This document shows, in pieces, positions 1 through 50,913 of a DNA stretch of 50,913 nt. The notes under the pieces are model-generated. The model did no database searches. It was not told the DNA's origin and saw only the letters and a list, made by a program, of their open reading frames with translations. Origin of the DNA: Mesobacillus persicus (lineage in GTDB: Bacteria; Bacillota; Bacilli; Bacillales; Cytobacillaceae); NCBI RefSeq assembly GCF_900109925.1, contig NZ_FOBW01000023.1:1-50913 (forward strand), given 5' to 3'. How positions within the stretch are numbered: position 1 is the stretch's first letter; the number at the start of each line of letters is the position of its first letter. Position numbers and translations under genes: made by a program.

Positions 1-199
1 CATCTTAAAACAATCAAACTGAACATCTGTAAAAAAAGCCTCTTAATTGGGGAGGGGGAAATTATATTCAAAACCAATAAAAATTAGGGAAATCTATATG
101 ATCAGGCCTAAAAAGAGGATCAAAAGGCAAAAAAAGAAATGAAACCGAAAGGTTGAATTCCCATAGGCCAGGGGCCGCGACTTCATTCTTCTCTGGCAA
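1..199. other. Window edge, no gene recognised
   Basis: I see no convincing gene here. A purine-rich GGGGAGGGGG tract near 49-58 resembles a ribosome binding site but no start codon with a conserved frame follows. The right part leads into the palindromic terminator element described separately. Confidence 0.4.
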
Positions 200-319
200 T
201 CAAAAATTTTGCGTATGGATCTTCAGCCTAAAAAACATCAAAGGCACAACTAGCTCATTCTCACTAGTTGTGCCTTTTTACATGCAAAACTTCCGATTGT
301 CCGCTTTAAGAACCGTCCC
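200..319. repeat. Composite palindromic element around a terminator
   Basis: The core 240-278 is a strong hairpin (AAAGGCACAACTAG pairing with CTAGTTGTGCCTTT) that would terminate the LytTR gene to its right. It is flanked by inverted copies of a motif: GGCAATC..AA.TTTTGCG on the left (about 195-213) and GCAAAACTTCCGATTGTCC on the right (about 283-301), followed by AAGAACCGTCCCC, part of the dispersed 20-bp element. Read on the minus strand the right half (GGGACGGTTCTT, A-rich GCGG, CAATCGGAAGTTTTGC, then a GGCAC hairpin) matches 16907-16990 closely, so it is a repeated unit and not a one-off terminator. Confidence 0.6.
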
Positions 320-323
320 CTGC

Positions 324-1052
324 CTATTCTCCTGAAATAAAGGATATCTCTTTGTATAGTTCTTTTATCCGAAGCTTGGAAATGTGTACAAAGTGGGGAT
401 GATCTTCTAGGTAGGCAAGATAACCTTCGCCCTCCGTAGTAATTTGTGAAATGTAATATAGATTAACAATAAAAGCGCGGTGTGTTCGAAAAAAGTCGCT
501 GTTCAGTCTCTTAGAAATACTATCTAAAGATTCATTTGTTTCGTATTTTTTATCAAGCGTATGAACAATCGTTTTGCGATTCGCTTTTTCTATATAAATA
601 ATCTTTGAAAAATGAATAAAATGGGAATCTCTATTAATCTGTAAGGTTAGAATTTTCTTCTTTCCCGCTAGATTCTGTTTTGAGATGGCCATTTTCGCCT
701 TTTCTAAAGCAATGTATAACCGCTCTTTTTTAATTGGCTTGATGACATAGTCAACGGCATTCAAGTCAAACGCATGGACAGCATACTCACTATGGGCTGA
801 CGTAAAGATAAACTTTAAATGAGGGTTAACAACTAAACAGGCTGCAATCGCTTCTTTTCCAATTATTAACGTCATATTCATATCTGCAATGATTATATCT
901 GGCTTTAGTTTACTATTCAAATCAAGCAAACTTTCTCCATTATCAGCAAACCCTACTATTTCAAAGGATTCGAGAGGTTCAATAAAAGTCGCAAAGCATT
1001 CTTTAGCGCCTGGATGACCTTCTGCAATCGCTACTTTGATTTTTGAGTTCAC
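324..1052 (-). CDS. LytTR-family response regulator (orphan)
   Basis: Two-domain DNA-binding response regulator. Residues 1-120 form a receiver domain with a probable phospho-acceptor Asp57 (IIIADMNM), Thr84 and Lys105 (VIKP). Residues about 130-240 form a LytTR DNA-binding domain (IIYIEKANRKT, FFRTHRAFIVNL). The N-terminal acidic pocket reads AEGH where two or three acidic residues are usual, so metal and phosphate binding may be weakened. The longest frame opens at GTG 1064, but GTG 1052 is preferred because AAGGTGG lies 8 nt upstream and the family begins near the first beta strand. No histidine kinase is adjacent. The stop abuts a partial copy of the dispersed GGGACGGTT element. Confidence 0.85.
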   Translation of the reverse strand: MNSKIKVAIAEGHPGAKECFATFIEPLESFEIVGFADNGESLLDLNSKLKPDIIIADMNMTLIIGKEAIAACLVVNPHLKFIFTSAHSEYAVHAFDLNAVDYVIKPIKKERLYIALEKAKMAISKQNLAGKKKILTLQINRDSHFIHFSKIIYIEKANRKTIVHTLDKKYETNESLDSISKRLNSDFFRTHRAFIVNLYYISQITTEGEGYLAYLEDHPHFVHISKLRIKELYKEISFISGE

Positions 1053-1251
1053 TTCAGATGCCACCTTCTCTCTTGGTTGCCTAATTTCCTAGTTTGGAAG
1101 GCTTAAATTGATGAGTTCTTCCTTTATATAAGATTGTGGCGTTTTTGTGAACACTCCCATTGTAACATTCATTCTTTGAGAAACTGTCGCTCTTAAGGAA
1201 TTGGCAAGTATTTACCATAAATTCCACTTATTTATAAAAGCCCTCAACCTC

Positions 1252-1410
1252 CTAACTCTGCGGGGAGGAAGCGGACTGGTTATATTTGTGACCGATTTCT
1301 TTTCTTCGTTTCATCTCTTGTTTTAGTAGGTTAATAAACTCTTGGTCCACATCTAATGCGATTGCCTTCTCGTAAACCTCTAATAAAAAATCATCACTTA
1401 ATTTATTCAT
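1252..1410 (-). CDS. sda: Sporulation histidine kinase inhibitor Sda
   Basis: A 52-residue protein with the Sda signature: N-terminal MNKLSDDFLLEVYEKA, then a second helix with DQEFINLLKQEMKRR, i.e. the helical hairpin that docks on KinA/KinB and blocks phosphotransfer to Spo0F when replication is disturbed. It has a 10-residue polar tail (NQSASSPQS) beyond the usual about 46 residues. ATG 1410 is preceded by AAAGGGG 10 nt upstream. It is monocistronic between the LytTR gene and the aldolase, all on the minus strand. In B. subtilis sda is DnaA-controlled; I did not find a consensus DnaA box in the 150 nt upstream. Confidence 0.85.
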   Translation of the reverse strand: MNKLSDDFLLEVYEKAIALDVDQEFINLLKQEMKRRKEIGHKYNQSASSPQS

Positions 1411-1448
1411 TTACTAGAAACCCCTTTGTTTTTTACAATAGTTTTTTA

Positions 1449-1477
1449 ATTATATTCTCTATTTTTTTGTTTTTAAA
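1449..1477 (-). promoter_or_regulatory. Candidate sigma-A promoter of sda
   Basis: On the minus strand a perfect TATAAT (1454-1449) lies 17 nt after TTTAAA (1477-1472), placing a start site about 30 nt before the sda start codon. The -10 is consensus and the -35 is weak. Confidence 0.5.
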
Positions 1478-1623
1478 CGTAAGGGGCGTCTAACGAGATT
1501 TACTAGAGTGTATCAATCCGGTATTTGAATCCTTTTTAACGTAATTTCAGTAGGATAAATCGGCTTTCTAATCTTTCGCAGGAATCACTCGAAAATTGTC
1601 AACTTTTGTTTTTTGTTGCCCTA

Positions 1624-1701
1624 GGGACGGTTCTCTTGCTTCCATCGCTTGAAACTTAAGAGGAAGTATTAAACAGGACAAGGAAGCAGGAGAACCGTCC
1701 C
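1624..1701. repeat. Inverted pair of the dispersed 20-bp element
   Basis: Copy one, 1624-1643, reads GGGACGGTTCTCTTGCTTCC on the plus strand. Copy two, 1682-1701, is its inverse (GGGACGGTTCTCCTGCTTCC on the minus strand) and sits 8 nt downstream of the aldolase stop codon. The 38-nt spacer has no gene. The pair could fold into a long stem in RNA. Confidence 0.8.
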
Positions 1702-1709
1702 CCTGCTTC

Positions 1710-2480
1710 CTATTTCCCAGTACTCTTAAACTCGGTAACTAGCTGTCTGACTCCTTGATATAGAATCGCAGCATCGATTCCTCCTAATAGGAAGGTAAAT
1801 CCCATGTCTAAATGTTGGTCCATTGCCCCTGACCAGGTCATGATTCCTGGGGTTACATTATGTTTCTGGCACGCTTCGATGACCTTCTGACATTGTTTTT
1901 GAACTTCAGGATGATTTATCTGTCCTTGTAGTCCCATCGAGGTACTCAAATCCATTGGTCCGATAAATGCTAGATCAATTCCTGGGACCGATAGAATCTC
2001 TTCAATGTTTTCAACCGCCGTATAATGCTCAATTTGAACTATGACCAATACTTCGTCATTGGCAGCTTTAAAATAGTTCTCATACTCTTCTGCTCCAGCT
2101 CCAAACAAAATCGCCCTGCCTGCTCCCATGCCACGGACACCGAGTGGCGGGTATTTACAAAACCTCACCGCCTTCTCGGCATCTTCTTTTGTGTTCACCA
2201 TCGGAATCATAATCCCCGCAGCACCGGTGTCTAATCCTCTTTTAATCAGCGATTGCTCATTTCCGGCTACTCGTAGTAAGGGAACGGTTGATGTCCCTCT
2301 TATGATCGAAACCATGCGCCCCGCTGTTTCGAGATCCATTGACCCATGTTCGCCATCAATCATAATGCAATCCGCCCCAGCATGTGCTAATATCTCAGCC
2401 GTATCCAAACCATTTGTCATAATAAAAGTTCCGAAAACCTTTTCATTATTTGCTAGTTTCTTTTTTAATGAATTCTTCAT
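1710..2480 (-). CDS. HpcH/HpaI aldolase family protein
   Basis: 256-residue class II (metal-dependent) pyruvate aldolase of the HpcH/HpaI and 2-dehydro-3-deoxyglucarate aldolase family, which reversibly cleaves 2-oxo acids to pyruvate and an aldehyde. Visible motifs are MIDGEHGSMD (about 40-49), GAAGIMIPMV, the metal-ligand strand VQIEHYTAVEN (about 148-158) and FIGPMDLSTSMG (about 172-183), the usual barrel order. ATG 2480 has AAGGAG 8 nt upstream. No neighbouring gene names its substrate, so the specific aldol (hydroxy-ketoheptanedioate, ketodeoxyglucarate or other) is open. Confidence 0.85.
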   Translation of the reverse strand: MKNSLKKKLANNEKVFGTFIMTNGLDTAEILAHAGADCIMIDGEHGSMDLETAGRMVSIIRGTSTVPLLRVAGNEQSLIKRGLDTGAAGIMIPMVNTKEDAEKAVRFCKYPPLGVRGMGAGRAILFGAGAEEYENYFKAANDEVLVIVQIEHYTAVENIEEILSVPGIDLAFIGPMDLSTSMGLQGQINHPEVQKQCQKVIEACQKHNVTPGIMTWSGAMDQHLDMGFTFLLGGIDAAILYQGVRQLVTEFKSTGK

Positions 2481-2703
2481 TTATCCATCTCCTTAAAGAA
2501 GTTATTAACCTAACAATATGACAAAAAAAATGGGTTGTATAGAAGGATTTCTAGAAATTTGGAAGCTTGTTCATGTGGGGTTTGGCAAGGTCTTATGCCC
2601 CCGATTAAAGTGACCAAACTGTCTCCTCCATCTAATCACGGTATTGGAAGCCAAACGTAGCTTACTCTGTTCTTTCCTTGTAAAATGGAGATGATTGATT
2701 TTT
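2481..2703. other. Intergenic region, divergent promoters
   Basis: This separates the divergent aldolase and lipoprotein genes. A minus-strand frame at 2571-2780 ends with an Arg- and His-rich stretch (WRRQFGHFNRGHK), which could be a decayed gene end, but it has no start region or conserved family that I recognise. Confidence 0.3.
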
Positions 2704-3294
2704 ATGAAAGGTCTGATAAAAATGAGATTTTTACTGATGATTGTTTCTCTCGGGATTCTGTTGGCAGGCTGCGGGTACAAAACTCTTGATGAAGCGATTG
2801 CGAAGGACCTTCCTTATGAAGTCGAAGATGTGCTCCTCGTTAAAGAAATAAACGGAGTCAGTATCGTATTATACACGACCATTCCTGATCAGGAGGAAAT
2901 GCCCCATATCAAGGGGGCTGTTCTAGCACGTGCCTATTTTAAAAAGAATGAAAGGGGGAAGTGGGAAAATACAGGTGGGAATGGATGGGAACATCAAGAA
3001 AATAACCAGTTTACGGTGTATCATGATTATTACACCGAGACTGACCATAACGGAACGGAAGTGATCAACATCCCTACCATTATCGGTGAAATAAACAATC
3101 TCGAGATCACTAGGATTGAAACCCTTTCACTTGGAGAGGAAGAATACAAGCAAGCAACGGTTGTCGAAAAAGATGGCCGGCGTTATTACCTCGCAATAGG
3201 ACAGATTAATGCCGTCAAAGGCCTTTCTGAGGATGGAAAAGTGGTTGATTTCCAAAGCTGGCAGATTGGCGACCATCCTGCTCCCAAAGAATGA
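2704..3294 (+). CDS. Predicted lipoprotein, unknown function
   Basis: About 196 residues. Near the N-terminus KMRFLLMIVSLGILLAGC is a lipoprotein signal peptide with lipobox LAGC, so the mature protein should be lipid-anchored outside the cell membrane. The rest is a soluble acidic domain with alternating beta-like stretches (DVLLVKEINGVSIVLYTTI, GAVLARAYFKKNERGKWENTGGNGWE) and no cysteines; this style is common in Bacillus sporulation or envelope lipoproteins, but I do not recognise the family. The start is uncertain: ATG 2704 and ATG 2722 are both possible, GGAG at 2687-2690 being rather far from either. A palindromic terminator follows at 3306. Confidence 0.65.
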   Translation: MKGLIKMRFLLMIVSLGILLAGCGYKTLDEAIAKDLPYEVEDVLLVKEINGVSIVLYTTIPDQEEMPHIKGAVLARAYFKKNERGKWENTGGNGWEHQENNQFTVYHDYYTETDHNGTEVINIPTIIGEINNLEITRIETLSLGEEEYKQATVVEKDGRRYYLAIGQINAVKGLSEDGKVVDFQSWQIGDHPAPKE

Positions 3295-3305
3295 AGTCGG
3301 ATTCA

Positions 3306-3349
3306 GGGACAGGCACCGTGTCCTAACTTAGACCACGTTGCCTGTCCCT
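3306..3349. terminator. Palindrome downstream of the lipoprotein gene
   Basis: GGGACAGGCACCGTG pairs with CACGTTGCCTGTCCC across a short loop, giving a stem of about 14 bp. It lacks a strong T-run, so it may be a dispersed palindromic repeat acting as 3' end protection more than a classical terminator. Confidence 0.5.
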
Positions 3350-3357
3350 TGACCCTC

Positions 3358-3420
3358 CCCATAAGCTTGAGCGGATCAATCGAACGATAGCCCACTTCAA
3401 TGGCTTTCCCGACAACAGTT
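3358..3420 (-). pseudogene. Possible aldo/keto reductase gene remnant
   Basis: Read on the minus strand, one frame gives TVVGKAIEVGYRSIDPLK, which resembles the conserved N-terminal AIEVGYRSIDTA block of aldo/keto reductases. The frame is closed by a stop immediately upstream and loses similarity after about 20 codons. If real it is a small scar of a deleted gene; a chance match is possible. Confidence 0.3.
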
Positions 3421-3499
3421 CACATTCTTCAAGGTAGTTGATTTGATCATCTACCGAAACTTTTTACCTTTAAAAAAATCTATAAAATAAACCTCTATA

Positions 3500-4861
3500 C
3501 TACCCTTTTCTCCAAACACTTGCCAGCAGCTGAACTCCCTCGGAGATTTCTTCCATCGAAGGGGCACCGTAACCTAGCATGATTTGGTTCTTTGGCTTTG
3601 CAAGCTGGTACATGATTGACACAGCATCGATGTCGACTCCAGCGTTCTTCGCCCGGTCTATCGCTTCCGCCTCTTCCAATCCTCCCGGAAGCTGCAGGAG
3701 GATATGCAAACCTGCTGAATCCCCTATGACCTGGTATTCCTCTCCCAAAGAATCGGCAATACATTGAATTAAAACCTTTCGTTTTGCTCGGTACAATGAC
3801 CTCATTTTAGCGATATGTCTCGCATAATGGCCTTCTTCCATAAACATGGCAAGCACTTGCTGGTCGATTCTTGAAACGGAGGACTTCTGAAAAACGTTGA
3901 ATTTCTCGTAGTTGGCTACAAGGGTTGTAGGTATGACCATATAACTCATTCGAAGAGACGGCAGCAAGGTTTTTGAAAAGGTTCCAAAATAAAGCACGCG
4001 CTCACAATGATCCAAATGGGACAAAGTTGCAATAGGCGCACCTGTATAACGGAACTCTGCATCGTAATCATCTTCGAGAATATACGAATCATTCTTTAAT
4101 GCCCATTTCAGTAATTGCATTCTTCTGGCTGCAGTCATAATCACACCAGTCGGATATTGATGGGCAGGTGTTGTATATAAAAGCTTTACTGCTTGCTTCG
4201 GAATAGAACTGCCTTCCGCATCGATTGGTATAGGGTGACACTCCATCTGCAATTGTTCAAAAACAGACCTGGCCCGGACAAATCCAGGTTCCTCCATACC
4301 GATCGCCGGCCTCTGAAAAAACAGGCTTATATTCATCAGCTGTTGTTGAAAACCGCTGAACAAAAAGATTTGCTCCGGCTGGCATGAAAGCCCTCTTGCT
4401 TGCTGCAAGTAATGGGCAATTTGCACTCTTAAGGAAATCTCTCCTTGCCACGGTGCATTACCCCCATTGCCTTCATGCAGTTCCCTCTTATAGAGCTTAA
4501 GCCATTGCTTATAAGGAAAAGCGCTGGCATCCACCTGACCATTTTTAAAATTGATATAACTGTCCGTGTTTCTATTCTCCACCGCTAGTACAGTGGACTT
4601 CTCTACATATTGCCAATCCTCATCAATTACTGCGGCAAAATATCCTTTTCGTTCAACGGAATAGATATAGCCTTCGCTATGCAACTGCTCATAAGCTAGT
4701 TGCACCGTCATGATACTCACGTTTAATTGCTGTGCCAAATTTCGTTTCGAAGGGAGTCTGTGATGAGCTGGCATCCTTTTGTCGAGGATGGAGTGGCGGA
4801 TGGATTGATAGATTTGTATATACTTGGGATGATTTCCTTTGAAAATGATTTGAAGTTCCAT
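3500..4861 (-). CDS. MocR/PdxR-type GntR-aminotransferase regulator
   Basis: 453 residues with an N-terminal GntR winged helix (about 10-75: HHRLPSKRNLAQQLNVSIMTVQLAYEQLHSEGYI) fused to a PLP-dependent aminotransferase fold type I domain. The PLP-domain marks are YTTPAHQYPTGVIM, ILEDDYDAEFRY (Asp and Tyr contacting PLP) and the Schiff-base region FGTFSKTLLPSLR, with Lys about 295. MocR proteins sense PLP or amino-compound aldimines and usually control a divergent gene, here the GNAT gene whose start is 93 nt away. It lacks the pdxS/pdxT neighbours of PdxR proper, so its ligand is unknown. Confidence 0.9.
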   Translation of the reverse strand: MELQIIFKGNHPKYIQIYQSIRHSILDKRMPAHHRLPSKRNLAQQLNVSIMTVQLAYEQLHSEGYIYSVERKGYFAAVIDEDWQYVEKSTVLAVENRNTDSYINFKNGQVDASAFPYKQWLKLYKRELHEGNGGNAPWQGEISLRVQIAHYLQQARGLSCQPEQIFLFSGFQQQLMNISLFFQRPAIGMEEPGFVRARSVFEQLQMECHPIPIDAEGSSIPKQAVKLLYTTPAHQYPTGVIMTAARRMQLLKWALKNDSYILEDDYDAEFRYTGAPIATLSHLDHCERVLYFGTFSKTLLPSLRMSYMVIPTTLVANYEKFNVFQKSSVSRIDQQVLAMFMEEGHYARHIAKMRSLYRAKRKVLIQCIADSLGEEYQVIGDSAGLHILLQLPGGLEEAEAIDRAKNAGVDIDAVSIMYQLAKPKNQIMLGYGAPSMEEISEGVQLLASVWRKG

Positions 4862-4953
4862 AATAGGTCACCTGGTATTATTTTTATTTTAAGTTTTGGT
4901 TCTAACCATCATACCAGAATTGAAGTTTAATAAACATATGAGGAGTGATAAGA

Positions 4954-5529
4954 ATGAAAAGATTAGAAAATACGGTCGTCCAATTAATTCCGATGGAACT
5001 GAATCATATCAAAGGCATTTTTAAAGCCGCTCAGGATCAGCGAATATGGGAGCATATGTCCGTTGATTTGACGAATAAAAATAGTGTTATTCAATATGTA
5101 CAGGATGCGCTTAGGAAACGAGAGAACGAAACTGATTTTGCTTATGTGATTATCAGCAAAAAGGACCAATCAATCATTGGTGCTACCTGGTTCCTTGATA
5201 TTTCCAAACATCATCGGCGCATTGAAATCGGTTCAACCTGGATCAATCCCCGGTATTGGCGAACAAACATCAACACCCATTGCAAATATTTGCTGCTGAA
5301 ATATTGTTTCGAGGAACTGAATCTAAACCGTGTTCAAATCAAGACAGGACATGAAAATATCAGGTCCCAAAAAGCAATCGAACGAATTGGCGCAGTTAAA
5401 GAAGGTATCCTGCGAAACCATATGATTCGCAAAGAAGGAGAAATCCGTCATACCGTCATGTACAGCATCATCCGGGAAGAATGGGCTCAAGTAAAAACAG
5501 ACTTCGAAAAACGTTTATTACAACAATAG
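4954..5529 (+). CDS. GNAT family N-acetyltransferase (RimJ/RimL type)
   Basis: 191-residue Gcn5-related acetyltransferase. The RimL-like pattern is visible: IEIGSTWINPRYWRTNINTH for the acetyl-CoA-binding beta4-alpha3 region (about 88-107), then LNRVQIKTGHENIRSQKAIERIG (about 130-152) and a final RHTVMYSIIREEW. ATG 4954 is chosen because AGGAG ends 8 nt before it; the frame also has an upstream GTG at 4945 overlapping that site. It is divergent from the MocR regulator, which is its likely controller. The substrate is unknown; RimL relatives acetylate protein N-termini or small amines. Confidence 0.85.
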   Translation: MKRLENTVVQLIPMELNHIKGIFKAAQDQRIWEHMSVDLTNKNSVIQYVQDALRKRENETDFAYVIISKKDQSIIGATWFLDISKHHRRIEIGSTWINPRYWRTNINTHCKYLLLKYCFEELNLNRVQIKTGHENIRSQKAIERIGAVKEGILRNHMIRKEGEIRHTVMYSIIREEWAQVKTDFEKRLLQQ

Positions 5530-5599
5530 AAAAATCCCAATAGTAGATTGGGAATTGCAATCTAGAGTTCAAGCTCCCACTGGAATAAATACCTTAGAA

Positions 5600-5626
5600 G
5601 GGCTGGAGAAAATTATTCACCAGCCC
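5600..5626. terminator. Hairpin between convergent genes
   Basis: GGGCTGG pairs with CCAGCCC around a 13-nt loop, between the stops of the GNAT gene and the spermidine-synthase-like gene. A weaker hairpin (AATCCCAATAGTAGATTGGGA) just after the GNAT stop at 5532 may add to termination. T-runs are poor. Confidence 0.45.
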
Positions 5627-5641
5627 TCTCCTTACGATTGA

Positions 5642-7048
5642 TTAATTTAAGTTTCTCAGTTTCGTATCCTCGTCTGAAATGAGTTCCCCACCCTTTACCT
5701 TTACAGGCGTCAGCCCTTTAAATGTTTGCGAGGTCAGAGGTTTATTGCTTGCCATGATTAATAGATTTTGCCATTCACTACGTTCATCTTCTGCGAGTAT
5801 CTGTACTTCGTTGAACACGCTTTTCAAGGTGGTGTCCATGCTTTCAATCACCGGGTCATCTGCAGGCTTTCCGATCGCATTGATAATCAAAATTCCGTCC
5901 TCCTGCAATTTCTCCTCTGTTAGTGTAAAAAATTCTCTTGTTATCAAGTGAAACGGAATCATGTTCGTATTATGGTAGGCATCAAGGACGATGACATCGT
6001 ATAAGCGCCTTTGCTCTTGAAGAATTTTACGTCCATCACCAATTTCAACACTATCGCCTTCATATAGAAAATACTCCCTACTAACTTCGAGAACCGCTTG
6101 ATCTAATTCCACCACCTTCACCTCTTCGATTTCGTTTTCAAACTGCCTCGTTAATGAACCAATTCCATGCCCAATCATAAAAATACTTTCATTGTTTGGT
6201 GCGTGCCGCTCAATTGCTTCCCAAATATGTTGGGTATAATCCAATTTTAAGGTTTCCGGGTCTTCCATATCCATGAGCCCTTGTACCGTGTCCTCAATCC
6301 CAAATCTCATGTAGCGGAGATCACCTGTCATCCCATCGAACTCCCTCGTTTCAAAAACCTGAATCTCATGATAAAGGCTTGTTTCATCATAAAGGATGCC
6401 TGATGAAGAGAGGTTTCCCGGCACAAAAGGAAGGAAAATCCCCATAATCGGTAGCACTAAAAGAATGGTCTCCATCTTTTTCTTGGTATCAAAATAAAAT
6501 AAATAAGGAAGAAAGATCATCGCAGCAAATATCGCTATGACGGTATTTATGTTGGTCAAAGGGATAAAGAAGAAAGTAGTGACCAGTGTTCCAAGAACAC
6601 TGCCTAAAGCAGAAGCTGTGTGAAGATTTCCAATCGCCTTTCCGCTCAACTCTTTATCCAGCCCCATTTTCATCAGCATCGTCACAATCATGCTGAAGAG
6701 AATATTGGGGATAAAGTAGAGAATTAGGACACCGACCGTCGTACCTGGTACACTCGACACAAACTCTAAAAACGGGAATACTCCGCTTTTTATCAAGGGG
6801 ATCAGACCGATGAAAAGGATGCCTAATATATAGAACCAGCGCATCCATTCAAGTCCATTTTTCCTGTCTGCAAGATTTCCCCCTAGCGAATACCCTATCG
6901 AGGAACCAATCAGGAACACAGAAATGACAATCCCCCATGTGTAGACGGTATTCCCAAACGACGGCGCAATCAACCTCGTCGCCGTCATCTCTAATCCCAT
7001 GATCACAAAACTGACCAAAAATAAATTTAGATAAATTTTCTTTTGCAT
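5642..7048 (-). CDS. Membrane-fused spermidine synthase-like protein
   Basis: About 468 residues. The first about 210 form a membrane domain with six or so helices, including the tight MGLEMTATRLIAPSFG start found in fused MFS/spermidine synthase proteins. The C-terminal half is a Rossmann-fold aminopropyltransferase-like domain: IFMIGHGIGSLTRQF (glycine-rich loop), VKVVELDQAVLEVSREYF, GDGRKIL and the catalytic-site analogue VIVLDAYHNTNMIPFHL. True spermidine synthases keep two acidic residues in that last loop; only one is evident here, so polyamine synthesis is not assured. ATG 7048 follows GGAG by 8 nt; an upstream in-frame TTG is less likely. Confidence 0.8.
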   Translation of the reverse strand: MQKKIYLNLFLVSFVIMGLEMTATRLIAPSFGNTVYTWGIVISVFLIGSSIGYSLGGNLADRKNGLEWMRWFYILGILFIGLIPLIKSGVFPFLEFVSSVPGTTVGVLILYFIPNILFSMIVTMLMKMGLDKELSGKAIGNLHTASALGSVLGTLVTTFFFIPLTNINTVIAIFAAMIFLPYLFYFDTKKKMETILLVLPIMGIFLPFVPGNLSSSGILYDETSLYHEIQVFETREFDGMTGDLRYMRFGIEDTVQGLMDMEDPETLKLDYTQHIWEAIERHAPNNESIFMIGHGIGSLTRQFENEIEEVKVVELDQAVLEVSREYFLYEGDSVEIGDGRKILQEQRRLYDVIVLDAYHNTNMIPFHLITREFFTLTEEKLQEDGILIINAIGKPADDPVIESMDTTLKSVFNEVQILAEDERSEWQNLLIMASNKPLTSQTFKGLTPVKVKGGELISDEDTKLRNLN

Positions 7049-7337
7049 AATAAACTCCAAGTCTTTTAATTAAAGGGTCGGTTCATCAGCTTCATTGATT
7101 TTAAGACAATTCTACTTTCGGAGGTTATAGCACTGACGATTTGATGATTAAAAACACGTTATGCTTTAACGAAACCGAAGGATCTTTTAGTTTTCAAACT
7201 CCATCTGCAAGTAATAAAGGTATTTGTTGGCTGATAGAAGTAGCTGGTTTACAGCAGGGTGAACTAACTGATTTACTTTTCACTATACCGCAACCATTTT
7301 TCACTCTACAAGACCTAAAGAATAAAAATCAAATAAG

Positions 7338-7373
7338 ACGCCCCCTTGTAAAAATGATAGGAGGCGCCTTTTC
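7338..7373. terminator. Hairpin in the 7.06-7.48 kb intergenic region
   Basis: GACGCCCCCTT and AGGAGGCGCCTTTT form an imperfect stem with a T-run on the plus strand. The surrounding 7061-7480 holds an open frame from 7144, but this hairpin lies inside it and no ribosome binding site precedes it, so I do not call that frame a gene. Confidence 0.4.
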
Positions 7374-7480
7374 CGTGATTACTCAAGATGTTTATATATA
7401 AAATAATCAAAATCCGCAAAGGCATTTCGGCCTAATGGATACCCTTTTCTAAATGGAAATCCATTCCATTCTTTTTGTTT

Positions 7481-7668
7481 AAGGCTGTGTTAAAGGACAA
7501 TGTTGATTTTGAGCAGGTTGATTGGAGCTCCAGGCACGAAGACTCCTGCGGGAGTGCAAGACCAAGGGAGACCCCGCAGGAGCGGTAGCGACGAGGAGGC
7601 TCCCGGACTGCCCGCGGAAAGCGAAGTGCCTGGAGCGGAAATCAACATCTACGTATAACATAGCCTTG
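7481..7668. repeat. 188-bp MITE-like repeat with inverted ends
   Basis: It starts AAGGCTGTGTTAAAGGACAA and ends with the inverse AACATAGCCTT; about 27 nt at each end are imperfect inverted repeats, also sharing TGTTGAT/ATCAACA. The interior is GC-rich (GACTCCTGCGGGAGTG, GACCCCGCAGGAGCG, GAGGAGGCTCCCGG, GCGGAAAGCGAAGTGCCTGGAGC), typical of an interspersed hairpin repeat common in Bacillus genomes. Shorter relatives with the same ends are at 13861 and 44374, and an internal remnant is at 36788. It encodes nothing I recognise. Confidence 0.75.
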
Positions 7669-7674
7669 TTTAAA

Positions 7675-7959
7675 TTATAGATTATTCAGGTAGGTTTGCA
7701 AGATCTGTTTAAGATGCTCAGGTTCTTCCGATTTAATGACAAAATGATCACCATCTAAGTGAGTCGATACCCCTTCAATCCCTTGTACCTTTAAAAAATC
7801 AACAATATCTTCAACCTCTTCAGATTGCGTCAGTAACGTCTTTTTCCCAATATACTCTTCATTAACATAAACATCATACTGATCGTGAGCATTTTTTATT
7901 GGTTCAGCCTCGGGTCCCCGTCTAAATGGTGGAAAGGCATTTTGATTATATGTTTGCAC
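7675..7959 (-). CDS. Small hypothetical protein
   Basis: About 94 residues, soluble, acidic, with one domain of alternating strands and helices (DQYDVYVNEEYIGKKTLL, VEDIVDFLKVQGIEGVST, HFVIKSEEPEHLKQIL). I do not recognise the family. GTG 7959 has ATAGGAG 8 nt upstream; ATG 7965 would leave only 2 nt of spacing, so the GTG start is preferred. It is divergent from the YesL gene and its stop lies next to the 188-bp repeat. Confidence 0.6.
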   Translation of the reverse strand: MQTYNQNAFPPFRRGPEAEPIKNAHDQYDVYVNEEYIGKKTLLTQSEEVEDIVDFLKVQGIEGVSTHLDGDHFVIKSEEPEHLKQILQTYLNNL

Positions 7960-8186
7960 TATCATCACTCCTATTTGAATTACTTACTGTTAGTTTGCTC
8001 CAATTAACAATGGGTTTATGTGTGTAATACGAAACTTATAAATAAGGGTGTTTTTGCACACTTTGTTGCTCTCCACAGTTCTACCTTCAAGCTTGACTAC
8101 TCTCTATGGAAAATGCTTGCTCATACGTATGGATTTCAAATTCCAAGAAATACTAATCGTAAACAGTACGGAAGGAGTTGTTACTG

Positions 8187-8828
8187 GTGAATTCGTTCAT
8201 TTCAGGTTTCTACCGTGCAAATGAGTGGGTAATGCGGTTTGCTTTGGTTAATTTATTATGGTTTCTCTTTTCTCTACTAGGTCTAGTTTTGCTCGGATTC
8301 TTTCCTGCGACCACAGCCATGTTTGCTGTTATTCGGAAATGGATTATGGGAAGATCGGATATCTCTATTTTTGAAACCTTTTGGCATACCTACAGAAAAG
8401 AGTGGCTAAGAAGCAATCTATTTGGCGCAATCCTCTTGGTTATCGGTTTCTTAATCTATTTTGATTTGAATATTGTTTACCATAGTTCCGATCCTTTGCT
8501 TCAATGGAGTAAGTATCCTTTGCTTATCTTGGTCATCAGTTTTAGTTTAGCTCTGCTTTATGCCTTCCCCTCGTTTGTTCATTATAATGTAAGCCTTTTT
8601 AATGTTTTAAAGAATGCCTTTTTAATCATGTTGATCAATCCAGTTTATAATGTCATCATGTTATTAGGTTTAGCATTGATTTATTTGATGGCCAATATCC
8701 TCCCTCCTTTTTCGATTTTCTTTGGAGGAAGTGCGATTGCATTTGTGATTATGTGGTCTTGTTACCAAAGCTTTTTAACTATTGATCGAAAAAAAGCAAA
8801 ACGAAAAGACATTACGAAAGAGCCTTAA
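8187..8828 (+). CDS. YesL/DUF624 family membrane protein
   Basis: 213 residues with five or six predicted membrane helices. The N-terminus (FISGFYRANEWVMRFALVNLLWFLFSLLGL) followed by FFPATTAMFAVIRKW and RSDISIFETFWHTYRKEW is the DUF624 (YesL) pattern. The family travels with carbohydrate ABC importers and glycosidase clusters in Firmicutes; its biochemical role is not established. GTG 8187 is preferred because AAGGAG lies 9 nt upstream, while the earlier TTG at 8178 touches that site. It converges on the sugar permease genes, which fits a role in the same pentose cluster. Confidence 0.8.
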   Translation: MNSFISGFYRANEWVMRFALVNLLWFLFSLLGLVLLGFFPATTAMFAVIRKWIMGRSDISIFETFWHTYRKEWLRSNLFGAILLVIGFLIYFDLNIVYHSSDPLLQWSKYPLLILVISFSLALLYAFPSFVHYNVSLFNVLKNAFLIMLINPVYNVIMLLGLALIYLMANILPPFSIFFGGSAIAFVIMWSCYQSFLTIDRKKAKRKDITKEP

Positions 8829-8857
8829 AGGCCACAAATTCTCTTTTCATTCCTAAT

Positions 8858-8896
8858 AAAAGAAGAATAACTTCATTGAGAAGTTATTCTTCTTTT
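8858..8896. terminator. Bidirectional terminator
   Basis: A perfect 16-bp stem (AAAAGAAGAATAACTT with AAGTTATTCTTCTTTT) around a 7-nt loop, with T-runs on both strands. It ends the YesL gene and the xyl/ABC operon, which converge here. Confidence 0.9.
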
Positions 8897-8907
8897 CTGT
8901 TCTCTGC

Positions 8908-9786
8908 TTATCCTTTAACTGCCCCAGCAGCGATTCCTTCGACAATCTTGTTGCTAAGGAAAACGAAAGCAATGAGGATTGGTAAAACACTGATCACTAA
9001 CGTTGCCCCAATGGCTCCCCAATCCGTACTATATTGCCCAATGAAATTTTGAATCCCAACGGTTAATGTCTTAAAACGATCTGAACTGATAAACGTGTTA
9101 ATGAACACAAATTCATTCCAGTTATAAATCATGTTAATAATAAATGTCGTTGACATGACCGGCATCGTCAGCGGTAAGATGATTTGCACAAAAATTCGAT
9201 GAATGGAACTTCCATCAATAATAGCTGCTTCCTCAATCTCACGTGGCAAGGTCGTATAAAAACCAAGTAAGATCATAATCGTCAACGGAAGATTAAAGGC
9301 TGTGTAGGTTAAAATCAAAGCTAACGGATGGTCAATTAAGTTAATGTTTAAGAAAAAGTTAAATAAAGGAATAATCGTAGAATGGACAGGAATCATTAAC
9401 CCTACCATAAATAGACCTAAGACTAGTTTATTTAGTTTCCAAACCATTCTCGTAATCGCAAACGTAGCCAGACTCGCGATAAGCACGGTTAAGATAACAG
9501 AAACTAAGGTAATCCACACACTATTGAAGAAATATAGGCTTATATTTCCTTGTGTCCATACGGTTGTATAATTCTCCCATCTAGGTTCAATTGGTAATGC
9601 AAATGGAGATGCATTAAAAACTTCTTGGTTTGACTTCAGCGAGAATATCACTAGCCAAATAAGTGGGTAAATTTGGAGGAAGGCGATAATCCCTAGGATC
9701 AGATACAGAATGCCATACCCAACTTTCCCCAACATATTTCCTTCATTATTATTCTTACGGGATACGTCATGCTCTGTCCCATTCAT
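8908..9786 (-). CDS. Carbohydrate ABC transporter permease (MalG type)
   Basis: 292 residues with six membrane helices (first about 20-45). The EAA loop for contact with the ATPase is visible as EIEEAAIIDGSSIHRIFVQIILPLTMP (about 195-222). The C-terminus VEGIAAGAVKG is typical of MalG-family sugar permeases. It is the last gene of the operon, 16 nt after the partner permease. Like many Gram-positive CUT1 importers the operon has no ATPase gene; the divergent MsmX-like protein at 15664 is the likely partner. Confidence 0.9.
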   Translation of the reverse strand: MNGTEHDVSRKNNNEGNMLGKVGYGILYLILGIIAFLQIYPLIWLVIFSLKSNQEVFNASPFALPIEPRWENYTTVWTQGNISLYFFNSVWITLVSVILTVLIASLATFAITRMVWKLNKLVLGLFMVGLMIPVHSTIIPLFNFFLNINLIDHPLALILTYTAFNLPLTIMILLGFYTTLPREIEEAAIIDGSSIHRIFVQIILPLTMPVMSTTFIINMIYNWNEFVFINTFISSDRFKTLTVGIQNFIGQYSTDWGAIGATLVISVLPILIAFVFLSNKIVEGIAAGAVKG

Positions 9787-9802
9787 GTTGGTGTTAGCCT
9801 CC

Positions 9803-10681
9803 TTAGTATTGAATATCGTCGTCGGACTTAGTTAGTTTTTGAATAAATACCGTTGCTAATAAACAAAGCAATAATAAAGCAAACCCAATCGCACTACCGT
9901 AACCAAAGTTGTAGCTATTAAATGCTTGTTTATACATATAAGAGGCAATAACCTCACTTGCTCCATTTGGTCCTCCACCTGTCATTACCCAAATTAAATC
10001 AAAGTATTTTAAGGAACCAACAAAAGATAGAACAATCGTTACTTTAATAACACCAAGAATAAGCGGCAGCTTAATTCGATAGGCAATTTGTAAGGGACTT
10101 GCGCCATCAATTTTAGCTGCTTCAATCACAGTATCAGGAATATTTTTCAGAGCCGCGTAATAGATCAATATATAAAAGCCGGCATATTGCCAAATAATCG
10201 GCACAAAAATGGCTCCTAAGACCAAATCTGGATTGGCTAGCCATGACGGAGGATTGTCCACCCCTATATTGACAAGGAAGCTGTTTAATAGCCCATTAAT
10301 CGGGTGGTAAACCTTTAACCAAAGTTGCGCAATCGCAACGGAAGAAAGTAACATCGGAATCAAGTAGATTTTTCTTAACAGATTGGCTCCCTTTATTTTA
10401 GCGGCTAGAACAAGTGAAATCGCTAGATAACCGATCAAGCTTACTCCAGAGAAGATTGCTAATAACAAAGAGTTTAGGGCACTTCCCCAAAATTTCGGAT
10501 CGGATAATAGCCTTGTGTAATTTTCCAATCCGATAAAGCTCATTTCTCCAATTCCATCCCAATCCATTAACCCATAATATCCGGTCAGGACGATAGGAAC
10601 ATACACGAGTACCAGAATTAAGAGAAGTGCTGGTAAAATATATAAGGCAATGACAAATTTATTTGACATTACTTTGTTCAT
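9803..10681 (-). CDS. Sugar ABC transporter permease (MalF type)
   Basis: 292 residues with six membrane helices. The EAA loop reads VIEAAKIDGASPLQIAYRIKLPLI (about 190-212), followed by the WVMTGGGPNGASEVIASYMY region seen in CUT1 permeases. ATG 10681 follows GAGGGGA by 8 nt. It pairs with the MalG-type gene to form the membrane channel of the importer fed by the lipoprotein at 10769. Confidence 0.9.
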   Translation of the reverse strand: MNKVMSNKFVIALYILPALLLILVLVYVPIVLTGYYGLMDWDGIGEMSFIGLENYTRLLSDPKFWGSALNSLLLAIFSGVSLIGYLAISLVLAAKIKGANLLRKIYLIPMLLSSVAIAQLWLKVYHPINGLLNSFLVNIGVDNPPSWLANPDLVLGAIFVPIIWQYAGFYILIYYAALKNIPDTVIEAAKIDGASPLQIAYRIKLPLILGVIKVTIVLSFVGSLKYFDLIWVMTGGGPNGASEVIASYMYKQAFNSYNFGYGSAIGFALLLLCLLATVFIQKLTKSDDDIQY

Positions 10682-10713
10682 ATGTTCATCCCCTCTCTGT
10701 TTACTTATAGTAG

Positions 10714-10753
10714 AAAAAAGGGCATATCCGTAAATTCTCGATATGCCCTTTTT
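10714..10753. terminator. Hairpin between binding protein and permeases
   Basis: AAAAAAGGGCATAT pairs with ATATGCCCTTTTT in the 87-nt gap between the binding-protein and permease genes. It looks like a partial terminator or RNA-stability stem, a common way to keep the binding protein in excess of the permeases. Confidence 0.7.
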
Positions 10754-10768
10754 AAATTCAACTTGTTT

Positions 10769-12094
10769 TTAATCTTCAGCTTCTAGTACCTGCTCATGTT
10801 GTTTTGCGAATTCTTCTGGAGGAATTTCCTTACCAAATAATGATTGAATTAAATTCAAGTGTTCTTGTGCGGCAGCTGCGCTCATTTGTACATCTGCATA
10901 CAAAGTAATATTAGAGGCATTGTTTAACTCATCTAATACATCAATATACATTTGAGGCAAGTCTAACTCAGCTGTATCCACTTTTGTCGCTGGGATTACA
11001 CCCGCATCCGTTACCGACCGTTCTCCCCATCTTTGAACGAAGAACTTAACAAAGTCTTTTGCTTCATCCTTCACCTTTGATTGCTCAGCAACGAATAACC
11101 CTACACCAGGGCCTCCAACAAAGCTATTGATATCCCCTTTCCCACCGTCATACGTTGGGAATTTAAAGAAACCAATTGATTCTCTGAATTCTTGTGGAAC
11201 ATCTTCATTCGTTGTGTAGTTAGGTAACTCCCAAGTACCCATCATATACATTCCAGCTTGGTTATTCATAAATGGACCTTTTGCTTCTTCATTTCCAAGT
11301 CCGTTGTACCCTTTTACAAAAGCATCCAAGTCAACTAGGTTTTGAAGTTCTTCCGCCGCTTGGATTAATCCTGGATCTTCAAATGTTCCCGTTCGATTGA
11401 TGGCATTCGTTAATGTTTCTGGTCCACCTATGCGGTCTGCTAAATACATATACCACATCGAACCTGTCCAAGGTTCTCTGTTCCCGACCGTAATTGGTGT
11501 AATTCCATTCTTCCTAAGTGTTGTGACAACATTTTTAAATTCCTCAAAGGTTTTAGGAACTTCTAGGTTATTGTCTTCAAAAATCTTTTTATTATAATAG
11601 ATAGGCGCAATGTTTAACTCAAGTGGAAGTCCATACGCTGTTTCATTTGATGAAAAAGCATCTACTGTCCCTGCAACAAAGGAATCGCTTAAATCCCCTT
11701 CTAGCACATCATCAAGACTTGTAAACTTTTCACCTCTAATATATGGTTCCATGAACCCCGCTGCCCAAGTCAAGCCCACATCAGGAAGCTGATTTGAGGA
11801 AGCAAGTACTTTGATTTTCTCCTTATATTGATCATTAGATAAAACTTCAACATCAACTTTCACATTTGGATTTTCTTCTTCATACGCGTTAACGATGTCT
11901 TGAACGATCATGTTATGCTGTTTTGCACTACCTTCTGGCCAGAGATGCATAAATTTCACTGTCTTTTGATCATCGCCACCTCCATCGGTGGTGCCTGCAT
12001 TGTCCTCGTCTCCACCACCACCACAAGCACTTAAAACGATAGAAACTATCATCATAAGCAACAAAGAAATGGCTGTAACTTTCTTCTTATACAC
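10769..12094 (-). CDS. Extracellular sugar-binding lipoprotein
   Basis: 441 residues. The signal peptide with lipobox LSAC followed by a Gly-rich linker (GGGGDEDNAG) anchors it outside the membrane. The rest is a family-1 extracellular solute-binding protein (KFMHLWPEGSAKQHNMIVQDIVNAYEEENP, PLELNIAPIYYNKKIFEDNNLEVPKTFEEF, GTWELPNY). Position between xylB and two CUT1 permeases points to xylose or xylo-oligosaccharides as ligand; that is inference from context. It starts at GTG 12094 with GGAGGG 6 nt upstream. The 240-nt gap before it, with a terminator for xylB, suggests its own promoter. Confidence 0.9.
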   Translation of the reverse strand: MYKKKVTAISLLLMMIVSIVLSACGGGGDEDNAGTTDGGGDDQKTVKFMHLWPEGSAKQHNMIVQDIVNAYEEENPNVKVDVEVLSNDQYKEKIKVLASSNQLPDVGLTWAAGFMEPYIRGEKFTSLDDVLEGDLSDSFVAGTVDAFSSNETAYGLPLELNIAPIYYNKKIFEDNNLEVPKTFEEFKNVVTTLRKNGITPITVGNREPWTGSMWYMYLADRIGGPETLTNAINRTGTFEDPGLIQAAEELQNLVDLDAFVKGYNGLGNEEAKGPFMNNQAGMYMMGTWELPNYTTNEDVPQEFRESIGFFKFPTYDGGKGDINSFVGGPGVGLFVAEQSKVKDEAKDFVKFFVQRWGERSVTDAGVIPATKVDTAELDLPQMYIDVLDELNNASNITLYADVQMSAAAAQEHLNLIQSLFGKEIPPEEFAKQHEQVLEAED

Positions 12095-12266
12095 AATGAA
12101 TCCCTCCTATTTAAATATGTATCAATATAGACATGCATATTTTCCTCTAATACTTCCTTGTTTATTCGCCTTAGACAGAATGCTTTATGTTTGCAGCTTG
12201 AACTTACCTCTTGAATTTTAGTAAAAATAAAAAAACTTGCATTGGTTATAATCGATTGATTCGTTG

Positions 12267-12305
12267 CAAAACCATGTAAAAAAGAAGAAGAAAAGCTTCC
12301 TCCTT
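12267..12305 (-). terminator. Probable terminator after xylB
   Basis: On the minus strand GAAGGAGGAAG can pair with CTTCTTCTTTT (several G-U pairs), followed directly by T residues. It lies just beyond the xylB stop and would separate xylAB from the transport genes. Confidence 0.5.
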
Positions 12306-12334
12306 CTTTCATTTCTTTTCAACTCATAAACAAC

Positions 12335-13837
12335 CTATATTTTCCGAAAGCTCTTTAAGCCTGCATTTAACTCTTTTGTTTGTTTATAAACCTGTTGATA
12401 TAAAGCAAATAACTCATTGTATTTTTTTACATTATTTTCAATTGGTTCAAAGAATTTGTCGTAATGAACAAATTGATTTGCACACTCTTCTAGAGAGGCG
12501 TACCATCCGCAACCATAAGCAGCCAACATAGCTGCTCCCATCGCTGCACCTTGCTCATTTTTTAATTTAATAATCTTGGCATCAAATACGTCCGCTTGAA
12601 TCTGAAGCCAAGTATCATTTTTGGAGCCTCCTCCGATGGAGATAATTTGATCAATCTTCTTGCCTGCTTTTCTAAAAATATCAATAGACTCTCGTAAAGA
12701 GAACGTAATCCCTTCAATCACCGCCCGAGCAAAGTCTATCCTTTTATGGGAGGCATCCATCCCGATAAAACTCCCACGAATCACAGCATCCGCATGGGGC
12801 GTTCTTTCCCCTACTAGATATGGGGTATAAAGGAGTCCATTGCTACCAATCGGCACATTTGATAATCCTTCTAGAAAAGTTTCAAAGCTTTCCCCTTTTG
12901 CAAACGTATCCCGGAACCAACTTAAACTATGTCCCGCGGATAACGTTACACCCATGGTATAGTAGGCATCTTCTTTACTATGGTTGAAATAATGAACTTT
13001 TCCTCCAAAATCTCTATCCTTCGTTTGCTCATAAGAAAGCACAACACCTGATGTACCAATGCTGCAAAGGGTTTTCCCATCTGATAAAATCGATGCACCT
13101 GTCGCACCGCACGCATTATCCGCGCCACCAGCAAACACTTTGGTTGTTTTGGACAACCCTGTTTTTCGCGAAAAGTCCTCTGTAATCGTACCTACTTGAG
13201 CGGTCGATTCAACCAATGGCGGGCAGAGTCGTGAAGAGATTCCTACTACATCACAAATCTCTTTGCTCCATTCTTTTTTAGCAATATCTAACAGCAAGGT
13301 TCCTGCTGCATCGGAATATTCACTATGTATAGTTCCTGTCATGACATAGCGCAAATAATCTTTAGGTAACATAAAAACAGAAGCCTGTTTAAATAACTCA
13401 GGCTCATATTGTTTTACCCAAAGAATCTTAGGTAAAGTAAACCCTTCTAAGGCGGGATTTTTCGTAATACTTAATAACCTTTCTTCGCCGACAAGGTCAT
13501 AAATTTGCTTACATTGCTCTGTTGTCCTGGTATCATTCCAAAGAATTGCATTTCTTAGAACCTTCTTCTCCTCGTCAAGCAATACGAGACCATGCATTTG
13601 TCCAGAAAAACTAATCCCTTCAATCGAAGAAACATCCCCAGAAAACTTATCAACTAGCTCCTTTAAAGCCTCTGTAGTCTTATCAATCCATTCTTTTGGA
13701 TCTTGTTCACTATAACCATCTTTTTCCTGAATTAAAGGATACTCTTTCGAAACTTCAAGGACAATGTCCCCGTCTTGATTGAGCAAGATTCCCTTGACTG
13801 CACTTGTCCCAAGATCTACACCAATCACATATTTCAT
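12335..13837 (-). CDS. xylB: Xylulokinase
   Basis: 500 residues, FGGY carbohydrate kinase family, phosphorylating D-xylulose to xylulose 5-phosphate with ATP. Visible marks: N-terminal phosphate loop GVDLGTSAVKGILL, ISFSGQMHGLVLLD, ILWNDTRTTEQC, GGADNACGATGASI, PYLVGERTPHADA and C-terminal IISIGGGSKNDTWLQIQADVFD with GAAMGAAMLAA. Length matches the family. ATG 13837 has an AAGGTGG-type site. It follows xylA after a 222-nt gap that contains a 72-bp inverted-end repeat. Confidence 0.95.
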   Translation of the reverse strand: MKYVIGVDLGTSAVKGILLNQDGDIVLEVSKEYPLIQEKDGYSEQDPKEWIDKTTEALKELVDKFSGDVSSIEGISFSGQMHGLVLLDEEKKVLRNAILWNDTRTTEQCKQIYDLVGEERLLSITKNPALEGFTLPKILWVKQYEPELFKQASVFMLPKDYLRYVMTGTIHSEYSDAAGTLLLDIAKKEWSKEICDVVGISSRLCPPLVESTAQVGTITEDFSRKTGLSKTTKVFAGGADNACGATGASILSDGKTLCSIGTSGVVLSYEQTKDRDFGGKVHYFNHSKEDAYYTMGVTLSAGHSLSWFRDTFAKGESFETFLEGLSNVPIGSNGLLYTPYLVGERTPHADAVIRGSFIGMDASHKRIDFARAVIEGITFSLRESIDIFRKAGKKIDQIISIGGGSKNDTWLQIQADVFDAKIIKLKNEQGAAMGAAMLAAYGCGWYASLEECANQFVHYDKFFEPIENNVKKYNELFALYQQVYKQTKELNAGLKSFRKI

Positions 13838-13860
13838 TGTCTCACCACCTTACTTATTTT

Positions 13861-13932
13861 AGGCTGTGTTAAACGCAACTGTTGATTTATGCTCCAACTA
13901 AACTCTAAACAACATTGACCTTTAACACAGCC
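13861..13932. repeat. 72-bp deleted copy of the inverted-end repeat
   Basis: Perfect 12-bp terminal inverted repeats (GGCTGTGTTAAA and TTTAACACAGCC) enclose TGTTGATTTATGCTCC and a short AT-rich middle. It shares ends with the 188-bp copy at 7481 but lacks the GC-rich core. It lies in the xylA-xylB gap and could form a hairpin in the operon transcript. Confidence 0.75.
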
Positions 13933-14059
13933 AGTATAAAAATAAAATAAAAGGGGTCAGGCACTCTTTTACGAATGCCGTCCTCACAAAGAGTTCTACT
14001 TATTTTTTAAACCAGTGAACCAAAGACCCTTCTCGAAACAAGTTCATTATTTCTAGATT

Positions 14060-15382
14060 TTACCCACGAACAGCATTCAATAAATATTGATTGATAATTG
14101 CTTTCAAGTGCTCCTGTCGGCCGGATTTATTTTCAATCTCACCTAAGCTAAGCGCATAATCGGATAATTTATGAAAGTCTGCTTTTCCTTCCACAATGTC
14201 ACGTCCGATGCCCTCTTTATAGCTGCTATATCTCTCATCAATAAAGTTATCCAACACTTTATCTTCTATTAGTTTTTGTGCAACTTTTGTTCCAATCGCA
14301 AAACTATCCATCCCAGCTATATGAGAAAGAAATAAATCATCAGGTTCAAATGATCCTCGTCTCACTTTTGCATCAAAGTTTAAACCACCTGTACCAAGGC
14401 CATCATTTTTGAGGATTTCATACATCGCTAAGGTGCTAGAATACAAATCTGTTGGAAACTCATCTGTATCCCATCCAAGTAATGGATCACCTTGGTTTGC
14501 ATCGACAGATCCCAACATCCCATTTATGCGCGCCACACGTAACTCGTGTTCAAAGGTATGTCCTGCAAGCGTGGCGTGGTTCGCTTCAATATTGAATTTA
14601 AATTTTTGATGAAGATCATATTTTTGAAGGAAACCGATTCCTGTTGCCACATCAAAATCGTATTGATGCTTTGTCGGTTCTTTCGGTTTTGGCTCAATCA
14701 GGAATTGCGCATCAAAACCAATTTCCTTCGCATAATCTAGTGCCATATGGAAAAAGCGAGCTAAGTTATCTAGTTCAAGTTCCATATTTGTATTAAGCAA
14801 TGTTTCATACCCTTCACGACCACCCCAGAATACATAATTTTCTGCACCTAGTTCCTTTCCGATTTCCAGACCTTTCTTTACTTTTGCCGCAGCATAAGCA
14901 TAAACATCCGCATTTGGAGCGGTAGCTGCTCCATGTAACCAGCGGGAGTGGGAGAACATATTTGCCGTATTCCAAAGTAATTTTGTTTTACTAGTTTTTA
15001 AGTAATCTTTAATCATTCCGACAATTGTATCGATATTTTGGAACGTTTCACTTAAGGAATTTGCTTCAGGTGAAATATCAAAATCATGAAAACAGAAATA
15101 AGGAACATTCATCTTTTCAAAAAATTCAAAAGAAGCTTCTACACGTGCCTTTGCTAAATCCATCCCTGTGAATTTTTCATAAGGTCTTACCATTGTGCCT
15201 TGTCCAAATGGATCCGAACCCTCACCGGTAAACGTATGCCAGTAGGAAACAGCAAAGCGTAGTAATTCTTCCATTGATTTACCGTTAATCTGTTCTTCAG
15301 GATTATAATATTTAAATGCAAACGGTTCTTTGGAATCTGGCCCCTCAAATTTCACTTGATTGATATTCCCAAAATAACTCAT
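14060..15382 (-). CDS. xylA: Xylose isomerase
   Basis: 440 residues, the usual length of class II xylose isomerases, converting D-xylose to D-xylulose in the cytoplasm. Active-site segments are visible: [13 protein letters not shown] (catalytic His), [29 protein letters not shown] (metal-binding Glu and Lys), [19 protein letters not shown] and [18 protein letters not shown] 15382 is chosen since AGGAGGG lies about 8 nt upstream and the family starts MSYF; the longer frame to 15406 lacks support. It is the first gene of the xyl unit, divergent from msmX. No xylR gene lies in the window. Confidence 0.96.
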
Positions 15383-15545
15383 GACAATTTCCCTCCTATA
15401 GTCCATAAATAAATTAGTGCCAAATCTAGATGTCTAGGTTAAATTAAAACCTAAAGCATAGTGTGTTCCTTGAGGACTAAATTATTCTTTTCCGACTCAA
15501 GAAAACATCGCTGTATATTTCCCAGCTTTCCTTATTTCAGACAAC

Positions 15546-15559
15546 TAAACAGCTGTTTA
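15546..15559. promoter_or_regulatory. Palindrome in the xylA-msmX divergent region
   Basis: TAAACAGCTGTTTA is a perfect 14-bp palindrome, about 165 nt from the xylA start and 105 nt from the msmX start. It resembles a LacI/CcpA-type operator in its outer bases but has AGCT, not the central CG of a cre. A second, looser pair CTTGAG...CTCAAG spans 15469-15501. I did not find the known Bacillus XylR operator sequence. Confidence 0.4.
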
Positions 15560-15663
15560 CGAGCTAAATGAAATGTATAGTCATGTCATTCATTTCCAAT
15601 ACTACTTAGGAAAATAGAAAGTGCATTTAAAATCACAACCTAGTAGGAGGGAATTTTAACCTA

Positions 15664-16761
15664 ATGGCAGAACTTCGGTTAGAACATATTTATAAAATTT
15701 ATGACGGGAATGTAACGGCTGTAACGGATTTTAATTTAGATATAAAGGACCGGGAGTTCATTGTATTCGTAGGCCCATCGGGCTGTGGCAAGTCAACCAC
15801 CTTACGGATGATTGCTGGCCTCGAAGATATTTCTAAAGGTGATTTCTATATTGATGACCAACGTGTGAATGATGTTGCACCTAAAGATCGAGATATTGCG
15901 ATGGTTTTCCAAAACTATGCTCTGTACCCACATATGAAAGTATATGATAATATGGCTTTTGCGCTTAAGCTTCGAAAAATGGATAAATCAGAAATTGATA
16001 GAAGGGTTCAAGAAGCGGCAAAAATCCTTGGACTCGAGCAATATTTGGACAGGAAGCCTAAAGCTTTATCTGGTGGGCAACGGCAACGTGTTGCACTTGG
16101 ACGCGCGATTGTCCGCGATGCAAAGGTATTTTTGATGGACGAGCCTTTATCGAATCTTGATGCTAAACTACGGGTCCAAATGCGCTCTGAAATTATTAAA
16201 CTTCACCAACGTTTAAATACCACTACCATTTATGTAACCCATGACCAAACGGAAGCCATGACCATGGCTACTCGCATTGTTGTCATGAAAGATGGGGTGA
16301 TTCAACAAATCGGAGCCCCAAAGGAAATTTACGACAAACCAAATAATGTCTTTGTCGGAGGATTTATCGGTTCACCTGCCATGAATTTTTTCCGAGGAGA
16401 ATTAAAAGAAGATCGGTTCATCATGAATAACTTTGCTTTCCAAGTCCCAGAGGGAAAATTGAAAGTTTTGCGAGAAAAAGGCTATCAAAATAAACCAATC
16501 ATCCTTGGAATCCGTCCAGAAGATATCCATGATGAACTCCTATTTATTGAGGCTTCATCTGGTTCCACTTTCGATGTGAAAATCGATGTCGTCGAATTAA
16601 TGGGCGCAGAAACCATCCTTTATGCAACGATCAATGATCAAAATTTAATTGCACGCATCGATTCCAGAGCGGATATAAAAAATGGTCAAACCCTCCAGCT
16701 AGCCTTTGATATGAATAAAGCTCATTTCTTTGATCATGAAGCCGAAAATCGAATTTACTAG
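15664..16761 (+). CDS. msmX: Multi-sugar ABC transporter ATPase MsmX
   Basis: 365 residues, closely resembling B. subtilis MsmX along its length. Walker A GPSGCGKST (about 37-45), Q-loop MVFQNYALYPHM, signature ALSGGQRQRVALGRAI, Walker B VFLMDEPLSNLDAK and the switch His in YVTHDQTEAM are all intact. The C-terminal regulatory domain (MNFFRGELKED, ILGIRPEDIHDE) is of the MalK type. MsmX serves several CUT1 importers; here it most likely energises the transporter encoded at 8908-12094. It is divergent from xylA. The TAG stop forms the first base of a copy of the dispersed 20-bp element. Confidence 0.95.
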   Translation: MAELRLEHIYKIYDGNVTAVTDFNLDIKDREFIVFVGPSGCGKSTTLRMIAGLEDISKGDFYIDDQRVNDVAPKDRDIAMVFQNYALYPHMKVYDNMAFALKLRKMDKSEIDRRVQEAAKILGLEQYLDRKPKALSGGQRQRVALGRAIVRDAKVFLMDEPLSNLDAKLRVQMRSEIIKLHQRLNTTTIYVTHDQTEAMTMATRIVVMKDGVIQQIGAPKEIYDKPNNVFVGGFIGSPAMNFFRGELKEDRFIMNNFAFQVPEGKLKVLREKGYQNKPIILGIRPEDIHDELLFIEASSGSTFDVKIDVVELMGAETILYATINDQNLIARIDSRADIKNGQTLQLAFDMNKAHFFDHEAENRIY

Positions 16762-16780
16762 GGACGGTTCTCTTGCTTCC
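16761..16780 (+). repeat. Dispersed 20-bp element at the msmX stop
   Basis: GGGACGGTTCTCTTGCTTCC; its first G is the last base of the msmX TAG codon. It is in the sense orientation relative to the gene. Confidence 0.85.
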
Positions 16781-16906
16781 GTCCTTCTTCTTATCAGGGT
16801 ATGCTGTTCATTCGCATACTCTGTATATCTAATAAAATCTGTCAATTCTTCTCTCTTAGAACAGACAAAGAGGTGTAAGAATGAACAAAAAAAGTTTAGA
16901 ATAAAA

Positions 16907-16990
16907 GGGACGGTTCTTATAGCGGGCAATCGGAAGTTTTGCGCGAAAAAAGGCACCACAAGCGGTTTTAACTGCTCGCGGTGCCTTTTT
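16907..16990. repeat. Composite repeat plus terminator, second copy
   Basis: It begins GGGACGGTTCTTATAGCGGG, continues CAATCGGAAGTTTTGCGCG and ends in a terminator hairpin (AAAAAAGGCACCAC with GCGGTGCCTTTTT, 16946-16990). The first 40 nt match the minus strand of about 283-318 almost exactly, whereas the hairpin arms differ. It would terminate msmX transcripts. Confidence 0.7.
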
Positions 16991-17139
16991 CTGTATTGTG
17001 ATTCAGCTTAACGCAAAAGTATTCTTTCTTGGAATTGTTTGGTTAGGCGATTAGACAATACCATAAGAAAGAGTATTTTTCTTTTTTTATTAATTTTTAA
17101 TTTTCAAGACTGTTTTGAGAGCCATCGCGGAGCGATTTC

Positions 17140-17184
17140 GTTCTTCTTTTGCTTCCGCATCGAAGGAAGCAAAAGAACTGTCCC
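17140..17184. repeat. Tight inverted pair of the dispersed element
   Basis: GTTCTTCTTTTGCTTCC (17140-17156) faces GGAAGCAAAAGAACTGTCCC (17165-17184) across 8 nt, giving a long perfect-looking stem. The right copy lies 9 nt from the stop of the minus-strand permease gene. Confidence 0.75.
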
Positions 17185-17193
17185 CTTGCTTCA

Positions 17194-18441
17194 TTACTGT
17201 CTGATCCACTTCCAAATTTCTTGTGGGGTTGCATTTTTTCCGTACATAAGGATGCCGGTTTTGAATATTTTCCCTGCGAGCTTCATGAAGAGCCATATAC
17301 TTAGGACCAGGATCACCAAAGAAATGATGATTTCAAGCCATGGCCATTCTTCCAAAACCGAGAGACGGAAGAGCAAGATGGCTGGTGAAGTAAGCGGAAA
17401 ATAAGAACCAATTTGAGCAATCAATCCGCTTGGGTTTGAGAGTACTGGCCCAATAAGGATGGCAGGAAGAAACGGAAGCATCATGACCATTCCTTGGAAA
17501 TTGCTTGTAGCCGTCATGTCTTCTACTGTCGCACCCACACCAACAAAGATGGCGGCAAAAAGAAGATAGCCTGCAAACGAAATAAATAATAGAAGCAGAA
17601 GTTCAGGAACAAATAAATAGCTAAAGAGTGGAAACTCAAAAAACCAAGTGATAATCGGAATAGCGAATAACATCCACACAAATACTTGAACCATTCCCAG
17701 CCCAAAGTAACCGATAATTTTCCCGTTCATTAATTCTTCAGGGGTTAATGAAGAAAGAACAATTTCAGCCACCTTTTCTTTCTTTTCCTGCGAAGCACTT
17801 TGGAAAATCATCATCCCCGTTATAACAATTGAAAAGAGAACGATGCCAGCAGTCGCGCCTGGTACAATCCGTTCAAGTTGATTTTCCATACCAACCTCGC
17901 CAACAGGATGATCCATACCAGCTTCATCTGTTTCTTCTGAAACCGAAGCTTCTTCAAAAACTACACCTTTGGTTAAAACCTCAATTTCCTCTGCTGATAA
18001 CCCCAACTTCTGAAATTGCAACTGCCTTAGGGGCCCTTCTAATACACTCAGCTGATAGATAAACGTGTCATCTACGTCCTCACTTAAGTAAACTTGAATT
18101 CTCCCTTCTTCTAGCGCAGCTTCCGTTAAAGGAATATACGCGGCATTCTCCTGCTCGGTTAATTCTTCTAGTAGCTTTGCCTCTTGTTCAGTTGTTATCT
18201 GAACATTCCAATCTACCTCTAAAGAAGCGAGCACTTTCTCCATTTCAGTCCAACTATTTAATTCATCTTTAATATATACATTTACACTATCCTGTTCATC
18301 ATTATTAAATTTTTCAAGTAGTGTCGGAATCGTGGCAAATACAATAAATAAAATCGGGGTTAAAAACAAGGAAATAATGAAAGATTTATTTTTCATGTTT
18401 CGCTTCATTTCCCATTTCGCTACCTTAAAACTATTACGCAT
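17194..18441 (-). CDS. ABC-2 type permease (NatB/YhcI-like)
   Basis: 415 residues. One N-terminal helix (KSFIISLFLTPILFIVFATI, about 20-40), a long extracytoplasmic acidic domain (about 45-200), then five or six helices from about 205. This is the NatB/YhaP layout of sodium- or drug-exporting ABC-2 permeases. ATG 18441 has GGAGGG upstream and overlaps the 3' end of the ATPase gene by 8 nt, so the longer frame to 18513 is rejected. It is the last gene of an operon ordered like B. subtilis yhcE-F-G-H-I. Confidence 0.85.
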   Translation of the reverse strand: MRNSFKVAKWEMKRNMKNKSFIISLFLTPILFIVFATIPTLLEKFNNDEQDSVNVYIKDELNSWTEMEKVLASLEVDWNVQITTEQEAKLLEELTEQENAAYIPLTEAALEEGRIQVYLSEDVDDTFIYQLSVLEGPLRQLQFQKLGLSAEEIEVLTKGVVFEEASVSEETDEAGMDHPVGEVGMENQLERIVPGATAGIVLFSIVITGMMIFQSASQEKKEKVAEIVLSSLTPEELMNGKIIGYFGLGMVQVFVWMLFAIPIITWFFEFPLFSYLFVPELLLLLFISFAGYLLFAAIFVGVGATVEDMTATSNFQGMVMMLPFLPAILIGPVLSNPSGLIAQIGSYFPLTSPAILLFRLSVLEEWPWLEIIISLVILVLSIWLFMKLAGKIFKTGILMYGKNATPQEIWKWIRQ

Positions 18442-19366
18442 CTTGTACTCCCTCCTTTGTTCCCGTTCCTGTTGCAATTTGAATGAAAATTTCATGAAGT
18501 GTTGTACGGTCAATAGATAATTCCTCTACCTGAATTCCCTCTGGCCATTGTTTTACCCACTTTGGTATATCCATTTCAGCAGATAAATAAAGGATGGTTT
18601 GCTTTCCTTTTTGCTCAATCCTTAATACATTAGGAATTTTTTCAAGGAGGGCAGGTTCATTATCTCCATGTATCGTGCATTTAAAATTAGCGTATTCTTT
18701 TTTCACTTCGGATAATGTTCCTGACACCACTTTTGATCCTTGGTGAATCATATATAACCGATCACAAAGCTCTTCTACTAAATTCATTTGATGAGAAGAT
18801 AAGAGAATCGCAGTACCATTGTTGGCCAATTCCTTAATTTCTTGTTTGAACACCTCTTGACTAACTGGATCCAATCCTGAGAATGGCTCATCTAAAATCA
18901 ATAACTCTGGTTCATGGATAATAGAGGCGATAAATTGCACTTTTTGGCCCATCCCTTTGGATAGTTCTTCAATCGAGGTTTTCTCTTTTCCCTCAAGACC
19001 AAACTTCGATAAATAAGCAAGTGCACGTTTTTTGGCTTTTGCTACAGGATAGTCCTTAAGTTCAGCAAAGTACATTAAGATATCCATAATACTTACATTT
19101 TTATAAAGACCACGTTCCTCAGGCAAATAACCAATTTTATGGCGAGGGATACTTCCCGACTTATAATGAGCAAAGGTCACAGATCCTTCATCTGGATACA
19201 TAATTCCCATAATGTTTCGAATGGTCGTTGATTTCCCGGCACCGTTCGGGCCGAGAATCGCCATGATTTCACCCTTCTTTACTTCAAAAGATATATCAGA
19301 AATAATTTTTTTATCTTTGAATGATTTACCTAACTGACTGACACTAAGCACGATTTCCCCACTCAT
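18434..19366 (-). CDS. ABC transporter ATPase (NatA/YhcH-like)
   Basis: 310 residues. Walker A ILGPNGAGKST (about 36-46), signature-like ELSKGMGQKVQFIASI, Walker B LLILDEPFSGLDP and switch His LLSSHQMNLVEE are present, followed by a C-terminal extension of about 90 residues typical of NatA/DrrA ATPases. It overlaps the ABC-2 permease gene by 8 nt and should power it. A 6-nt gap separates it from the second ATPase gene upstream. Confidence 0.88.
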   Translation of the reverse strand: MSGEIVLSVSQLGKSFKDKKIISDISFEVKKGEIMAILGPNGAGKSTTIRNIMGIMYPDEGSVTFAHYKSGSIPRHKIGYLPEERGLYKNVSIMDILMYFAELKDYPVAKAKKRALAYLSKFGLEGKEKTSIEELSKGMGQKVQFIASIIHEPELLILDEPFSGLDPVSQEVFKQEIKELANNGTAILLSSHQMNLVEELCDRLYMIHQGSKVVSGTLSEVKKEYANFKCTIHGDNEPALLEKIPNVLRIEQKGKQTILYLSAEMDIPKWVKQWPEGIQVEELSIDRTTLHEIFIQIATGTGTKEGVQDA

Positions 19367-19372
19367 TCTAAG

Positions 19373-20239
19373 TCACCCTTTCCTTTCATTGTTCAACACG
19401 ATTGAGATAATGTCTTCTAAATCAAGAGACTCAGCATCGAGCCAACGCTGGTTTTCTTTACGCAGGTGGGCCTCTGTTTCTAGAGGATGGTTACTAATGA
19501 TTAGGCGTTCGCCTTTTCGGGCGATTTCCCCTGGTAATGGTTGAGCAGACAGAGAAGATTCTAGCCAGTAACGTTTGTATTGTGCTACTAGTTCTTCTTT
19601 TACGTAATTCCCGACGATTTTTCCTTTTTGAAACAGAACTAGGTAATCCGCTAGTTTACGGATGTCCTCCACTTGGTGGCTGGCAATGAGAATCATTTTA
19701 TCTCCTCTATCCATCCAGTCAACAAGGCAATCCATTAAAATTTGTTTTGTCGGGATATCCATATGTGCCGTTGGTTCATCCAGTAATAAAATCTCCGTAT
19801 CCCTTGGAATCGTTAACGCAAGGCTAAGTTGCTTTTGGACTCCTTGTGACAATTTGCCAAAAGCTTTTGATAAAGGAAGTTCAAACTGATGAACAAGCTT
19901 AGTAAACAAATCATCATCCCAGGTAGGATAATAATGAGAAACTAATTTCTTCAATTCCTTCCCTGTAAACGAGTTGACCCCATTCAAACTTTGGGGCTGA
20001 TAGGAAATCTTTTTCTTCCAATCTTCGTTTTCTCCTAGAATGGATTGCCCTTTTATAAAGATATCCCCTTCCGTAGGAGAAACTAAATTCATTAAAAGCT
20101 TGAAAAACGTACTTTTTCCCGCACCATTTTTCCCAACTAATGCTGTGATGGTTCCCGGCTCAAATGATAGGTTAATAGGTCCTAGTTCAAAATCATCATT
20201 TGATTTTCTTACATTTTTGAATTCAATCAAAGGCTGCAT
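19373..20239 (-). CDS. ABC transporter ATPase (YhcG/YtrB-like)
   Basis: 288 residues. Walker A LVGKNGAGKST, the KLSQGVQKQLSLALTI signature, Walker B ILLLDEPTAHMD and switch His LIASHQVEDI are visible. The C-terminal 70 residues form a poorly conserved regulatory tail. It lies 3 nt after the GntR gene, a pairing characteristic of YtrA/YhcF operons, and probably works with the 241-residue membrane protein at 20663. Confidence 0.88.
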   Translation of the reverse strand: MQPLIEFKNVRKSNDDFELGPINLSFEPGTITALVGKNGAGKSTFFKLLMNLVSPTEGDIFIKGQSILGENEDWKKKISYQPQSLNGVNSFTGKELKKLVSHYYPTWDDDLFTKLVHQFELPLSKAFGKLSQGVQKQLSLALTIPRDTEILLLDEPTAHMDIPTKQILMDCLVDWMDRGDKMILIASHQVEDIRKLADYLVLFQKGKIVGNYVKEELVAQYKRYWLESSLSAQPLPGEIARKGERLIISNHPLETEAHLRKENQRWLDAESLDLEDIISIVLNNERKG

Positions 20240-20242
20240 TTT

Positions 20243-20638
20243 CTACTCCTCCTTTTTTTTATAGGCGGCAATGATCGATTGAAAGATTTTCTCTACCTCA
20301 GTCGGTGTATAATCATGGCGAAGAGCTGTTTCAATGGCTCCTTCAATCGCTTTATAAACGGCTTCGACTTTCACCTTTTCCTTTAATGCATCCTCGATGT
20401 CAGCTACAAATGTTCCTTTTCCTTGCGTTGTTTTAATGAACCCTTGATATTCAAGGTTCTGATAGGCACGTCTAATCGTGATCACACTGATTTCTAAGTC
20501 TTTTGATAGTGCGCGGATTGATGGTAAAGGAGTACCTGTTTTGAGCTGTCCGCTTGAAATCAGAGCCTTGATTTGATTTTCAATTTGATGATAAATCGGT
20601 TCTCTTGACTCTTTGGTTAACCGTATGGGAAGATGCAT
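20243..20638 (-). CDS. GntR family regulator (YhcF/YtrA subfamily)
   Basis: 131 residues: a winged helix (REPIYHQIENQIKALISSG, LPSIRALSKDLEISVITIRRAYQNLEYQGFIKTTQGKGTFV) with only a short helical dimerisation tail, which defines the YtrA subfamily. These small repressors usually control their own ABC operon in response to cell-envelope stress. ATG 20638 has AAGGAGG upstream. The operator candidate is at 21416-21445, ahead of the first gene of the operon. Confidence 0.9.
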   Translation of the reverse strand: MHLPIRLTKESREPIYHQIENQIKALISSGQLKTGTPLPSIRALSKDLEISVITIRRAYQNLEYQGFIKTTQGKGTFVADIEDALKEKVKVEAVYKAIEGAIETALRHDYTPTEVEKIFQSIIAAYKKKEE

Positions 20639-20662
20639 TTCTTTGCCTCCTTCCTTTCACCT

Positions 20663-21388
20663 TCATGAAAAGTAATCCACTTTCTGGATTTTTTGTTTCA
20701 TTTTCCTTTTCCAAAAAACCGTACTTAATCTTACTATAAGAACGGACCCTACGATTGATTGAAAAGGCCACTCTGTTGCTGCAATCATCGTCCAGGCAAC
20801 AATTCCATTCTCCGTCCCCATTTGAATAAGGACGAGTGCCACAACAATTCCAAAAAAGAGTGGAATCGTCTGAATAGTCGACTTTAACAAGGTGATATAG
20901 TCGCCTGCGTCTACGGCTGGAAAAATAGATCCAACACTAACGCCAAAACTCAACCAAATTAATGAGAAAACAAGAAAAGATGGGATATCCATACTCTCTC
21001 TAAGTGCAGGAGTAAGAGTATAAACTGAAATTAATATCAGTAAGTGCAGAGGAATCGAGTAAAAGTAATAAATTAGAAATCGGCTATTTATCAATGCTTC
21101 GCGTTTAATTGGCAATTGACTAAGTGTCATAAAAAGTGGAAGACCCCAAGTCTCATCATTAATCTTTTGATATTGAAACTCCTTTGGTTTAGCCCATATC
21201 GCTGCGATTCCGAATACCATAAGAAAAGCTAGCTCATAGAAGATGATTCCCGTATCCCGATAGAACACATAAAATTCGCTAAAAAAATACGAGGCTGAAA
21301 TAGCCATTAACAGCAATAACCCTATTGCCGTTATGGATTTTTTTAATTCGAATTTCACTAACCAGAATGCTTGTTTCCAATGATCCAT
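20663..21388 (-). CDS. Membrane protein, first gene of yhc-like operon
   Basis: 241 residues with six predicted membrane helices and no enzymatic motif; position and size match YhcE of B. subtilis, a putative ABC membrane subunit. ATG 21388 follows AAGGAGG. It is the promoter-proximal gene of a five-gene unit (membrane protein, GntR, two ATPases, ABC-2 permease), so two ABC transporters or one heteromeric exporter are likely made together. Confidence 0.8.
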   Translation of the reverse strand: MDHWKQAFWLVKFELKKSITAIGLLLLMAISASYFFSEFYVFYRDTGIIFYELAFLMVFGIAAIWAKPKEFQYQKINDETWGLPLFMTLSQLPIKREALINSRFLIYYFYSIPLHLLILISVYTLTPALRESMDIPSFLVFSLIWLSFGVSVGSIFPAVDAGDYITLLKSTIQTIPLFFGIVVALVLIQMGTENGIVAWTMIAATEWPFQSIVGSVLIVRLSTVFWKRKMKQKIQKVDYFS

Positions 21389-21415
21389 TATAAATCCTCC
21401 TTACTAGTTAACTGT

Positions 21416-21445
21416 TATAGTGTTTATATCTATATATACACTATA
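21416..21445. promoter_or_regulatory. Operator candidate for the YhcF/YtrA-type repressor
   Basis: TATAGTGT and ACACTATA are perfect 8-bp inverted arms separated by 14 nt of AT-rich sequence, 28 nt upstream of the first gene. The form AGTGT-N-ACACT resembles the operator reported for B. subtilis YtrA. It would overlap the promoter. Confidence 0.7.
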
Positions 21446-21673
21446 CGACAGTCCCCAAATACTGGCTACCCCTTTTTTATTTTTCTTCCACCCATTCCTA
21501 AATTACAGCAAGACCAAAAAAGACCAGACTACGTGAGTCTAGCCCTTCCATTCACTAAAAAATAACAAGACGAAACTTCACCTTTGCCTATAGTGCGAGT
21601 TAGCCGCATCTTGGTTTGTGAAAATTACATAAAACCCTGTCATTGGCAAATATTAAAACAGGAGGTGTAAAAA

Positions 21674-22168
21674 TTGATTAAAAAAAGTTGGCAATCGTAT
21701 TTTTTAATCATCACAACCATCATCGGATTATGTTTATTACCGTTTGCGATTATCAAACGCCCTTTTAAAGATTGGCTGATTGTTTATCTTGTCAGTATCA
21801 TTGGCAATGCCGCGGCAGATAATTATTTAGTTTCAAAAGGCTACCTAAGTTACCCACGTAAACTTTTCTCGAGAATTACTTCTATCCATTTGCCTTTTGA
21901 TTTTATCCAATACCCGCTTATTTTGCTTTATTATAATCAGTGGACGTTGAACAGCAAACCAGCGGGAGTCTTATTCAAACTTTTTCCTTTCCTCGTGCCT
22001 CAAATATTGATTGAAACGATCGCTGCCAAGAAAACGAAGTTAATTTCCTGGAAAAATGGCTGGTCGTGGTATCACTCGATGATCAGTCTAATGATAAAAA
22101 TGCTCGTTTGCAGAGGAATTATTGCCCTAGTTCGTGTCATAAACAAGGACAAAGTTTCACTAAGTTAA
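21674..22168 (+). CDS. CBO0543-like membrane protein
   Basis: 164 residues with four or five membrane helices. DNYLVSKGYLSYPRKLFSRITSIHLPFDFIQYPLILLYYNQW has the pattern of the CBO0543 family, in which a small loop with Pro and an FDxxxxP motif sits between helices. A second member is at 49496. TTG 21674 follows AGGAGGTG, a strong site. Function is unknown for the family. Confidence 0.7.
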   Translation: MIKKSWQSYFLIITTIIGLCLLPFAIIKRPFKDWLIVYLVSIIGNAAADNYLVSKGYLSYPRKLFSRITSIHLPFDFIQYPLILLYYNQWTLNSKPAGVLFKLFPFLVPQILIETIAAKKTKLISWKNGWSWYHSMISLMIKMLVCRGIIALVRVINKDKVSLS

Positions 22169-22299
22169 AGAGACCTAAATCAATGCCATCCGTACTCTCT
22201 CTGTATTCGTTTCTTTTTAACGAGGAAATCACATCAATTTTGACGAAAACAGTTCTTTTCAAATAAGATGGAAGAAAACGCATGATAGGGATGAGCGAG

Positions 22300-22983
22300 A
22301 TGAGAATTTTATTGGTGGAGGATGACCGGACCATCGCTTCAGGGCTTGAATATTCGTTAAAACAAGAAGATTATGAAACGGTTCTCTGTCACAATGTAGC
22401 TACAGCCAAGGATGTTATTAACAATCAACTTGAAGAAATTGATTTATGTTTATTTGATTTGTCTTTACCTGATGGAAGTGGCTATGAGTTATGTGAATTA
22501 GTAAAGAAACAGCAGGACATACCCGTCATTTTCTTGACCGCTTACGATGATGAAGTCAATGTCGTCATGGGCCTTGAAATGGGAGCGGATGATTATATTA
22601 CCAAACCGTTTCGGATTCGAGAACTGTTATCGAGGATTAAAACGGTTTTACGCCGCTACCATCGGCACACCCAACCAACCAGCTCGATTGAAATTGAAAA
22701 TATCCGGATCAATACGTTAGAAGGCAAAGTATATAAAAACGGCGAGGAAGTCCTGCTAACTGCTTTAGAATATCGGCTTTTCCTCATTTTTGCCAATCAT
22801 GTCGGACAAGTTCTTACAAGAGCACAATTGTTAGACCGAATCTGGGATGTCGCCGGTGATTTTGTCAATGACAACACATTGACCGTATACATAAAAAGAT
22901 TACGTGAAAAGTTAGAAGACAACCCACAGCAGCCAACCTTAATTAAGACTGTGCGAGGCTTAGGCTATAAGGTCGGTGAGTAA
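22300..22983 (+). CDS. OmpR-family response regulator
   Basis: 227 residues. Receiver domain with the acidic pair EDD at the N-terminus, phospho-acceptor Asp in LCLFDLSLPDGSGYE (about residue 50), Thr in VIFLTAYDD and Lys in DYITKPF. The C-terminal OmpR winged helix is ALEYRLFLIFANHVGQVLTRAQLLDRIWD and TVYIKRLREKLEDNP. ATG 22300 gives the usual MRILLVEDD start with AGGG 9 nt upstream; earlier ATGs at 22282 and 22291 are possible. It overlaps the kinase gene and should activate the ABC genes downstream. Confidence 0.92.
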   Translation: MRILLVEDDRTIASGLEYSLKQEDYETVLCHNVATAKDVINNQLEEIDLCLFDLSLPDGSGYELCELVKKQQDIPVIFLTAYDDEVNVVMGLEMGADDYITKPFRIRELLSRIKTVLRRYHRHTQPTSSIEIENIRINTLEGKVYKNGEEVLLTALEYRLFLIFANHVGQVLTRAQLLDRIWDVAGDFVNDNTLTVYIKRLREKLEDNPQQPTLIKTVRGLGYKVGE

Positions 22984-23989
22984 CTTGCTTCGTAATCGAG
23001 AAATTCTATTTTTAATCCTTTTTCTCAGTTTCATCAGTTTGTTTGGATTTGTCATAGCCTCCCTTTTTGCCTCAATGGAAACAGCTGCGTTTGTTTTGGG
23101 TGTATCGATTTTGTTGATTGGCTGCACATTGTTTTTTACCAGATGGCGCTACCGGGAAATCGAAAAGCTATCAGGCTATCTTCGCCAAATTAGCAGCGGT
23201 GACTACACGCTAGATGTCCGTGATAACTATGAAGGAGAATTGAGCATTTTAAAGAGTGATATTTATAAAGTCACAAGAAAGCTTGCTGAACATGGTTCGC
23301 TTCTACAACATGACAAGGCGAAGCTAACGAATGCGATCTCAGATATCTCCCACCAATTGAAAACACCGCTCACTTCCATGATGGTAATGGTCGATTTGTT
23401 ACAAGACAACCGATTAGATGAAACGAAACGAGCAGAGTTTACCCGGAACATTCAAGTCCAGCTCGAACGGATGGAATGGCTCGTATCATCCTTACTAAAG
23501 CTTTCTAAAATTGATGCCGGAACGATTGCCTTTAAAAAGGAAACCGTTTTGGTTCCTGATTTAGTCCGTCGTGTCGTCGGGCCTTTGGTCGTTCCGATGG
23601 AAATAAAAATGCAAAGTTTACACGTGGAAGGCGATGCAAATGCCACATTTATTGGTGACTTCAATTGGACAGCAGAAGCGCTGATTAACATTTTAAAAAA
23701 TTGTGTCGAGCACACAGGTGACGGTGGAAACATTTATATTGCCTACTCCGAGAATGCCCTATTTACTGAAATTTCGATTCGTGATAATGGAAAAGGAATT
23801 TCAAAAGAAGACCTTCCTTATATCTTTAAACGATTTTACAAAGGGAAAAATGCCAGTGAGGATAGTGTCGGCATTGGCCTTGCGATGGCGTACAGTATTA
23901 TCACAAGTCAGCAAGGAGATATCGAGGTTAGCAGTGAACCTGGCATTGGTTCTTTGTTTCAACTGAAGTTTTACAAGCAGGTGATATGA
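22976..23989 (+). CDS. Intramembrane-type sensor histidine kinase
   Basis: 337 residues. Two membrane helices (about 10-28 and 34-52) are joined by only a handful of residues (ASMETA), as in intramembrane-sensing kinases that respond to a partner transporter. HAMP-like segment about 55-105, dimerisation and phospho-His in ISDISHQLKTPLTSMM (His about 122), then the ATPase motifs NILKNCVEH, IRDNGKGIS, KRFYKGKN and GIGLAMAYSI. GTG 22976 overlaps the regulator gene by 8 nt; TTG 22985, with GGTGAG just upstream, is an alternative start. Confidence 0.9.
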   Translation: MSNLLRNREILFLILFLSFISLFGFVIASLFASMETAAFVLGVSILLIGCTLFFTRWRYREIEKLSGYLRQISSGDYTLDVRDNYEGELSILKSDIYKVTRKLAEHGSLLQHDKAKLTNAISDISHQLKTPLTSMMVMVDLLQDNRLDETKRAEFTRNIQVQLERMEWLVSSLLKLSKIDAGTIAFKKETVLVPDLVRRVVGPLVVPMEIKMQSLHVEGDANATFIGDFNWTAEALINILKNCVEHTGDGGNIYIAYSENALFTEISIRDNGKGISKEDLPYIFKRFYKGKNASEDSVGIGLAMAYSIITSQQGDIEVSSEPGIGSLFQLKFYKQVI

Positions 23990-24073
23990 GCAATCATTCC
24001 CTGCTTTTGTTTTGTTGGGAAGGAAATCAAACTTCCTCGTTCCCCCTCCCTTTCAAAGGTCTTAAAGATTCCA

Positions 24074-24093
24074 AAGTGACAAAACTGTCACTT
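24074..24093. promoter_or_regulatory. Operator candidate before the ABC exporter genes
   Basis: AAGTGACA and TGTCACTT form perfect 8-bp arms around AAAC, followed by a further GTCACTT half-site at 24098. It lies about 70 nt upstream of the ATPase start and is well placed for the OmpR-type regulator. This is inference from position and symmetry. Confidence 0.6.
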
Positions 24094-24161
24094 AAGAGTC
24101 ACTTTAAAGTCATACTAGGCAGATATACTGAACTCAACTTAGAAAACGTGGAGGTTTTACC

Positions 24162-24848
24162 ATGAAAAATATATTAGAGATTCAGAATTTGTCGAAGGTA
24201 TACGGCAAAGGAGAAACGACTGTAACGGCACTTGATAATGTTTCGTTTTCGATTAAAAAAGGCGAATTTGTTTGTATTATCGGTCCGTCTGGTTCGGGGA
24301 AATCAACGCTCCTTCATTTACTCGGTGGTGTCGACCGGCCGACTAGTGGGAAGGTCCTCATCGATAACACCGATATTTATAACCTGAACGAAACACAGCT
24401 TGCCATTTTTAGAAGAAGGCAAATCGGATTGGTCTATCAATTTTATAACCTCATTCCGATTTTAACGGTTGAAGAAAATATTACCCTACCAATGCTATTG
24501 GATGAGCAAAAAGTAGATCCTTCGCAATTTAATAAGGTGGTCGACATCTTAGGGTTGAGCAATCGTCTTTCTCACCTTCCCAACCAGTTATCAGGTGGTC
24601 AGCAACAACGGGTATCGATTGGACGAGCGTTGATCAGCAATCCAGCCATCATGCTTGCCGATGAGCCAACCGGAAATCTTGATAGTAAAAACAGCGAAGA
24701 AATTATGGAACTTTTAAAAATGTTTAACAAGACCTATAATCAAACACTGATTGTCATTACCCATGATGAACGGATTGCCCTTCAAGCCGATCGTGTGATT
24801 TCGATTGAAGATGGTCGGATTGCCAAGGACGAGGTGATCCGTCCGTGA
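24162..24848 (+). CDS. ABC exporter ATPase (MacB/LolD type)
   Basis: 228 residues with Walker A IGPSGSGKST, Q-loop YQFYNLIPILTVEENI, signature NQLSGGQQQRVSIGRALI, Walker B IMLADEPTGNLDSK and switch His ITHDERIALQ, the standard MacB/LolD/BceA set. ATG 24162 follows GGAGG. Its stop overlaps the permease start. It is divided from the kinase gene by 172 nt holding an operator-like palindrome. Confidence 0.93.
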   Translation: MKNILEIQNLSKVYGKGETTVTALDNVSFSIKKGEFVCIIGPSGSGKSTLLHLLGGVDRPTSGKVLIDNTDIYNLNETQLAIFRRRQIGLVYQFYNLIPILTVEENITLPMLLDEQKVDPSQFNKVVDILGLSNRLSHLPNQLSGGQQQRVSIGRALISNPAIMLADEPTGNLDSKNSEEIMELLKMFNKTYNQTLIVITHDERIALQADRVISIEDGRIAKDEVIRP

Positions 24849-27433
24849 ATATTATCAACAAACTAACTCTTCGCCACCTAAAAGAAAACAAACGGCGATC
24901 ACTTGTTACGATTATTGGCGTCATCATTTCGGTGGCGATGATTTCCGCCGTTGCGACACTTAGTGTATCCTTCTTGGACTTAATGATTAGACAAGACCTT
25001 GCTAGAAATGGTGAATGGCATGTTCAATATAAAAATGTGAATACCAGTCAACTCGAAGCAATCGAAGAGGACTCCGAAACTGAGAAGCTTGCTCTCTCAA
25101 ATGATGGGTACGCTGCCTTAGAAGGCTCGTCTAATAAAAATAAACCGTACGTATATTTTAAAAACTATGACAAAACCGGGATGACCCAGTTCCCGATACA
25201 AGTGAAGGAAGGAAGACTTCCCCTTAGTGACAATGAAGTCGCTATTTCTGAGGAGATTGCCAAAAATGCAAACGTGAACTATAAAATTGGCGATCAACTG
25301 AACTTTGACATTGGCGATCGGTGGAATGAGGCTCAAGGAATCTCCCTTTCCCAAAACGATTCACTGAATAAAGACGAAAGTGGCGCGATTACTGAGGAAC
25401 TGCAAATAGAAGAATCGAAAACCGTTACCATCGTTGGAACGATCGAGCGTCCCACTTGGGAACCTACTTGGTCCCCCGGGTACACCGTTATTGGTTATAT
25501 TGAAAAAGATACGCTAAACGAAACTGACACAGTGGATGCTTTTGTTGTTTTAGATAAAGTCAGGAGTTCGCTCTATGACCATTCCGAAAAAATTGCATCC
25601 GAACAAGGGATAGAAAAAGTCAATTATAATTCGGATTTGCTCCGCTACTACGGAGTGACCGACAATGATAATTTACGCATGACTCTCTTATCCTTATCTG
25701 CAATTATCATGGCCGTGATCATCATAGGTTCGATCGCGTTGATTTATAATGCCTTTGCCATCAGTGTATCAGAACGCGCCAAACACTTAGGGATGCTTTC
25801 GAGCGTTGGGGCGACGAGAAAACAAAAACGGAACTCGGTGTTTTTTGAAGGAGCAGTGATTGGAGCCATTAGTATTCCAATCGGGATCATTGCAGGACTT
25901 GCAGGGATTGCAACAACCTTTGTATTTATCAATGGATTTCTCGCAGGAGCACTTGGCACTACAGAAAAACTAGAACTGGTTGTCACACCTGCCTCAATTC
26001 TTATCGCCTGTGCTATTTCGATTGTGACGATTTTTATTTCGACCTTTGTTCCAGCTCAAAAAGCATCAAAGATTTCCGCCATCGATGCCATTCGCCAAAC
26101 GCATGACATCAAGTTGTCAGGGAAAGCGATAAAAACCTCTAAATTCGTTCGAAAAGTCTTTGGGCTGGAGGCAGAAATCGGCCTTAAAAATGTGAAAAGG
26201 AATAGAAAACGCTACTTAGCCACTGTATTTTCGCTAGTGATTAGCATTGTTCTCTTTTTATCTGTGTCCTTTTTTACCGCCAATCTGAAAAAGTCGCTAG
26301 AAATGTCGCAAAATGACATTAGTTATGATATTCAAATTTCAAGTGACGAACTAGACACAGAGCAAATTGAACGGTATACACAAATGGAACATGTAACCCA
26401 ATCAACCGTCATTAAAGAAGCTCAATTAGAAGCGCTCATTGATAAAGAAGAAGTTTCAAATGAATTAAAAAAGATAATTAACGAAGATGACTCTGTTTTG
26501 GAGGATGGAAAATACCCATATTATATTAGCCTCCAGGGATTAGACGAAGAAAGCTTTAAAGACTATGCGAAACTAGTTGGAGTGGACGCAGCTGATTTTA
26601 ACAAGCAAGATACTCCAACAGCGATTGTGATTGAAACCATTTCTTATCAAGATTATGAAGCTAAAAAGTTTGTTGAAACAAAAGCGATTGAGTCTGAAGT
26701 CGGAAATGAGATTCGCTTATATAATCGGATATTTAGTGATACAAATGAAACGAGCGAGCGAGAATTTGTGAGCAATGTTAAAATAGGTGCCCTAACCGAC
26801 CATGTTCCTATGGGAATCTATACGAATGGGCTTGGAGGCTTAAACATCATTGTCTCTGAAGAAACGATGAAGAACTTGGTTGCTGACCGGGCGAACACCA
26901 ATACCTATGTCTATTTGAACACGAATGACCCAATGGCTACGCAAGAAGCGATCGAGGAAGGCAGCGACTCGAATGTTCATGTATACAATGTCTTCGAGCG
27001 ACGTCAACAGAATGAACAGTTAATTTTGCTCATGTCTGTGTTCATCTATGGGTTTATTACGTTAATTTCACTGATTTCGATTGCCAATATCTTTAATACC
27101 ATTTCAACAAGCATTTCACTGAGAAAACGGGAATTTGCGATGTTGCGTTCAGTAGGAATGACACCAAAAGGCTTTAACAAAATGATTAATTATGAAAGTA
27201 TTTTTTATGGGGTAAAAGCATTGGCCTATGGTTTACCAATCAGCCTTCTCGTCATGTTAGCGATCCATCGTTCTCTTCGCAATACCTTTGAATACGGATT
27301 TACACTTCCGTGGGTAAGTATTTTATTTGTCATTGCAGTTATTTTTATCATTGTAGGTTCTGCAATGTTGTATTCGATTGCTAAAATTAAAAACGAGAAC
27401 ATCATTGATGGCTTGAAACAGGAGAATACTTAA
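24845..27433 (+). CDS. FtsX-family ABC permease, duplicated
   Basis: 862 residues. Helix 1 at about 19-44, large extracellular domain 1 (45-275), helices at about 278-302, 340-365 and 385-405, then a repeat of the same plan: helix about 455-478, extracellular domain 2 (480-720), and three helices about 722-845. This 4+4 duplicated FtsX/MacB layout differs from BceB permeases, which have one extracellular domain and ten helices. Both halves show the FtsX motif before the second helix of each half (ERAKHLGMLSSVGATRKQ, KREFAMLRSVGMTPKG). GTG start overlaps the ATPase stop. It likely exports or removes a membrane-active compound. Confidence 0.92.
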   Translation: MNIINKLTLRHLKENKRRSLVTIIGVIISVAMISAVATLSVSFLDLMIRQDLARNGEWHVQYKNVNTSQLEAIEEDSETEKLALSNDGYAALEGSSNKNKPYVYFKNYDKTGMTQFPIQVKEGRLPLSDNEVAISEEIAKNANVNYKIGDQLNFDIGDRWNEAQGISLSQNDSLNKDESGAITEELQIEESKTVTIVGTIERPTWEPTWSPGYTVIGYIEKDTLNETDTVDAFVVLDKVRSSLYDHSEKIASEQGIEKVNYNSDLLRYYGVTDNDNLRMTLLSLSAIIMAVIIIGSIALIYNAFAISVSERAKHLGMLSSVGATRKQKRNSVFFEGAVIGAISIPIGIIAGLAGIATTFVFINGFLAGALGTTEKLELVVTPASILIACAISIVTIFISTFVPAQKASKISAIDAIRQTHDIKLSGKAIKTSKFVRKVFGLEAEIGLKNVKRNRKRYLATVFSLVISIVLFLSVSFFTANLKKSLEMSQNDISYDIQISSDELDTEQIERYTQMEHVTQSTVIKEAQLEALIDKEEVSNELKKIINEDDSVLEDGKYPYYISLQGLDEESFKDYAKLVGVDAADFNKQDTPTAIVIETISYQDYEAKKFVETKAIESEVGNEIRLYNRIFSDTNETSEREFVSNVKIGALTDHVPMGIYTNGLGGLNIIVSEETMKNLVADRANTNTYVYLNTNDPMATQEAIEEGSDSNVHVYNVFERRQQNEQLILLMSVFIYGFITLISLISIANIFNTISTSISLRKREFAMLRSVGMTPKGFNKMINYESIFYGVKALAYGLPISLLVMLAIHRSLRNTFEYGFTLPWVSILFVIAVIFIIVGSAMLYSIAKIKNENIIDGLKQENT

Positions 27434-27446
27434 GGGTTTTATAAGG

Positions 27447-27496
27447 AAAAAAGGATAGGCCAACAGTGATTATCGCTGCGGGTCTATCCTTTTTTA
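27447..27496. terminator. Terminator of the two-component/ABC unit
   Basis: AAAAAAGGATAG pairs with CTATCCTTTTTT around an internal partly paired loop, 14 nt after the permease stop. Confidence 0.85.
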
Positions 27497-27579
27497 ATAG
27501 CAGTACTCCTTTGAAGATGGAAAGCACAAGCAAATGGGTTTTTTAGAACTAGAAAATTCTGAACTTAAAAAGGGATCCA

Positions 27580-28800
27580 TTAGGACCCCAATTTATACGT
27601 TAAGATTCTTCTCACTGATTCATCAATTCGCTCTTCGGTTAGCTTGTTTGTTTCGACCGCCTCTCGAATGCCATCGATGACTTGCTTTTGACTTTCAAAT
27701 GTATGGCAAACAAGTAGTACATCATTCCCCGCCGCTACCGCGCTATAGCCTAAATCCTTGTAGGTAAAGTACTTATTTACTGCCCCCATTTCGAGGTCAT
27801 CGGTAACGACCAGTCCTTTGTATCCCAGTTTTTCTCGTAAGAGTTCTTTGATGATTACCGGAGAAATACTTGCTGGGTTCTTCTTATCATAGGCTGGATA
27901 TTTAATATGGGTGACCATCACAAAAAACTGTTGATGATCAATTTCCTCAATGTTTTTTTTAAAAGGATAGATATCCTTGTTTTCAAGATCTAACTGATCC
28001 GCATCAACAGAAGAGCTTTCAAAATGGGGATCAATTTCACTACGGCCATGCCCAGGAAAATGCTTCAGCGTTGCCGTAATCCCCGCATCATTTAATCCTT
28101 TGATGGCTTCGCTACCAAAACGCTCCGCTTTCTTCGGGTCCATACCAAATGAGCGGTTATCTGTTGCCGATAAATCGAGGACTGGAGCATAGTTAACGGT
28201 AATTCCCATCTCCTTTAGTTCGTTCCCTGTTCGGAGATTCGTTTTGTAGACAGCTACTTTTTCTCCTAATTCTTGTTGAGATGGCTTTGGCGCGAGCTTG
28301 TGTTTCATACGAACAATCTGTCCACCCTCTTGGTCGACACTAATCATTAACGGGATCTTTAGTTTATTGTTTATCGATAGCTTTTGCAGATTCCTCGTTA
28401 ATTGAGCTACTTGATGAGGAGATTCCATATTTCGATCGTACAAGATGACGCCGCCAACCTTATACTTTTCAATCATCGTTTGAATATGAGAATCAACCTG
28501 TTTGCTCGGAAAGCCTACGACGACGAGTTGCCCAATTTTCTCTTCAAGGGTCATCTTAGCAATCAGTTCATTCACTCGAGTCTCAATACTGTTCTGCTCT
28601 TTTGATAAAATAACAGTCTCCAGAGACTCTTCCTTAGCGACAGACTGTTTTTCTATCAGATTGGTTTCTGACGATGTTGCTACTTCTGTTTCGTCCTGCT
28701 CTTTCTCCGTTGAAGGCTGTCGTTGAAATTCGCTGCATCCAGCTAGTAGAATCACAATCAATATCCATAAAGGAATAAGAGAAATAAAAATCCGGTTCAT
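27580..28800 (-). CDS. nagZ: Glycoside hydrolase family 3 lipoprotein (NagZ-like)
   Basis: 406 residues. Signal peptide with lipobox LLAGC (Cys22) predicts a lipid-anchored, cell-surface enzyme. The GH3 NagZ barrel shows VDQEGGQIVRM, YAPVLDL, KHFPGHG (246-252) with the Asp257-x-His259 acid/base dyad of NagZ enzymes, and the nucleophile Asp334 in VVTDDLEMGA. It should release N-acetylglucosamine from muropeptides during wall turnover. It lacks the C-terminal domain of the longer B. subtilis NagZ. ATG 28800 has AAAGGA 9 nt upstream; the longer frame would bury the signal peptide. Confidence 0.85.
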   Translation of the reverse strand: MNRIFISLIPLWILIVILLAGCSEFQRQPSTEKEQDETEVATSSETNLIEKQSVAKEESLETVILSKEQNSIETRVNELIAKMTLEEKIGQLVVVGFPSKQVDSHIQTMIEKYKVGGVILYDRNMESPHQVAQLTRNLQKLSINNKLKIPLMISVDQEGGQIVRMKHKLAPKPSQQELGEKVAVYKTNLRTGNELKEMGITVNYAPVLDLSATDNRSFGMDPKKAERFGSEAIKGLNDAGITATLKHFPGHGRSEIDPHFESSSVDADQLDLENKDIYPFKKNIEEIDHQQFFVMVTHIKYPAYDKKNPASISPVIIKELLREKLGYKGLVVTDDLEMGAVNKYFTYKDLGYSAVAAGNDVLLVCHTFESQKQVIDGIREAVETNKLTEERIDESVRRILTYKLGS

Positions 28801-28983
28801 TCGATAGGGTCCTTTCATTATTCCGGTCAGAGTAAACCATTTGGATAAATCAGTATCTTTACAGTTTGGGTTAGACAGGAATAATCTATACAGTCCAATT
28901 GAATGATACAAAAAGACTCATTGGTTTAAACCAATGAGCCGCTCTCTCCAAAACAGAATGATCGGGACAATCCCTTTCTCTCC

Positions 28984-31074
28984 CTAATTTCTCACGCCTA
29001 TCAAACTAATCTTTCCTTCAACTAAATCCTTATTACTACTACTCGTTCCAATAAAGACTTCGTAGTCCATTTCTTCAAGTTCCCAGTTATTTGTATCTGG
29101 GTTAAACCATTTGATTTTTTCAAGAGGACAAGTCACCGTTACTTCTTGCTTATCGCCTGGTGAAAGGTTCACTCTTTCAAACCCACGTAAGACCTTGACA
29201 GGACGATCAATTTTCGAATTCTTATACCCAACGTAAAGTTGGACCACTTCGGCACCTTCCATGTCTCCGGTGTTTTCAACTTCGCAGGTAGCAACGATTT
29301 GATCCTTTTCAACATGGAAGGAAGCGTTTGAAACATCAAAACTTGTATAAGATAAGCCAAAACCAAATGGTAACGAAGGCTCTACTCCTTCTTTCTCTAA
29401 TTTGGTATAGCCATGATAATACTCGTAAGTAATTTCCGTCGCATCCCAATCGGTTGCTGGAAGATGATCTTCTTGTGTTGGCAACACGAATGGCAATTTC
29501 CCGCTCGGATTCACATCACCGAACAGGGTCTTCGCTAGCGCTGTTCCGCCTTCCATGCCAGGATAGTAAGCCATAAGAATCGCAGACACATCAAGCTTCC
29601 ACTCTTCGATCATGATCATGTTTCCACCAATAAGAACCACTGCGGAGTTTTTATTTTCTGGACCTACCGCTTGAATGAGTTGGATTTCGTCTTCATGAAG
29701 TCCTAAAGAAGTTCTACGGTCACCTCCAGCACCAAAGCCAGCATCGCCATCCCCTAAGGCATCGCCATCTCCATCCGGATTATTGATGAACTCTCCTTCA
29801 TCGTCATGACTGTATCCGACCACAAAAATCACCGCATCGGCCGATTTAGCCAATTCTTTCGCTTTTTCTAGATCGGAACCATCTTCAAAGACAACCTCTG
29901 CAGTAGGAAGTAGTTTTTTGATTCCCTCTAATGGAGTGACGATATAATCTGGGAATACACGGCTTGATCCATGGTCACCAATATTTCCTTTGTTTCCAAG
30001 CTTGCCGATGACAGCAATTTTTTTCGTTTCTGTTTTAGAAAATGGCAACACCTGATCATTGTTTTGCATTAGTGTCATCGATTTTTCAGCTGCTTCTAGA
30101 GCTAAGGCAATATGTTCCTTGTTTCCAATTAAATCTTTGCTGTACTCTTTATCATCTGCCTCGGTAAAAGCAAGAATAGTACGCACAATCCTTAATGCCG
30201 CAGCATCGATTTTCTCTTCGGCTACTTTCCCCGCTTTGACTGCTTCAACGAGGTTATCTCCGAAAAATTTCGTATGGCACATTTCAATATCCATTCCGCC
30301 ATTTGCGGCTTCGACAGTATCTTTTACTCCCCAGATGAAGTCACTAATAACAAAGCCATCAAAATCCCATTCTTCTTTTAACACTTGATTTAAAAGATAG
30401 TCGCTATGTCCACAATATGTACCGTCGTACAAATTATAAGCGCTCATGATACTAGCTGCACCCGCATCAACACAATCCTTAAAGTGGGCTAGATATACTT
30501 CACGTTCGGTTCGTTTATCTGCTTGAACACTGACTTTAAATCGAGCATTTTCCATGCTATTAAACGCGTAATGTTTGACGCATGCGATTACATTTTCTTC
30601 CTGGACTCCCTTCACTAGTGCCGAGCCAAGCGCACCTAAATGGAACGAATCCTCACCATAAACTTCCTGACTTCTGCCCCAACCCGGATTGCGCGGGAGG
30701 TTGATACACACACCGCCAAAAAGGTTTCCACCATGAGCGCGAATTTCTTTCCCAATCGCTATTCCAATCCGTTCCTCTAAATCTTTATCAAAGGTTGCTC
30801 CCCTAGACATAGATACTGGAAAACAAGTGCTGCTTCCTGATACAACCCCGCGAGGACCGTCGACAAACTTCATTTCAGGTACACCTAATCGATCGTTTCC
30901 TCCTGCAGGGTATGGATACCAGTTATAATGGTGACCTTTTGCAATATCGGCCATCAATTGTTCAAACGGCATCTTCCCGCTCATTAAATTCACTTTTTCT
31001 TCTAAAGACATTTGGTTGACAATCTCTTGCGCCTTTTTCGTGTAAGTTAAACGGTCCTGTTTTGTAACTGTCAC
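28984..31074 (-). CDS. Glycoside hydrolase family 3 beta-glucosidase-type enzyme
   Basis: 696 residues, no signal peptide, hence cytoplasmic. N-terminal GH3 barrel with CVKHYAFNSMENAR (about 165-178) and the nucleophile Asp245 in FVISDFIWGV, then the second GH3 domain (NKEHIALALEAAEKSMTLMQN, IGGNMIMIEEW) and a C-terminal fibronectin-III-like domain after LPFGFGLSYTSF. The set fits beta-glucosidase or beta-xylosidase; the xyl genes nearby make xylo-oligosaccharides plausible but not shown. GTG 31074 has AAGGGGA 8 nt upstream. A cre-like site precedes it. Confidence 0.88.
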   Translation of the reverse strand: MTVTKQDRLTYTKKAQEIVNQMSLEEKVNLMSGKMPFEQLMADIAKGHHYNWYPYPAGGNDRLGVPEMKFVDGPRGVVSGSSTCFPVSMSRGATFDKDLEERIGIAIGKEIRAHGGNLFGGVCINLPRNPGWGRSQEVYGEDSFHLGALGSALVKGVQEENVIACVKHYAFNSMENARFKVSVQADKRTEREVYLAHFKDCVDAGAASIMSAYNLYDGTYCGHSDYLLNQVLKEEWDFDGFVISDFIWGVKDTVEAANGGMDIEMCHTKFFGDNLVEAVKAGKVAEEKIDAAALRIVRTILAFTEADDKEYSKDLIGNKEHIALALEAAEKSMTLMQNNDQVLPFSKTETKKIAVIGKLGNKGNIGDHGSSRVFPDYIVTPLEGIKKLLPTAEVVFEDGSDLEKAKELAKSADAVIFVVGYSHDDEGEFINNPDGDGDALGDGDAGFGAGGDRRTSLGLHEDEIQLIQAVGPENKNSAVVLIGGNMIMIEEWKLDVSAILMAYYPGMEGGTALAKTLFGDVNPSGKLPFVLPTQEDHLPATDWDATEITYEYYHGYTKLEKEGVEPSLPFGFGLSYTSFDVSNASFHVEKDQIVATCEVENTGDMEGAEVVQLYVGYKNSKIDRPVKVLRGFERVNLSPGDKQEVTVTCPLEKIKWFNPDTNNWELEEMDYEVFIGTSSSNKDLVEGKISLIGVRN

Positions 31075-31100
31075 AGTACATTTCCCCTTTATAAAAAAAT

Positions 31101-31114
31101 AGTAAACGTTTACA
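31101..31114 (-). promoter_or_regulatory. cre-like CcpA site
   Basis: On the minus strand TGTAAACGTTTACT matches the cre consensus TGWNANCGNTNWCA at 13 of 14 positions and contains the perfect palindrome GTAAACGTTTAC. It lies 27 nt upstream of the GH3 start codon, a repressing position. A LacI-family operator is the alternative. Confidence 0.75.
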
Positions 31115-31267
31115 TTAGTTTGTCTAATGGAAAAACAAAGTTGCTATCTCTATTATATTAGGAATTTAGGGTCTTTAAAAGAGGGAAAAATAATAATTCC
31201 TTGCTTGGCATGCTTAACTCAGCCGCTGCAATCTGTTCATTACCCAATAGCAGCAATATCAACATAT

Positions 31268-31304
31268 AAAAAGGTCCCGAATCCAAACAGGATTCGGGAC
31301 CTTT
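31268..31304 (-). terminator. Terminator of YjcZ pair 1
   Basis: AAGGTCCCGAATCC pairs with GGATTCGGGACCTT, followed by T residues on the minus strand. The same hairpin core (CCCGAATCC/GGATTCGGG) ends pairs 2 and 3. Confidence 0.85.
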
Positions 31305-31324
31305 GGAAGCACGGGAACCGTCCC
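31305..31324 (-). repeat. Dispersed 20-bp element by YjcZ pair 1
   Basis: On the minus strand GGGACGGTTCCCGTGCTTCC, lying between the YjcZ stop (6 nt away) and the terminator. Confidence 0.8.
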
Positions 31325-31330
31325 CTTGCT

Positions 31331-31465
31331 TTATGCCCAAGTTGCGCCGATGATGATTAGAAGGATAAACAATACGACGATTAGCGCAAAGCCTCCGCCT
31401 GCTTGGTATCCGCCGTAGCCATATCCACCGTATCCACAGCCGTGACCATATCCATATCCGAACAT
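31331..31465 (-). CDS. YjcZ-family sporulation micro-protein 1a
   Basis: 44 residues: a Gly/Tyr-rich head ([19 protein letters not shown]) and a hydrophobic tail [19 protein letters not shown], the YjcZ family pattern of a tail-anchored peptide made during sporulation. It is too short for most gene callers. It is the second gene of a pair, 45 nt after the 31-residue gene. ATG is preceded by AGGAGGAA. Role within the family is not established. Confidence 0.85.
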
Positions 31466-31510
31466 AATGATTCCTCCTTAAATTTTTTATTTATATCAAT
31501 TTATTTTATT

Positions 31511-31606
31511 TTAGTATCCAAACCCCACGTAAGATGCTCCTACAATGATTAGGAGAATAAACAATACGACGATTAAGGCAAAGCCTCCTCCTGCGTATCC
31601 ACTCAT
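31511..31606 (-). CDS. YjcZ-family sporulation micro-protein 1b
   Basis: 31 residues: short head MSGYAGGG, hydrophobic segment [17 protein letters not shown] and tail YVGFGY. First gene of pair 1, with AAGGAGGTG before the ATG and a sigma-K-like promoter just upstream. Confidence 0.85.
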   Translation of the reverse strand: MSGYAGGGFALIVVLFILLIIVGASYVGFGY

Positions 31607-31634
31607 GAACAACACCTCCTTGTTCATTTGTTAT

Positions 31635-31662
31635 TACTATATGAGCTTTTGACTTTTTTGGA
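31635..31662 (-). promoter_or_regulatory. Sigma-K-like promoter, YjcZ pair 1
   Basis: On the minus strand CATATAGTA fits the sigma-K -10 consensus CATANNNTA. The -35 position shows CC in place of the AC seen in pairs 2 and 3. The wider block (GGGCATTTGCCATTCC ... GCTCATATAGTAATAACAAATG) is conserved upstream of all three pairs. Confidence 0.55.
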
Positions 31663-31665
31663 ATG

Positions 31666-31893
31666 GCAAATGCCCATTTTTTCTAAAAATGGGCTAATGC
31701 ACGTAGGCCACCATCCTGATACCTTCTTAATACGTAATATAATGTTAAAAACTAACAGTTAATCAATTATATGACCAAACCAGCTAAGAGGTTTAGGCGT
31801 ATGACCCTAACACCGTATAAATATTTAACTTGTTTCGCAAATGGTGAAAAGGTCTATTTTTCCAACTGACAAACTCCATTCTTATCATCAAAC
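31666..31893. other. Intergenic region between divergent small sporulation genes
   Basis: It contains a short hairpin (AATGCCCATTTTTTCTAAAAATGGGC) close to the YjcZ promoter and no gene that I can support. Parts (TTTAGGCGTATGACCC) resemble 34560-34580, ahead of pair 2, so the duplicated cassette extends into it. Confidence 0.4.
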
Positions 31894-31902
31894 CATAAGC
31901 TA
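31894..31902 (+). promoter_or_regulatory. Candidate sigma-K -10 box
   Basis: CATAAGCTA fits CATANNNTA and lies 27 nt before the start of the 78-residue gene. The expected AC at -35 is not at the standard spacing, so support is partial. Confidence 0.35.
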
Positions 31903-31929
31903 TTTCATCGAAGACAAGGAGGTTGTTTA

Positions 31930-32166
31930 ATGTATACAATCATAACTGGCATCAATGGTGGGGTTACCTACCATGGATTTCCCCCACCAGCGTTTGGTGC
32001 ATGGAACCAGCAGATTCTAGGAGTACATCCGCAATATTATAATATTGGAGGAACTCACTACAACATACAATCACTAACTGGGGTTCCCCAGTTCCCCCAG
32101 GCTTTTCCATCTACGGTTGCTGGTACAACCGTGCCTTTTAGATGCGATTACAAAAGTTTCTTTTAA
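31930..32166 (+). CDS. Small protein, probable sporulation/coat-type
   Basis: 78 residues, rich in Gly, Pro, Tyr, Asn and aromatic residues (GVTYHGFPPPAFGAWNQQIL, HPQYYNIGGTHYNIQSL), one Cys near the C-terminus, no membrane helix. The composition is like small spore coat or crust proteins, though I do not recognise a family. ATG has AAGGAGG 8 nt upstream. Its neighbours and a sigma-K-like box suggest late mother-cell expression. Confidence 0.6.
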   Translation: MYTIITGINGGVTYHGFPPPAFGAWNQQILGVHPQYYNIGGTHYNIQSLTGVPQFPQAFPSTVAGTTVPFRCDYKSFF

Positions 32167-32274
32167 TCCTAGCAAATATTTACCGAGCCCCAACAAAACC
32201 CTTTGTTTGCTGGTTAGCCATAAGTTTTTTTCTTTTCTACGGAACATACTAACGATAGAAAGGAGGAAGAAACA

Positions 32275-32430
32275 ATGGCCAATCAAGATAGATCAAGAAG
32301 AAATACTTCCCGAAACAGAGGGTTCAATGAAGAAATGAGCATGGAACAACTAGCAAAAAAAGCACTTGCTGAAACGATTCGAGATGGAGGAGCGTTTGCT
32401 CGAGAAAACTCTGACGCTTTCAAAAAATAA
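32275..32430 (+). CDS. Small charged protein, unknown
   Basis: 51 residues, highly polar: a basic head (NQDRSRRNTSRNRG) then an amphipathic helical region (EEMSMEQLAKKALAETIRDGG) and FARENSDAFKK. AAAGGAGGA lies 6 nt upstream, a strong site. Size, charge and place among sporulation genes recall small acid-soluble spore proteins, but the alpha/beta or Tlp signatures are not there. A terminator follows directly. Confidence 0.65.
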   Translation: MANQDRSRRNTSRNRGFNEEMSMEQLAKKALAETIRDGGAFARENSDAFKK

Positions 32431-32500
32431 GGGAGATGGCAGCCAATTTATGGCTGTCACCTCCCTTACTAAAAAAACTCCTCATGGATGTGAGGAGTTA
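32431..32500. terminator. Two terminators between convergent genes
   Basis: Hairpin one, 32431-32465, pairs GGGAGATGGCAGCC with GGCTGTCACCTCCC. Hairpin two, 32477-32500, pairs AACTCCTCA with TGAGGAGTT and serves the minus-strand STAS gene. Confidence 0.85.
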
Positions 32501-32995
32501 GAGGTCTGAATTCACTTCTGTAATCGCTAGACCCTTTTTCTTCAAAAGAAATTCTAAAGCTGTTTTAAAATTAGAGAATGCATTGATTTCATTCACCAAG
32601 CTAAGTCCCGATTGAACCATCACTCTGGCGAACTGTGGGGCAAAACCGACAACAAGTACATCAACCCCCATTAGATTTAACGCGGCTATCAAGTCTTTTA
32701 GGTATTGCCCTAAAACCTGCAAATCCTCAACATTGTCCATTGATATCGCTGTAAAATCAATGATTGCGGAATCTGTCGGCGTACTACCAGCATAATCCAA
32801 AATTTTAGGGATGAACATTTGAAACCGCTCCGATGATAACACTCCTGCAAATGGGACTAACAGGGTGTTTGGAACAACAGATGGGATAATTGGTAAAGGA
32901 GCTTGTTCTATTTGCTCTTCTAATTCGACTACCCTCTTCTTTAGACTTTTAATTGTATCCTGCATGGATTCCATTTCAGCTAAATTCTTTTCCAT
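32498..32995 (-). CDS. STAS-domain protein, RsbR-like
   Basis: About 165 residues. A coiled-coil head (ESMQDTIKSLKKRVVELEEQIEQAPLP) leads into a STAS domain (PIIPSVVPNTLLVPFAGVLSSERFQMFIPKILDYA, AIIDFTAISMDNVEDL, LMGVDVLVVGFAPQFARVMVQSGL), as in RsbR/RsbS stressosome subunits. The N-terminal haem or globin-like sensor domain of full RsbR is absent, so it is a short paralogue. ATG 32995 has GAGGGG 5 nt upstream; the ATG at 33007 lies inside that site. No rsb genes are near. Confidence 0.8.
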   Translation of the reverse strand: MEKNLAEMESMQDTIKSLKKRVVELEEQIEQAPLPIIPSVVPNTLLVPFAGVLSSERFQMFIPKILDYAGSTPTDSAIIDFTAISMDNVEDLQVLGQYLKDLIAALNLMGVDVLVVGFAPQFARVMVQSGLSLVNEINAFSNFKTALEFLLKKKGLAITEVNSDL

Positions 32996-33180
32996 AAGAC
33001 CCCTCATTGTTAGTTAGGATAGATAACTAGATAAATAGATAACTAGTATTATATAACCATTTTAACAATATAAGAAAGCAGCTGACAGTACTTTTTACTC
33101 AATTCTTACAAAAGTACCTAAACAAATACAAATACTGCAATAAAAGCTAAGCGTATAACAGCACTTATGGATGAACCTAG

Positions 33181-33894
33181 TTAGATTTTAACAGTGGCAT
33201 CCGTTTCCTCAGGTATCTTTTTTGTAAATAAAAACGCACGCAAGTCAATGATGATGTGAAGAAGGATCGGAAAGAGAAGCGATCCTGTTGATAAATAGAC
33301 CCTTGCCATGGCATAGCCGACGATTCCTGTTAATAGAAACCCTTTCCATCCTTGATAAATATGCGCAAAACCAAAAATCACGGCAGAAATGAGCACGATA
33401 TACGCTGGTGGGATATCAAATGGTAACTTTGAAAGATACTCAATTACAAACCCCCGATAAATAATTTCCTCACAAACCCCTGCCGTAATCGCTGCAAGGA
33501 CTGACCATTTCCGCTCCAATTTCGTAGTTGGCAACATATAATCAATTTCACCAATTTGGCTGTTTTGATATTTTCTATAAAAAGGGATTTTCATAAGTAC
33601 AAAAACAACCGCCAAAACCCCCACTAAAAAACCAACAATCATTCCTAAATTTTCGGAAATGTTTTGATTGGGCAGCATTAAGCCAATATCTCTAAACGTG
33701 GAGGCGGACACCAGCACAAACAACAGAATAAAGGCCACGACAATCCATTCTGAATAGATAGCAAACTTGTAATAAAATAATCTCGATTGCGAATCCTTTT
33801 TCTCTTTCAATGGTTTTGTGTACTTTAGATCTAAAAACGGATAAATAAAGATAAGAAAAATTAATAATAAAGAACCGAAAATGATGATTGCCAA
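33181..33894 (-). CDS. CPBP family intramembrane metalloprotease
   Basis: 237 residues with about seven membrane helices. The Abi/CPBP motifs are intact: CEEIIYRGF (Glu-Glu-x-x-x-Arg, motif 1, about 142-150) and FGFAHIYQG (motif 2 His, about 175-183), with a later HIIIDL third motif. The family includes CAAX prenyl-type proteases and bacteriocin-immunity proteins; substrate here is unknown. It starts at TTG 33894, with AAGGAGG 9 nt upstream. Confidence 0.88.
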   Translation of the reverse strand: MAIIIFGSLLLIFLIFIYPFLDLKYTKPLKEKKDSQSRLFYYKFAIYSEWIVVAFILLFVLVSASTFRDIGLMLPNQNISENLGMIVGFLVGVLAVVFVLMKIPFYRKYQNSQIGEIDYMLPTTKLERKWSVLAAITAGVCEEIIYRGFVIEYLSKLPFDIPPAYIVLISAVIFGFAHIYQGWKGFLLTGIVGYAMARVYLSTGSLLFPILLHIIIDLRAFLFTKKIPEETDATVKI

Positions 33895-34055
33895 TTCCTA
33901 TTTCCTCCTTTTTAAGGAAAATTATCTCATATTTTGGAATTATGTACATATTTTTCAAAAAAATTTCGTACTAGAGTCCCATCCTGGGGCTAGGCGCTGA
34001 AGCTGTTACCGAGAACGGCACATTGTCCATCCTCCATAACCTTTTATAACTATAA

Positions 34056-34087
34056 AAAATCCCGAATCCAACTGGATTCGGGATTTT
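34056..34087 (-). terminator. Terminator of YjcZ pair 2
   Basis: AAAATCCCGAATCC pairs with GGATTCGGGATTTT around a 4-nt loop. Confidence 0.85.
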
Positions 34088-34090
34088 CTG

Positions 34091-34110
34091 GGAAGCAGGA
34101 GAACCGTCCC
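34091..34110 (-). repeat. Dispersed 20-bp element by YjcZ pair 2
   Basis: On the minus strand GGGACGGTTCTCCTGCTTCC, 6 nt beyond the YjcZ stop and before the terminator, in the same arrangement as pair 1. Confidence 0.85.
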
Positions 34111-34116
34111 CTTGCT

Positions 34117-34233
34117 TTATGCCCAAGATGCGCCAATGATGATGAGAAGGATAAATAATACGACGATTAGCGCGAAGCCTCCACCTGCACCATATCCGCC
34201 GTAGCCATATCCACCGTATCCGTATCCGAACAT
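34117..34233 (-). CDS. YjcZ-family sporulation micro-protein 2a
   Basis: 38 residues: head [18 protein letters not shown] and tail [19 protein letters not shown]. It is close to 1a at 31331 apart from a shorter head. Second gene of pair 2, 54 nt after 2b. ATG is preceded by AGGAGGGA. Confidence 0.87.
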
Positions 34234-34287
34234 GATATCCCTCCTAATTTTTAATCTCAGTTTATTTTATTTTAAGATCTCTGATCC

Positions 34288-34374
34288 TTAGCCAACGTAA
34301 GATGCTCCTATAATAATAAGGAGGATAAATAATACGACAATCAAGGCAAAGCCTCCTCCTGCGTATCCACTCAT
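34288..34374 (-). CDS. YjcZ-family sporulation micro-protein 2b
   Basis: 28 residues: [20 protein letters not shown] followed by IIGASYVG, three residues shorter at the C-terminus than 1b because of an earlier stop. First gene of pair 2, with AAGGAGGTG before the ATG. Confidence 0.85.
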   Translation of the reverse strand: MSGYAGGGFALIVVLFILLIIIGASYVG

Positions 34375-34402
34375 GAACAACACCTCCTTATTCATTTGTT
34401 AT

Positions 34403-34429
34403 TACTATATGAGCTTTTCTCTTTTTCGT
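34403..34429 (-). promoter_or_regulatory. Sigma-K-like promoter, YjcZ pair 2
   Basis: On the minus strand AC, 16 nt, CATATAGTA: both elements match the sigma-K consensus (AC, 16-17 nt, CATANNNTA). The flanking GGGCAT(C/T)TGCCATTACG block is shared with the other two pairs. Confidence 0.65.
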
Positions 34430-34927
34430 AATGGCAGATGCCCATTTTTCTTGAAAAATGGGCTCTTGCGTCAATCTCCACGTTTCCTGATAGCTTTAAA
34501 AATAGGAAGGTGAATGTTAAATAGTAACAATTAATAAATTGTATGAATGAGACACGTTCGATGTTTAGGCTTTTGCCCCGCTTTTTGTAAAACTTTTCCT
34601 AGGTGAATTTTCAAGTCTCAAAACTGGCTCTCGGGCTCCCTCTTCCCTGTGCTGCATTCCTCATCTTATTACCAGTACGAGCACGTTATATTGATATAGA
34701 CAAAATTTCGGAGTGAGGTTATCACTTTTTCTTGTGTATTTAGCACATAGTGTAAGAAACAACAATTCACTAATAGAATTGTCCTAGGTAATAATAACTA
34801 GACAATCTGCTTAAGCCAGCAACAAAGCATTGGTTTAATTATACAAAAGTTATTAAAATAACATCGAAATCGCTTTCATTGGTGTGAATTAATGCTATAA
34901 TCATAGTAAATATAGGGGGATGATAAA
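34430..34927. other. Long intergenic region
   Basis: About 500 nt with no gene that I can support. It holds a hairpin near 34440-34465 (ATGCCCATTTTTCTTGAAAAATGGGC), the duplicated TTTAGGC block, and a TATAAT at about 34896 that could be the promoter of the 53-residue gene. Confidence 0.4.
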
Positions 34928-35089
34928 ATGAATAGCAAAAACAATAAACCAATGTACTTTGATGGCAGTGGAACCAATCAAATCAAGGCTTTATCGTCTG
35001 ATTCATCTAAACAATATGTGATTAAACCACAAGGAATTGAGAGCAGTAAATTGCCGAAATTCCCACATTTTCCACTAAGAAATACATAA
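34928..35089 (+). CDS. Small protein, unknown
   Basis: 53 residues, polar, basic C-terminus (MNSKNNKPMYFDGSGTNQIK ... KLPKFPHFPLRNT), no membrane helix. ATG 34928 follows GGGGGA by 7 nt and a very strong terminator closes the unit, so it is probably expressed. I do not recognise the family; location next to YjcZ genes hints at sporulation. Confidence 0.6.
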   Translation: MNSKNNKPMYFDGSGTNQIKALSSDSSKQYVIKPQGIESSKLPKFPHFPLRNT

Positions 35090-35112
35090 ACTTGATAATA
35101 TATTAAAATAAC

Positions 35113-35162
35113 AAAAGGACCTATCCAGTTTTGAGAAGCATCAAAACTGGATAGGTCCTTTT
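35113..35162. terminator. Strong terminator
   Basis: A perfect 22-bp stem (AAAAGGACCTATCCAGTTTT through the inverse) with a 6-nt loop, T-rich on both sides. Confidence 0.92.
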
Positions 35163-35294
35163 TACTAGAAAATATTCGGGACCTTTTGCCTTTTTACTAT
35201 TTATTAATCCTCTTTAGAATTACCTTTTCATAAATTTCATTTGTTTGGTTAAGTATAAAAAAGGTTTTATCTAAGAAAATGGAGGAACTTTAAC

Positions 35295-36437
35295 ATGAAT
35301 CAAGACAATCAATCCTTTTTCTCCCCTTATACTCTCCCTAATGGAGTAGAATTAAAAAACAGAATTGTCATGGCGCCGATGACAAATTTCTCGTCTCATC
35401 CGGATGGAACAGTAACGGATGCAGAAGTGAACTATTATGCTCGCCGCTCTGCGGGTGTCAGCATGGTGGTGACAGCTTGTACGTATGTTACTCCAAATGG
35501 AAAAGGATTTCATGGTGAATTTGGCGCTGATACGGACGAGATGATTCCAAGTTTAGCGCGGTTAGCCACAGCAATTAAGGAACAAGGTGCAAAAGCGATT
35601 TTACAAATCTTTCACGGTGGAAGAATGTGTCCTCCCGAATTGGTTCCGAACGGGGAAATTGTCAGTGCAAGTGACGTACCTGCAGAAAAAGGTGGAGTTT
35701 CAACAGACGAACCGGATGTAAAACCTAGAGAGTTGACGGAATCAGAAGTGGAAGAGATGATTCATGCCTTTGGCGACACGACTCGTCGTGCAATTGAAGC
35801 AGGCTATGACGGCGTTGAAATTCATGGTGCAAACGGCTATTTAATTCAACAGTTCTTCTCTCCCCATTCAAATCGCCGGTCGGATCGATTTGGTGGTAGT
35901 TTAGAAAAACGAATGACCTTCCCGCTGGCTGTCGTTGATGAAGTAAAAAGAGTCGTAAAAGAACATACTTCATCTCCATTTATTGTCGGATATCGATTTT
36001 CACCAGAGGAGCCAGAAACACCTGGGATTACAATGGGGGATACTCTAAAGCTCGTCGACACTTTAGCCAAGCAGGAGTTGGACTATCTCCATGTTTCACT
36101 AACGGAATTCTTTTCTATGCCGAGAAGAGGAGTGGAGAATGTTAATAAGACACGGATGGACCATCTTCTCGAAACCATTAACAACCGTGTCCCACTCATA
36201 GGGGTCGGGTCCATCTACTCTGCCGAAGACGCGCGTAAAGCCTTCAACACAGGTGTTCCGCTGCTAGCACTAGGAAGAGAACTAATCATTGACCCTGACT
36301 GGGTCCAAAAGATTCTAGAAGGAAAGGAAGACGAAATTGTCACCAAGTTAGACAAAAACAAACAAAAAGAACTAGTCGTACCAGATCCATTATGGAACAT
36401 CATCACCAACACACCTGGATGGTTCCCAGGAGTTTAG
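35295..36437 (+). CDS. NADH:flavin oxidoreductase, old yellow enzyme family
   Basis: 380 residues, FMN-dependent ene-reductase-type TIM barrel. Marks: NRIVMAPMTNF at the N-terminus, the substrate-binding HGANGYLIQQFFSPHSNRRSDRFGGS block (about 175-200), GYRFSPEE and the C-terminal FMN phosphate region LIGVGSIYSAEDA and LALGRELIIDPDW. It lacks the Fe-S and FAD domains of 2,4-dienoyl-CoA reductases, resembling B. subtilis YqiG-type proteins. GGAGG lies 9 nt before the ATG. The stop shares its last base with a dispersed 20-bp element. Confidence 0.92.
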   Translation: MNQDNQSFFSPYTLPNGVELKNRIVMAPMTNFSSHPDGTVTDAEVNYYARRSAGVSMVVTACTYVTPNGKGFHGEFGADTDEMIPSLARLATAIKEQGAKAILQIFHGGRMCPPELVPNGEIVSASDVPAEKGGVSTDEPDVKPRELTESEVEEMIHAFGDTTRRAIEAGYDGVEIHGANGYLIQQFFSPHSNRRSDRFGGSLEKRMTFPLAVVDEVKRVVKEHTSSPFIVGYRFSPEEPETPGITMGDTLKLVDTLAKQELDYLHVSLTEFFSMPRRGVENVNKTRMDHLLETINNRVPLIGVGSIYSAEDARKAFNTGVPLLALGRELIIDPDWVQKILEGKEDEIVTKLDKNKQKELVVPDPLWNIITNTPGWFPGV

Positions 36438-36456
36438 GGACGGTTCTTCTGCTTCC
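36437..36456 (+). repeat. Dispersed 20-bp element at the OYE stop
   Basis: GGGACGGTTCTTCTGCTTCC, beginning with the last base of the TAG stop, in sense orientation, as at msmX. Confidence 0.85.
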
Positions 36457-36533
36457 AATTTGGGAAAGTGATGAGACAATTTTAATATAATGGTTGGACC
36501 GTGGGGGCGGTCATAAAGCTGAAGGCAACAAAA

Positions 36534-36568
36534 AAGTTGGCCTCTACAAATATGTAGAGGACCAACTT
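36534..36568. terminator. Terminator downstream of the OYE gene
   Basis: AAGTTGGCCTCTACA pairs with TGTAGAGGACCAACTT, preceded by an A-run on the plus strand. Confidence 0.8.
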
Positions 36569-36686
36569 CCCATTCACTATATTCTCTTTAGTTTACCGAA
36601 CGATTCGCTCTGTTAAAGGATTTTTGATTGATACTAGAAGTTAATTCTATTCTCCCAATGCGGATGGTAGACCTCTGAGGTACATC

Positions 36687-36789
36687 TTATGAAGATGATT
36701 TCTGGCTCATTCCTCCAGGATTTCATCTTCATTAGGCTTATGAAGGTGATTTCAAGCTGATTTCCTTCTCGTTTTCATCTTCATTAAGC
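36687..36789. repeat. Tandem pair of 51-nt hairpin units
   Basis: Two adjacent units, about 36687-36737 and 36738-36789, each run TTATGAAGRTGATTTC ... TTTCATCTTCATTARGC. Within each, ATGAAG(A/G)TGA is the inverse of TCATCTTCAT, so each unit folds into a stem-loop. They differ mostly in the loops. Confidence 0.7.
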
Positions 36790-36846
36790 GCCGAGGAGGC
36801 TGCCAGGAACCCCCACCGTTTGCTAAGTGCCTAGAGCAATCGAAAG
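36788..36846. repeat. Remnant of the 188-bp repeat core
   Basis: GCGCCGAGGAGGCTGCC, then GCTAAGTGCCTAGAGCAATCG, parallels GCGACGAGGAGGCTCCC ... CGAAGTGCCTGGAGCGGAA inside the 7481 copy. The inverted ends are missing. Confidence 0.5.
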
Positions 36847-36881
36847 CCGCACTAATCATTCATATCCAATAATACTTGTCC

Positions 36882-38042
36882 CTAAAGCGTCTCTGTCTCC
36901 AGTTTAAACCCTTCTAATACTACATCTTCCTCCACCTCTAGCAAGAGGCAACGTTTCCCCTGGAAGTTAATATATTTTAAGTTTCTCAGTTCTTTTGAAT
37001 TGATGGTGACATCGGCAATTTTTGTGCTGATCTTGATTTTTTTAGGCACTAGACTGCTAGCTTTGAATTCATGTTTTTCGTCCGCAATCACCGTTTTGAG
37101 CGCATGTTCGACTTTCTCAGCATCGACGTTTTCAACCCCACTAACATCAAGAATCCGCTCGATATCACGATAATCCAACTTCGGAGGCTCACTGTCTTCA
37201 CTTTCTTCGTTTTCCTGAACAATTTTATCAATCTCGTCATAGACATTGGAGATGGTTCGAGAATCGACCTCGTCGCCCATGACATTCATCAGTACTAAAC
37301 CAAAAATATCTTTATCTTCCTCGGCGGTAATCACCTCTTCACAATTCAGCACTTGTTCAATAAAGGCCTCATCTGGTTGATTATTTTTCCCTGCACAATA
37401 TAGAATATGGTTCACATCGGCACTATTGTCAGTGAATGCTGGGAACAGAAAACCAGACAAAGGCGATGATAAATTGATGATTGGATCAAACACATTGTTC
37501 GGTTTGAATGTTCGCTCGATATAGTCAAACAATAACGCCTTTTTCGGCTGGTCGGTTTTATTCAAACTACAAAGGATAAAATCATTCGAGTAAACTTCAT
37601 CGTCCCCGCCTTGTTCCGATTCTAAGTCACGATTCTTCGTATTCTTACGGTATTCTCCGCGAATAAACGTCACAACTGTATCAAACTCATACACCTTATG
37701 AGCAAACATCTTAACGACGATATCAAGCATGTATTCCTTCCAGTCATCCGTCAATTCAGAATGTAAGCCATCATAGAGGATGGTTTGCGTGCTATCCTCT
37801 ACATCCCGGGTAAATTTCAGTTCAAACAATTTGGAGTCAAGTTGTCCGGTCAAAACCTTTTTGAAATTGGCCAAAAATAATTCCTGCGATTCTTGATCTA
37901 ACATCTCAAAAGGTTGACTCAAATGGTGGTAAATCTCACCTGTTTCTTTTTGAACATAAACATTAAAGATTTCGCGGATATTCATTTTCGGATTATTTAA
38001 TTTAAACTCCTTGCGGATATTCGAAATGTCGTTTCTATTCAT
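36882..38042 (-). CDS. DUF4317 domain protein
   Basis: 386 residues, soluble and acidic. The start MNRNDISNIRKEFKLNNPKM and the segment LYCAGKNNQPDEAFIEQVLNCEE match the DUF4317 family found across Firmicutes. No catalytic motif or membrane helix is visible, and the family has no known function. It is monocistronic; the intergenic region before it is 264 nt and divergent to the esterase gene. Confidence 0.85.
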   Translation of the reverse strand: MNRNDISNIRKEFKLNNPKMNIREIFNVYVQKETGEIYHHLSQPFEMLDQESQELFLANFKKVLTGQLDSKLFELKFTRDVEDSTQTILYDGLHSELTDDWKEYMLDIVVKMFAHKVYEFDTVVTFIRGEYRKNTKNRDLESEQGGDDEVYSNDFILCSLNKTDQPKKALLFDYIERTFKPNNVFDPIINLSSPLSGFLFPAFTDNSADVNHILYCAGKNNQPDEAFIEQVLNCEEVITAEEDKDIFGLVLMNVMGDEVDSRTISNVYDEIDKIVQENEESEDSEPPKLDYRDIERILDVSGVENVDAEKVEHALKTVIADEKHEFKASSLVPKKIKISTKIADVTINSKELRNLKYINFQGKRCLLLEVEEDVVLEGFKLETETL

Positions 38043-38305
38043 TTGTCCTGTCTCCCATACTGTTAGACTTTGATCGATTATGTTTGTTTACTATAACAAA
38101 TTATTTTTCTATACTTCAAGGTTTATTTTTTACAAGCATTTTGGTTTTTAATAGGAGATTAGAAAACCAACGGTTCAACCGCTGAAAATGTATTTTTCCT
38201 ATATTTTCCGTAAATAACAGGAAAGCGCCTTCATGTTCTCGAATAAAGATAAATAGCAGCATAGATAATTAGCTGGGGATTGCTAAAATCGAGAGGAGAA
38301 TGTGA

Positions 38306-39799
38306 ATGTCTAATTTGATTGTTGAAAGTACTTATGGAAAGCTTCAGGGAGAACAAGTTAACGGAGTATGTTCTTGGAAAGGGATCCCGTTTGCAAAGCC
38401 TCCGGTAGGACCGCTACGGTTTCGCGCTCCTGAGTTACCAGATTCCTGGGAAGGGACGCGTGATGCGACTTCCTTTTCAGCAGTTGCGCCGCAAACTCGC
38501 CGCGATATCATGGAGTTCTTTGGGAATGACATCTCAAACGTAAGTGAAGACTGCCTCTATTTAAATGTCTGGTCACCGGCAGCCGATGATAAAAAACGCC
38601 CGGTAATGGTATGGATTCACGGTGGCGCTTTTCTTGCTGGATCCGGTTCTAGCAATTGGTATGATGGGACTTCCTTTGCCAATCAAGGGGATGTAGTCGT
38701 TGTTACAATTAATTACCGCTTAGGGGTATTAGGATTCCTCCACCTCGGCGAAATTGGTGGTGCAGACTATGCTACCTCCGGAAACTGTGGCATCCTTGAC
38801 CAGGTAGCCGCCTTGCAGTGGGTCCAAGAAAACATCTCTAAGTTTGGAGGCGACCCGAACAATGTGACGATATTCGGTGAATCCGCAGGTGCGATGAGCG
38901 TCGGGACTTTGCTTGGATTTCCATCCGCACAAGGCCTTTTCCATAAAGCCATCCTCCAAAGCGGTGCGGCAGCGAGTGTTCACACGGCAGAAACAGCTAC
39001 AAAAGTGGCAGGGCATCTTTTAACGGCCTTGCAGGTGGAGCCAACGAATCTATCAAAATTGGAAGAGATGCCAGTGGAACAGCTTCTTCAAGCTGCAGAC
39101 CTCCTTCCTGCGATGAGCTTACAGCCGGTTATTGATGGCGTGTCCCTTCCGAAGCACCCAGAAGAAGCCATTGCTGAGGGTTCTGCAAAGGATGTTACGA
39201 GCTTAATCGGAACGAACAAAGATGAATTTACGATCTTCACTCATTTCGATCCAGAGTGGAAAGATGCAGACGATGCAAAGATCAAAGCGATTTTTGATAA
39301 AACCTTTGGGCAGCTCGTGCCGTTGATTTCCCAACATTTTGCAGCAAACGTTCCGCTTGGCCAAGAGCTTTTCAATAAGCTTGTGACTATTACTGTGTTT
39401 ACCCACCCAGCAAGAAAGCTAGCTGAGTTACAAGCAAAGCAAGGTGCACCTGTATGGATGTATCGCTTTGATTGGGAGACCCCAGTCTTTAATGGCGCTC
39501 TTAAAGCAACGCACGCATTAGAAATTCCATTTGTTTGGAACAATTTGGATGATGAGAATACCATTAACTTCACTGGTAATTCACCAGACCGGCAATTGCT
39601 CGCGAGTCAAATGCACCAAGCCTGGATCAATTTTGCGCGGAATGGAGACCCAAATACGACTGACCTTCAAGAATGGCCAGCCTATGATCTGAATAACCGC
39701 TCTACAATGATCTTTAATCGTGACAGTAGCGTCGAAAACGATCCAAATCGTATGGAGCGAATCATGTGGGAACAAGCAGCGATGTTGATGAAATCCTAG
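38306..39799 (+). CDS. Carboxylesterase (p-nitrobenzyl esterase type)
   Basis: 497 residues, type-B carboxylesterase. Oxyanion hole HGGAF (105-109), nucleophile Ser193 in FGESAGAMSVG, acid Glu307 in GTNKDEF and His403 in KATHALEIPF form the triad; EDCLYLNVW is the family's second signature. No signal peptide, so it is cytoplasmic, hydrolysing small esters. ATG 38306 follows GAGGAG. It is monocistronic with a strong terminator. Confidence 0.93.
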   Translation: MSNLIVESTYGKLQGEQVNGVCSWKGIPFAKPPVGPLRFRAPELPDSWEGTRDATSFSAVAPQTRRDIMEFFGNDISNVSEDCLYLNVWSPAADDKKRPVMVWIHGGAFLAGSGSSNWYDGTSFANQGDVVVVTINYRLGVLGFLHLGEIGGADYATSGNCGILDQVAALQWVQENISKFGGDPNNVTIFGESAGAMSVGTLLGFPSAQGLFHKAILQSGAAASVHTAETATKVAGHLLTALQVEPTNLSKLEEMPVEQLLQAADLLPAMSLQPVIDGVSLPKHPEEAIAEGSAKDVTSLIGTNKDEFTIFTHFDPEWKDADDAKIKAIFDKTFGQLVPLISQHFAANVPLGQELFNKLVTITVFTHPARKLAELQAKQGAPVWMYRFDWETPVFNGALKATHALEIPFVWNNLDDENTINFTGNSPDRQLLASQMHQAWINFARNGDPNTTDLQEWPAYDLNNRSTMIFNRDSSVENDPNRMERIMWEQAAMLMKS

Positions 39800-39808
39800 G
39801 GTAGATAG

Positions 39809-39860
39809 AAAAGAATCATCCACCCTCAACCAATATGGTCAAAGGGTGGATGATTCTTTT
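39809..39860. terminator. Bidirectional terminator
   Basis: AAAAGAATCATCCACCCT pairs perfectly with AGGGTGGATGATTCTTTT, between the convergent esterase and oxidoreductase genes. Confidence 0.92.
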
Positions 39861-39914
39861 GCTAAAACTTGAAATAGACCTCCGCCCCATAATACAAATA
39901 GTTTAGCCGTTTTG

Positions 39915-40904
39915 CTAACTTTCATGTTTAATGGACAGTATCGTCTTACCTCGAGCTTTCTTATTTAAAATTTCTATATGTGCTTTTGCCGCATCCTCAA
40001 GCCCTAATTCTTCCCCGATGATTGGACGTAAAACTCCTGACTCCAGAAACGCACCAATTGCATGCAAACTCTCCTTGTACTCATGGGCCGGTGCATTCCA
40101 AAGGGCAGTTCCCAATATATCTGCTTCCTTTATCATCGCCATTCGCGGATTGATTTCCAAACTTCCCCGGTTGCCAACAATGACAATTCGACCGTATGGG
40201 GCAATCACCTTTAAGTCGCTTTCTAAATTTTCATTGGCGAGGCATTCGATAATGACATCCAGTCCACGCTCATTCGTGATGGCCAATAAGTGATCCAATG
40301 AATCATTAGCCAAGTGGTTGATGACATGGTCTGCACCAGATGCTTTGACTAAAGCCTGACCCTCGTCAGTACTCGCGGTTCCAATTACTGTCGCTCCACT
40401 GTTTTTCGCCATTTGCACAGCCAATAACCCGACGCCTCCACTGGCCCCTTGAATCAACACCGTCTCACCTGACCTAAGCCTCGCTCGATGAAACAAGGCC
40501 CGATATGCTGCTAAAGCCGGGATGCCCAGCGCAGCACCCTCTTGGAAAGAGATTGAATCTGGCAAACGGTGGACCGCATCTGAGTCACACACCACTTTCT
40601 GCGCATATGTACCGGTATTTCGCTTCGCTAAAAGTGCCGCTACAAATACCCGATCGCCAATTTTCAGGTGCTTTACTCCCTCCCCAATCGCATCAATCAC
40701 TCCAGCTCCATCAAAACCTGGTGTGTATGGCAATTCTGGAATATAAAAAGAATACGTTCCCGTTCGAACATAAGCATCATTAGGGTTCACGCCTGCTGCC
40801 AATAGACGTACCCGAACTTCATAAGGAGCTGGATTCGGCTCCTCTACTTCCTTGAATTTCATAACGTTTGGTTCACCAAATTCTGAAACCTGAATCGCTT
40901 TCAA
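39915..40904 (-). CDS. Quinone oxidoreductase-like MDR protein
   Basis: 329 residues of the medium-chain dehydrogenase/reductase superfamily, quinone oxidoreductase type. MKAIQVSEFGEPNVMKFKEV start, GVNPNDAYVRTGTY, PYTPGFDGAGVIDAIGEGV and the nucleotide-binding VLIQGASGGVGLLAVQMAK (about 145-163) are visible. The Cys/His zinc ligands of alcohol dehydrogenases are absent, so it is zinc-free and probably NADPH-dependent. It starts at TTG 40904 with AGGAGG 8 nt upstream. Confidence 0.9.
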   Translation of the reverse strand: MKAIQVSEFGEPNVMKFKEVEEPNPAPYEVRVRLLAAGVNPNDAYVRTGTYSFYIPELPYTPGFDGAGVIDAIGEGVKHLKIGDRVFVAALLAKRNTGTYAQKVVCDSDAVHRLPDSISFQEGAALGIPALAAYRALFHRARLRSGETVLIQGASGGVGLLAVQMAKNSGATVIGTASTDEGQALVKASGADHVINHLANDSLDHLLAITNERGLDVIIECLANENLESDLKVIAPYGRIVIVGNRGSLEINPRMAMIKEADILGTALWNAPAHEYKESLHAIGAFLESGVLRPIIGEELGLEDAAKAHIEILNKKARGKTILSIKHES

Positions 40905-41175
40905 TGCGTGATCCTCCTTTTGAATATTTCTTAACTACCGTTGCATGGGCAAACAAGGTCGAAATGACCTGAAATTGAAACCTCCCCCGCGTCTTTAAGC
41001 AGAAGCAGTTGAAGTAAACTCTGGGCGAAAAAGGCAACCCGTTGGAGTTATTAGTGAAAGAATAACGTAGAATACTATTGTCTAATCACTCTGGTTTACA
41101 TAATTAAATTACAGTTTCCTATAAAACTATCCCTTCGTATTTACACTGTTTTTGTGTACTAGCTTCGTTTAAAGA
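40905..41175. other. Intergenic region, no feature seen
   Basis: About 270 nt between two minus-strand genes. I see no gene, repeat or clear terminator. Confidence 0.4.
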
Positions 41176-42450
41176 TCAATTACTTACATTTGGGATGGAA
41201 GCAGAAGAACCGTCCCTTTGCTCTTTAATTAGAATGACCCCTACTAGGCCCATTAATGAAAAGAGTACAGGTATTAGGAATCCGTAATGGTAGCCAATGC
41301 TTATTGAATGTTGTGCATATTGATCTAGTACTTTTCCGAAAACAATCGGCAAGACCACTGCGCTTAAAAAGCCCCCCATATTGGCAAACCCGGATACAAC
41401 CCCCACTTCTTTCATAGGGAAAGATTCTCGGACCACGGCGAACGTTAATGAGCTTGCTCCCATACCAAATCCGATGATAAAAAGAAAAACCACCACCATT
41501 AGGAAAGGAGGTTTGACACCAGATAAAAACAGTCCAAACCAACTTAGAAACACAACGAAATGAATAATGGTATAAATGTTTCGAATAGAAGATAATCGAC
41601 TAGTAATCCAGCTAATTAAAGGAGCACCGACCATCGCTCCAAAAAGCCCATACATAATTAGTTGACTTGCCTCTGCACGGGATAAATCCAATACATGGAT
41701 TCCATAAGGGACTCCCCAAGAACCGATAAAGCCTACATAGGTACCGACAACTCCGAAGTGACAAAGAAATGTTGCCCAAGCTTGACGAGTAGAAAACAAT
41801 CTGCGCAGAATCGTCCAAACACTTTCGCGGTCTTTTGAAGAACGCTTCATCGGTTTAGCTTCATCTTTAAATAATTGTTTCGGTTTCGAAACAAGAACGA
41901 AGTAAAGCAAAAAGAATGTTGCCACTAATATAATTCCGGTGCCAAGGAATGGGATTCTCCACCCTGAAAAAGCAATCCACACGGAAAAAGGGACGGTAGC
42001 TGTCAATGACCCAAGGCTGCCAACCAGTGACGCTAATCCAATCAATTTTACAAATTCATTTGCCTTAAACCACTGACTTAAAATTAAAACTAGGTTAACA
42101 AAAATGGTCGCATCTCCCACACCAACCAATAGTCGCGAAAAAATCAAAACATATTCATTAGGAGCAAAACTGTAGATTAGGCTTCCTATCCCGGTAAGAA
42201 GTGTCCCAAAAATGAGAAAACGATTGGGACCGTAGCGGTCAGATAATAAACCCGCCGGGATTTGAAGTCCGGCATAAGCAAAAAATTGAACACTGCTCAT
42301 CAGTCCGATAATCGAAGCCGAAACTTGAAAATCCGTCATTAATTGATCTGTAATCAGTCCTGGAGCTGTTCTTTGGCTCACAATTAAAAAATAGGCTAAT
42401 AAGACGGAACTTAATACCACCCATCTATAGCCACTTTCCTGTTTGTTCAT
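41176..42450 (-). CDS. MFS transporter (ACS/sugar-phosphate type)
   Basis: 424 residues with twelve membrane helices. The loop 2-3 motif SDRYGPNRFL (about 69-78) and RLLVGVGDATIFV mark a major facilitator; helices and the central loop (PKQLFKDEAKPMKRSSKDRESVW) are in order. The substrate is unknown, probably an organic acid or sugar-phosphate-like anion. The last about 15 residues (RDGSSASIP and following) are encoded by a copy of the dispersed element at 41197-41216, so the original stop was probably lost or replaced. Confidence 0.88.
   Translation of the reverse strand: MNKQESGYRWVVLSSVLLAYFLIVSQRTAPGLITDQLMTDFQVSASIIGLMSSVQFFAYAGLQIPAGLLSDRYGPNRFLIFGTLLTGIGSLIYSFAPNEYVLIFSRLLVGVGDATIFVNLVLILSQWFKANEFVKLIGLASLVGSLGSLTATVPFSVWIAFSGWRIPFLGTGIILVATFFLLYFVLVSKPKQLFKDEAKPMKRSSKDRESVWTILRRLFSTRQAWATFLCHFGVVGTYVGFIGSWGVPYGIHVLDLSRAEASQLIMYGLFGAMVGAPLISWITSRLSSIRNIYTIIHFVVFLSWFGLFLSGVKPPFLMVVVFLFIIGFGMGASSLTFAVVRESFPMKEVGVVSGFANMGGFLSAVVLPIVFGKVLDQYAQHSISIGYHYGFLIPVLFSLMGLVGVILIKEQRDGSSASIPNVSN
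41197..41216 (-). repeat. Dispersed 20-bp element inside a coding 3' end
   Basis: On the minus strand GGGACGGTTCTTCTGCTTCC, read in frame as part of the MFS C-terminus, 21 nt before the stop. Confidence 0.85.
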
Positions 42451-42691
42451 ATGGATGGATCATCCCCCGTCTAAAATATGTATGATTACAAATTATAACA
42501 TTGAATCTGTTTTATGTGCGGGGTTCTAATTTGAAAAAATGTATCATTGTCTTTTAACTCAGCTTTCGTCAGCATGTAGGTGTTCTTCGAATAGATAAAC
42601 CTCATCAAGTTAACATAACTATATTATGGAAACCTTTAGATGCCGATAAAAACCCTTTTAGGACAATCTTGAGTCTATTCCTAACATAAAA

Positions 42692-42737
42692 AAAAGGGAG
42701 CCCATACGACGATTTCTCGCCTATCGGCTCCCCTTTT
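42692..42737. terminator. Hairpin downstream of the SDR gene
   Basis: AAAAGGGAGCC pairs with GGCTCCCCTTTT across a 23-nt loop. It lies on the 3' side of the minus-strand SDR gene. Confidence 0.7.
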
Positions 42738-42814
42738 CTTAGGATGACAATTTTTTATCTACACACAGTGAGAACATCCAGTTTCATCTTCTGTATGGTT
42801 GTTCGTTTTTCCTA

Positions 42815-43573
42815 TTAATAAGCAGTCCAACCAGCATCCCCTGTAATCACCGTTCCGTTCACGAAGCTAGCATCATCAGAAGCAAGGAATAAAGCAATGG
42901 TTGCGATTTCTTCTGGCTTACCAATCCGTGGATTGATGGCCATTCCTGGTTGAATGCGCCCCATACCAAATTGGTTAACATTCGTCATCGATGCACTAAT
43001 ATTGGTTTCCACTCCACCTGGTGCAATCGCATTACAACGAATTCCATTCTTTGCATACATATATCCAGTATTCTTCGTGAAGCCAACGACCGCATGTTTT
43101 GAAGCAGTGTAAGAAGCACCCGCTCTAGCTCCTTCTAGACCACCAGCCGAAGCAATGTTAATAATCACACCGCTTTCTTTCTGTAAGAAAATCGGTAGTG
43201 CTTTGCGAGTTGCACGCATAACACTAGTCGTATTAATCGCAAACACTCTTTCCCACTGGTCATCTTGGATGTCACCAGCTGGTTCAAAGTTGTCCATAAT
43301 CCCAGCGTTATTCACTAAAATATCGAGTGTCCCATATGTATTAACGGTTGTGTCGATAAGGTTTTGAATGTCTTCTTCCTTTGCGACATTTGCCATTACC
43401 GCAAGAGCCTCGCCACCATTTGATTTGATTTCCTCAACAGTACGATTCGCTGCCTCCTCGTTGATGTCAGAGACAACTACTTTTGCCCCTTCTTTCGCAT
43501 AGAGAACGGCAATAGATTTCCCCATTCCTGATGCTGCACCTGTTACGACCGCTACTTTATCTTGTAATCTCAT
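42815..43573 (-). CDS. Short-chain dehydrogenase/reductase
   Basis: 252 residues, classical SDR. NAD(P) loop VVTGAASGMGKSIA (TGxxxGxG), VVSDINEEA after strand two (Asp favouring NAD), NNAG in LVNNAGIMD, and the catalytic Ser, Tyr, Lys in NIASAGGLEGARAGASYTASKHA. ATG 43573 has GGGAGG 8 nt upstream; the longer frame to 43687 is unlikely. It is divergent from the TetR gene 203 nt away, its probable regulator. Substrate unknown. Confidence 0.93.
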   Translation of the reverse strand: MRLQDKVAVVTGAASGMGKSIAVLYAKEGAKVVVSDINEEAANRTVEEIKSNGGEALAVMANVAKEEDIQNLIDTTVNTYGTLDILVNNAGIMDNFEPAGDIQDDQWERVFAINTTSVMRATRKALPIFLQKESGVIINIASAGGLEGARAGASYTASKHAVVGFTKNTGYMYAKNGIRCNAIAPGGVETNISASMTNVNQFGMGRIQPGMAINPRIGKPEEIATIALFLASDDASFVNGTVITGDAGWTAY

Positions 43574-43605
43574 ATTTGTTTTCCTCCCATTCTTAGATCT
43601 TACTT

Positions 43606-43711
43606 TCCACAATTGTTTCTTAACCAACAGTTGTCTATTATTTAACAACCTATCTATAGTATAATAACCCTTATAGGAACGCTTCAATCAGCAAAAAAAC
43701 AATTGATTGTC
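43606..43711. promoter_or_regulatory. SDR/TetR divergent control region
   Basis: Three similar near-palindromic motifs, CACAATTGTT (43609), CAACAGTTGTC (43625) and ACAATTGATTGTC (43699), lie between the two genes, with TATACT-like -10 sequence (minus strand) near 43660. They are candidates for TetR binding; symmetry is suggestive only. Confidence 0.4.
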
Positions 43712-43776
43712 CATTAATGAACAACTAGATAAGCAAATGTATATTATCTTTTTTAAATGAACACCGGGGGATTTTT

Positions 43777-44355
43777 ATGACTAATAAAAATGACTATATT
43801 GACAGAAGAATCTTGAAATCTAAAAAGGCTTTGAAGGATGCCATCATTTCCTTAATGCAGCAAAAGGACTTCAAGGAAGTGACAATATCAGATATCGTGA
43901 GGCTTGCAGACTTAAACCGAGGAACATTTTACAAGCATTATCAATATAAAGAGGACCTTTTAGACGACATCATCGATGAGGTAATCACCGATTTAATTGC
44001 CTCTTATCGCGAACCCTATCAGAATATCGCTACATTTGATGTGAGTAAATTATCGTCAAACGCTATTAAAATTTTTGAACATGTTCATAAGTACGCGGAG
44101 TTTTATAAACTGATTGTGAATTCCAATGTACTCACCTCTTTTCAACATAAGATTTGTATTGTCATTAAGGACCTCGTCATGCAAGACGTTACTGGTAAAT
44201 TAACCAATCCAAACATTAACAAAGAATTGATCGCCAGTTATCATTCCTATGCGATTTTTGGCATGATGATAGAGTTAATTCATAGTGGTTTTAAATATAG
44301 TTCCAGCTATATGGCCGAGCAATTACTAGCAATTATTCATAGTCATAATAACTAA
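43777..44355 (+). CDS. TetR/AcrR family regulator
   Basis: 192 residues. N-terminal helix-turn-helix (SKKALKDAIISLMQQKDFKEVTISDIVRLADLNRGTFYKHYQYKEDLL, beginning about residue 14) with the TetR YxHYxxKExL ending, then a helical ligand-binding domain. The C-terminal part resembles the TetR_C_8 subgroup. It is divergent from the SDR gene, suggesting local repression released by a substrate of that enzyme. Confidence 0.9.
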   Translation: MTNKNDYIDRRILKSKKALKDAIISLMQQKDFKEVTISDIVRLADLNRGTFYKHYQYKEDLLDDIIDEVITDLIASYREPYQNIATFDVSKLSSNAIKIFEHVHKYAEFYKLIVNSNVLTSFQHKICIVIKDLVMQDVTGKLTNPNINKELIASYHSYAIFGMMIELIHSGFKYSSSYMAEQLLAIIHSHNN

Positions 44356-44373
44356 AGATTTTTACTTAAAAAT

Positions 44374-44464
44374 AGGCTCTGTTAAAGGTAGCTGTTGATT
44401 TACGCTCCGGGCACTTCGCTCCAATCAACGTGTGGAGAATCAACAATGTCCTTTAACAAAGCTT
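44374..44464. repeat. 91-bp deleted copy of the inverted-end repeat
   Basis: AGGCTCTGTTAAAGG at the left and CCTTTAACAAAGCTT at the right are inverted; inside are TGTTGATTTACGCTCCGGGC and GAGAATCAACAATG. It shares ends with 7481 and 13861 and lacks most of the GC-rich core. Confidence 0.7.
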
Positions 44465-44476
44465 AAAAATAAAAAA

Positions 44477-44515
44477 GTAGTTATGTCCGTCTTAAAAAAA
44501 GACGACCATAACTAC
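44477..44515. terminator. Terminator between convergent genes
   Basis: GTAGTTATGTCCGTC pairs with GACGACCATAACTAC around an A/T loop, between the TetR and hydrolase genes. Confidence 0.85.
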
Positions 44516-44520
44516 AATCT

Positions 44521-45486
44521 TTAATCGATATAGTTCTCTACAAAACCCCACACCGTGTTCCAGTAAGTGACTGGATCCACTTTTTCGGCATCTCCGTGAC
44601 CAGCTTCTGGAATAATGAGTCTTTCCTTTTCTACATTGGCTGCGTTGTAGACCTCATCGAGCATTTCAAATGGAACAAACGTATCCGCATCACCATGGAT
44701 AAACAAGGTCGGTGTTTCACTTTTAGCCACCTGGTCTACTGCACTCGCTTCATACAAATCATATCCGGCACGAATGTTTGTCAAGGTGTTTGCCGCATTG
44801 ATGACCGGAAACTCCGGTAAGCCGAATAGATCATCTAATTGATACACGAAAACATCACTTACAGAGGCATAGCCGCAATCCTCGACAACCACTTTCACGT
44901 TCGCTGGCAAGTCCTCTTCACCAGACGTCATCATCACGGTTGCCCCTCCCATCGAAATTCCAAACAACACAATCTCTGCTTCTGGATCTTTCTCAATAAT
45001 TTCATCAATCCATAACAGCATATCTTTACGATCATGCCAGCCCATACCGATATAATCCCCTTCACTTTCCCCATGTCCACGAAGGTCTGGGGCAAGAACA
45101 TGATACCCTTTTTCGTGAAAATTCCGGACGTATCTCGTCATATGCTGAGCGTTACTCGAATAACCGTGAACAACAATCGCCCACTTATGTTCAGAAGGAT
45201 CATTCTCATATAAAAATGCATTCAGTTTGAATTGGTTTTCATCAGCCGAAACCACGTTTACTTGCGTCGGCTCATGTTCCTTTTTAAATTGTTCATCCGC
45301 TAGCTTCGCTTCCTCTGCGACCGAGGCTAAAACCGCCTCACTTTCCTCCAAATGTGGATTCCCTTCCAAAAACTCTTTTTCCCGGTCCGCATTTAAAGCA
45401 TAATTATAAAAATAATTCCCGACCAGCCCATACGCTACTGCAAGTAGTACCACTACTGATCCAACAATAATTGTAATTTTTTTCAT
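44521..45486 (-). CDS. Alpha/beta hydrolase, membrane-anchored (YqkD-like)
   Basis: 321 residues. An N-terminal helix (KKITIIVGSVVVLLAVAYGLVG) anchors it, probably with the domain outside. The alpha/beta hydrolase core shows VVHGYSSNAQHM (oxyanion loop), nucleophile Ser in LFGISMGGATVM, Asp in FIHGDADTFVP and His in PEAGHGDAE. The layout matches the B. subtilis YqkD/YfhM-style serine hydrolases; substrate unknown. It is monocistronic. Confidence 0.88.
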   Translation of the reverse strand: MKKITIIVGSVVVLLAVAYGLVGNYFYNYALNADREKEFLEGNPHLEESEAVLASVAEEAKLADEQFKKEHEPTQVNVVSADENQFKLNAFLYENDPSEHKWAIVVHGYSSNAQHMTRYVRNFHEKGYHVLAPDLRGHGESEGDYIGMGWHDRKDMLLWIDEIIEKDPEAEIVLFGISMGGATVMMTSGEEDLPANVKVVVEDCGYASVSDVFVYQLDDLFGLPEFPVINAANTLTNIRAGYDLYEASAVDQVAKSETPTLFIHGDADTFVPFEMLDEVYNAANVEKERLIIPEAGHGDAEKVDPVTYWNTVWGFVENYID

Positions 45487-45832
45487 TTTCTCTCTCCCGA
45501 TGTTATTTTTATAGATGCATCATTTTTTGAATGACTTTTGTAACGGGTCTAGACTGCTTCTATTGTCCAGCCCTCATCCTCTCAATCTGTCCCATCCCTT
45601 TCTAACTTTTCTAATCTCCTATTGTTTTTCTAGTATAAATCTTACATGACATTACAAAGAGGTGCAATTCAAAATAACATTGGAAGTTCTGGCCTGCCTG
45701 AATATCTTTTCCCTGCATTAAACCCATATCACCAGCCTTCAGCGACTGTGATAACTATTTCATACTTCCTCAATAGGGAGGAAGCAAGAGAACCGTCCCC
45801 ATAATTACCTAAAAAATGGGTAATTTATTAAT
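45487..45832. other. Divergent intergenic region
   Basis: It separates the hydrolase and the ADP-ribosyltransferase-like gene. The only structure I see is a minus-oriented dispersed 20-bp element at 45780-45799 (GGGACGGTTCTCTTGCTTCC), here not next to a stop codon. Confidence 0.5.
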
Positions 45833-45844
45833 GGAGGTATGCTT

Positions 45845-46408
45845 ATGATTGTTTATCATGGATCGATAAGAAAGTTTGATCGTTTTACGAATGAATCTGT
45901 CGTTCAACATTTGAGGAACGACATCAACACACTCGGGTTGTGGTTCACCTCTAATCTTGAGGCGGCGAAGCCTTTTGCCATAGGAACGGAGAGCGTTATT
46001 GAAAAATCGGCAACTGAGTTTTGGGAGGATGGAGAACCGAAAGTCGTACAAGTTGAAAGACCGGTCAGAGGCTTTATTTATAAAGTTTATGTGGATGAAC
46101 CAAATTTAAAAGAATACCAATCCAATACCGGGGACTCATTTGATTTATTTATGAGGGAACGAGACAAATACTGTGATTATTTGGGTTCGCACAAAAAAAA
46201 TCTTACCTGGAAAGACGGAGCCATTTTGTTAAATGAAGCAGAAGCCAATAGCGCTTTTCGAAAGCATTTAATAAACCAGGGTTACAGTGGTTTTATCCTA
46301 CGAGAGACTCAACAATTTAATAATATTACAGACTTGGTTTGCCTTTTTTCCACAGGTTCTCTCCAAATTGCAGAAATCATGCCTTTAGATGGTTTCCCTC
46401 CTTCATAA
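45845..46408 (+). CDS. ADP-ribosyltransferase-like protein, orphan
   Basis: 187 residues, no signal peptide or membrane helix. The N-terminus VYHGSIRKFDRF followed by LGLWFTSNLEAAKPFA fits the H and Y/F motifs of ADP-ribosyltransferase-fold domains (HGT...F.F, then G.(W/Y)FT....A...A), and the C-terminal TDLVCLFSTGSLQIAEI parallels the last strand ending in an I-K-type motif. The usual catalytic Glu is not evident; Asp in that segment is the candidate. ATG 45845 follows GGAGG by 7 nt. There is no partner antitoxin or secretion gene beside it. This assignment rests on motif pattern only. Confidence 0.55.
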   Translation: MIVYHGSIRKFDRFTNESVVQHLRNDINTLGLWFTSNLEAAKPFAIGTESVIEKSATEFWEDGEPKVVQVERPVRGFIYKVYVDEPNLKEYQSNTGDSFDLFMRERDKYCDYLGSHKKNLTWKDGAILLNEAEANSAFRKHLINQGYSGFILRETQQFNNITDLVCLFSTGSLQIAEIMPLDGFPPS

Positions 46409-46430
46409 CGTTAATTTTTTCATTTAAAAA

Positions 46431-46460
46431 GAGCAACGTCTACATAACATGACGTTGCTC
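46431..46460. terminator. Terminator between convergent genes
   Basis: GAGCAACGTC pairs perfectly with GACGTTGCTC around a 10-nt loop, T-rich on the plus strand. Confidence 0.85.
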
Positions 46461-46479
46461 CCGACTTTTTATATGCACT

Positions 46480-47553
46480 TTATTGGCTTTCCTCTGTGGT
46501 CATGTCCGTTTCTACATTCAATTCTAACATGTCTTCTGGGATGATTTCTGACTCTACATCAATCTCTTTCATGTCCTCTAGCACGCGTTTGGCAATTAAT
46601 TTGTAACCGCTTGTGTTCGGGTGAAAGAAATCTTCTGCCAATAGCTCTATGTTCGTATTCATAAATAAGTCCGCTGTTGGAATATAATGGACATTCTCAA
46701 ACTCTTCTGTCACGGCTTTCCCGGCATTATTCCAGTTATCCATAATCATTCCTAATTCCTTAATATCACCGAAAAAATGCTCAAAAGGATTATAAAAACC
46801 AATTAAATAAATTTGAGTGTCTGGATTTAGTTCATTTATTTTATTAAAAATAGCTGTTAATCTCTTAATATAGTGCACTTCTTCCTGCTCGAAAGGCTCT
46901 ATTGTGAGGTTCGTAATATTGCTTTTCACTACCTTCATAATGTCATTGGCACCAATTGTGATTAAAACAATATCTGCCTTGCTTATGGAGGAAGCAATTT
47001 CTTTCTTATCCAACCGCTTAAGCAATTGATCGGTACGATTTCCTCTTTTTCCAAAGTTTTCGATGGTGATATTCACATTATTATCAGCAAAAGTATGGTT
47101 TAGAATTCCGACATAACCGCCACTTTCCGTTTCATCCCCAACACCTTGAGTAAGAGAATCACCGATAGATACAATCTTTAAATCCTTCTTAAATAAGTTT
47201 ATTGTACCTTCAACGACTTCTTTAATTTTTTCTTTAATTTCTTCTGTTATCGTTTTCTTCTCACCATTGTCATCTGCTTCTTGATGTCCATCTTCTTCAG
47301 CTGTAGGATCCGTAGCAATATGCTCGAGTTGGCTCTCTTCACCAGCGTCAGGCTCGGTTGCCATCTCCTCTTGTTGGTCCTTTTCTTCCGCTACAGTAAC
47401 ATTCGAAATATCCTCTACCTTTGCCACCGCAATCGATTCTTGAGGATTCACACTTACTTGCTTCGTTTGATTAAAGTTTGAAAAAAATAAATAAAGAAGG
47501 ACGCACACGAATAGCAGACCAGCAATAATGATTATTGCTCTATGTCTTTGCAC
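46480..47553 (-). CDS. SGNH/GDSL hydrolase, membrane-anchored (YpmR-like)
   Basis: 357 residues. Helix at about 7-26, an acidic low-complexity linker with repeats (EEMATEPDAGEESQLEHIAT, PTAEEDGHQEAD) at about 55-105, then an SGNH esterase: GDSL block VSIGDSLTQGVG (about 130-141), Gly in GKRGNRTDQ, Asn in ITIGANDIM and the Asp-His pair in EDFFHPNTSGYKLIA. An acidic tail follows. Expected to be an extracytoplasmic esterase or lipase. It starts at GTG 47553 with a weak ribosome binding site. Confidence 0.88.
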   Translation of the reverse strand: MQRHRAIIIIAGLLFVCVLLYLFFSNFNQTKQVSVNPQESIAVAKVEDISNVTVAEEKDQQEEMATEPDAGEESQLEHIATDPTAEEDGHQEADDNGEKKTITEEIKEKIKEVVEGTINLFKKDLKIVSIGDSLTQGVGDETESGGYVGILNHTFADNNVNITIENFGKRGNRTDQLLKRLDKKEIASSISKADIVLITIGANDIMKVVKSNITNLTIEPFEQEEVHYIKRLTAIFNKINELNPDTQIYLIGFYNPFEHFFGDIKELGMIMDNWNNAGKAVTEEFENVHYIPTADLFMNTNIELLAEDFFHPNTSGYKLIAKRVLEDMKEIDVESEIIPEDMLELNVETDMTTEESQ

Positions 47554-47691
47554 GTTAACACCACACCTACCATAATTTTAGAATCCTATCCTACTAACCT
47601 AAGATATCAATATTCTTAGTTATAAGCAGTCTATTCATTTTATCACGTAAGCTTACTCAGGGTAAGACAACAAAATATAGAAAATAGCAGA

Positions 47692-47760
47692 GGGACGGTT
47701 CTTCTGCTTCCTCCCTATATTAGGCTATGCGTGCTTAAAAGGAAGCAGAAGAACCGTCCC
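47692..47760. repeat. Inverted pair of the dispersed element
   Basis: 47692-47711 is GGGACGGTTCTTCTGCTTCC on the plus strand; 47741-47760 is its exact inverse, 29 nt apart. Together they form a 20-bp perfect stem. Confidence 0.9.
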
Positions 47761-47774
47761 CTTGAACTTCAAAA

Positions 47775-47825
47775 AACCCGAATCCAAGGGATTCGGGTTA
47801 TTCTAGAAAGCAGGAGAACTGCTCC
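47775..47825 (-). terminator. Terminator of YjcZ pair 3 with degenerate element
   Basis: AACCCGAATCC pairs with GGATTCGGGTT (47775-47799). Beyond it, 47806-47825 (GAAAGCAGGAGAACTGCTCC) is a degenerate dispersed element in the same place as in pairs 1 and 2. Confidence 0.8.
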
Positions 47826-47835
47826 TATTAGCTAT

Positions 47836-48006
47836 TTATAGCCAAGATGCGCCAATGATGATTAACAGAATAAATAGTACGACGATTAGCGCAAAGCCTC
47901 CGCCAGCACCAACGCCGCCGTAACCATAGCCTGCTCCTGCTGCGCCATAGCCGCCGTATCCGAAACCGGGACCATACGCACCGTAGCCACCATATCCAAA
48001 GCCCAT
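47836..48006 (-). CDS. YjcZ-family sporulation micro-protein 3a
   Basis: 56 residues: an extended Gly/Tyr/Ala head ([20 protein letters not shown], then [10 protein letters not shown]) and the conserved tail [19 protein letters not shown]. Head expansion by repeat growth distinguishes it from 1a and 2a. Second gene of pair 3. Confidence 0.85.
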
Positions 48007-48049
48007 AATAACCCTCCTTTATTTTATAATTTGTTGAGTTCATTTCCTT

Positions 48050-48160
48050 TTAGTAACCGAAGCCAATGTAAGAAGATCCCACAATAATAAGGAGGATAAA
48101 CAACACGACAATCAAAGCAAAGCCAGAACCATATCCAGCACCTGCAACTGCACCACTCAT
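48050..48160 (-). CDS. YjcZ-family sporulation micro-protein 3b
   Basis: 36 residues: head MSGAVAGAGYGSG, tail [20 protein letters not shown] plus FGY. First gene of pair 3, with AAGGAGGTG before the ATG and the conserved promoter upstream. Confidence 0.85.
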   Translation of the reverse strand: MSGAVAGAGYGSGFALIVVLFILLIIVGSSYIGFGY

Positions 48161-48185
48161 AACAACACCTCCTTAGCATTTGTAT

Positions 48186-48213
48186 TACTATATGCCCCAT
48201 CACCCCTTCGCGT
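48186..48213 (-). promoter_or_regulatory. Sigma-K-like promoter, YjcZ pair 3
   Basis: On the minus strand AC, 17 nt, CATATAGTA, matching sigma-K. GGGCATTTGTCCATTACG upstream is shared with pairs 1 and 2 although the spacer sequence has diverged, which argues for selection on the boxes. Confidence 0.65.
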
Positions 48214-48261
48214 AATGGACAAATGCCCAGTTTCTATAAACTTAATTAAACAGGCCACATG

Positions 48262-48281
48262 GGGACGGTTCTCCTGCTTCC
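48262..48281 (+). repeat. Dispersed 20-bp element
   Basis: GGGACGGTTCTCCTGCTTCC between YjcZ pair 3 and pfkA, on the strand opposite both. Confidence 0.85.
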
Positions 48282-48314
48282 TAAAATCAACATTTGGTTC
48301 ATAATCGAAAAAAA

Positions 48315-48338
48315 CTCCGGAGGTTTCATCCTCCGGAG
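48315..48338 (-). terminator. Terminator of pfkA
   Basis: CTCCGGAGG pairs with CCTCCGGAG, with a T-run on the minus strand (from AAAAAA at 48308-48314), immediately after pfkA. Confidence 0.9.
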
Positions 48339-48344
48339 CAATCT

Positions 48345-49319
<975 letters not shown>

Positions 49320-49341
49320 TCATTGAACTTATTATTATAGT

Positions 49342-49354
49342 AACAAAATTTGTT
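49342..49354. promoter_or_regulatory. Palindrome in the pfkA promoter region
   Basis: AACAAAATTTGTT is a palindrome about one base, lying just upstream of a TATAAT-like box (minus strand) and 38 nt from the pfkA start. It may be a repressor site; no regulator is identified. Confidence 0.35.
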
Positions 49355-49381
49355 TCTAACTAAAAGAGACTCTTTATCATA

Positions 49382-49449
49382 AGAGCTGAAAGCAACTAAA
49401 ATAAATGGGGATAGATGAAAGAGTTTTATCTAAACTTCATTTCAGCTCT
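49382..49449. repeat. Inverted repeat downstream of CBO0543 gene
   Basis: AGAGCTGAAA and TTTCAGCTCT are perfect 10-bp arms 48 nt apart, between the 49496 gene and pfkA. It could be a long-loop terminator. Confidence 0.45.
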
Positions 49450-49495
49450 CAATTTGCGAACTTGGTTACGTTTGCGAACGTGTCAATCTTAATCT

Positions 49496-50065
49496 CTATA
49501 AAGGTTCGAAAGTTTTTGCTCTACTAATTCGATACGCAATTAAATAAATGACAATATAAATGGGGAAAGAGTAAAAAACACTCCACTTAATTGGTGAGTA
49601 AAACCCTAACCACTCAAACAAGGGCTCGCCAATAAATGAAGTTAGTGCTGAGTAGATAACGGCCTTTAAAAGTGGATTTAAATTGGGTTTGTATTGTAAC
49701 CAGAGCATTAGTGTTACAGGAACTAATGAAAAGTCCCATGGAATATAAGTTGGAATGGTCGGTAGAGCTCTCCCAGTATAATGCCAAGATCCGAACACCA
49801 ATCCTAAAAAATCCAACCATGAAGCAATGATTAGCCCAAAACTTCCCGCTAGCAAGAGTCTTCCCTCACTTCCGCGCTTACGAACCAAAAACCAAATCAC
49901 CCAAGGAAGAATAGCTAAAAGCCAAGACAGCCAGAAGTCCCAATGCCAAACAGTGTGTTCTTGCCAATATTTAAGATAATCCACTTCCACCTGGTGAATT
50001 CTATCAAAGAATTCTTTGGATTCCCTTATTTTTTCCTGATCCAACAACTGTTTCATACGTTCCAC
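49496..50065 (-). CDS. CBO0543 family membrane protein
   Basis: 189 residues. A cytoplasmic helical head (about 1-40), then five membrane helices. YIPWDFSLVPVTLMLWLQY and FIGEPLFEWLGFYSPIKW are the conserved family blocks. The function is unknown; the family is abundant in Bacillus, often in several copies, and a more divergent member is at 21674. ATG 50065 has a weak ribosome binding site. It lies downstream of the rRNA operon but has its own unit. Confidence 0.85.
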   Translation of the reverse strand: MERMKQLLDQEKIRESKEFFDRIHQVEVDYLKYWQEHTVWHWDFWLSWLLAILPWVIWFLVRKRGSEGRLLLAGSFGLIIASWLDFLGLVFGSWHYTGRALPTIPTYIPWDFSLVPVTLMLWLQYKPNLNPLLKAVIYSALTSFIGEPLFEWLGFYSPIKWSVFYSFPIYIVIYLIAYRISRAKTFEPL

Positions 50066-50157
50066 CTAATGAAAAATAAATTTACCAATTAATATCCCCA
50101 AACCTAGGCTGACTAATCTTGAAAGCACAAGTTTACCAAAACATCTGAAACTCATTA

Positions 50158-50190
50158 ATGGGAACGGGTGTGATCTCTGCTATCTCAACA
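50158..50190 (-). pseudogene. 5S rRNA 5'-end fragment
   Basis: On the minus strand the last 16 nt, TCACACCCGTTCCCAT, are identical to the intact 5S gene at 50621, and the preceding about 17 nt (GTTGAGATAGCAGAGA) are related. Similarity stops after CCCAT, at the 5S base before GCCGAACACGG. Confidence 0.65.
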
Positions 50191-50247
50191 GAAAGTATCA
50201 TTGTCTAGCTCCAAACTTCTCGGCCGTTTCTTTGCGCTTAAAGCAAA

Positions 50248-50267
50248 GGGACGGACCTTTTGCTTCC
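50248..50267 (+). repeat. Degenerate dispersed 20-bp element
   Basis: GGGACGGACCTTTTGCTTCC, three or four changes from consensus, near the rRNA operon end. Confidence 0.6.
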
Positions 50268-50304
50268 TAAGATAATTTAATGATTTTTTTAGATGAAATA
50301 CAAA

Positions 50305-50333
50305 AAAGAACAGCCTTTAATCAGCTGTTCTTT
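50305..50333 (-). terminator. Terminator of the chimeric 5S unit
   Basis: On the minus strand AAAGAACAGC pairs with GCTGTTCTTT, followed by a T-run. It follows the 3' end of the truncated 5S in the same way that the other terminator follows the intact 5S. Confidence 0.85.
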
Positions 50334-50338
50334 CATTT

Positions 50339-50414
50339 GCCTGGCAACGTCCTACTCTCACAGGGGGAAACCCCCAACTACCATCGGCGTCGAAGCTTAA
50401 CTTCCGTGTTCGGC
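50339..50414 (-). pseudogene. 5'-truncated 5S rRNA (3' two thirds)
   Basis: From GCCGAACACGGAAGTTAAGC to the 3' end GACGTTGCCAGGC it matches the intact 5S at 50621 except for a small change (CGACGCC for CTCAGCGCC). The first about 38 nt of 5S are missing and replaced by unrelated GC-rich sequence. It cannot form the closing 5S helix I, so it is not a functional 5S. Confidence 0.85.
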
Positions 50415-50580
50415 CTCGGGCTGCCATGACCGGCGGATCTCTTCGTCAGCTTCAGGCTTTCCAGTCCTCACGTACATCGTACGTTCCGGGCTTCAATCCT
50501 TCACTTCCTCGACCTCCTTGGTCCTGACAACCCTCGGGATTCTGCACTTCACTCCGTTTAACTAGTAACTTGTCCTGACG
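50415..50580 (-). ncRNA. GC-rich segment fused to 5S 3' part, candidate RNA
   Basis: 166 nt between the intact-5S terminator and the truncated 5S. It is much more GC-rich than other intergenic DNA here and shows short complementary pieces (GTACGATGTAC, GACCAAGGAGGTC, GCCGGTCATGGCAGCCCG). There is no start site and no recognisable protein. It could be a structured RNA, a remnant of another RNA gene or part of a rearranged rRNA spacer. I cannot tell whether it is transcribed. Confidence 0.4.
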
Positions 50581-50590
50581 GACATACAAA

Positions 50591-50615
50591 AAAACAACCA
50601 AACTTTGGTTGTTTT
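50591..50615 (-). terminator. Terminator of the rRNA operon
   Basis: AAAACAACCAAA pairs with TTTGGTTGTTTT, with a T-run on the minus strand, directly after the intact 5S. Confidence 0.88.
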
Positions 50616-50620
50616 CATTT

Positions 50621-50737
<117 letters not shown>

Positions 50738-50843
50738 TATGTAATTAAGGAAAGCTCTTTTGCTTGCGCAAAAGGGTTTGTTCCCTCAAAACTAGATAAT
50801 GTAATCAGAAGGTAAAGTCATTCATATCTTCCTTAACTTTATA

Positions 50844-50913
<70 letters not shown>

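Follow-up and report, generated by a model that had tools for sequence, protein, structure and literature searches.

Why should a short dispersed repeat stand, time after time, directly behind stop codons and in the orientation of the gene that it follows? The question is raised by a 50,913-nt stretch of the 4.64-Mb genome of Mesobacillus persicus (G000), called the window below. A preliminary description of this DNA had proposed two causes for such a phase: a REP-like element moved by a Y1 transposase (RAYT) encoded elsewhere, or an RNA 3'-end signal. We followed the repeat through G000 and through other genomes, chiefly two close congeners, G004 and G005.

The 20-mer was present where it had been described, with 13 window matches at up to 3 mismatches (Table 1) against 0.01 expected; none of 100 shuffles reached 13. 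Among the sites previously listed as degenerate or partial copies, those at 47806 and 50248 hold up, and the two at 308 and 16907 belong to another repeat, which has GGGACGGTTCTTA in common and then runs into WAGCGGRCAATCGGAAG-like sequence. Rfam at gathering thresholds gave nothing in the window except 5S rRNA. A scan of the whole genome, which had been suggested as a check, found 192 matches at up to 2 mismatches and one for the reversed pattern. Across four genomes the copies number 192, 93 (G004), 124 (G005) and 132, with reversed-pattern controls of 0 or 1.

Table 1. Copies of the repeat in the window. Offsets are from the stop codon to the 20-mer, in the gene's direction; stop distances come from our own ORF caller.
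Feature	Position	Strand	Mismatches	Offset (nt)	Context
Tail-to-tail pair of REP-like units	1624..1701		0 (1624), 0 (1682)	8 (1682)	Halves 1624-1643 (+) and 1682-1701 (-), 38 nt apart; the - half and its left arm abut the TAG (1710-1712) of gene 1710-2480 (-)
Single unit	16761..16780	+	0	-1	First G is the last TAG base of gene 15664-16761 (+), earlier named "msmX"
Single unit	17165..17184	-	1	9	Past the TAA of gene 17194-18441 (-); arm TGAAGCAAG directly after the stop
Single unit	31305..31324	-	2	6	Past the TAA of small ORF 31331-31465, which we take to be YjcZ-like; then a terminator-like hairpin
Single unit	34091..34110	-	0	6	Past the TAA of small ORF 34117-34233, similar to ORF 31331-31465
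Single unit	36437..36456	+	0	-1	First G shared with the TAG of gene 35295-36437, earlier named "OYE"
Single unit	41197..41216	-	0		Within the last codons of gene 41176-42450 (-), translated as RDGSSAS
Single unit	45780..45799	-	0		Between divergent genes; 45 nt separate the head from a gene start
Tail-to-tail pair	47692..47760		0 (47692), 0 (47741)		Halves 47692-47711 (+) and 47741-47760 (-), 29 nt apart
Degenerate unit	47806..47825	-	4		A third small ORF of this kind (47836-48006) has its stop 10 nt away
Single unit	48262..48281	+	0		Intergenic
Single unit	50248..50267	+	2		Arms GCAAA...TTTGC; adjoins the 5S rRNA region

The 20-mer does not cover the whole unit. A complete copy forms a hairpin some 29 nt long, GGAAGCAWR-GGGACGGTTCT-YYTGCTTCC, in which the cap GGGACGGTTCT is conserved and the arms are lineage-specific (GGAAGCA/TGCTTCC in G000). 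The base 5' of GGGAC was a purine in all 134 copies that had at most 2 mismatches, behind a partly conserved GAAGCAW. Units occur singly or tail to tail: 72 of 141 copies formed 36 such pairs, mostly with gaps of 2-8 nt, as in REPIN- or BIME-like dimers, and a pair folds into a 20-bp hairpin. Two folded dimers had z-scores of -9.98 and -9.22; among three folded singles, a full one had -4.75 (single-strand DNA fold of 1674-1713) and the others -1.76 and +0.88, the last from a stretch that cut two arm bases. With 192 copies, and with the full single and the dimers folding, the element is a REP in the broad sense of a 20-40 nt palindrome at high copy number. It is also predominantly extragenic, since only 4/100 elements in G000, 0/51 in G004 and 3/56 in G005 lay within called genes, six of these seven within 25 nt of a stop.

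Dimer halves agreed at the variable arm base in 27/34 cases, and left arms of singles were often decayed within genomes. Own arms paired no better in singles (4.6, 4.7 and 5.1 of 9 positions) than in dimers (4.3, 4.8 and 5.0). Because the variable base did not covary cleanly in singles of G004 and G005, the argument from arms rests on dimers and on the comparison of RAYT loci below. Mean mismatches to the consensus, dimers versus singles, were 0.28 vs 0.62 in G000, 0.43 vs 0.65 in G004 and 0.31 vs 0.35 in G005, so that dimers were clearly nearer to it only in G000.

The Y1_Tnp gene flanked by the repeat that the preliminary description had called for was found elsewhere in G000. This one long-type Y1 gene encodes a 261-aa protein (PF01797, 52 bits, cut-off 23) that scores 78.3 bits with the NCBIfam REP-associated tyrosine transposase NF047646, just under the cut-off of 80, and matches E. 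coli TnpAREP (4er8, E 4.7e-5). By its Y1 HUH domain and REP-transposase profile it is a RAYT. The gene's ribosome-binding site is immediately preceded by a full unit, and 179 nt behind the gene lies a tail-to-tail pair. The same REPtron arrangement recurred elsewhere: at 58 of 81 RAYT loci a core with no more than 1 mismatch lay 500 nt or less from the gene; by our own estimate, assuming even base use, chance would give about 0.06 per locus. At these loci a unit's own arms paired at 5.5 of 8 positions and foreign arms at 3.6, and the best of 5,000 permutations reached 4.3. A looser count (77/81 loci at up to 2 mismatches) was set aside because it is near the chance expectation and its copies were picked by pairing.

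Copies were also concentrated around RAYT genes. The 100 kb of G000 that hold the gene (C26:1-100000) contained 50 of the 192 copies, with 4.1 expected; G004 had 33 of its 93 copies at 536-720 kb (3.4 expected), with a 265-aa RAYT at 566 kb. In a further genome, G028, 16 of 61 exact C1 copies lay within 50 kb of a 258-aa RAYT (1.4 expected), and its two other Y1 genes had 0 and 3 copies nearby. In G028, however, exact copies are most numerous in a cluster (24/61, 410-579 kb) that is not at a long RAYT, and in G000 other clusters lie apart from the RAYT gene, so the clustering may reflect permissive regions. G005 carries 124 copies, yet the only Y1 gene found in its assembly is of the short type.

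With regard to stop codons, "eight or so" copies had been said to begin 0-10 nt after a stop. Six of the 13 window copies begin at -1 to 9 nt in the gene's direction, and the one at 41197 lies inside the last codons, which makes the earlier figure slightly high; the last TAG base is indeed common to gene and repeat at both 16761 and 36437. Genome copies with no bias relative to stops had been named as the outcome that would speak against the whole observation. The bias held in G000, G004 and G005, in stretches chosen around copies rather than at random or as whole genomes. Singles within 50 nt of a stop were on the gene's strand rather than the opposite one by 15:0 in G000, 12:1 in G004 and 19:1 in G005 (46:2 together), where G004 and G005 are non-independent replicates because many loci are common to both. 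Within 10 nt of a stop we counted 19/32, 13/14 and 12/13 dimers in the same three genomes (null means 6.7, 3.5 and 2.6) and 10/39, 9/30 and 17/33 singles (null means 2.0, 2.1 and 2.9), the G000 singles falling inside their null range (maximum 11).

At gene ends it is the head, the GGGAC side, that faces the gene, and the head was closer than the tail to the neighbouring gene in 44/55, 29/37 and 30/39 cases in G000, G004 and G005. The spacing from stop to GGGAC was exactly 6 nt in 15/23 near heads in G004 and 21/28 in G005 (36/51). A stop triplet at -9 was also present in heads far from gene 3' ends (13/38 and 16/34; other offsets, 5 or fewer), so the exact spacing in these two genomes arises because the arm itself starts with a stop triplet. 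G000 showed a broader spacing, 6 nt in 10/34 and -1 in 7/34, and its heads far from genes had no enrichment of a stop triplet at -9 (9/89). Many copies are far from gene ends or 5' of gene starts.

Protein C-termini were compared with those of orthologues. Of 20 distinct loci for which an orthologue lacks the element, tallied by hand, 13 kept the C-terminus within one codon, 5 were shortened by 3-4 codons and 2 were altered or read through. The gene at 15664-16761 ends RIY*, and its congener versions end RIR*, RIRP* or RIRPAE*. At the gene end at 36437 the unit is also present in G004 and G005 and lacking in G001, G002 and G003. Between G004 and G005 we found no clean empty and filled insertion site: every element mapped by both flanks (23/58 and 21/70, largely the same loci twice) has a core in its partner. 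One empty-site candidate from a lax presence test was a longer segment with other repeats, and a stricter test gave none. Three gene-end differences between the two (the L194, L202 and L206 cases) fall at synteny breaks.

Several known systems resemble this one. TIRYTs and TIRtrons (Di Nocera et al. 2013, PMC3733652), as described in the main text, likewise combine a Y1 gene with flanking inverted copies of a dispersed repeat that also occurs as singles and dimers, and share a GGGG-rich motif; the TIRtron consensus is GGGGWSAS, and GGGGACGG has G at its A position, so the element is not of that type. That main text contains none of the terms Firmicutes, Clostrid, Alkaliphilus, Thermoanaerobacter, Desulf- or Syntroph-; it mentions Bacillus in a reference and in connection with an unrelated MITE, and nowhere else. 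The RAYT-linked REPs and REPINs of group 2/3 RAYTs, as published in PMC3116915, PMC8266576 and PMC6006769, are short extragenic palindromes with inverted dimers that flank a cognate RAYT; they prefer gene 3' ends, and their terminus can supply a TAG stop (main text of PMC3733652). All of this has its counterpart here, but those REPs carry a GTAG foot, whereas in our element the cap GGGACGGTTCT is conserved, the stem varies, and the base composition at -12 to -1 is that of GAAGCAWR-like arms with no GTAG or GTGG foot; the RAYT, unlike those of groups 2/3, is long, with a C-terminal extension. A CGTC REP (unpaired terminal CGTC, no transposase) was rejected as well, since CGTC occurs only inside CCGTCCC, in the cap or the dimer stem, and a RAYT is associated. 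The IS200/IS605 family shares the Y1 HUH catalytic domain (Pfam Y1_Tnp), but here there is one long-type gene flanked by dispersed hairpins, and NCBIfam calls it REP-associated, with no IS200 match.

The protein probably belongs to subclass 2.1 TnpA-Y1, or Bertels RAYT group 1 as treated in PMC6006769, a placement that its features, rather than a tree, suggest. That subclass is marked by a helix-turn-helix extension at the C-terminus (HTH_23, HTH_28 or Bac_DnaA_C). The long RAYTs share NHVH, NHIH or NHAH motifs, the tyrosine motif YIHQNP and a length of 258-265 aa, and some relatives have weak C-terminal helix-turn-helix signals. Among seven proteins searched with helix-turn-helix models, HTH_23 fell below its cut-off (24.6) in two (20.5 and 16.2 bits), other models were weak in more, and G000's own RAYT had no match. 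The automatic and manual searches reported in PMC6006769 found no REP-like sequences near subclass 2.1 genes; here the core is near 58 of 81 sampled RAYT genes. In open-licence main texts, none of the papers listed as containing GGGACGGTTC is on bacterial repeats by its title, and among the other matches listed there we saw no paper that looked relevant to the element.

In our judgement the element is very probably a REP-like non-coding satellite of a long, group-1/TIRYT-like Y1 (HUH) RAYT. The flanked 261-aa Y1_Tnp gene and the stop bias support the first of the two causes originally proposed. The RAYT would recognise the folded single strand through the cap and paired arms, and would cleave and rejoin the unit; in this way it would have spread the copies, somewhat more often to sites close to its own gene. 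The stop codon may often be the element's own terminal triplet, either TGA/TAA/TAG at -9 or a WRG-formed TAG at -2, taken over when a copy lands on the old stop or no more than about four codons from it, as the fixed stop register in two congeners and the orthologue C-termini suggest. Paired copies directly after stops may in addition serve as an mRNA 3' hairpin.

That last role leads to the second of the proposed causes, in which a transcribed hairpin terminates or protects mRNA and is kept at stops for that reason, movement being secondary or long past. We hold this possible, if tentatively. It fits the strand polarity at stops over three genomes, the persistence of the copies in G005 with its short-type Y1 gene, and cores shared between G004 and G005 that are slightly more alike than intergenic flanks (identity 0.92 for 17 elements vs 0.895 for 15). 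In its favour, too, a terminator-like site stood behind 0/31 near-stop dimers compared with 73/265 control gene ends (Fisher p 1.1e-4), and behind 1/24 compared with 65/184 in G000 alone under other limits. Near-stop singles, however, keep terminators about as controls do (13/33, Fisher p 0.16), the excess conservation is slight, many copies lie in front of gene starts or at a distance from any gene end, and only 5S rRNA reached an Rfam gathering score in the window. A T-run follows a few singles but is no part of the unit (T in 79/134 at +1, then mixed), so it is not an intrinsic terminator. Somewhat less probable is that the RAYT inserts at a TRR-like target and copies land on stops directly. 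The exact register in G004 and G005 and the preserved C-termini at 13 of 20 loci would agree with this, but TRR triplets are common in intergenic DNA, and the same triplet stands at the element end far from genes with its complement closing the right arm (TGCNTCA), which means that it can be part of the element; moreover, the 5 shortened and 2 altered or read-through C-termini are what a landing within the last codons would produce.

Elements could also mark deletions or exchanges in which the DNA between element and gene end was lost, leaving the gene flush, which we think unlikely. Between G004 and G005, 22 of 51 synteny breakpoints had an element no more than 50 nt away in one genome or the other, where random intergenic positions gave a mean of 11.8 and a maximum of 22 in 2,000 draws; at one locus G005 reads gene-[dimer]-gene, where in G004 a single unit stands at the second gene and is separated from the first by about 6 kb. 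Such changes may have run in either direction, and breakpoints and elements may both concentrate at gene 3' ends, a weakness of the random intergenic control that makes the excess a lead only. Chance, or a protein-binding site without relation to transposition, is scarcely credible: nothing was found in favour of chance, which shuffles and reversed patterns contradict, and arms fit within rather than between RAYT loci, next to the RAYT association itself. A bolder extension of the satellite reading seems rather unlikely to us, namely that a RAYT of the class reported to lack REPs runs "gene-end caps", each a mobile stop with a strong 3' hairpin, that replace native terminators at dozens of genes and spread outward from the RAYT.

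The finding is new relative to published RAYT-linked REPs and GTAG stop donation, as there is no GTAG tag and the RAYT type was reported to lack REPs. The long RAYTs of Bacillales and Clostridia gain a clear candidate substrate, a fixed-cap hairpin with lineage-specific arms, and an element-borne stop triplet would explain much of the phase relative to stop codons. One can now test whether the ends of genes, and the 3' ends of mRNAs, are shaped by a domesticated transposase, with G005 offering a comparison congener. If the gene-end caps are real, one mobile module would furnish the translation stop and the mRNA 3' end of dozens of genes.

The preliminary description's 20-bp dispersed element is real: the window holds 13 matches to the consensus at ≤3 mismatches against 0.01 expected, and the M. 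persicus genome (G000; 4.64 Mb, 40 contigs) has 192 copies at ≤2 mismatches against one of the reversed pattern. At ≤1 mismatch, the consensus was present in 14 of the 41 genomes searched, G000 included. Two partial copies reported at 308 and 16907 run on differently after their start and belong to another repeat. That repeat, beginning GGGACGGTTCTTAWAGCGG, lies at window 1–320 and at 16907; window 1–319 recurs exactly at the end of contig C23, and contig C26 has matches to parts of it at 88–100%. The window also carries a further dispersed repeat of ~100–200 bp (7472–7675, also ~44360–44480). Parts of 7472–7675 recur in at least 14 places of G000 at 82–99% identity (E up to 1e-40) and, among the matches listed, in one place of the relative G001 at 87%; 44360–44480 gave many shorter matches. 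A 59-nt stretch in 50331–50450 repeats, base for base, a piece of the 5S rRNA region that lies 282 bp downstream in the window; since 5S rRNA was called at the Rfam gathering score at 50621–50736 alone, 50331–50450 looks like an incomplete copy of 5S.

In 421,442 bases around copies (the window plus 20 stretches), we found 141 copies at ≤4 mismatches, 95 of them exact, and 72 of the 141 form 36 tail-to-tail pairs (dimers) with spacers mostly of 2–8 nt. In 134/134 copies with ≤2 mismatches, the base directly 5′ of GGGAC is a purine, and before it comes a partly conserved GAAGCAW. Because of this conservation, the complete unit is an arm-cap-arm hairpin, GGAAGCAWR-GGGACGGTTCT-YYTGCTTCC, whose GGGAC side we call the head. 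Folded as single-stranded DNA, one full single unit gave z −4.75 with the cap GGG-ACGGT-TCT, and two dimers gave −9.98 and −9.22. Folding was weak for two further singles (z −1.76 and +0.88, the latter in a stretch that cut two arm bases). Across the stretches, the own arms of singles pair at only 4.6–5.1 of 9 positions, a level similar to that in dimers, so many left arms have decayed.

A Y1_Tnp gene flanked by the motif had been suggested as something to look for, and one of the two Y1_Tnp genes of G000 is so placed. This REP-associated tyrosine transposase (RAYT) gene has a unit directly 5′ of its ribosome-binding site, another copy further 5′ and a dimer 179 nt behind its stop. Its product scores 78.3 bits against NCBIfam REP_Tyr_transpos, slightly under the cut-off of 80, and has a match to E. 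coli TnpAREP 4er8 (E 4.7e-5). The other gene scores 87 bits, above that cut-off. It adjoins a Mg-chelatase-like gene, presumably of ComM type, and Y1 genes with open frames of ~190–210 aa also occur in several congeners.

Y1 transposase genes of the M. persicus genome
Gene	Location	Remark
Y1_Tnp gene (RAYT), 261 aa	C26 ~40.7 kb, L032:1465-2247	Y1_Tnp 52 bits
Second Y1 gene, 182 aa	L031:1315-1863	Shorter, different type

One scan of named genomes returned at least 461 loci related to the 261-aa RAYT, and the best 80 were kept. They include Bacillus, Cytobacillus, Mesobacillus, Virgibacillus, Alkaliphilus, Desulfosporosinus, Thermoanaerobacter, Syntrophomonas and others, with a few from other phyla. 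The flanks of these 80 show the same cap with varying arms (e.g., GAAACA/TGTTTC, AACACA/TGTGTT, AATCAA/TTGATT, GTAACAA/TTGTTAC and CAAACAAA/TTTGTTTG); at some loci the cap is a different one (GGGACAGGTCC-like) or is missing. For an arm test, copies were chosen blind to pairing, by fewest mismatches (≤1) in the conserved core, then by proximity, within 500 nt. A core qualified near 58 of 81 loci (the best 80 plus our own), the chance rate being ~0.06 per locus by our own estimate. At those 58, with the other 23 left out, own arms paired at 5.5 of 8 positions and arms across different loci at 3.6; the best of 5,000 permutations reached 4.3.

Copies are also in excess around the long RAYT gene in three genomes. 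In G000, C26:1-100000, which contains the RAYT, has 50 of 192 copies (4.1 expected); in the relative G004, 33 of 93 lie in 536–720 kb (3.4 expected), with a 265-aa RAYT at 566 kb; in G028, 16 of 61 exact C1 copies lie ≤50 kb from its 258-aa RAYT (1.4 expected), the corresponding counts for its two other Y1 genes being 0 and 3. Counting against RAYT-centred clustering, the densest exact cluster of G028 (24 of 61, at 410–579 kb) lies away from that RAYT, and G000 has further clusters, among the matches listed, away from its own. From their type, we infer that the long RAYTs of G000, G004 and G028 are the cognate enzymes. In G005, 124 copies persist and the assembly shows a short Y1 gene alone; the segment bearing the long RAYT is absent from the G005 stretch aligned to G004.

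The preference for gene ends was examined with our own ORF caller in stretches around copies of G000, G004 and G005 (values in that order), which held 100, 51 and 56 elements; 6, 0 and 1 were excluded for lying at stretch edges. Called genes contained 4, 0 and 3, six of these seven ≤25 nt from a stop. The null was uniform placement within the same intergenic regions, with divergent regions left out. Dimers lay ≤10 nt from a stop in 19/32, 13/14 and 12/13 cases (null means 6.7, 3.5, 2.6) and singles in 10/39, 9/30 and 17/33 (2.0, 2.1, 2.9), the G004 and G005 counts being non-independent, as many loci are common to both. The null maximum for G000 singles was 11 over 2,000 draws, so that count, by itself, is within the null. 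The strand bias put forward earlier held: singles ≤50 nt from a stop were on the same or opposite strand in ratios of 15:0, 12:1 and 19:1, and the head was closer than the tail to its neighbour gene in 44/55, 29/37 and 30/39. Three small similar ORFs in the window (31331–31465, 34117–34233, 47836–48006), which we take to be YjcZ-like, each have a related copy nearby, and a unit or degenerate unit follows all three stops.

A simple hairpin-plus-T finder called terminators behind 13/33 near-stop singles, 0/31 near-stop dimers and 73/265 element-free gene ends; an earlier version with other limits gave 5/11, 1/24 and 65/184 in G000 alone. Either dimers displaced terminators or landing went with terminator loss.

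Among heads positioned −5 to 15 nt relative to a stop, stop-to-GGGAC spacing was exactly 6 nt in 15/23 (G004) and 21/28 (G005); in G000 it was 6 in 10/34 and −1 in 7/34. Heads far from gene 3′ ends carried a stop triplet at −9 to −7 relative to GGGAC in 13/38 (G004) and 16/34 (G005), with ≤5 at every other offset, and right arms in these two genomes mostly end TGCNTCA, the complement of the left-end stop triplet. Together, these patterns argue that in G004 and G005 the arm itself supplies TGA, TAA or TAG. In G000 (arms GGAAGCA), the triplet occurred in 9/89 far heads, not above other offsets. Entry into a gene in the frame of the arm triplet would put the stop at spacing 6; entry in a different frame could give a stop at the TAG that WRG creates (spacing −1) or lead to read-through. 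All three classes were seen, read-through for example at 41197 (translated RDGSSAS).

Among 108 near-stop or end-of-gene cases, an orthologous C-terminus was available for 50, many also with an element. A hand tally gave 20 distinct loci with at least one element-free orthologue: 13 end within one codon of the closest of these, five are shorter by 3–4 codons (e.g., EK-stop vs. EKKNI-stop) and two are altered or read through. G000 shares the unit behind the 36437 gene with G004 and G005, and it is missing from G001–G003; the 36882 gene's orthologue is followed by a dimer in G004 and G005 but not in G000, G001, G003 or G006. G002 has no dimer at that stop, and a loose test flagged a core-like match nearby. 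Because such element-free orthologues exist, element presence at gene ends differs by lineage. G004 and G005 share ~90–93% identity over most of their aligned blocks. Against recent movement, every element that could be mapped between them (23/58 and 21/70, overlapping sets) has a counterpart core in the other genome; core identity in shared elements was 0.92 (n = 17) vs. 0.895 in intergenic flanks (n = 15). Synteny breakpoints lay ≤50 nt from an element in 22/51 cases, against a mean of 11.8 for random intergenic points, a weak control that makes this excess a lead. At G005 L206:13219, a dimer separates two genes where G004 (L205/L209) has ~6 kb and one half unit, the elements sitting at the breakpoints.

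The passages of Di Nocera et al. cited here describe GTAG and CGTC REPs and TIR-flanked Y1 genes (TIRYTs) with GGGGWSAS; they also place REPs near gene 3′ ends and have GTAG termini furnish TAG stops (PMC3733652). The cited part of a second study, by Quentin et al., assigns 20 of 26 TIRYTs to subclass 2.1, for which it reports finding no REP-like sequences (PMC6006769). The M. persicus element fits none of the GTAG, CGTC and GGGGWSAS consensus sequences. Its system resembles a TIRtron and operates like a REPtron. We call it a system of the RAYT/REP kind, distinct from the described variants.
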